38,137 bases of DNA from Zygnema cylindricum (lineage: Eukaryota; Streptophyta; Zygnematophyceae; Zygnematales; Zygnemataceae): the NCBI GenBank assembly GCA_037447655.1, contig JBBHKE010002619.1, forward strand, positions 122,790 through 160,926, read 5' to 3'. Positions within the stretch are counted from its first letter, which is position 1. Each line of letters opens with the position of its first letter. Below, piece after piece: positions 1 to 38,137 of this stretch. A model generated the notes under the pieces. It searched no databases and was not told the DNA's origin. It saw only the letters and a program-made list of their open reading frames with translations. A program made the translations under genes and the position numbers.

Positions 1-47
1 TGTTTTAATCTGTGGTAATTTTTCATTAGCTAGTTTTTTTTTTATGT

Positions 48-320
48 TTGTGCTGTTTTTTTCTTTTTCGACCGAAAAAAGGGATTTCGGTAATATATGG
101 GGATTGGATAGAGGAGGAAGAGTGGGAGGAGGACGATGAGGGGGAGGAGGAGAGAGAGGGAAGTGGGATGGGAGGGATTGCAAAGAGCGGGCAAAGTGGA
201 GGACAGGGAGGGGAGGGAGGAGGAGGGAGTGGGGGAAGGAAAGGGTTTAGTGGGAGTGGATATTCTAAAGGGGGGATTCCGAGTGGGGCAAGTCAACAGG
301 GAAGCATGGTTAGAAGTTAA
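48..320 (+). CDS. possible C-terminal exon, acidic and Gly-rich tail, unknown protein
   Basis: An open frame runs to a TAA at about 320. It encodes an acidic run (EEEEWEEDDEGEEE) followed by a Gly/Ser/Gln-rich tail ending near SGASQQGSMVRS. An acceptor-like AG precedes the purine-rich part (around 80 and 108), so this could be the last exon of a gene entering from the left edge. The purine-rich composition alone can give such a frame by chance, and the complementary strand is open here as well. I do not recognise the protein. It is listed because it is the only plausible coding stretch before 1965. Confidence 0.22.
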   Translation: MCCFFLFRPKKGISVIYGDWIEEEEWEEDDEGEEEREGSGMGGIAKSGQSGGQGGEGGGGSGGRKGFSGSGYSKGGIPSGASQQGSMVRS

Positions 321-402
321 GAAGGATAAAGGATTTTTTCTTTTTCTTTTTTTGTCGTGTTTGTATTTTTTTTTTGATCGATTACTTTTTAATGGTGTCT
401 AA

Positions 403-1849
403 TTTTGTGGAAAGCTTTTATTCGATTGTTATCCTCGAGTTATCTTTTTTTGTCATTTCTTTATACTGGTCAAAGGAAATCGTCGATAATTGAGTGGTTC
501 TTTCTTGTTCATGGGATGGTTTTTGGTTCCCCATTATGAGCTATAATATGCGATATAAGAGAAGTCTATATATACTATTATAATGATAACTATATTATAC
601 TATATATACAATCTTTGCACTTAAATATAGTCATATGGTGAAGTTAAGTGCTCAACTTCTTCGTCGGGCATTGTCTATTTTCTTTTTATATTTCTGACAT
701 TTTTTTCCGGTTCTATTTTGCGAGTTTAACTTGACAGTTTCATGTTCCCTCATTATTTTTGTTATAATGGTAATACTTTATATTGTGTAATGTCAGTAGT
801 ACCTCAGGTTCTCTCAGGTCCTGAGCTAAAAGCAAATGATTTAATGATTATTTAAACAAATTATGATAAGATTTGACTTTTTAGGCAAAATTTTGTGATT
901 TCTGAAGCACATTTGATCAGGATACATATGCACCTCTGGGACAAAACAATGTTGATAGTCTTTTTGTTGAGCAATACCATAAGCAATTTTTGTTTTTAAA
1001 CATTTTAACAGCAGGCGTAAGATTTACCTTTTAAAGGCTGTGAGAAAGGAATCTGGTAATTCACGTCTTCTCATGTCCCAGGTTTAGTTTGAACTACACT
1101 GATCTTTAAAAAGAATGTGGTATATTTGATTCAAAGTCTTTATCCACAATTTCTTCGCTATATCAAACAATTTCCACGATTTAGAGGGCTATTTGGTGAA
1201 GCATCTTCCCATAGGATGGACTAGTGGGATTGCATTCCTACTCTTTTCCAATTTTGCTTGTCGAACTTTCGCAGTTTTTCAACTTTTCGAAAATATTTAC
1301 AGAAATGATTTGAATTGGAATGGAATTGAAAAGGCATTTGGAAAGAAACAATAATCACATTCTGATATATATGTGCTAATAAACAATTCTTTGCTCTTCC
1401 ATAACTCTATTTTTACATCCATTTTGGTCAAAAATCGCCAATTACTTATTACAAACACAGCAATGACATTTAAATTTCCTTCTAACATAGAAAAGAATGC
1501 CATAAATTTTTTTCGGGAGCATTTTAAATGAATTTTATACAATTTTTATATCAACATCGTTTGAAAGATAGTTTAATGTCGTGACATCATAAAATGCCCA
1601 CAAAAACCCTCTACCCTCTACCCAACAATCCTGTATATTTCCCACATCCGAATTTGCTCTAAAACAGAAACCGAGAATAAATAGTGATACATGCCATTCT
1701 TTTAGCCGAAGAGAAAAACTAAAATTTTCTATCGACTACGATTACATTTAGGATTGCTTACATGGCAAAACCTTTCTCCTTTAGTGCTGACAAGTGCAAA
1801 AATAGAAGGAAAAAAATGGGAACCGGAACAGAAAAAGAAAAAACAAAAT
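403..1849. other. intergenic, no gene seen
   Basis: AT-rich sequence with only short open frames and no recognisable exon or RNA gene. It lies beyond the 3' end of the minus-strand oxidoreductase gene, whose 3' UTR should fall in its right-hand part. Confidence 0.5.
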
Positions 1850-1958
1850 TAGAAGAGAGAGAGACAGAAAGAGAGAGACACGGGCAGAGGGAAAGAGAGG
1901 GAGAGAGAGGGAGGGAGAGAGAGCGAGAGAAAGGGAGAGAGAGGGAGAGAGGGAGGAC
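1850..1958. repeat. GA-rich low-complexity tract
   Basis: Imperfect GAGAGA / GGGAGA purine run just downstream of the oxidoreductase stop codon (minus strand). It would be a CT-rich tract in the transcript's 3' UTR. The plus-strand open frame across it (RERERE-type) is a repeat artefact. Confidence 0.8.
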
Positions 1959-1964
1959 GTAGTT

Positions 1965-3201
1965 TTACAATACAGACAAATTTGCCTTTGCTGGGCCGTT
2001 TATAAGTCGACCAAAGGAGTCAAACTGGGATCCGTGGCAAGGGCAGTCGAAAGTAGAATCCATTGGATTCCACTTCACAATGCACTTCAAATGGGGACAC
2101 ACAGCTGTATACAAAAAAAAAATAACATGTCAAAAAAAGATGAAAGACGAAAAACAAAATATAAAACATAAACAACAAACGATAATCAATAAACGATAAA
2201 AGAACAAAACAAAAGCAAAAGCAAAAGTTGTTTGGTAAAGTATTAAGGTGTTATAAAACAATTTGAAAGGCTAGATGTGGTTACCCGATACCATACTGTG
2301 GTACGGAATACCATCCGTTCCGTACGTGAGAACCACTTATAGTGTTTCCAACTGTTTTTGTACATTTGAGATAGGATACGACTCCTATGACCCCCGAGTT
2401 ATTATTCTCTAATACAAATGATTATTGTTATTTAACTCATCGCTATATTGATCAAGATTTCAACTTTCATCTCCATAATCCTTTATTATTCTCTCATGCA
2501 TATGATGCTATACTTTCCATTTTCACCTCTGTAAGCGGCATTTTTTTCTTTCATGATTTCCTTATAAAATACTATTATTATCATTTAACTCACCACTATA
2601 TTGATGAAGGTTTCCATTTTTGTCTCTGTACGCGGCAATTTTTTTAAGTCCTTTTTGTACCACGGCACCACATTTTGGAGCCAAATCTTCGATGTCGACA
2701 GTATCGACTCCAGCTAATGGGACATTGTCCTTTAAACCCTGAGATTAAAACAAGAAAAAACAATCTTTTCAATATGGGAAAAATAGTTTTAATATGAGAA
2801 AAATAAGCTTTTCAATACGAGGAAAACAAGCTTTTTGATGTGAAAAAAACAATCTTTTCAATATGAAAAAAATAAGCTTTTTGATATAAGAAAAAACAGG
2901 ATTTTCAATACGAGAAAAACAAGCTTGTCGAAAAGAGAAAAACAGAAATTTCAATTCGAAAAAAAAAACTCATTGCAATATGATAAAAAACACGCTTTGC
3001 AATGAGGATTCCACCCCTTCTTCTTCTTCTTCTTTTTCTTCTTTTTCTATTTGACATTATTTAACTACGGTTTATGCTCCTTTTCTCCCCTCTGTTTCCA
3101 ATCCAAAAAAAACAAAATGCCTTGCTTTGAATACACAATGTAATCTGTTAAATTAGTGTCTATACGAAAAAATAGATGTGACTTTAGCCATAGCTGTTAT
3201 A

Positions 3202-3244
<43 letters not shown>

Positions 3245-3246
3245 AG

Positions 3247-3288
<42 letters not shown>

Positions 3289-6200
3289 GAAACAAAATAA
3301 AGTAGAATGTAGTGAAATATAACAGAATAAAAGATAAAATCCGATAAAACCTATATAGTGTGGACAGCTTCTGTCATCTTTTCTTTGAGAGTGGACATAG
3401 AGGAATGAGGGACTCTAGCGGGAGTATAAACATTCGCCCATCGAATAAAGTAAAATAAAACATAACAAAATATAATATTACAAAATAAAAGATAAAATCA
3501 AACCTGTATAGTGTGGACAACTTCTGTCAACTGATCTTGGAGAGTGGATTTAGAGGGAGGAGGGACTCTAGAGAGAGTACATATATCCATCCATGAAAAA
3601 TGAAAACAAAATAAAGTAAATAAAATATTACAAAATAAAAGATAAAATGAGATAAAGCCTATATAGTGTGGACAGCTTCTGTCAACTGTCCTTGGAGAGT
3701 GAACTTAAAAGGGAGGAGGGACTCCAGAGGGAGTATAAATATGCACCCATATATAATGAAAACAAAATAAACTAAAACAGAATAAAATAAAACACAAAAA
3801 GATATTACAAAATGAAAATAAAACGAAACAAACCTGTGTGGTGTGGACAGCTTCTGTCAACTGTCCTTGGAGAGTGGACATAGAGGGAGGAGGGACTCTA
3901 GAGGGACTATAAATATCCGCCCATGGATTTTTTTTCTCCATAATAAGGTCAGTAATGAGTATTCCTGCAATTGTACTTCCTGTCATTCCCTGGCCACTAT
4001 CACCTGCAATTGCCATAACAGAGAACATTACAGTATTAAAAATTTATAATTTCTTTAAATCATAAAGTAATTTTACCTTTTCTTTTTTTGCTTCACAGCT
4101 TAAACATTCCTTTCTTAAAAGATCATCGTTAAATTTCACTAATTGGATACATGACCATGATGATGATGATGATGATGATGCTTTAAGTAAACCGTAACAA
4201 GAAAGAAATTTACGTGGAAGAGAATTGTCTAGTATATAAGGCTTCGAGTAGTCCATAACAAAAAAGAAATTTCTTTGGAAAATAAGTGTTTAGTATGTAA
4301 GGCTTCGAGTGGATCAATACCAGTTGCAATGTATACATTGGACTTGGTTGGGCCTGGATCACGCCCATATAGGCCCAAGAAGTCAGTGGGCTTATATACC
4401 TGAGAAACCAGCATGGAAATAGACATTATGTTTTGTGTCAGTTCAAGAGAAAAAAGATTTACGACTTCACGTTTAACATTAAGAATTTTGACTTTAAGCA
4501 ATTAACATTGGACATTTAACGTTGAACAGTTGACATTCAACATTGGAAATTTTAGTATTGAACATATTAACATGGATCGCTTAAAATTGGACATTCAAAT
4601 ATTGAAATAGTATACATTAAGTATTAGACATTTGAAACGAAACCTTTGGCGTTGAGACATTGATTGTTGAACACTGAACCTTAAACAGTTCTAGATCTAC
4701 CATTTAAACGTAAACAAGAGTTGTACTAATACATTTGTAAGCTATTGAAAGTAGCGGCAGACGAAAACCTCATTTGAGCATCTAAGTACAGAAAAATTTG
4801 CTTCTCTGACAATTATATTTCGTTTTCTTATATAAAATATCCTTCAAGCTATGAAAGAATGAAAGCAAATTTTTGACATACACCCTTTCAATTATTATTT
4901 TTTTCCCCACAACACTATACTGCAAATGGATATCAACAGCTAAAAGATAAAAGAAAATCACAATCTTATTCTGCCCCGAGAATACCATGTGACTTTTTTT
5001 CGAACGAAATAACTGAAGAAGCTCATAATTATACAAAATCTTTCAGAAACTTACCATTCCTCTCCATTTGCAGTTCAAAAATATACATAATGTTACAACA
5101 ACTTACCATTCCACTCCATAGCAGTTCATAATTACACATAAATGTTACAAAAATTTAGCATTCCACTAGATTTGCAGTTAATAATTTTACAGAATCTTAC
5201 AGAAACTTAGCCGTCGACTCCATTTGCATAATGTTACAAAATGTTAACATTACACTCCATTTACAGTTCATTATTACACAATGGTATAAAATCTTACCAT
5301 CCACTCCATTTGCAGGTCATAATTATACATAAATGTTACAAAAACTTACCATTCCACTCCATTTGTAAATTATCTCTCCTGCCGCAGGCCATCGAGGTCT
5401 TGCCCAGTCTTCCAGTTTTTTGAAGGCGTCAGGATATTGTCCAGGAAGTATTCCTACAGGGTGGTCTTCTCCTCCCACAATGAGGACATCATAATCTTCC
5501 TTTTCTTCCACTCGAATATAGTGGTAAGGTGACGCAGTGTCCCACCAATTAGCCCTCCTGCAAAATGAAAGAAACTGTCGATAAATAAGGAGTTTCATAG
5601 TTGTTTTTAGCATTCACAAGATGAAGATTAGATCGGTAATCATAGAATCCAGGAAACTGAAGGAATTAAAAAGAAGAAAAGTGGACATGATACTCCAAAA
5701 GCTTTTTGTCTTGGATACACCTTGAATCGTTATTAGCTTTTATGGTTTTTTCGCGATTTAAATCAACTTTTTTCCTTGCACACGTCTCCAATTTTCATTT
5801 GACGACCCAAATCGAAAGGTAATAATCTTGCTTTCCTATCGAAACCGTCATATTAATAATCCCACAAGTATACTAAAAAAAAGAAAGAGTTACAAAAAAA
5901 CACATTAATACTTATACAAGGTGTAGATGCAATACAAGCTGTAGTTAACAGGATTTTAAGATGGTAAAAAATATTTTCTACTCTGATGTAATAGAAAATG
6001 TCCAAATAAAGAACTAGGGATTAGAACTCACTTGATATCACCACGATTCACTTTGAAGCCAGCAACATAGGATCGCTCCGGTTTTTGTCTCGCATGAACA
6101 AGTACATTATGATGAATAGGAGAGTTTGTTGCAAGTACAACTGCAGAAGCTGAAACTTGACCAATTCCATCTGCTGTAGTAACTGTCGTTCCGTCCAATT

Positions 6201-6402
6201 TATAAACAGGACTATCTTCATAAATCTTCCCTCCTCTCTTAACAAATGCTTGGGCAAGTCCATTTAGATACCTGCAAAAAACCGTAAAAAAAGCAGAAAA
6301 AAAACCACATTTGCATCAATAAGGCCACAACAGACATTTTTCTTGCTTCCACATAAAATATCAGAATTTATTTTAACTGATGGTAACAAAACTAGATAAA
6401 GG

Positions 6403-6449
<47 letters not shown>

Positions 6450-9400
6450 TTCAGCATTGTATTTTAAGAAAACGAAAAAACACAATGCTATATTCTTAGT
6501 TTTAACGCATCGTTGACTTTGGAAAAAAACTAAAAAAAGGGAGTTCCAAAAAACAAAGTTTGCTTTTCTTACAAGAGAGGGTGAAATTCTCCAGAATCTG
6601 GGAATCTGATTGCTTGGTTTATGCTCCCCCATGCTGGATCTCCACCGAGGTCAACCACCGAAATATTCTTAAACCCCGCTCGTTTACTAGCGTCAAATTC
6701 CTGTTTTACAAAATTTAAAGTTAATTGGATTTCTGTTAGCATTTGCAATGTGCGGAATCAATGTCAATGTCAATGTCAGTTCGTATCTACAGTAGTGTGT
6801 TTAAGTTTGGTAGCGCGTCACGCCGCGCATTTTGTTTTATTTTGTCGTTGGTACTTTTTCGTCTCTTTCTCTTTTTTTTTTACGTTTCTCTTTCTGCGAG
6901 TTAAGATTTCTGTACAGTCTGAGTGAAGTGCTAGCAAGATTTAATCCGATTTATTAGCTCTATCTTAAATCTCAATGAAGTGTTAATTTTTTTTAACAAA
7001 TTTGCTAATTCTGTGCACAAAATGTATAGCTTAAATATTTTTGATTCAATGAAGTAAATGAAAGCTATAGGATAATAGCTGAAAGTCCAACTGGCCGATG
7101 AGGTCTCAAATACACTACCAAAAAAGGGGCTTAACATGTTATTCAATCACGTGGAAACTTTTGATGACTATGAAAAGTTTCCATTACCGCTTCCATAAAC
7201 AGAAAGCTTATTCGACAAAAACATTGGTGTTGATAGTGGTTATTGAAAAGAATTACATATAAAACATTAAAAAACATTACAAGTAATTTTTTTTTAAACC
7301 AGCACTCACCATCTGAAGCTTTTGGAGGTTGGCCTTATTGTCTTCAGTGGGAAAAAGGAATCCATCGAGTCGTCTGAAGTTACACTCAATATTTTCTTCA
7401 CGCACCACATTCTCAATCCAGTCGATAGCCTTCCTGTGACTTTCACCAACAAGAGAAGTCTTTTCTTTTCCAAAATGTTTCTCCAATTCGAAATAATAAT
7501 CATCGTTCCAAGGCATCAAGTGAGCAGTCGTCTTGCCGGTTTGTCCATGGCCTACATTTACGAAAGTAAACAGTTTTTCATAAACATTTGGGTTGAAATA
7601 CAATATAAGAGAAAAACACGTTCAAAATATTTAGATCGTAATATAGTGAAGAGCTTCGATACAAATATAATATGCTCAGACTAATCGAATGATAACTGCA
7701 TCAAGACGAATAAAAAGCTTTCTAATATCCACATCAGCAATTATTACATATTTCATAATGGTCCAAATGCAGGATTGGCACGTATTTTCTAAAGAAAAAA
7801 AAGAAAAAAAGAAAGGGGGTGATTTTAACACATTCTTTCATGAAACAGTCATAAAAGGCTTTTATTTAGCTATTCCAACCGTTGACTGCCAATGTTCCAT
7901 AAAATAGTATTCTCCAAAGAAAATAAAATGAATTGGATCCTGAGGTTAGGATGATTGTTGAAGAATTACGTGACGGCTAATTGGGATGTTGAAATTGTAG
8001 AATATTTAAAAAAGTTTAAGGGTGGCAAAAGACAGAAGATAAGGAAAAGTTTAAGAAAAAGACGAGAGAGTTTGGATTCGGATGATTTGATTATGGATCG
8101 AAAGTGCTCTTTTGGGACAAGAGTTGAAAACAGAAATACCTATACATTTTTTTTAGAGAACCACCAAAAAATTCCCTGCTTTGACCAATTTGTAAGCGAT
8201 TTTGGAGCCCTTTAAAAGCCCTTTTTATACAAGAGTAAAAAGTGATAAAGAAGTGACAAATACCTATGCATTTTGATTCAAGAAGTACCACTGACTTCCC
8301 TGCTTTAATCAAATTGTAAGCGATACTGATCCCGGCTATACCGCCTCCGACTACGACGACATCTGCTGTAATTTCCTCTTCAAGTTTGGGATATTGGATT
8401 CGGAGGTCCTGCTGGTCCCATACTGTAGGGCGGAGGCCGGGAGTCTTCTCTGCAAACTGAAATCCAGCTTCGTTGCTGATCTGCTCGGAAGGCGTCACCC
8501 TATGGATACACAAAACCAGCAGTAAAAGGTAAACGAAGGTGAGATTCTCAAGAAAATGAAAGTGAAGACGAAGATGAAGTTGTAAATGAAAATGGGATTT
8601 TTGTTAGGACAATGGAAATGAAAATGAAATTCGTCACGAAAATGAGAATGAAAATGAAAATAAGAATAAAAATGAAGTTGAGAATGAAATTTCTGAAGAG
8701 AACAGATGTCATAACGTCAGGTCACGTCACATTATCAGGTTGCGTCAGGTTGCCAGGCGACGTGCTATAGGTACTCGAAACCATATAAGGAATATCACAC
8801 AAGGATGAGATTCCCAAGAAAATGAAAGTGAAGATGAAGCTGGAAGTTAGTATGAGAATGAAAATGAAAATGAAGATGAAGTTTAAAAACCTGGTCCCCG
8901 GGAGACATGCCATCGATACATGCTTTGGATACAGAAAACCTGTGTAAAGATGAATTTTCTTAAGAATGAAAATGAAATTGATTTTTTTGTAAGAGTAAAC
9001 AAAAAAGATATTTCTCAAGGAAATGAAATATGAATGAAAATTGGAAAGAGAATGAAAATTGAATTTTTCAAGAAAATGAAATTGAAATTAAAATTTGTCA
9101 ATGATAAAACAGCATAGTCCAAAGTGAAAGTACATAAAGATGAGATTCTTAAGAAAACGAAAGCGAATATGGAGATGAAGATGCAATTGAAAATGAGAAT
9201 AAGAATGAAAAATGAAATTTATAAAAGTGCGAGAACAAAAATGGAATTTGTCAAGAAGTAATGAAAATCAAGATGATGTTTGTCAAGAAAATGAAATGGT
9301 TTTTTTTTTTTTTAAGAAAATGAAAATAAAGATTCTCAAAAAATTGAAAATGAAACTGAAATTTCGCCAAATTTTTTGATGCTGTGAAGACATTTTGTAT

Positions 9401-9784
9401 CATGCATTGCATCAGATGAGTGAGTGATTAACTGATTTCAAGCTAAAGACCATATTTTTATTTCAGTATTCACGCTATTATTTATCATTTGTAAACCCCC
9501 TTATTACTTACAACAACAAAATATCCATCACCAAAAGAAAACGCAGCAAGTGACAAGGTCCATTCGCCAAAAAAAAAAAAAAAAATTGCATTACATTGTA
9601 GAGAATTGTAATCCGTAAACTTGTTCCTTGTCTCTAAACGACTTTAATAATAGTATAAAAAATGCTGAAAAAAATAATAATGGAAAGCAAATGTCGTCTA
9701 TCACCTTGGCAAGCAGAAATTGAATGGAAAGAAGCAACGTGAGAAAGTCGTTTGTATCCTCTGAACCACAGTAGTCTCGCTCAT
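1965..9784 (-). CDS. FAD-dependent oxidoreductase with C-terminal Rieske domain, YhfW-like, mitochondrial leader likely
   Basis: Ten exons join in phase at GT-AG borders: 9784-9705, 8499-8264, 7551-7310, 6700-6573, 6271-6032, 5557-5350, 4399-4321, 4003-3834, 2738-2594, 2104-1965 (1668 nt, 555 residues, TAA stop). The DAO-type flavin fold shows VVVVGGGIAG at about 74-83, the ribose-binding Glu 101 after VVLL, GHGQTGKTTAHL from 106, and the late flavin motif GDSGQGMTGSTIAG at 405-418. A Rieske [2Fe-2S] site follows: C512-P-H514 and C530-P-C-H533. This order matches bacterial YhfW-type proteins, whose substrate is unknown; amine or amino-acid oxidation is only a family-level guess. Residues 1-27 (MSETTVVQRIQTTFSRCFF...) are Arg/Ser/Phe-rich with one acidic residue, like a mitochondrial presequence; exon 1 was chosen because its phase fits exon 2 exactly. 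Several introns carry tandem copies of the neighbouring exon junctions. The gene is divergent from eIF2A. Confidence 0.9.
2399..2600. repeat. partial tandem copies of the exon 9 3' junction (oxidoreductase intron 9)
   Basis: The real exon 9 end (plus-strand motif TTTAACTCACCACTATATTG at about 2584) is echoed at about 2435 as TTTAACTCATCGCTATATTG. The exon segment read as TCTCTGTACGCGGCAATTTT (from about 2624) recurs at about 2527 as CCTCTGTAAGCGGCATTTTT. The flank TTATTATTCTCT appears at about 2399 and 2485. There are therefore two or three decayed copies of the exon tail and donor region inside the intron. Confidence 0.75.
3203..3287. repeat. poly(A) tracts in oxidoreductase intron 9
   Basis: Two long A runs separated by CAGGGTT. 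On the gene's strand they are poly(T), inside the intron between exons 9 and 8. The length is likely unstable and may be assembly-limited. Confidence 0.9.
3348..3930. repeat. four-copy tandem array of the exon 8 tail and donor (oxidoreductase)
   Basis: The exon 8 tail (about 3834-3930, encoding WADIYSPSRVPPPS...LTEAVHTTQ on the minus strand) is repeated at about 3658-3750, 3503-3590 and 3348-3440, each followed by similar AAAATAAAA-rich sequence; spacing is about 155-178 bp. The shared core on the plus strand is GTGTGGACAGCTTCTGTCA then GAGAGTGGACAT and GGAGGGACTCTAGAG. Copy 2 has an in-frame stop and a shift. Copy 3 keeps an open frame (RVPPPSKSTLQDQLTEVVHTIQ-like) and a GT donor. Copy 4 ends in a stop. 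Confidence 0.92.
4120..4320. repeat. tandem duplication next to the exon 7 donor, plus a TGA trinucleotide run
   Basis: A unit of about 60 bp (AACAAGAAAGAAATTT ... TAAGGCTTCGAGT) occurs at about 4196-4250 and 4256-4313. The second copy abuts the exon 7 donor at 4320/4319, and the phrase CTTTAAGTAAACCGTAACAAG before it suggests a third decayed unit. An imperfect (TGA)n run lies at about 4158-4181. Confidence 0.7.
4470..4690. repeat. ACATTGAACATT-type minisatellite, intron 6
   Basis: Short degenerate units such as AACATTGGACATT, GAACAGTTGACATTC and ATTGAACATATTAACAT recur for about 200 bp just before exon 7 of the oxidoreductase (minus-strand sense). No coding frame is seen. Confidence 0.7.
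5044..5365. repeat. splice-donor ladder: about seven tandem copies of the exon 6 end
   Basis: The real exon 6 terminus and donor (plus strand CTTACCATTCCACTCCATTTG at about 5345, read on the minus strand as GGAGTGGAATG then GTAAG) is repeated with about 40-50 bp spacing near 5051, 5101, 5152, 5204, 5243 and 5293. Copies near 5051, 5101 and 5293 keep GGTAAG exactly; 5152, 5204 and 5243 have lost it. Spacers share TTCATAATTACACATAAATGTTACAAAA. This is intron 6 of the oxidoreductase gene. Confidence 0.92.
6411..6446. repeat. (TA)n microsatellite, intron 4
   Basis: An uninterrupted AT dinucleotide run in the oxidoreductase intron between exons 4 and 5. Confidence 0.95.
8530..9380. repeat. GAAAATGAAAATGAAG array with copies of the exon 2 acceptor region (intron 1)
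   Basis: The phrase GATGAGATTC(T/C)(C/T)AAGAAAATGAAAGTGAAGATGAAG recurs at about 8540, 8803 and 9137, embedded in AATGAAAATGA repeats. Between units, sequences like the real acceptor and exon start recur: on the minus strand, GTATCCATAG then GGTGACGCC is real (8510-8491), GTATCCAAAGCATG lies at about 8932-8919, and GTACCTATAGCACGTCGCC lies at about 8775-8757. These look like decayed duplicates of the exon 2 acceptor. Confidence 0.7.
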
Positions 9785-9790
9785 TTTATA
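9784..9790 (-). promoter_or_regulatory. TATAAAA motif at the oxidoreductase start codon
   Basis: On the minus strand TATAAAATGAGC places a TATA-like box directly overlapping the ATG used for exon 1. If it acted as a TATA box, transcription would start inside or after the codon, so either it is not used or the true start lies elsewhere. The phase match of exon 1 to exon 2 still favours this ATG. Confidence 0.3.
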
Positions 9791-10499
9791 CCTTTGCAAA
9801 CTTTGCTAAACCTGGGGCTGGCAGATGTATCTTTGCTAATTTTCCGAAGCAAAGAAACAAAAGCTTTGGAGTAAAAACAATTCAAATTTCATAGCCTACA
9901 AATCTGTATTTGCCAAACAGGCAGGGAACAGGTTAGACGCCGATCTGGAGTTTCTTCAACTGTACGAAAAGAAAAGAAGCTAGTGGCACAATTGTCGGGA
10001 AATTAAGCAAGCGTGCGAAGGTTTGCTGACAATTGGCCGAATATAACTGCACCGAGTCAAAACAGAGCTGACGTGTTAGTATCGAGACCGAGAATTGGTG
10101 GACTGAGGAGCCCTCCAAGCGTGCGAAACATTTTTTGACATTTGGCTAGGTGCATCAGCAATTTGGTTCGACAATCAGACTGGTCCACATGGTAATTAAC
10201 AAATCATACACGATACCAGAACAGAAGAAGGCGGCGATCAGGAGGCATACACGTCAAATCTCTGCATGCATTTGCATGCAAGGTACAATAATATGCGAAC
10301 AAATAATTCGTTTCATCACAAGAGAGTACGGAAATTATAGTCACAGTACTGTCAGTCGTGTCCGGTATCCACTTAAATGATCATAAGCTACAGTACGTCA
10401 TGCTTGTACAGTATGACGGCCGTCGTAACACGCTAGACGGCGTTACCGTCTATCTTAAAATATTGGTCAGCGTCCATTCTTAAAGCTGACCGCTGATCA
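9791..10499. other. upstream region of the oxidoreductase gene, no gene seen
   Basis: Contains two similar phrases (CAAGCGTGCGAA at about 10008 and 10118) and small hairpins near 10434-10490 (AGACGG/CCGTCT and GGTCAGC/GCTGACC). No supported exon. It presumably holds the promoter of the oxidoreductase. Confidence 0.4.
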
Positions 10500-11200
10500 G
10501 AGGTCGCAATCGGTACCCGACAGGTCCCCGCCCGCCCGCGTCGGATCCGTAACGGATTCGGGTGCCAAATTTTGGAGGCCGGCCGGATTCGGCCGGGTGA
10601 TTAAAAAAAAATAACAAATTCGGGTACGACCGGGTAACCAAAAACGAAAAAAATTGAAGGTTTCGTAGGTACGTTCCACTGCAGTGCAGTACAGGTAAGT
10701 ACAGTACAGTACACCGCCAATCGTTATTAGCGTTGTGTACGCTAATTCCATCCCGCTTTTTTTTTTTTTTTTTCTCAAATATAATTATCCACACTATTTA
10801 AAAAAACCTTAATTCCTAATTAGAATAGACTATTTCTTTGAAAATTTTCAAATTCCCAATTAGCGTAAACCACGCTAATTATTAGTATACGCTAAAAAAA
10901 CTTACACGCTAATAACGATTGGCGGTGTAGTGTCCATACTATACAACATTATTGTACTTTATGCTGTTGGTATCGTGGAAGGTATGAGGGAGATGTATCA
11001 TTATTTTGTTTTTATTAGGGTCGGGGGGGTACGGGTAGTCGCGAGAAATCGAGTTTCGGTTAACTTTTTTTTTCGTAAACGCGTATCGGGTAACCGGGTA
11101 ACAATTTAGGAGTGTGACATAACGCGGGCGGATTTCGGGTGTTCAGATTAAAAAAAAAAAAATGTCGGATTCGGATAAAATTTTGACTTTTGCGCCCTCT
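10500..11200. repeat. CG-rich dispersed repeat built on CGGGTA(A)C motifs, interrupted by a MITE
   Basis: In AT-rich surroundings, segments 10500-10650 and 11020-11200 are rich in CGGGTAACC, GGTACCCG, GGATTCGG and CGGGTGCC-type words, often alternating with A runs. They flank the MITE at 10711-10928. They look like parts of one transposon-derived repeat. I could not define its termini or a transposase. Confidence 0.4.
10711..10928. mobile_element. 218-bp MITE with 3-bp target duplication
   Basis: The terminal inverted repeat ACACCGCCAATCGTTATTAG (continuing CGT) at 10711-10733 is matched by its reverse complement at 10906-10928. Flanking AGT occurs at 10708-10710 and 10929-10931, a 3-bp target-site duplication. 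The interior is AT-rich with sub-terminal GCTAATT/AATTAGC words and no coding capacity. A 3-bp duplication is seen in PIF/Harbinger and CACTA families, but the duplicated AGT is not the usual Harbinger TWA, so the superfamily is left open. Confidence 0.85.
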
Positions 11201-13596
11201 GCTCTGCGCCACGCGTTTTGAATACTGATATCCAAAAATATCGGCTGAAGGCGTGCTGACGCTTTTTGCGCTGTTTGTATATCGGTAGAGTACTACTTTG
11301 CCGATTTGTGGATTTGGTAGCCGCAGTTTCAGAAATTTTTGAACGCCTGCCTCTTTAGATTTTCATGTTAACCGTGAAGGCACCAACCCTAGTTTATTCG
11401 AGATAGGGTTTAAAATTTTCAGATGTTTTTGTCTTGAGTATTGAGCTTAATTTTCACGAAACGGTATTCACTTGTTCTTATTCTTGCTAGGTAAGTTGTC
11501 TATAATGTTAGTCTCAATGTTTCATTTGGCATCAACCTAGATATAATTAGAAATTGTTGAAAGCATTACATATATAAGAATTAGGGTTTAGGGTTAATAA
11601 TTTGAATATTTTGCTGAACAAATACATTTTTACAAACAACGACAGGTCACCAAAATTTATTGTTGTATTTCTGATATTCTAAAGACTTAACATCATTTCT
11701 CTCATGGAAATTCAAATAATTCAAATAAACCATGTGTTACCGACCAATAGTTTAAGGTTTGTATAGAAGTATGCATTTCATTGCCAAAGTAAAAACTAGT
11801 CAAAGGATTGCAAAATGAGATATCTCATCCTTTTTCCAAGCCTCTTGATGGCTTCAAATGTCATTTTTTTGAATGATTGTTATGATCGTTAAAATAATCC
11901 GTTTATTGTAAAAAAGTCAACTCATTTTATGGTATAAGTGAATTAGTCGTTATATGATTTTGACAACAAAGACCATTTTGACCATTTTGACCATTTTGAA
12001 TGGTAAAATGGCCACGTTATTAACAATTATTGTTTTGAATTCTAGGACATTTTCTACCACCATTTAGATAGTTGTTTGATTGTCTCCATGGTGAAGATCT
12101 TGAGAAACTACAGTAGCACAGCCAGTCAGAACCAATTTCTTCTCAAAAATGTACATTATGTTTTCTCTAATTCACAATCCACCTTTGCCCTAATTTTCCC
12201 TTTCCCTCTCCTCCCCATCCCTGGCCACAAATCTCCGCCCGCCCTTCTCTCTCCCTCCCCTCTCTCACTCTCACATTCACATGGATACATTTATCTCTCT
12301 CTTCCCCTATGCTCATTAAGCAGATGACAGTGTATGCCCTTAGCTTCTGTGGGGTTTACTGGACTTAAGTTCAAAACATGATGAAAGGGACTGCTCCAAA
12401 GAATGGCATTCTTGCAATGCCATATTTTACAATCCAATTCAAGAGTGCAACAATATCCTTTAGAACATGTTTTTGAAGTTCAATTGATTCAAGATGGTTG
12501 TTATCCTTTGAACATAGACGTAGTGCAGTAGAAATATAGGTAACATCATGAAATCAGAAAGTTCTATAACACAGGAAATGATAAAAATCATAATGTCATA
12601 GAGGTTGCTTAATGTCTATCATAACCACGTGAATGTTAATTTTTTTCAAGCGGATGGGAAGTGGTTAACAAAGTTACCTCAAAAAAAATACTAGTGACTA
12701 AGCTCAAGGACGAATGATTGTTTTTGCGTTTCAACAACTAAATGGTGTTCGTTTTCCTAATTTTTACATTGAAATGTCCACTTCGTGGCTGAAAGTCTCG
12801 TTATCAAGAATTTTGATTCGTTCCAAACCAAATAGCTCTCCAAAGGTCAAACTTTAGGTGCAAGACAAGTATTGGAGACTCATTTCAAAGAGTTATTATG
12901 CCTGTTTCCATGTGATTTTTATATAAGCAGCTACATTACGTGTCTAAAGCTGGTCATTGTCTTGTTCACCTGAACACACTCACAGTTGAACGGATATTCA
13001 CATCGAGTCATGATTTGGCGCTAAATGATAATTGATGTTCTGGGGATTTTAAAATACTTGCCGCTGTACATAGAAAGACTTTAAAAGGAAAATTGAGTGT
13101 TTTCGACTTTCTGTCTTAGCAAAAAACCAGCCAGGATTCGCCTTTTAATGGTCTTTGAAAGCTAGTTTTTCAAAAGCATGAAGATTTTCACATAGGGTCG
13201 AGGGAAGGTTCTTAAAAAAATTCCTCTTGAAAGGTCGTAAATATTTTAATCACGGTGTCTTTTACAAGAGTAGTTTACGTGTGTGGACCTCTGCAGGTGT
13301 TAATGAGATTTTTTTCTGGTCAACCAGCTCTGTTCTTGCAGAAAATTATGGGACATCTCATTTTTCCCAGCTGTTGGTATTGGTTGCAGTTTATACCTGT
13401 CTCGCCTACATACATAATTGACTTCCTTTTCCAGCCTAAAAGGTTGTAGAAGATTTCTTTGAAACCTCTGTTATGTGACATTTGCAACTTAAAAAAGTGA
13501 ACACATTCAATTCTACAAAAGTGGACATAGTCAATCCTACCAGGCTTTTGGTTCTCTCTCCTTCTCCCACTTCCTTCCACTGTTTGGCTGTCACCC
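11201..13596. other. intergenic / eIF2A upstream region, no gene seen
   Basis: AT-rich with no supported exon. It contains a TTAGGGTTTAGGGTTAA word at about 11581-11597, a triple GACCATTTT repeat at about 11970-11998 and a CT-rich stretch at about 12190-12330. The eIF2A promoter and 5' UTR should lie in its right part. Confidence 0.45.
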
Positions 13597-16500
13597 ATGG
13601 CGGTATCTGGGGCTCCTCCAGCACCCAAGGTTCTTGGTTAGTGCCTTCTCCTTCTTGATAGCCCTAAATTTGTGTAATGAAATTTTAACAAATTGTGGTT
13701 TTTCTTATCCAAAAATCTGAAATAGTAGTTATGAAAAGATGACAGCAACAATCACTGTTATTTTCAAATGCATATGCGTTGTTATATGTAAAATTTGAAA
13801 TTGGGGACTTAGAAATAAGGCTACTTTGTATCTCCTGATAGCTGAACAGTTTTTGGGTTTAATTACCGTTTTTTTATGTGCATTGGGGAGAAAAAAAAAA
13901 AAAGCAAAATGCTTTTTACAAATTTCTTCATGAAATTCTCAACTTGTCATCTACCATACAAACATTTAATAACCGCCATTACCTGTAGTTGTCAGTTATT
14001 TAGTTAATTTAGTTTTCGTTTCCTTATTCTTCTTTTGTTTTTGAGATCAGTTCGGGAACGCGAGGGACTTTCGTTATTTTCTTATCCTTCTGGTGACGAA
14101 ACTCTTTCGAGGTACTGCTTTCCCTTTTATCGAGATGTCTTGTTAATCAATTCTATTTTTCATCATGAGTCTTTGCCCTTTTTTATGTTATCGGAATTAA
14201 AAGTAGCACAAGAAGTATGGATTTTTCCATCAATTCTGTGCAGTTTCAGTTCAGTTTTTAGTTTTCTGCTTTTATTTTCCAGCCATAATCTGTGGGATGT
14301 GTCTGAAGGGCAGAAAAAGATGATTTATTTTATGTGTTTAATTCGAATTTTACTGAAGTAGAATGTGATGCTATTAAAGTTTAAACTAGAAATAAAATTT
14401 GAATTGAAAAATTAGAACATGGCCATGATTTTTCAGAATTAAAAAGATATAATTTGTGGGTACGAAATTTGCATTGCTGAGATATCACAAAAGGTTTTTT
14501 TTTTTTTTGTGGTCCTCATCTAATAAAGGGAAACCGGAGATAACTTGACTGTGTAAAATACTTGTAGTTTAAATTATGGAAATGATCACCTGGTCCAGTG
14601 TAATAAATACCAAGAAGACATTTGCATTTTCTCCTGCTTCGTATCATCCCTTTCCCTCTCCCTCTCCCTCCCTCTCCCTCTCCAAAAAAAAAATTTATCG
14701 ACTGATCCGATCTGATCGATTTGATCCGGATCCATTTTGGGGTTTTGCAGAGTCCCGTGTTCGTCTGCTTCTTTCAGCTCGGATGGGAATTTTTTGTCTC
14801 TCACTACCCCGGAGGATATTACTGTGGTCGATTCGAATACAGGAAAAGAAATCCTTAAATTGCCTCTGAAAGGTGTTATGGCAGTTTCTTTCTCCCCAAA
14901 AAATACATTTCTACAAGTTTTTCAAAAACCAACTGGACAAGATAAGAACCTGACGGTGAGGCGGGTCGAAGGGGGAGAAGTGGTTCTCCAACAGTTTCAG
15001 AAAACGTTCGCGAAGACTGCCTGGTTAGTGAAGTTCAACATTCAGGACTCACGGTTTCTTTCCTCCGGTTGATATATTGTACTATATGTGTAGTATGTAT
15101 ATATATATATTATAAATGTATAGTTTGTATGTCAGAATGTCAGTTGCATGGAAAACCTTCGTTGTTTAGGTGCATCTCTACACACCGTATCGCTGTCAGA
15201 GTTGAATTTTCCCTGAAAACATTTATCTCCTCCGTTTTGTCGATTCTCGCTAAACTAAAGAAAACCTCTTCTGGTCGTCCGTTCTTGATTTTTCGAGCAA
15301 TCGGTCGCCTGGGATGGTCGAGTTCACCGAAGAACTCAGAGTCAGATGGCCATGGTTCCCCTCACATAGTTGCATCAGGCATGATCCTCATCTCTTTATC
15401 TTTCTCCTCTCTCTTCTCTCTCTCTCCCTTTTCCTCCCTTCTTCTCCAAATCCTGTCGAACCCCGATAAACTGATTTGTTGATCGGATGATCGAGATCCG
15501 ACACAATGTCTCTGAGGAGAAAATAAATAAATAAATAGATAAATAAGAGGAAAAAAAATGCACAGAATGCTCTCTCTATTTCGTTTTTCTGTATCTCTTC
15601 ACTTCTGTTTTGGTGGCAAATTTTCCTTAAAAGATGTTATTTTTGTCAAAAAAAAAGTTTTTCTTCTGTCCCTTTCTCACACATTCTCCTTATATTTGTA
15701 GTCTCTCAACTTTTTTTTTTTCCTTCACCTAAGTTCTATCCAATCCGGTCAGTTTTCATCAAGTTTGACTTATCTCGACAAGGCTTCCTTGGCTCCCTAA
15801 AGACCATAATAATTCTATTAACCAATTGAATACATATTATATGATTATTATTATAATTATTATTATTGAATACCATACCTGAGAAAATCAAATTCCTAAT
15901 TAATGTCAAGTCAACATTGCCCTCTCTGCCTCTCCCTCCCTCTCCCCTCTCCCTCTCTACCTCTCATTTATGAAGTTCTATGGTAGTTTCTCCAATTGCT
16001 TCTCAACCTTACATCATACGGTTTTAAACTTAAAAACTTCATTAAGCCAGTCGAAGCCCTTCTTGGAGAAAATTGAGAAATTTTTAGCAAGCTTACTATC
16101 AATGAGAAACGGTAAAAAACAAGAAGTCTGTCCATTTGTTAATTTTTTTTTTTTTTTCCAGGGAGCTCCTGCAAGTATTCGAATTTTTCGAAGACCGGTT
16201 AGTCCAGATTCACAGCCTACTGCGAGGAGAAGTTTTTATAAAGCGACAACTGTAAGACTTTTTTGGAACAAAGGGTCGACTGGAGTTTTGGCTTTAGCAC
16301 ATTCTGATGTGGATAAGACAAACCAGAGTTATTATGGGGAAACTACACTTCATTTCTTGACTTGCGACGCATCATTTGAGGGAACTGTTCCGTTAAGTGA
16401 GTTATTTTCTTCAATTTTTTGCATCAATGAGTTCGTGTGTCTGTGTGTTTTTCTTTTTTTCTTTCTTCTTTTTTCTTTGTTCTTTGTTCGTTTTTCAGTT

Positions 16501-19500
16501 TATGCGTTAAACGCTCTATTGCTTTGTCTTACTTCGTTGTTTTCTGTCTTATTTTTCCGTCTTAATTGTCTTTCTTTGCGTCGTCACTTTTTGGTCGTAC
16601 TTTAATTATTGCTCTTTGTCCTTTTTTTTAGTCTTACGTTGTGAACTACTATTTTATGTTTTTGTTCCTTTACCTTGTTCCTTTTCCTCTTGCTTTTTGT
16701 CTTACCGACTCCTTTTTTTTTACATGTATATATATATTGTATATATATGTATAATATTTTTTGTTTGCAGGCAAGGAGGGCCCTATTCATGATGTGCAAT
16801 GGTCTTCTTCTGGAAAAGAATTTTTGGTGGTCCATGGCTGTATCTATAAGAAGAAAGAAATAATTTTCTGGGTTTCCATGTAAATTCTATACATTTCAGT
16901 CGATTTCAACAGGGGCAACTTTTTGTCTCTACTTGAAAGTTATTTTTTATTTTTTATGTTATTTTTGAGAGAGATTTTCTTATGGTTGCTAGAGGATTTC
17001 AAAAAAAAAAAAAACAACTTACAGACAAGATACAAGATCACTTTAAGTTTCTAAGATCTATGTCCAATTTAAATTCAAATTTGAAGGGAAAACCTAAAAA
17101 ACTTGAAGGAGGATGTCAAGAAAAAAGCTGGAAGAGATACAAGATACAACATTACACTCAATTTTTGAGAAGTTCAGGTCCAATTTGAAGTCATTTTTAA
17201 GGAAAAACCTAAAAGATTGAAGGAAAAACCTTCAAAATTGGAGAAAAACCTAGAAGATTGAAGGAAAACCTTCAAAATTGACGAAAAACCTTTAAAATTG
17301 AAGAAAAACCTTTGAAAGTGAAGAAAACCCTTCAAAATTACCTTAACTCACTCTTCAGATATGCCTTCCAAGGCGACTTTGTTTGACTCAAAATGTCGAC
17401 CACTGTTTGACTTTGGCTCGGGACCTCGGAATTTAGTCAGATGGAGCCCTTACGACCGCTGTATCCTTTCACATTTCTCACATTCCTCATGTTTTTCACT
17501 TTTCTCAAATTTCTTACCTTTCCCATGTTTCTCTCTCCCTCTCGCTCTCCCTCTCCCTCTCTCTCTCCCTTTTCTTCTCCCTCTCCCTCTCACGACCGCT
17601 GTATCTTTCACATTTCTCACGTTCCTCATGTTTTTCATACTTCTCAAATTTCTTATGTTTCTCGTGTTTCCCTCTCCCTCTCACGACCGTTATATCTTTT
17701 CACATTTCTCACATTTCTCATGTTTCTCATGGTCCACACGTTTCCCGTGGTGCTGACATGTCTCACGTTTTTCAAATTTCTTATGTTTCGCGTGTTTCTC
17801 CATTTCTCAAATTTCTCATGTTTCTCACATTTCTTACATTCTTTCCTACCCTTTGGAAAGGTAGAACCACTCTAGTTTAGGTTGTAATGTTGTAAGAGTT
17901 TTTTTTTCTCCCTTTATTTTTTCAAGTTTGTTGAGAGATTCACGCATAAAATGTGATATGGGCAGTTTTTTGGAAACCTGTAATAGTGGGATAGCTTGTT
18001 TTCAATGTCCTTGTTTGTGCCGAGTCATCCATTTTAATTTTGGAAAATTGCATATTTAAATCATGGTCCCATCAGTTTGGGAAAACCTTATCGATTTGTA
18101 TTTCAGTTCATTAGGAAATCCTTTTTCATTTGTATTAAAACTTTCTTATTTTGTCCTTCAGTTTTATTAGTGTTTTCTTTGACAGTCACTGCCTTACAGA
18201 TATGTGTCTCGCGGGATTTGGAAATTTGCCCGGGGATGTTGTGAGTTAATTTTATCCATGGAAACCCAACGATTTTTTTTTTTTTATTTATATATATAGA
18301 TAGACACACAGTTTATGACGAGTTTGTTTCTCTGGAAACTTGACACTTGTTTGTGATTTTTAATGTAATGAGTTTTTTTGAAACCGATTTGTCTCGCATG
18401 GAAACGTAACATCTTCTCAATGGTGGAAATGAAGTTTCTAAAATTGGTTACGGTGGTCGCACAAGTTGCTTTTTAATTGGCCACAAACACATATTCAAAA
18501 GCTCAAAAGCGTCCATTTATTATTTGTACATTGCTGGCATCAATGGGCAACTTCATTTGTCTTTTTCTATTTTTGTCTTTTGTGGAAACAGGAGTTTTAG
18601 GAAACACAAACCGCATATCGCTGATGCCTTTGTCTTTTTCTGTGTTAGTCCTTTTCTGTTTTTTTGTCCTTTTTTTTATTTTGCCCTTTTTTTATTTTGC
18701 CCTTTTTTATTTTTGTCCTTGCTTACCTTTGTTGTTTTCTCTTTTTGTCGTTTCCAATTTTCGTTTTTTTTCTCTTTTTGTCACTCTGTCCGAAAAACAG
18801 TTATATTTTTGTCTTTTTCTATCTTTGCGACAAACAGTTTTTTTTTTCGTTTTCTATTTTTGCAACAACAAGTTCTCTGTTTTTGTCTGTTTCTATTTTT
18901 TGCAATAACCTTTTCTATTGTTGTCGTTTTCTATTTTTGCGACAATAATTATGCTTTCGTCTTTTTTCTATTTTTTGAGACCAAACAAACAGTTCTGTTG
19001 TTTTCGTTTTCTCTTGTTGTCGTTTTCTATTGTTGTCGGTTGCAGGAGTTCTGGGAGAGGTCGAGTCTGAAGTGTGTGGGGAAGACGAGGGCACCCATGG
19101 GAGTCAGTCTCGAGTGGTCCCCCACCGGGCAAGAAGTCCTCGTTTCTACAACGGCTCCAAGACTACAAGTAGATAATGGGTGAGAAATGTTTGCGGGTAT
19201 AAAGAAAAAAAAGGTATAAAGTTTAAGTTTTAATATCATAGGAATGAGTTTCGAGTGGTCCCCCACCGGGCACAAAGTCTTTGTATCAACCACGGCTCCG
19301 AGGCTACAAGTCGATAATGGGTGAGATTTTTTTACGGGTCTTTAGGGTTTTTTGGGGTTTGGGTATAAAGAAAATAGGGGTATGAAGAATAGTTTCAATA
19401 CCAGAGGAACGAGTGTGGAGTGGTCGAGATGTTGGTGGCAACCACGGCTCCGAGATTATAGAAATATGGTGGATATAATGAATGAAAGAGGTATGAAAAG

Positions 19501-21337
19501 TATATAGAGTCGTAGGTATAAAAGGAGGGTGTGGGTGGCAACCTCGGCCCCGAGACTACAAGTTGGTAACGTGTGAGAAATATGATGGGTATAAAGAGTA
19601 AAAGGAGTATAACAAGTCGATAACGAGTGAGAAAGATGGGTACAAAGAAAATAATTAAAAATATGGCAAATTAAGTGTGTGCTTTTCTGGAGTAGCTGAA
19701 TTTTTTTGGGACATAAAAGGCGGTTTAACGTTATCTTCGTTTGAGACTGTTGGATTCAACAAATCCAATGGACTAAGATTTGCATAACTCAAATAGAAAT
19801 GCCAAATATCCCGTACGATTTTAGATACAATAGAAACAGTAATATTGATGTGTCCTTACTTTTACACCCTTAAGTTCAAATAAAATTTCTTGAAAAAAAA
19901 AATCTTATCGTCCGTTTGTCGGTTTTTGTCAAATTGATATCGACACAGGTTAAGATGATGAGGCCAGAATATAACCGAATGTAACTGAAAATAACTGAAT
20001 ATTGTATATAATTGCATGTAACTGAATATAACTGAATATAACTGCCTATACTGAGTCTAACCGAATATAATCAAATATAACTGAGTTAAGTTTGCTTATT
20101 TTAGGAATAGGAGGGGGCAGGATACTGAGGCTGGAGTTGACTTCATCATTTTGAAAACATGCATTGTGTTAAAATTTGATTATAACTGAATATAACCAAA
20201 TATAACCGATATAACTAAATATGACTGAATATAACTGAATATAATCGAATATAATCGAATAGAGTTCAATTGAGTTTGCTTATTTGAGGAATAGAGAGGA
20301 TGGGTCAGAATGAGATTACGTAATGGTTCTGAAAACATGAGGTGGGCACGGTGACCTCTCATACTATATGGGTATAGTATGGGTGTTTTCCCAGAGCTTT
20401 TTTTCAGGGTTTCTTACGGTTTTAAGCTTTTTTTTAGGGTTTTTTAGCGTTTGTCACATACCATGAATAGTATGACCACATTTTCGGTTTTGTTTTAATT
20501 GCTCGTTGCCACACGTTTTGTAAACCCACACATACAAGTTGTGCTTTAAAGAGAAATAGGTGTTAGGAGAAATGGGTATAAAGAGAAATGGGTGTACAGA
20601 GAACGGGTATATGGAGAAATGGGTATAAAGAGAAACGGGTATAAAGAGAATAGGAGAAATGGGTATAAAGAGAAAAGAGAGGTTTTGGAGGAATCTAAGG
20701 AAATACCTGGAGATGATCGACATTTTTTCCCTCAAAAGTCAAAACAGTGTTAATGAAAATGGTTTTTTGTGACCTGTGGGATATTTCAGTATTCGAGTTT
20801 TTGCTCCGGACGGTACCTTGGTGTACCAGAAATCATATGCCATGCTATTTCAGGTAAGAATTTGCCTCCCTTTATGCATCTTTATGCCTTTCAAATATGA
20901 ATATAACTGAGTTTAACGGAATTCAACTGAATATAACTGAGTATGAGTATAACTGAGAAAAACTTCAACTGAATACAACTGAATAAAACTGATGTAACTG
21001 CATCTGACTGAATAAAAGTGGATATAACTGAGTGTAACTGAATCCAACTGAATCTAACTGAATATATTATTCACAAATTTGTCTTTCGATCAACTCAACT
21101 CTTATTTGTTTCGACTTCCTCCTATAAAACATTGTCTGTTTCATTTCTATTATTTGCCGTTTTCTTTATTTTTTTTTATTTTTTTCTATAACTATAGGCT
21201 GATTGGAGGCCCTCTCCCGAGGACTTGTATCCCGATAAACCCTTTGTCCCCTCAAAATCTCCTCCGGTTTTGTCTTCTTCTGGAGCCGAGAGTTCTTCCA
21301 AACAAGCTAATGCGACAGGTAAATGGTTTACCCCTTT

Positions 21338-21392
<55 letters not shown>

Positions 21393-24300
21393 AAGAGAGA
21401 GGCGAAAGCAGAGGCAAAGAGGGATAGGTAGAGAGAGAGGCAGAGGCAGAGAGAGGTGTAGGCTGAGAGAGATAGGCAGAGGCGGAAAGAGAGGCTGAGG
21501 GAGAGGCAGAGGGAGAGGGAGAGGCAGAGAGAGGCATAGGCATAGAGATAGAGACAGAGAGAGAGGCATAGAAAGGGGCATAGGCATAGAGAGAGGCAAA
21601 AAGTGGGGCAGAGTCGAAGAGAGGGAGATTCGGAGACAGAGGGTTAATGTGTCGAATCTCTATCTGTGACAATAAAGCTTTTAAAATCTAATAACATTTC
21701 CACATCTTTTCTATGCATAAATTTATTTTACTGATAGATAATTTGGGCACTTTTTTTTGCTCCTTTTTGTGGAAAAAATATCTCGTACTATGTGGCATAA
21801 ACCAAAACCTTTATCGTGAAAGTTGTCCTTCATATTCAATAAACATAAATTGTCAAAGAGTTATTTTAAAGAGTATACATAAAAAAAAAACCCATAAATA
21901 TACCCAAAGGGTCTTTATATACACATTAAAAAAAACTCATAAAAAACCCAAAATGTTTTATATACATCAAAACAAAAAACGTTAATAAACCCAAAAAGTC
22001 TTTATATACATCAAAACAAAAAACTCATAATAAACTCGAAAAACATGTCCAATTGACCCACGAAAAGCGACCTAATTTTAATATTTTTTTAATTTGAGAC
22101 TCATTATAATTTATTATCTAAAGCAACATTTCCAAAATACTTTCTTTCTCCTCCTCTGTTTCCCTTTATTCTTTACATTTTTTTTCTTTTGGTTAGGTCC
22201 AAAAGTGGCTCCTTTGAAAGCCTCTCCCTCTCCCTCTCCCTCTCCGGCTCCGGCTCCGGCCTATCGACCTCCGGGAGCTCGAGGGAGTGACGTGTCATCA
22301 GCTTTTCGTGCTCAGGTGAGGAAAAGATTATGTCTTATTTTTCTTTTATATGTTTTTTTTATTTTCTTCGTTTTTTTGGTATGTTTTTAGGTATTGACTT
22401 CCGTTTGTTTCAAAGTTGCAGATTTTTGTGTTTTCTCAGACAATTTTTGGCGACTTTTGACATTTTTAACGTTTTCTGACATTTTTCATCATTTTCAACA
22501 TGCTTTTGGCACGTTTTACTATTTTTTTGACATTTTTTTGACATTTTTTTACTTAAGTTTTTTTTTACATCTTTTTACAACTTTTGACGTATTTTTTGCC
22601 CGTTTTCTCACTTTTTCATTTCTTTTAAAAAAAAAAATCTTGCTTCTTTCAACATTTTAATCTAGCATTTTTTGACATGTTTTTGAGATTTCTCCCTTTT
22701 TTTTATATTTTTGATTGGGGGCAGTTATCGGGCGAGAAAGACAAGCCAAAAGTTATTGGAGAAGCCTCAAAATTGTATGTAAAAATCCTATTTTTCTCTT
22801 TTGGGTACATAGGGGTAAAAGGCAATATTGGATACTAGGGGATTATGCCTCAAAATTGTAATTAAAATCTTATTTTTTCCCTTTTTTATGGTATAAAAGG
22901 GGGGAAAGAAATTATTGGCTACTAGAGCATTATTCCTCAAAAATGTATGTTAAAATCCTTTCTACTTTGGGTACACAAAAGGGGTAAATTTTCTACTACG
23001 GATTACGCCTTCAAATCGTATATAAAAATCAGTTTTTTTCAATTTTTTGGGTATAAAAGAGGTAAAGGGATTCATTGACTCCTAGGGATTATGACTCAAG
23101 ATTGTCTATATAACTCCATTTTTATTATGGGTACAAAAGGGGGAAAACGAATTATTGGGTACTAGGGATTATGCCTCAAAATTGTTGTGAAACTCCTTTT
23201 TTATTTAGGGTACAAAAGGGGTGGAAGATGTAATTGGGTAGTAGCAATTATCATCTTATTTTGACTTTAACTAAATAAGTTAACAATTTCTTCTAAATTC
23301 AAAAATGTTGAGTATTGTATATTGGTTTTTTTCTATTTTTTCAAAAAATTGGGGTTTGTTATGTAAATAACGAGAAATCAACGATAAAATAAAGATCTCT
23401 AAAAGGAAAAATATGAAATTTCAAAAAAAGACGACAAAAATAGAGATGATTTTTTTTAACTCTCTCTCTCTCTCTATCTCTCTCTCTCTTCTCCCTCTCT
23501 CCCTCTCACCCCTCTCTCCCTCTCTTCCCTCCCTCTCTCCCTCCCTCCCTCCCTCCCTCCCTCCCTCCCTCCCTCCCTCCCCTCCCTCCCTCCCTCCCCC
23601 CCTCCCTTCCCCCCCTTCCTCCCTCCCTCCCTCCCTCCCCCTCCCCCCCCCAATCCCTCCCCCCCTCCCCACCCTCCCCTTCCCCCCCCCCCTCCCTCCC
23701 TCCCTCCCGTTTTCTGGTGGTTTTTTGTTATTTTTACAATATAGAAATGTTCCGGTGAGAAAAAGTTCAAAATTCCTCTCTCCTCGTTCTATCTGACTCT
23801 CTTCCTCTCTCCCTCTCATCCTTATTCCCTCTCTCTCTCTCCCCCTCCCCTCCTCCCACTTCCCCCTTTTTTTTATTTTGACGATATAGAAATGTTCCGG
23901 AGAGCAAGAGTGCGGCAAAAAACAAAAAAAGACGAGAAAAAGAGAAGCAAAAAAAGGAGGAAAATGGAGAAGACAAGGAGACGGTAGGTTCGGGGGGGGT
24001 GGGGGGGGAGAGAGAAACTGAAAGAGAGACGGAAATAGAGGTAAGGGGAGAGGGAGAGGGAAAGGCGAAGAAACGGGTTTGAAAAATTCAAGTAGGCGGT
24101 GGGTTTGTGGGGAGAAAGAGAGGAGAGAGTGAAGGAGAGGGAGAGGGAAAGTGGCAGGCAACCCTTTATTTTTTCTTTTTTTTTTCCTTTTTTTTGTTTT
24201 TTTCTTCTCCCTTTTTCTTTTTTCCCTTTTGGTACTGCAGTTAGTAATTTTGGGTAATTTTGTCTGTGGTTTCATATTTGTAAATTACTTCTTTTTGTTT

Positions 24301-25329
24301 TGCTTTACTTCAACTTTTTTTTCCTTCTTTTTTTCTTTCTTTCTTTTTTAGAAAGCAGTTCTGAAAATGTCGAGTCTCTCCAAATTCCCTTGTCAAGTGG
24401 AGGACCTCAAGAAGAAGGTAAGTGAAAAAACGACAATTTTTTTTTGTCTTTATTCACTACGGTTTGTCTTTAATTGAGGAAAAAGAAAAAGGTTAACATT
24501 TAAAGATTATGGGGAGTGAGAAAGTGACAAAAACTTTTTGACTGTTCTCACTACTGTTTGTCTTTTTTCTGAGGAAAAAGGTAAAGGGTGAAACTTAAAA
24601 TTTAAGGTCGGGGAGAAAAGACGAAAGTTTTTTGTCTTTATTCACTACTTTTTGTCGTTATTTCCGGAAAAAGAAAAAGAGTGAAACCTAAAGTGTAAGT
24701 TGAGTGAAAAAAAAAAACTTAATCATAGTACAAATTTAGGAAACAAAAAGAAAAAAGGAAAATTTGAAAACTTACGATTGTATGTATTTTGTATTTTTTA
24801 TTAGGTTTTTTAGTTTTAGTCTCTTCTTTGTCTTGTAGGAATTCTTTTATCCATTTTTTGGTGTTTTTTTTTCCAGTTTTATTAATTCTTACCAAAACTT
24901 TTATTTGGAGTTGATACCATTTGTTCAAAAGTTGTTCAAAATATGTTCAAAATATTCTCAAAAAATGTTTTTGAATATGCTTTTAACATATTTTCAAAAT
25001 ATGCTCAAAAATTATGAAAATATGCTTGAAATATGCTTAAAACTTCTTTCAAAATATTATGTTTTACCATACACTCAAAATATGCAAAAAATTATGCGTA
25101 AACATGTTTAAAATATGCTTAAATGTTTGGAGTTTTTTTTTTTTTTTAAGGGGAAGGTGGAGGAGATGTCGCGAAAAAAATACGAGCTTTGGGCAAAAAG
25201 CTAAGGCAAATAGAGGAGTTAAAAAAGAAGGGGGAGGACGGAGGGAACTTGACCGAGGAACAAAAAGAAAAATTAAAGCAGGAAAATCAATTAAGGAAAG
25301 AGTTGGCAACTTTAGAAGGCCGTGGGTAA
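13597..25329 (+). CDS. EIF2A: eukaryotic translation initiation factor 2A (eIF2A), multi-exon
   Basis: Exons supported by phase and homology: 13597-13636, 14051-14111, 14751 to 15023 or 15067, 16162-16396, 16771-16839, 17359-17460, 18200-18240, 19046-19179, 20790-20853, 21198-21318, 22197-22315, 22725-22774, 23890-23987, 24352-24417, 25151-25329 (TAA). Another exon or exons must lie between 15.02 and 16.16 kb; 15170 to about 15378 is one open frame (CISTHRIAVR ... GSPHIVAS) with eIF2A-like words. The total should be near 600 residues, close to animal eIF2A. Family signatures are LVREREGLSLF, SFSPKNTFLQVFQKP, GAPASIRIF, VDKTNQSYYGE, MPSKATLFDSKCRPLFDFG, LAGFGNLPGDV, WSPTG..VLVSTTAPRLQVDNG (beta-propeller), then AYRPPGAR and a basic C-terminal coiled region KKIRALGKKLRQIEELKKK. 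eIF2A is a WD-type protein that binds initiator Met-tRNA and the 40S subunit in non-canonical initiation. The exon 14 donor (GTTCGG at 23988) is weak but needed for phase. Many introns hold junction repeats. Confidence 0.92.
16985..17345. repeat. intron repeats before eIF2A exon 7
   Basis: A unit with AGATACAAGAT...TCCAATTTGAAG...GGAAAAACCTAAAAGATTGAAGG appears twice (about 16985-17110 and 17130-17225). It is followed by a 20-38 bp minisatellite of GAAAAACCTTCAAAATTGA words up to about 17340, just before the exon 7 acceptor. Confidence 0.8.
17451..17730. repeat. tandem copies of the eIF2A exon 7 donor junction
   Basis: The real junction reads ACGACCGCT then GTATCC (donor at 17461). ACGACCGCTGTATC recurs exactly at about 17592-17605 with a GT donor at 17601, and as ACGACCGTTATATC at about 17683-17696 with the GT shifted and lost. 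Each is followed by TTTCACATTTCTCAC(A/G)TTCCTCATGTTTTTCA-like sequence and a CTCTCCCTCTC tract. Confidence 0.92.
18650..19040. repeat. T-rich repeats before eIF2A exon 9
   Basis: Units of TTTTTGTC and GTTTTCTATTTTTGCGACAA recur up to the real acceptor, which itself ends TTTCTATTGTTGTCGGTTGCAG. The units thus resemble the polypyrimidine-acceptor sequence of exon 9. The long Phe-rich open frames here are intronic artefacts. Confidence 0.65.
19096..19645. repeat. tandem duplication of the 3' half of eIF2A exon 9, two strong plus three decayed copies
   Basis: Exon 9's second half and donor (19096-19190) are copied 141 bp downstream (about 19237-19330), retaining GAGTGGTCCCCCACCGGGCA, CTACAAGT and GATAATGG followed by GTGAGA. 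Copy 2 stays open (MSFEWSPTGHKVFVSTTAPRL...). Further remnants are near 19405-19460 (ACCACGGCTCCGAGATTATA), 19528-19585 (CCCCGAGACTACAAGTTGG) and 19612-19640 (AAGTCGATAACGAGTGAGAAA). All carry a GGTATAAAG-type tail. Confidence 0.93.
19960..20350. repeat. AACTGAATAT minisatellite with a larger duplicated unit, eIF2A intron 9
   Basis: Degenerate ATAACTGAATATAACCGAAT units are interspersed with a larger repeat: GAGTTTGCTTATTT at about 20086 and 20272, each followed by GGAATAG(A/G)... and ending in TGAAAACATG, with about 185 bp spacing. Confidence 0.85.
20545..20690. repeat. GAGAAATGGGTATAAA minisatellite, eIF2A intron 9
   Basis: About 16-17 bp units of GAGAAATGGGTATAAA. The words match the sequence after the exon 9 donors upstream (GTGAGAAATG ... 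GGGTATAAAGA), suggesting that this array also descends from that junction. Confidence 0.8.
20890..21066. repeat. AACTGAATATAACTGA minisatellite, eIF2A intron 10
   Basis: The same unit family as in intron 9 (ATATAACTGA, AATCCAACTGAATCTAACTG), but located in the next intron, on the other side of the 64-bp exon 10. Confidence 0.85.
21340..21640. repeat. (GA)n tract and purine-rich satellite, eIF2A intron 11
   Basis: A clean GA run (about 21342-21391) grades into GAGGCAGAGG / GAGAGGCATAGG units. The reading frames found here on both strands are repeat artefacts. Confidence 0.95.
22740..23260. repeat. tandem array of the eIF2A exon 13 donor junction, six to seven units
   Basis: The real exon end GAAGCCTCAAAATT then GTATGT (donor 22775) starts an array of about 75-90 bp units. 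Each reads roughly TTATTGG(N)TACTAGGGATTATGCCTCAAAATTGTATGTAAAAATCC, then a T run and GGGTACAAAAGGGG. Later copies centre near 22850, 22940, 23010, 23095, 23175 and a truncated one at 23240. The unit near 23175 retains GCCTCAAAATTGT exactly. Confidence 0.93.
23461..23708. repeat. CT / CCCT polypyrimidine tract, eIF2A intron 13
   Basis: (CT)n passing into (CCCT)n and C runs, about 250 bp. It lies directly upstream of the duplicated exon 14 acceptor and can act as an oversized polypyrimidine tract. Open frames of 98-284 codons on the minus strand here are artefacts. Confidence 0.95.
23716..23912. repeat. duplicated acceptor and first bases of eIF2A exon 14
   Basis: The real acceptor is ATTTTGACGATATAG then AAATGTTCCGGAGAGCAAGAG (exon from 23890). 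A copy at about 23733-23765 reads ATTTTTACAATATAGAAATGTTCCGGTGAGAAAAAGT, and CT-rich sequence follows each. In the copy, AG and GGTGAG bracket a 10-nt AAATGTTCCG, forming a potential cryptic micro-exon. Confidence 0.9.
23978..24165. repeat. decayed duplicate of the eIF2A exon 14 donor region
   Basis: The donor neighbourhood GACGGTAGGTTCGGGGGGGG followed by GAGAGAGAAACTGAAAG and GGAGAGGGAGAGGGAAAGG is echoed about 110 bp later as GGCGGTGGGTTTGTGGGGAG, GAAAGAGAGGAGAGAGTGAAG, then GGAGAGGGAGAGGGAAAGTGG. Confidence 0.65.
24410..24720. repeat. tandem units starting at the eIF2A exon 15 donor
   Basis: From AAGAAG then GTAAGTG (donor 24418), units of about 95 bp repeat with GAGGAAAAAG(A/G)TAAAGGGTGAAACTTAAA, GTGAGAAAA, then TTTTTGTCTTTATTCACTACTGTTTGTC. 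There are about four copies to 24720. A donor-like AAGGTAAAGG persists in one unit near 24578. Confidence 0.75.
24930..25125. repeat. CAAAATATGCT minisatellite, eIF2A intron 15
   Basis: Degenerate units of TTCAAAATATGCTCAAAAATT / GAAAATATGCTTAAA just upstream of the last exon's T tract and acceptor (25150). Confidence 0.85.
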
Positions 25330-26469
25330 AAAAAAAACCTCTAAAACCCAAGAAAATCTCTTAAAAAAATATCGTCGTTAAAAAAATAAAAAATGCAAAT
25401 CTGGATCTCGGAAACGAGTCTCTTAAAAAGATCTCAAAATATCTCAAAATCTCTTAAAATTTATGAAGAATCTCTTGAAATCTCTTCACAATCTTTTTAA
25501 ATCCTTTAGAATATTTTGAAATTTCTTGAGAATCTCTCGGGAAATCTTTTTTGATTTCGGTCGGAAAGGGTGTTTTATTTGCTCGAGTGAGAGTGGAGAT
25601 TTAGATGTAGATGAGAGAGAAAGGAGGAGAGAGAGAAGAGGAGAGAGAGAGGATGAGGAGGGAGAGAGGAGGAGAGAGGGAAGATGAGGAGAGATAGGAG
25701 AGAGAAGAGAGAGAGGACGAGGAGGGAGAGAGAGGAGAGGACGAGGAAGATGAGGATGTAGAGAGTTAGGGCTATTTTTATGTTTAGGTTTAAATTTACG
25801 TTTAGGTTTTTGGTTCATTAATTTTTGAAAATCAAATTGGTTTTATTTTGATAGTTGTGATTGTGAGGTTGATGTTGTACTTTTGGTGACGTTTGTTTTT
25901 TGTATTCGTCTTTGTTTTTCATTTTCGTTCTTGTCTTTGTTTCCGTGTCACTTCTGTGTCCGTTTTTGTTTTCGTAATGTTTGTGTTCTCGATTTCGTCG
26001 ACAAATACTCTCAGGGTAAGACTTTCCATTTCTATCCCAACCTAAAAACCAGAAAAAGTCTTAACATTATTTTCAACAATTGAAAATGATGAAAATAAAA
26101 ATCAGGACAAGAAAAGGGAAAAGAAAGGAAAGGGCATGGTGGTCAAGTAAAGAGAATGGCAAAAAAAAAAAAATCAAAATATGAAGTGCAACTTTTTCAG
26201 GAACAAGACAATAATAGTGTTTCTTCACCAAGAAAAATACACAGTTCCCACTCTTTAGAGTAAGATAATTGTTAATATTAATATGAAATTAGAATCGACG
26301 AATCTGGTTTAGGCTGACGAGGAGGGATACTTCAGTATATGATTTTGGGTCAAACATGCCAGCAAATTAGTGTTATATTAACTCTAATAGTGACATATAG
26401 TCACATATCTTAAACCAGAAAAAAATGTCATCGTAGAAGTAGAAGAAGACAAAGGTATCACTAACTCGA
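25330..26469. other. eIF2A 3' flank, no further gene seen
   Basis: AAATCTCTT repeats (about 25355-25540), then GAGGAGAGAG purine repeats (about 25600-25760), then AT-rich sequence. The repeats should be largely 3' UTR or flank. No exon is supported. Confidence 0.5.
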
Positions 26470-26511
26470 AAAGCGATCATTTTTCTTTACCCTCTCCCCC
26501 TTTCTTCCCCA

Positions 26512-29500
26512 ATGGCCTTTTACCCCCCCCATACCCCTATACCACTATTTCAATCATCTTCCCTTTCCCACGCCCCCCCTTTTTGGTCCCTTCTTCCATA
26601 TCCCCCCTTTTCTCTCCGTTGCATCTATGTTATTTTTTGGCCCACTACCAATTTCCCCATCCATCCCACATGGTTCCTTTTCCTCTCCCACGTTTTCTCT
26701 TCCTCTCACCCTCCCAATTCCCATGGCTTCTTTGACTTATTGACCATGTCCGGAAGCCCTTCTTATTCCCTTCTCCCTCCCCCACCACCACCCAAACCTC
26801 GTAAATCTTCTAGGCGTTTGGAATGTCCTGGGTGCCACGCCCATTTTGCCGCTGGGGCCGGTATTTCCCTTCACACACGGAGTTGTCGACATTGTATAAC
26901 CTTGGGTGGTCCTTTGTCTATCACCTCTCCTCAATCGTCGTCGATCACACTCCCTTCCGGCCCCACAGATGAGGATTGGAATTTCGTTCGTGAGTTAGAT
27001 GTTTTGGTGGCTTACGATTTGGAAGCTCCCCGCCCGCGATTGTACACCCGTATACCCATGGCCGTCAGGACAATAGTACAAGATGCCCTCCACCTCCCCT
27101 TGTCCCACATTTCTTCAAACCCGGTGGACATTGCTCTTTGGCACCTTCTTCTTATGTTCTCTCTTTGGGTGCTAGTCCTTCCAGGTCGTGGAGGGGGCAG
27201 TGGGGCTAGAGAAACTATGGCCCGTTGTCGCCGATTCCTTCGTGGTGACTGGAAGGCCCTCCACGCCGAGCATGAGGATCGGGTATCGAGCACCTCTTTC
27301 ATACCACGTCGGCCACCTAGGCCATCGGATGTCCTGGCCTCTTATCGTCGAGCAATTCACTTGGGCCGTGTTGGTGAGCTTTCTCGAGCGGTTCGGGCCC
27401 TATAGCCATTCACCCCTGCCCCCGGATCTTCTTCCACTATTGAGGTCCTTCGAGCTCTCCACCCCCCTGCCCCTTCCCCTTTACCCCCTTCCATCCACGC
27501 CTTTGAGACTTCTGAGAGTTTTACTTTGGATCGGGAGGTTTTCATTAAGGCTCTTAGCTCTTCTCCTCACCTTTCAGTAGGGGGCCCCTCGGGCACACTG
27601 TATGAGTTGTTTCGCGATGTTTTGCCCCCTGAATCGGGTGCCCGGGGGTTCAATGTGTTTTTTCGAGTATGTTCCCTTATTGCTACTAGGGATGTTCCCC
27701 ATCAGATTTGTGATCTTCTCACGGCCTCCCGCCTTGAGGCAGTCGCCAAACCTAATGGTGGGATCCGCCCTATCGCCGAGGGAGAGGTTTTATATAGATT
27801 GGTGGCTCGTGCGATATGTGTCCAGCTCCAACCAGCTTTCCATGGTTATTTTTCTCCTCATCAGTTTGGAGTGGCCACGAGAGGGGGTTGTGAGGCCGTG
27901 GTCAACAGGATTCGGGCTTTGTTGGATGTACATCCGGATTGGTTGATCTTTCAGGTCGACGTTTCCAATGCCTTTAATACGGCGGATCGTAACGTGATTT
28001 TTTCTGAGATTATGGCGGCTCCATCTTCGATTGTCCAATTATTCCCCTTTGTGAGGGCTTTCTATTCTTTGACAAGCAGCCATTCCTTCTCGGCCGATGG
28101 TGATCTCACTCCTCTCTCCTCTACTGGCACTCGCCAAGGCGATCCTCTCGGCGGACCTTTGTTCGCCCTCGCCCATTACCGGGCCCTTCGTGCCTCTGCA
28201 GCCGCCTTCCCATCTTGCCTTTTCCCTTTGGTCGCAGATGATACGCACATTATTGGGCCTAGAAAACAAGTCGTGTTGGCATATGATTTTTTCAAGGAAC
28301 GTTTAGCCGAACTCAACCTTTCAGTCCAGCCGTCGAAGTGTGTTATTTGGTCTCCTCAAGATATCCCACTTTCGTTTACTCCACCTTTTGGTTTTCAAAC
28401 CCCTTCTCCCTCCGATGGCATTCGAGTGCTTGGTTGCCCCCTTGGTTCGGATACTTTCATGACCCAATTCCTTCATGATGCTTTACAGACAGATCTAGCC
28501 CAAGTGGACAATCTTCATCGCCTTCCCGATCCCCAAGTTGCGTTTGCTATGTTAACCAGGTGTTTTCCCCACCGCCCTTCTTATCTTACTCGTACCTCCC
28601 CTCCCACTCCGACATTTATCTCCTCTCTCTCGGCTTTTGACGATCGCCTCATGGAAGTCCTCCACACTCTGTTAGGTCGGGGGGCATTTGATCGCGAGTC
28701 TGGGCCATCAGCCCGCATTCAGGCATCCCTCCCTGTCTCTAATGGGGGGTTGGGTCTACTATCCACTGCTCGTGTTGCTCGCGCTACCTATTTGGGAAGT
28801 TGGTGTCTTATTGCCTCCACTCTTGTTTCCCGTTTCTTGGTTGGGGACACCCCCGTTCTACCTACTGTTATCCCCCGGGTTTCAGACGGTGTGTTCGCCT
28901 TCCAGCGATCTCTATTGGACGCGTCACGTTCTCTTCCTCCCCATGCCCTAATGAATGTGCCAATTTTCTCCACCCTTGTTACAAAACCAGTTGAGCATGT
29001 CCAGGAATCGATTTCTGATCGGGTTGTCGCCGCCATTAAATCAGACCTTCTCAAGGCGCTTCCCTCCGATTCTTCGCGTGCCCGTCTTCTCTCTTGTGGC
29101 GGACCTGGTTCTGGGTCTTGGCTTTTCGCTTCACCGATGTTGTCCACTCTCTGATTCTCACCGGCTCAGTTCACCACCGCCCTCCTGTTTCGCCTTGGCC
29201 TTCCCCATCCTCCTTTACTTGGCTCTCTTGTTTGTGCATGTGGTCGCGTCTTGGGGGCCGATGGTGTCCATTTGCTTCGTTGCTCCCATGGGGGAGATTT
29301 AATACAGGCGCACGACACTATTCGCGATGTCGTTGCGACTATCACTTCAGAGGGGGGCTTTTCTGTGCGTCGAGAAGTTTCTCATATTATTCCCAAGCGT
29401 CGGATCGATGTTGTTCTGCTTAATGGTGCCCGTCGCATCTTCGGTGATATTGTTTTGGCAAACCCTACTTCAGCTACAATTGTTAGTCAGGCGGCTCGAC

Positions 29501-29763
29501 ATGTTGGGGTGGCGGCTCGTGATGCCGCTAAGGTGAAGGAGCGTGATTATGCCCACCGGGACCCTATGGATAACTTTATTTCGGTGGCGGTCGAGATCTT
29601 TGGTTGTCTGGGTGTTGCAATGGACGAGTTTCTCCGTACTTGCGCTCGACGTGCTTTCGAGCGCCGAGGACCAGGGAGCCCTCCTCCTTCGGTCCTTACT
29701 TCTTTTTATCGTCAACGCTTATCTGTGGCTTTACAACGAGTGCAAGCTTCTATTCTCCTCTGA
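26512..29763 (+). pseudogene. reverse transcriptase / endonuclease polyprotein with two in-frame stops
   Basis: One frame from ATG 26512 to TGA 29761-29763, interrupted only by TAG at 27403-27405 and TGA at 29152-29154, with no frameshift. The N-terminus carries a finger C-P-G-C-x12-H-x3-C at about residues 105-125 (a later Met at 26746 is an alternative start). RT motifs: FQVDVSNAFNTADR (catalytic Asp codon 27958-27960), TGTRQGDPLGGPL, VADD (28231-28242, with Val in place of the usual Tyr or Phe), LSVQPSKCVIW and IRVLGCPLGS. The C-terminal part has CACG...CSHGGD...H (29233-29313), then RRIDVVLL...FGDIVLANP, a PD-(D/E)xK-like nuclease core. Pro/Ser-rich linkers and codon choice differ from the host genes. 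Both breaks are single nonsense codons, so the copy is probably young but inactive, unless the stops are read through. Confidence 0.85.
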
Positions 29764-30100
29764 TCGGCTGTTGCGGCTATGGATCGTCGTCGGGTTCCGG
29801 AACTCCCTCAACGTGCTCCCCCGGGATGGGGGGACTTACGGGGTTGCTTTTCGTAGTTATTTAATTGGGTTGGGGTTGGGGTTGTAGTTTTGGCTTTGTC
29901 AATTGTCGTGCTTTTCATTTTGAGTTTGGGTGCTTTTATTTTCCTTGTTGTTGTTTTCTTTTTGTTTTTGTTGTGCTGTTATTTTATTCCCCTGCTGGTA
30001 GTTTTTCAGTTTCGGCCATGCCACCCCTTTTGTACCCCCGGACTCAGATGGTTTACCATCGTGCTTTTTAATATATCCTGCGGTAGAAAAAATAATTATT
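29764..30100 (+). other. retrotransposon 3' UTR
   Basis: A T/G-rich tail after the polyprotein stop continues the element's composition until about 30070-30100, where GTAGAAAAAATAATTATTG marks the return to AT-rich host sequence. Short open frames here have no support. Confidence 0.5.
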
Positions 30101-30189
30101 GTTGACCCAATAATAACGACTCCCATGACTTTTTGTCTTTTCCCGTTTTTTTGGCTTCTCCAAACCAGAAAAACGTCAGGAACGCTTCC

Positions 30190-30285
30190 CTCTTCTTTTC
30201 TTTTTCTTTTCTTTCCTTTTCTTTTCTTTTCTTTTCTTTTCTTTTCTTTTGTCTTTTTTCGTTTTTTCGTTTTTTCTTTTTTTTC
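30190..30285. repeat. (CTTTT)n tract
   Basis: TTTTCTTTTC pentamer repeats between the retrotransposon and the hAT-like element. Confidence 0.9.
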
Positions 30286-30420
30286 TCCCCTCCTTTTTTA
30301 TGTTTTGTGCTTATTGGGAGCTACATTAGCTACTAGTCCCAAAGATCTTTATTTTCATGGAAAGAGAAAACTGGGAAAATATTTCAGCCTGTCTATCAAT
30401 TCTAATTCTCAATTCTAAAG

Positions 30421-30986
30421 CATAGTTCAAAAGTAGGCGTTTTTATGGTAGGCCATTGGTAGGCGCACAAAACTTGGCACAAAACTCGCGTAGAGTAGGC
30501 ATACTGTATGTGTGCGTTGTGCACACTCTTGTACGAACGTACCAATCTGATGTATCATCATAGTACAGCGCACGCCGCCAGACGAATTTTTTTAGCGAAC
30601 TGACACGGCGTAGGATGACATTCCGCAGGAAAAAAAACCCGGAAAAAAAGAAGAAGAGCGGACGTAAATCCTATCGTAAGTTGTGTTATGGGCTTTTCAT
30701 GTGATCTTCTTAGATCGTTACTTTGATCATCGACCGTCCGATCGTTCAAATCTGACGGTTTAAATAAAAAATACCTCAAAACTCACGGAAAAATAAAAAT
30801 TTGTCCTAATGTTTTTCAAAATTTAGACATGAAGTTTAATTCTCTATTGATCGATGTGCAACTCAAACCTGTTACTATTTTTTTTCATTTTGCGACCAAT
30901 ACAATATGGGTCTTAAGGCCATATTGAATGTTTTGCGTACAATAGGCATATTGTATGGGCCTACTTTCACCTACTTTTGAACTATG
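30421..30986. mobile_element. 566-bp non-autonomous hAT-like element
   Basis: It begins CATAGTTCAAAAGTAGGCG and ends with the reverse complement of CATAGTTCAAAAGTAGGTG. It is flanked on both sides by TTCTAAAG (30413-30420 and 30987-30994), a perfect 8-bp target-site duplication. Eight-bp duplications with CA...TG ends are typical of hAT elements. Subterminal GTAGGC words (GGTAGGCC, GAGTAGGCAT, AATAGGCATA) occur near both ends. There is no transposase frame, so it depends on a partner elsewhere. Confidence 0.9.
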
Positions 30987-30994
30987 TTCTAAAG

Positions 30995-33517
30995 GATGAT
31001 TTTAATTCCACCGAAACTATCCTCTCCCATCCCTCCTCCATCCACATTTACCATTATGAGAGCATTCAAAGGAAAAACATTAGCCGGATCCGACATTAGA
31101 GAGAGAGAAGGGAGAGAAGGGAGAACAATAATCTGTTTTTTTTTTTACCTCCAACCAAACAAATCTCCCACATTTCATTTCCGTCCACTCTAAATTTGGT
31201 TTGGCCTAATTATCAGTTGCCTCTCCCAAGTAGCTCTGTCATTGGTCTAGTTTTTGAGCCAAAGGTCCATTGGACCCTAGATTCAAAATGGGGAAGGAGA
31301 GGACATTTTATACATTTTTAGTTTTGCTTTTACTAAGCAAACTGCAAGATAAAAAATGCATATTACTTAAGTAAAATTCGAACTAAAACCATATAATATG
31401 TCCTCACTTCCCTTTCTACACTTTACTTAGTAGCTTTGAATTGAGATTTTATTATGAACTACAAATCTCACATGCTTCCCAACCTCTATATACTTTAAAA
31501 AAAAAGTACCTTACAACTCAGCAACTCTTTAGTGCAATTAAAAAATGATAGGTCAGAGAGGAGGAGAGTGGAAGAGAGGGAGAGAGAGAGAGAGGAGTAG
31601 AGAGGGGGCAAGGAGGGGAGAGGGAGCAAGGAGGGGAGAGGGAGCGAGTTGGAGAAAGGAGATCACAGGGTCTTTTTTATAAACCCCAAAACCAGTTTAG
31701 AAAATGCTTCACATTGGGCGAGGACCCAAATTTCATCCACACTATTTACGAAATTGGGGTCTTTCTCAATAGCCTGCACTGTCCCCTCCCTCCCATTCCT
31801 GTCATTTCTTTGCTATCCCTCGCCTGTTTTTTTTTCTACTCTTTTTCCTTAACCACGATGGGACAATGCACATGGAAATAAAAATGGAAAAGGAATTAAA
31901 ATTGAAAGGAAAAAACTGGGTATACCAGATACAGGCTGTTGGGAGTTGCAATAGAGGTAGTTGTATTAAAAAATGTTGAAGTTAATACTACGACTTTGAT
32001 TTTTGGACTCTGATTGGCCGTCAAAATTTTGCCATGGCATCATCTGCACATCAAAGAGTTAAAACTTTGTAGACTTTTTTAAGAGAAACTTTAAGTCTTG
32101 GCCCGCAACAAAAGCTCAAAAAACGACAAATAGGACGATATAATAAATCACTTTTCAGCATTGCCTGCCATGCCAAAAGCATATTCCTTCAGAGAAATAC
32201 CAGAGATCTGTTTGAATAGAAGAGATATATTTTGAAGAAGAAGTCATTAAAAGTTGACGAGCTTCGAGAATTCTAGCGCAAAAACACAATTTTCCAGACG
32301 TAATCTGTTAACAGTCTTCTTTTCATTTAGAATTAAACGTGAAATTAATGAAATGTGAGATGAAAATGTACAAGGTCAACTTATTCAAGTTTCTCCTCTT
32401 CAAAATATTTCACTGTCTTATTTTAAAGCAGAATAAAATTGTCTAAATCATCCACATTCAGAAGTTGTAAATCAAAGCAAAATAAACAAAAAATAAGCAA
32501 AAGAAGCAAAATAAGCTTCTGATATACACAGATTATTATTGATTCCCGGATAGCTTCAACTGCATGAGATTCAAAAGTAAGCCTACTTTTCAGGCAACAT
32601 TGACTTCTAAATAACATGTTTTACTTATTATGGATCCTAAAAATAAATGTCGGATTGCTAAAGACTGCCTGCGTCATATACTTCATATTGTGGAAAAAAA
32701 AGGCATTTCATTCGTCGTCCGATTAATTTTAACCTTCATTTTAGCATTTTAGAAACATATTAAAATGCACCATACCATACAATGGACGATTGAATTCATC
32801 CCTCTCAAATGCTGGTAACCCTAAAAACGTTACTTCATTCCAAATGACAATGTTGCAGAAAATTGTAGATATAAATAAGAATCACAGCCCTAGAAATGAA
32901 ATGTTCAAAAGTAGCGTTATAAAGCATTGACGTAAAGAGAAAGAAGGGCATCTTGTATACAAAGTTATAAAAATTGTACCAACTCCAGTATCTGTGTTGA
33001 TGATGACTTTTCGACGAGGTTTTGTTGTACAACCAGTAAAAGAAAAGGCGGAAATCGCATCTCCTTAAACTGGCGGCTTTCTCTTTGTGACAAAATCTAA
33101 AAAACCTAAATACCATCGCTGTCAGAGAGGACTTGTTGCTGTCTTCAACTAATGAACAGAAGTCATTCTTTCTTTCCGAGTTTAATTCCTCATACTTTAC
33201 GTAAGATATACAAAGACAAACTGGAATAAAAAAACGTAGTTGATGAAGGAAATGGAGACGCACTCTGCGAAAACCTCAACTACCCTCGAGACTATACCTC
33301 ACAAAAAAGGTAACTAAAGCAAAGTTTTGAGACTATACGTCACAAAAGGTAACTAAAGCAAACTTTCTGAAATCCATCGAATTGCTAATAAAACTGCGCT
33401 ACAAAGAGTGCACCTCTAGTCTAGATCCTGATATCCCTCGACTTCAGAAAAGTAGCCTCCCCTTTTTCAATGCGGAAAAAATAGCAAAAAGAAAAATAGG
33501 GAAAGACATTTTCTGAC
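30995..33517. other. intergenic or intronic, no firmly supported gene
   Basis: AT-rich. It includes a GA-rich tract (about 31555-31655), CT-rich patches and a nearly exact repeat at about 33285-33365 (GAGACTATACCTCACAAAAAAGGTAACTAAAGC versus GAGACTATACGTCACAAAAGGTAACTAAAGC). On the minus strand, an acceptor-like TTATTCCAG at 33220 could continue the exon at 33518-33639 in phase for about ten codons to a TGA, but this is weak. Confidence 0.4.
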
Positions 33518-33639
33518 CTGTATTTGCCATAAGCCTTCAGCTGAGCGAGACTCCTCCGATAATCTTTTCCTTCTTTCTCAACATTATCCAGGTTCATAAC
33601 ATCATAGTGTTTCCTCAAAAATGCGAAAAATGGCATAAA
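33518..33639 (-). CDS. candidate internal exon, unidentified protein
   Basis: On the minus strand, TTGCAG precedes an open exon encoding FMPFFAFLRKHYDVMNL, then DNVEKEGKDYRRSLAQL and KAYGKY, ending at a GTCAGA donor (33517-33516). The composition (charged, balanced, no simple repeat) is unlike the surrounding introns, which is why I believe it. An alternative acceptor CTAG at 33651 would add eleven bases. I do not recognise the family, and its partner exons are not established. It lies between the coiled-coil gene's stop and the intergenic region, so it should be a separate minus-strand gene. Confidence 0.5.
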
Positions 33640-34635
33640 CTGCAAGGTCACTAGAAAGAAAGAAAATGACATGGTAAACTTGAAGGCTGACCACATATTA
33701 TTATGCTTTATTCAAACCAAGTAACTAAACAAGAGTCAAACTGTAAAGGTTTCAGCTTCAAATCATCAAGACCAGACAGAGGTCTACCAAAACCCTAAGT
33801 CTTTGAGATCAAAACATTCAAACTTTGCACCTACACAAACAACTTTTGAATCAAACATAATTTATTTTCTTCCTAATCAAATGCCGTGACAAATTCAACT
33901 TGAAATAACACCGTAAGGACAGTCTTTGGCCCGACAAACCGACTGCAACTTGAAAGAATTTACACATGCAATAATATCTCTAGGTTTCCTTCAAATTCAA
34001 ACTGAATGTTAACGAAAGGCTCCATTCCAACTGCCAGTCAGAAAGACATACGATATTGTCCTCCCCTCTCCCCCCCCTCATTCTCCCCCTTTTTTCCCTT
34101 AAATTCTTCTCCACGGTCCCTCCCTTCTCCCCATTTTAACACTTATTATACCCATTCCTCCCCCCCTCCCTCCCCCTTTATTTTCTCCTTTTTTTCTTTT
34201 TCAGTCCGTACATCTCTCTTACGACAAATTGCAAGTCGCCCTCGTGAAAAACTAAGTTAACCCTAAAAATACACATACCACAAAGAGAAGTGTGTCAACC
34301 ATTTGCATTTTTTCCCTCTTTTAAAGTTAAGCCTTAAAATTCACACTTGAAGCCATGTTAACATAAACAACCAGCTTAACATTTATTGTACAGGTCATTA
34401 ACAACATCTGAAAGAGAAAAGATCAAGGCTTCGAATACATTCCTTAACCCGTATAAAATGCATTTGTAAAACAAAAATAGTAGAAATAGTAAAACACAAC
34501 TAACGAACTAGGAAACAACAAAAAAAAAACAAATTTAATAAAAACAAAAAAAAACACAACAAAAAACCATTTTATTACTCGGACAGATTTTACAAGTGAA
34601 CAAATAAACAAACAAAATTCGGCATCTCATCGCTT
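33640..34635. other. no gene seen
   Basis: AT-rich with C-rich pyrimidine patches at about 34060-34205 and A-rich repeats (AACAAAAAAAAAAC) near 34500-34570. It holds the 3' flank of the coiled-coil gene and possibly the 5' part of the gene represented by the 33.5-kb exon. Confidence 0.4.
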
Positions 34636-35088
34636 TCACTGACTATTACTGCTCTCTCCTTCTCTATTCGTCCTCTTCCTCTCTCTCTCTCCAAAATACC
34701 TCTCCTCATCCAACCTCATCTCCTCCGCTAATGCCGCCCTCTCTTCTTCCAGAAGCCTTTTCTCCGCTGCGAACTGAATTTTCTCCTTCGCCAAATTCCT
34801 CATGTTCTCTTCCAACCTATCCCTCCTTTCCTTCAACTCTCTTGCCTCCTCTTCCACCTTCTTCATCTCTTCCGCGGCCTCTTCCTTAAATTTGCGGTAC
34901 TCCGGATTCACCTTCCTTTCCAGCAAGTCCAGCTGGAATTTGTCCCATGCGAGGGCGCAGCCAATGGCCTCGCATTCGGCTTCCACGGACTGACAGCGCA
35001 TCGTCAGTGATTGGATCTCGGATCGCAAACTCCGGCATTCCTCGTGGTTCTTACGCCGCGTGGCACTCACACGTGACAACTCGTGACG
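34636..35088 (-). CDS. 3' terminal exon of a coiled-coil protein gene
   Basis: Starts after a good acceptor (GTTTCTCCAG on the minus strand) and runs 150 codons to TGA at 34638-34636. The sequence is strongly alpha-helical and charged with heptad character: RHELSRVSATRRKNHEE, then EEAAEEMKKVEEEARELKER, EKRLLEEERAALAEEM, and a basic-acidic end near GERERKRTNREGESSNSQ. A single Trp (ALAWDKFQLDLLERKVNPEY) sits in the middle. Base composition is balanced, unlike the flanks. Coiled coils give false matches, so I assign no family. Upstream exons should lie at higher coordinates on the same strand; a Met-initiated frame at 35615 (MEGILCKFQYAGQILS) is a possible but unproven first exon. Confidence 0.7.
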   Translation of the reverse strand, partial: RHELSRVSATRRKNHEECRSLRSEIQSLTMRCQSVEAECEAIGCALAWDKFQLDLLERKVNPEYRKFKEEAAEEMKKVEEEARELKERRDRLEENMRNLAKEKIQFAAEKRLLEEERAALAEEMRLDEERYFGERERKRTNREGESSNSQ

Positions 35089-35274
35089 CTGGAGAAACAG
35101 ACAAAACAAATGGAAAGGAATCCGGAAAACAAAAAACAAAAAGAGATGATAGGGTTAGAACATGAATGAAAGAGAGAAACAGAGATAATAGGCTTCTTTG
35201 TCCTTGTATATAAGAGAAGTACAAAAAAAAAAAATGAGAGAGAGAGACTTCTTTGTTTTTGTATTGTAAGGAGG

Positions 35275-35380
35275 ATTTTTAGGGTTTTTAGGGTGTTTTA
35301 GGGTGTTTTAAGGTTTTAGGGTGTTTTAGGGTTTTTTAGGGTGTTTTAGGGTTTTTTAGGGTTTTTTAGGGTTTGTTGGG
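35275..35380. repeat. interstitial telomere-like TTTTAGGG repeats
   Basis: About twelve degenerate units of TTTTAGGG / TTTTTTAGGG / GTGTTTTAGGG in one orientation. The spacing is irregular, so this is not a functional telomere end. Confidence 0.8.
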
Positions 35381-35404
35381 GGAAAACAAATAAACAATCA
35401 GTGA

Positions 35405-35505
35405 AACAAAGGAACAGAGGGGCAGAGGGACAGAGGTGGAGAGGGACAGAGGGGCAAAGGGACAGAGGGGGAGAGGGACAGAGGGACAGAGGGGGAGAGG
35501 GGAGT
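35405..35505. repeat. GGGACAGAGG minisatellite
   Basis: Units of GGGACAGAGG(G)G(G)(C/A)(A/G)... repeat for about 100 bp. The Leu/Pro/Ser-rich minus-strand frame across it is an artefact, except possibly its N-terminal 30 codons. Confidence 0.85.
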
Positions 35506-35724
35506 GTTGGAGAGGAGTTTTGCGGACCATAGTAACTTAGTAAGAATTTGGGAGAGGCCGGCGAGGGAGACAGGATCTGGCCGGCGTATTGGAATTTGCA
35601 GAGTATTCCTTCCAAATCCTGGCCCTCTAAGAATTCGATTGCGACGAACTAATTTCAGCGAATTTAGGAAGCAGAAAACGGATGAGCGTCGTTAGGATTC
35701 GAATTCGAGCTGGAAGCAAAGCTC

Positions 35725-35865
35725 GAAGTAGAATTTGAACTTTTGAAGAGTACTGATTCAGGAGAATTGCGGAAGTAAAATTCAAAGAGTACTAATTCAG
35801 GATAATTGCCGGAAGAAGAATTCGAAGTATAATCGAAGTATCGATTCTAAATATCTGCCGGAATT
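35725..35865. repeat. short tandem duplication, GAGTACTGATTCAGGAGAATTG units
   Basis: GAGTACTGATTCAGGAGAATTG (about 35748) and GAGTACTAATTCAGGATAATTG (about 35788) with GGAAG(A/T)A(A/G)AATTC between. A third decayed unit, GTATCGATTCTAAATATCTG, follows near 35838. Spacing is about 40-50 bp. Confidence 0.8.
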
Positions 35866-35869
35866 TTTC

Positions 35870-36440
35870 CGACGGTTGGTGTGACTTATGAAAAATGCAG
35901 AAAACTGTAAAAAAAACAAAAAAAAACCGTTAAAAAGCCTTAAAAAAATAGACAAATAATAGACATAGGATTAGAAGGGATCACACACATTATAATATTG
36001 CCAAATAAATTAACTTAGAATGGCGACTAAAAAAAAAAAATCTATGCACTCGCGAAAACAAGCCGAAACAAAAAAAAAAAAAAAGCTAAATTAAAAAGGG
36101 TTCTCAAAGGAGAAGTGGATAATAAGAAAAGGAAGAACGAAAAAAGAGTAAATATCCACACCGTTATTTCGAGTTCCGAATTTTTTTTTTTAGAGTTCGT
36201 TGAAGTGCTCCATACACATGGTGACGGGTGGGAGGGGGGAAGAGGGAGGGAGAGAGAGAGAGAGAGAGGGAGAGAGGAAAAGGAGGACAAAGAAATTAGA
36301 GAGCAGAAAGAGAGGAGAAGAGAGAGGGAAAAAGAAGAAAGGGGAGAAAATAACAGGGAACACAACAATCTTAAGTTGCTAGGGAGAAAAAATGTGTTTG
36401 AGAGATGAAGTATGAGGGAGAGGGAGGTTGGTTTAAATAG
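35870..36440. other. no gene seen; A-rich and GA-rich sequence
   Basis: A runs (about 35910-36085) followed by a GA-rich tract (about 36226-36360). Open frames on both strands of the GA tract are repeat artefacts. Confidence 0.5.
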
Positions 36441-36464
36441 ATAGATGTGACACGTAGTTTTAAA

Positions 36465-37080
36465 TTTTAAACATACCGACTGCCACGGTGGAAAGTACAG
36501 TACGGTATTGAATACCACATATCAAATATAGTATGGCGATGGTCTAATTTGGTACCATGGAATACATCCAAAGCGTGGTACGGTTTCGGTTTAAAGAATT
36601 GCCACGTGGCTACGAAGCAAGGCGTACGCCAATGCGGCGTAACTTTATACGAGAGCTTGTGCCGCCGTGGCATTGCCAATCTTGCTTGACTCGTACGGAA
36701 TTGAGTGCATTGGCGCGGGGAGCGTTTGAAACCGTATATAGAGTTCCTGATTCTAATTGGCCACAGACAAATTTGCCAGCGTGTCATCCCCCGCTCTCGA
36801 ATCAACCCCATTTCTAAATGGGTATTCGCCGTAGATTGGACTGCAATACCACTATTAAATACTATATACTGATCTTGCCTACTTGCAACCACCGACATAA
36901 TTTGCCAGCGTGCCATGCGGCGATCTACTAGACGGCGATTCTCCTACGGCGGAGATTACGTTTGATTCACGAAACCAGTTGGAAACGCTATATAAAGTCC
37001 ACCTGTACGGTATGCATAGTATACGCATATCATACGGCGTCTCTAATAATATCCGCACTATATAAAGTACGGTACTTACC
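36465..37080. repeat. GC-balanced repeat block upstream of the plus-strand gene
   Basis: The composition changes sharply to balanced sequence with recurring words: AATTTGCCAGCGTG(T/C)CAT at about 36771 and 36900, GAAAC(C/G)(G/C)TATATA(G/A)AGT at about 36728 and 36983, and (G)TACGGTA(C/T) in several places. The words resemble ATACCATACTGTGGTACGG at about 2290, so this may be a dispersed element. A 149-codon minus-strand frame here has no support. Confidence 0.5.
37059..37066 (+). promoter_or_regulatory. TATA-like box before the plus-strand gene at 37437
   Basis: The sequence TATATAAAG sits about 375 bp upstream of the ATG at 37437, followed by a CT-rich leader. A similar TATATAAAG lies at about 36991 within the duplicated block. 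It is a promoter candidate by motif and position only. Confidence 0.35.
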
Positions 37081-37436
37081 TGTATAGAGTTCACCCAAGA
37101 AAGCCCATCTCTGACCTAATTTTACTTCTCTCTCCACTCTCTCCGTCCAACCTTCACCTCTCACTCACTCTCTCTCTCTCTCTTCCTTAGGCAAATTTCC
37201 CAGCCCTTTCTCCCCTGTCGTCTTTCTACAAGCTTCTCCCTCCCTCTATCCCTCCCTCTTTTGCTTCCTTCCATCCCTTTGACCTCTTTTGCTTCCCTCC
37301 CTCACTCCTGCCCGCCCTCTTTTTTTTCCCTCTTTCCCTCCCTCTCTTTCTTTCCCTCTCTCCTCCCTCCCTCCCTCCCTCGCCCCCGAGAAGCCGCGTG
37401 GCTCTCTCCTTCCCCGTGTTTCGCACGTGCGGCAGC

Positions 37437-37962
37437 ATGAGACGATCTTCATCGGACGAACGCACCAAAGATGTCAGCAAATCTGTCGTTTTCTGTCTTC
37501 TTTTTGTTGCTCCCTTTTGTTTCTCCATTTTGTTTCTCTTTTTTTTTCTCTATCTCTTTTTTTTTTTTTGCGTACGTTTGGGTTTATGTTTCATTGAACA
37601 TCGAAAAATCTTGAAGCTGTCAAATTTATTATTTTTTATTGTCACGCCTTCCTTTCTATTTTAACCAATTGGGGATTTTTATTTTTTTTCTTTTTCAGTT
37701 TCTATTCATCTTCTTAAAACTCCCGCCGACATTCTTTTCTCCCTCCATCTAGTCTCCTCTCCATCCGCCTCCCCACACTATTTCAATTTTCTCCTCACCC
37801 ATTCCACGCCAGCCTCCTCGGAATCAGAATCAGTATTTCTCAATTATCAGCTTCAAGCCGATCAGATTCTTCTCCCTCGTCTTCCTCCCACTACAAGCCA
37901 AACTACAACTTTGTCTCTTCCTCCTTCCTCCTCGTCCTTCCATGGACAACCTCCTATAGCAG
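37437..37962 (+). CDS. 5' exons of an unidentified gene (continues past the window)
   Basis: Exon 2 is 37699-37962, between TTTTTCAG and a GTTTGG donor. It is open for 264 nt, encoding SIHLLKTPADILFSLHLV, then HYFNFLLTHSTPASSESESV and FLNYQLQADQILLPRLPP plus a Ser/Thr/Pro-rich end. Exon 1 is proposed from ATG 37437 (MRRSSSDERTKDVSKSVVF); a donor at 37495 gives the right phase (one base plus two), but it is a weak donor. The exon 2 peptide is non-repetitive and looks like a folded domain with hydrophobic beta/alpha pattern. I do not recognise it. The gene runs off the right edge, and further exons would follow after 37.96 kb. Confidence 0.5.
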
Positions 37963-38137
37963 GTTTGGGTAAAACAAAAAAGATGGAATGTCAAGGATTT
38001 TTAATTTTATTAATAGTAAATACAAAATGTTAGACTAGAGATTAAAACAAAGAGGAAACGGAGAAGGGTAACTTTGTGGTCTTTTGTTGTTTGTTTTTTT
38101 CCCCATAACAAATTCCTGACATTTGTTTGTTTGTTTG

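What the first reader, a model, noticed from the sequence alone, without database searches (positions are those of the whole stretch)
1965..25329. Recurrent tandem amplification of exon-intron junctions in two unrelated genes
In at least ten introns of two convergent-origin-free, unrelated genes (oxidoreductase minus strand, eIF2A plus strand), the repeat inside the intron is a copy of the adjacent junction: exon tail or head plus the splice site plus intron flank. Unit lengths differ (about 50 to 180 bp) and sequences are unrelated between introns, so this is not one mobile repeat family. A local process seems to duplicate segments spanning exon borders, with the outermost copies decaying. 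It would lengthen introns, provide decoy splice sites, and could seed new exons or introns. I know of tandem-duplication models for intron gain but of no described genome where junctions are this regularly laddered.
Basis: partly seen in the sequence, partly recalled or inferred. Interest (0 to 1): 0.9.

Follow-up and report, generated by a model that had tools for sequence, protein, structure and literature searches.

The report
Intron duplications spilling over exon borders
In this green alga, a relative of land plants, introns are crowded with old local duplications that often run across exon borders and leave copies of exon ends and splice sites inside the intron, but the borders themselves do not appear to be targeted.

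Summary
In homology-based models of both genes (22 introns), 7 donor junctions have clear copies (exon tail, splice site, intron head) in their own intron; an eighth is low-complexity; one acceptor is copied. Equal matches to non-adjacent introns: 4 of 924. Copies are 57-90% identical, none scored inverted, and for five junctions the copied exon end is conserved in homologs, so the exon is the source. A third gene on another contig shows it too: 4 of 17 donors, 4 of 18 acceptors, one doubtful.

Introns are full of local duplications: 39% of sampled positions against 7.6% intergenic. Donors are hit no more often than intron interiors (12 of 39, 15.5 expected); acceptors less often overall (5 of 40, 14.6 expected), but not in the third gene (4 of 18, 4.8 expected).

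Best reading: a junction-blind direct-duplication process in introns. A filter by splicing and selection on border-crossing copies is plausible but weakly supported. Single border-crossing duplications are known; eight searches of an open library listed nothing describing this density.

The parts
1965..8499 (-). FAD-dependent oxidoreductase/Rieske gene, nine modelled exons: 8264-8499, 7310-7551, 6573-6700, 6032-6271, 5350-5557, 4321-4399, 3834-4003, 2594-2738, 1965-2104 (N-terminal exon(s) upstream not modelled)
   Evidence: Splice-aware alignment to homologs; translation open to the stop; Pfam DAO and Rieske; all 8 introns GT..AG
13598..25329 (+). eIF2A gene, 15 modelled exons: 13598-13636, 14051-14092, 14753-15067, 16162-16396, 16771-16839, 17359-17460, 18200-18240, 19046-19179, 20790-20853, 21198-21318, 22197-22315, 22725-22774, 23890-23987, 24352-24417, 25151-25329
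   Evidence: Alignment to homologs with hand-set borders; exons 4-15 in one open frame to the stop and all 14 introns GT..AG after correction of five one-base errors
8133..8201 (-). Copy of the donor junction at 8263 (about 62 nt of exon tail plus donor and a few intron bases)
   Evidence: Score 40, 0 of 100 shuffles reach it
5023..5365 (-). About 52-bp ladder: six copies of exon tail (about 16 nt) plus donor plus intron head of junction 5349
   Evidence: Tandem Repeats Finder and anchored alignment, best score 67
3315..3935 (-). About 153-bp ladder: three copies (3658, 3503, 3350) of about 100 nt of exon tail plus donor plus intron head of junction 3833
   Evidence: Best score 97
2411..2485 (-). 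Copy of donor junction 2593; GT lost in the copy
   Evidence: Score 37, 0 of 100 shuffles
17449..17766 (+). Donor junction 17461 and two copies at 17601 and 17692 (about 10 nt of exon tail)
   Evidence: Best score 72
19120..19661 (+). Donor junction 19180 and irregular series of copies at 19321, 19469, 19573, 19627
   Evidence: Best score 67
22763..23243 (+). Donor junction 22775 and five copies at 22858, 22945, 23018, 23104, 23184 (about 11 nt of exon tail)
   Evidence: Best score 54
23715..23764 (+). Copy of the acceptor junction whose exon starts at 23890 (copy at 23745)
   Evidence: Score 41, 0 of 100 shuffles; the only copied acceptor of 22
23976..24122 (+). Doubtful copy of donor 23988, G-rich low-complexity sequence
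   Evidence: Score 31 but lost under stricter scoring and matched better by another intron (46)
4195..4310 (-). 61-bp direct repeat close to the donor at 4320, no clear exon copy
   Evidence: Tandem Repeats Finder; junction score 0
24441..24699 (+). 94-bp array close to the donor at 24418, no clear exon copy
   Evidence: Tandem Repeats Finder; junction score 17 with the old border, under 22 with the corrected one

Best explanation
In this probably zygnematophycean alga a local duplication process makes direct, tandem or near-tandem copies of DNA segments of roughly 50-150 bp, much more often seen in introns than in intergenic DNA, and takes no notice of exon borders. SHOWN in three genes: intron-rich local repeats, direct orientation, border-crossing copies, exon as source (five junctions), no excess at borders. 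INFERRED: the copies arise on DNA by replication slippage or repair-linked template switching, because the units contain exon and unspliced intron in genomic order and so are not copies of mRNA. INFERRED and weakly supported: selection filters them through splicing. A duplication across a donor leaves the exon and its first donor in place and can be silent; one across an acceptor puts a second usable acceptor upstream, changes the mRNA more often and is lost more often. What remains is a set of decaying junction fossils and decoy splice sites in introns.
For: Local repeats (score of at least 25) cover 39% of sampled window intron positions, 7.6% of intergenic, 1.8% of shuffled introns; ACC introns 22%, 19 arbitrarily chosen 10-kb loci mean 8.8%. 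Donor borders are covered no more than intron interiors: 12 of 39, 15.5 expected. Acceptors over three genes: 5 of 40, 14.6 expected, P of at most that many 5e-6. Exon tails copied 7 of 22, heads 1 of 22 in the window (P 0.046); ACC whole introns tails 3 of 13, heads 0 of 13. Copied exon ends are conserved in homologs for the four oxidoreductase junctions and for 19180; 17461 is less conserved, 22775 was not examined. No inverted copy of 22 or more. Of 16 donor copies with GT that I listed, 13 would add at least one in-frame stop if used and the other 3 shift the frame. Outside support for the filter: a published acceptor-crossing duplication in a potato gene did change the transcript (PMC4974935, abstract and Results read).
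Against: Acceptor depletion is absent when the third gene is taken with all its junctions (4 of 18, 4.8 expected); its whole introns alone are depleted (1 of 13, 4.2 expected, P 0.01), but its acceptors with one known flank are in excess (3 of 5, 0.6 expected) and two of them (exons starting at L022:7437 and L023:7788) copy exon heads. Among clear cases the donor-acceptor difference is marginal (11 of 39 against 4 of 40, P 0.048). Arrays also lie nearer donors within introns (12 of 22 at +20 from the donor, 5 of 22 at -20 from the acceptor, P 0.06), which a mutational polarity would explain. The intron excess is not uniform: 7 of 22 window introns have no or almost no internal repeats, intergenic 35.1-38.1 kb reaches 20%, the DNA downstream of ACC 22% and locus L007 32%; these stretches may hold unrecognised introns. 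No transcripts, relatives' introns or strain comparison were available.
Confidence: 0.55

Rival explanations
1. Junction-targeted amplification: something about exon borders (splice signals, composition change, R-loops at splice sites) makes them duplicate.
For: Copies do span borders in three genes, and arrays are somewhat closer to donors than to acceptors (12 of 22 against 5 of 22 at 20 nt, P 0.06).
Against: No excess at donors over intron interiors (12 of 39, 15.5 expected) and fewer at acceptors (5 of 40, 14.6 expected).
Confidence: 0.1
2. Mutational polarity: duplications arise in or near transcribed introns with a bias to the donor side (for example through transcription-linked R-loops), and the donor-acceptor difference needs no selection.
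For: Introns exceed intergenic DNA in local repeats; the donor-side bias already exists inside introns; repeats increase towards the 3' parts of both window genes (permutation P 0.0028).
Against: Exon tails are hit less than intron heads at the same distance (5 of 22 at -20 against 12 of 22 at +20), so exons are being protected; the third gene shows no donor-acceptor difference.
Confidence: 0.2
3. Persistence, not origin: duplications happen everywhere, but intergenic DNA is overwritten by transposons while introns, pinned between exons, keep old duplications.
For: A LINE-like element occupies intergenic DNA of the window, several fetched loci carry Copia-like reading frames (recognised by eye), and copies are old (57-90% identity).
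Against: The 9.8-13.6 kb intergenic stretch has no local repeat at all in 380 sampled positions, although I saw no element in it (no transposon search was run there).
Confidence: 0.3
4. Assembly artefact or chance similarity in AT-rich, low-complexity introns.
For: Some arrays are simple repeats; the match at 23988 is low-complexity.
Against: Copies differ by 10-43%, nine of nine junction matches beat 100 of 100 shuffles, and cross-intron matches are 4 of 924.
Confidence: 0.03

Closest known systems
[quoted passage not shown] Drosophila cases PMC2891723 and review PMC3443670, passages read)
   Same: Local direct duplication of a segment containing splice-site sequence; in the potato case the unit crosses an intron-exon boundary, as here.
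   Different: Those are single events that made a new intron. Here units are copied repeatedly in many introns of each gene, donors at least as often as acceptors, and no new intron was identified.
Intronic minisatellites / variable-number tandem repeats (recalled, no paper read)
   Same: Tandem units of tens to about 150 bp in several diverged copies at one locus.
   Different: Units include coding exon ends and a working splice site; several copies keep an intact donor.
Introner elements (recalled, no paper read)
   Same: Repetitive sequence associated with many introns of one genome.
   Different: Introners are one family shared between introns; here cross-intron matches are 4 of 924 in the window and 0 of 312 in the third gene.
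Tandem alternative splice sites and tandem exon duplication (recalled)
   Same: Duplicated splice sites near each other.
   Different: Copies lie about 50-480 bp apart in the intron and are mostly decayed; use in transcripts could not be tested.

Membership tests
[quoted passage not shown]
   11 clear donor (of 39) and 4 clear acceptor (of 40) junction copies in three genes; no inverted copy of 22 or more in the window
[quoted passage not shown]
   No transcripts and no introns of relatives at hand
Introner elements | One sequence family shared by many introns | tested here: not met
   4 of 924 non-adjacent comparisons in the window and 0 of 312 in ACC reach the threshold; one 10-bp repeat is shared by two neighbouring eIF2A introns
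Intronic minisatellites | Several tandem copies of units of tens of bp or more at one locus | tested here: met
   Arrays with periods 44-153 in window introns
Intronic minisatellites | Copy number varies between individuals | not testable with these tools
   One assembly only
   Donors 12 of 39, 15.5 expected; acceptors 5 of 40, 14.6 expected; three genes only

The most novel reading that the evidence does not exclude
Introns of this alga preferentially generate local tandem duplications, more than neighbouring non-transcribed DNA, and the surviving border-crossing copies record which splice site the spliceosome picks: donor duplications are tolerated because the first donor wins, acceptor duplications are purged because the first AG wins. 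Genes would then carry natural splice-site-choice experiments (4 of 16 listed donor copies keep a 9-mer identical to the real donor) and a stock of decoy mini-exons, such as a 23-nt exon-tail copy in the third gene flanked by an AG and a GT.
Probability: 0.25. Interest if true: 0.7.

Novelty: new variant of a known kind. Interest (0 to 1): 0.5.

Why it matters
Tandem duplication across a splice site is one of the few proposed routes to new introns and exons and is usually known from isolated events. In the three genes sampled, about a quarter to a third of donor junctions have copies in their own intron. If that holds genome-wide, one species would offer hundreds or thousands of independent natural duplications. 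Comparing donor with acceptor crossings, and checking which copy is spliced, would make rules of splice-site choice and the first steps of exon and intron birth countable. It is also a caution for annotation: some decoys match the true donor at all nine positions compared.

Tried and rejected
One search's similarity table was invalid (self-diagonal not masked) and was replaced; only its translation check is used. Five hand-set eIF2A borders were one base off; one search corrects them and repeats the main counts, which do not change (the expected number moves from 9.71 to 9.72). The repeat-coverage table, the donor-offset and inverted-copy tests and the distal-donor translation were not repeated; one base should not matter there. 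One search masked too much (it removed real copies); donors were still flat. An acceptor at 8499, outside the 22 introns, has no copy. Chance, a shared mobile family and assembly error were rejected (see rivals). Lengthening of introns by arrays: no significant difference. Rfam at gathering thresholds: no match in the window. About 48 residues of eIF2A could not be found by tblastn. A PDB search for the middle part of acetyl-CoA carboxylase was too weak to use.

Dropped or special before counts: ACC introns with an unknown partner exon were not used whole; 4 of their donors and 5 of their acceptors were tested against one flank. The eIF2A stretch 15068-16161, which may hide an exon, was kept as one intron. 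The ACC acceptor at L023:797 (T-rich) counts in '5 of 40' but not among the 4 clear ones; the donor at window 23988 counts in '12 of 39' but not among the 11 clear ones. ACC donor at L016:8228 scored 24 and was counted as a miss.

Literature: eight searches were answered; no listed title or abstract start described recurrent junction copies in introns. Passages read: PMC2891723, PMC3443670, PMC9915684, PMC10407611, PMC11096116; abstract and Results section: PMC4974935. The library holds only openly licensed papers.
Full report
WHAT WAS CHECKED. The window is nuclear DNA of a streptophyte. The five best homologs of eIF2A share 53-62% of residues, the ten best of the oxidoreductase 56-61%; named ones among them come from mosses, a liverwort, ferns or lycophytes, Mesotaenium, Spirogloea and Closterium. 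A tree of the oxidoreductase groups it with Closterium and Mesotaenium (support 81/92, below the tool's threshold of 95/80), so a zygnematophycean alga is likely and the species unknown. Gene models came from splice-aware alignment to homologs, independently of the repeats, with several eIF2A borders set by hand. On checking, five hand-set borders were one base off; one search corrects them, shows GT..AG at all 22 introns and an open frame through eIF2A exons 4-15, and repeats the main counts.

THE OBSERVATION. For each donor and acceptor I took the best copy inside the adjacent intron that crosses the border with a score of at least 6 on each side. At a total of 25 or more, 8 of 22 donors and 1 of 22 acceptors have a copy; each of the nine exceeds 100 of 100 dinucleotide shuffles. 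The sequences show, for example, an about 52-bp ladder at 5349 with six copies of the 16-nt exon tail plus donor, an about 153-bp ladder at 3833 with about 100 nt of exon in the unit, and an irregular series at 19180. One donor (23988) is low-complexity; stricter scoring leaves 6-7 of 22 donors and the same acceptor. Matches at this level to non-adjacent introns: 4 of 924. No inverted copy reached 22.

DIRECTION AND AGE. Exon ends copied at the four oxidoreductase junctions and at 19180 are conserved in homologs (for example YKWSGM, NPWADIYSPSR, TTAPRLQVDNG), so the exon is the source; 17461 is less conserved and 22775 was not examined. Copies are 57-90% identical to the working junction: too diverged for an assembly error, and too diverged to place breakpoints. 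Identity falls outward clearly in one of five multi-copy arrays, loosely in a second, not in three. Of 16 donor copies with GT that I listed, 4 keep a 9-mer identical to the real donor; 13 would add an in-frame stop if used and the other 3 shift the frame.

IS IT ABOUT JUNCTIONS? The comparison that decides is with intron interiors. Local repeats cover 39% of sampled intron positions, 7.6% of intergenic, 9.6% of exon and 1.8% of shuffled-intron positions. If repeats fall blindly within introns, 9.7 of 22 donors should be covered; 8 are. Acceptors should be covered equally often; 1 of 22 is (P of at most that many 2e-8; 0.001-0.023 under stricter scoring). Exon tails are copied at 7 of 22 borders, heads at 1 of 22 (P 0.046). 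Tails are hit less than intron heads at equal distance (5 of 22 at -20, 12 of 22 at +20). So the window shows no junction targeting; it shows reduced spill-over at donors and almost none at acceptors.

REPLICATION. The genome search did not answer in 21 tries, but stretches of the same assembly could be fetched. Among 20 stretches of 10 kb, chosen arbitrarily, I recognised acetyl-CoA carboxylase exons by eye and fetched four neighbours. Borders were set by alignment to the yeast enzyme as printed by a PDB search and by hand further on: 13 complete introns, plus 4 donors and 5 acceptors with one known flank. Copies: 4 of 17 donors (exons ending at L016:6862, L016:9242, L022:4369, L022:7817) and 4 of 18 acceptors (exons starting at L016:6656, L022:7437, L023:7788 clear; L023:797 T-rich and doubtful). 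At L022:7884-7906 a 23-nt exon-tail copy is flanked by an AG and a GT, a ready decoy mini-exon. Cross-intron matches: 0 of 312. Repeat coverage is 22% in ACC introns, 6% in ACC exons, 3.7% upstream, but also 22% downstream; the other 19 loci average 8.8% (range 0-32%; not annotated).

ACC with all junctions gives acceptors 4 of 18 (4.8 expected); its whole introns alone 1 of 13 (4.2 expected, P 0.01); its one-flank acceptors 3 of 5 (0.6 expected), two of them with copied exon heads. Over three genes: donors 12 of 39 (15.5 expected), acceptors 5 of 40 (14.6 expected, P 5e-6). Clear cases only: 11 of 39 against 4 of 40, P 0.048.

MECHANISM. The border-crossing units contain coding exon and unspliced intron in genomic order, so the template was DNA (or, less simply, unspliced RNA), not mRNA. 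Direct orientation and tandem placement point to slippage or template switching; this is inference. The survival filter is inference with mixed support: a second donor downstream leaves the exon unchanged if the first is used, a second acceptor upstream tends to alter the message. The published potato case is an acceptor-crossing duplication that altered the message (PMC4974935, Results read). Unexplained by the filter: the low repeat content of 5' introns in both window genes (permutation P 0.0028) and the excess of repeats in introns, which may be persistence in introns and not a special source.

CHANGES AFTER CHECKING. The decoy mini-exon is 23 nt, not 24.

NOVELTY AND LIMITS. Border-crossing tandem duplication is known from single events. 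Eight searches of an openly licensed library listed no description of recurrent junction copies at this density. I call it a new variant of a known kind. Limits: three genes, no transcripts, no relatives' introns, one assembly.

Noticed in passing
window 5500-16200 against 2100-5400 and 16400-25300: Repeat-poor and repeat-rich introns form blocks: the 5' parts of both divergent genes and the DNA between them are nearly free of local repeats (except upstream of 8499), the 3' parts are rich.
   Followed up: partly
window 15068-16161: About 48 residues of the conserved eIF2A domain could not be found between two exons; possible micro-exons, strong divergence or loss.
   Followed up: partly
window 26500-29900, plus strand: LINE-like element with a reverse transcriptase reading frame (PF00078, E 1.5e-15).
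   Followed up: partly
window 19967-20084, 20177-20254, 20898-21063: A 10-bp TGAATATAAC-type repeat occurs in two neighbouring eIF2A introns, an exception to the rule that units differ between introns.
   Followed up: no
window 30558-30779 and loci L004, L006, L009, L011, L013: Related reading frames (..DLRRSHEKPITQL..) recur across the genome, suggesting a dispersed repeat family.
   Followed up: no
L022:7884-7906: Copy of an exon tail flanked by CTCTTGCAG and GTCATT: a 23-nt decoy mini-exon with both splice sites.
   Followed up: partly
L007 (G000:C20:1-10000): AT-rich stretch with a high share of local repeats (31.6%) and almost no coding signal; possibly long introns of an unrecognised gene.
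   Followed up: no
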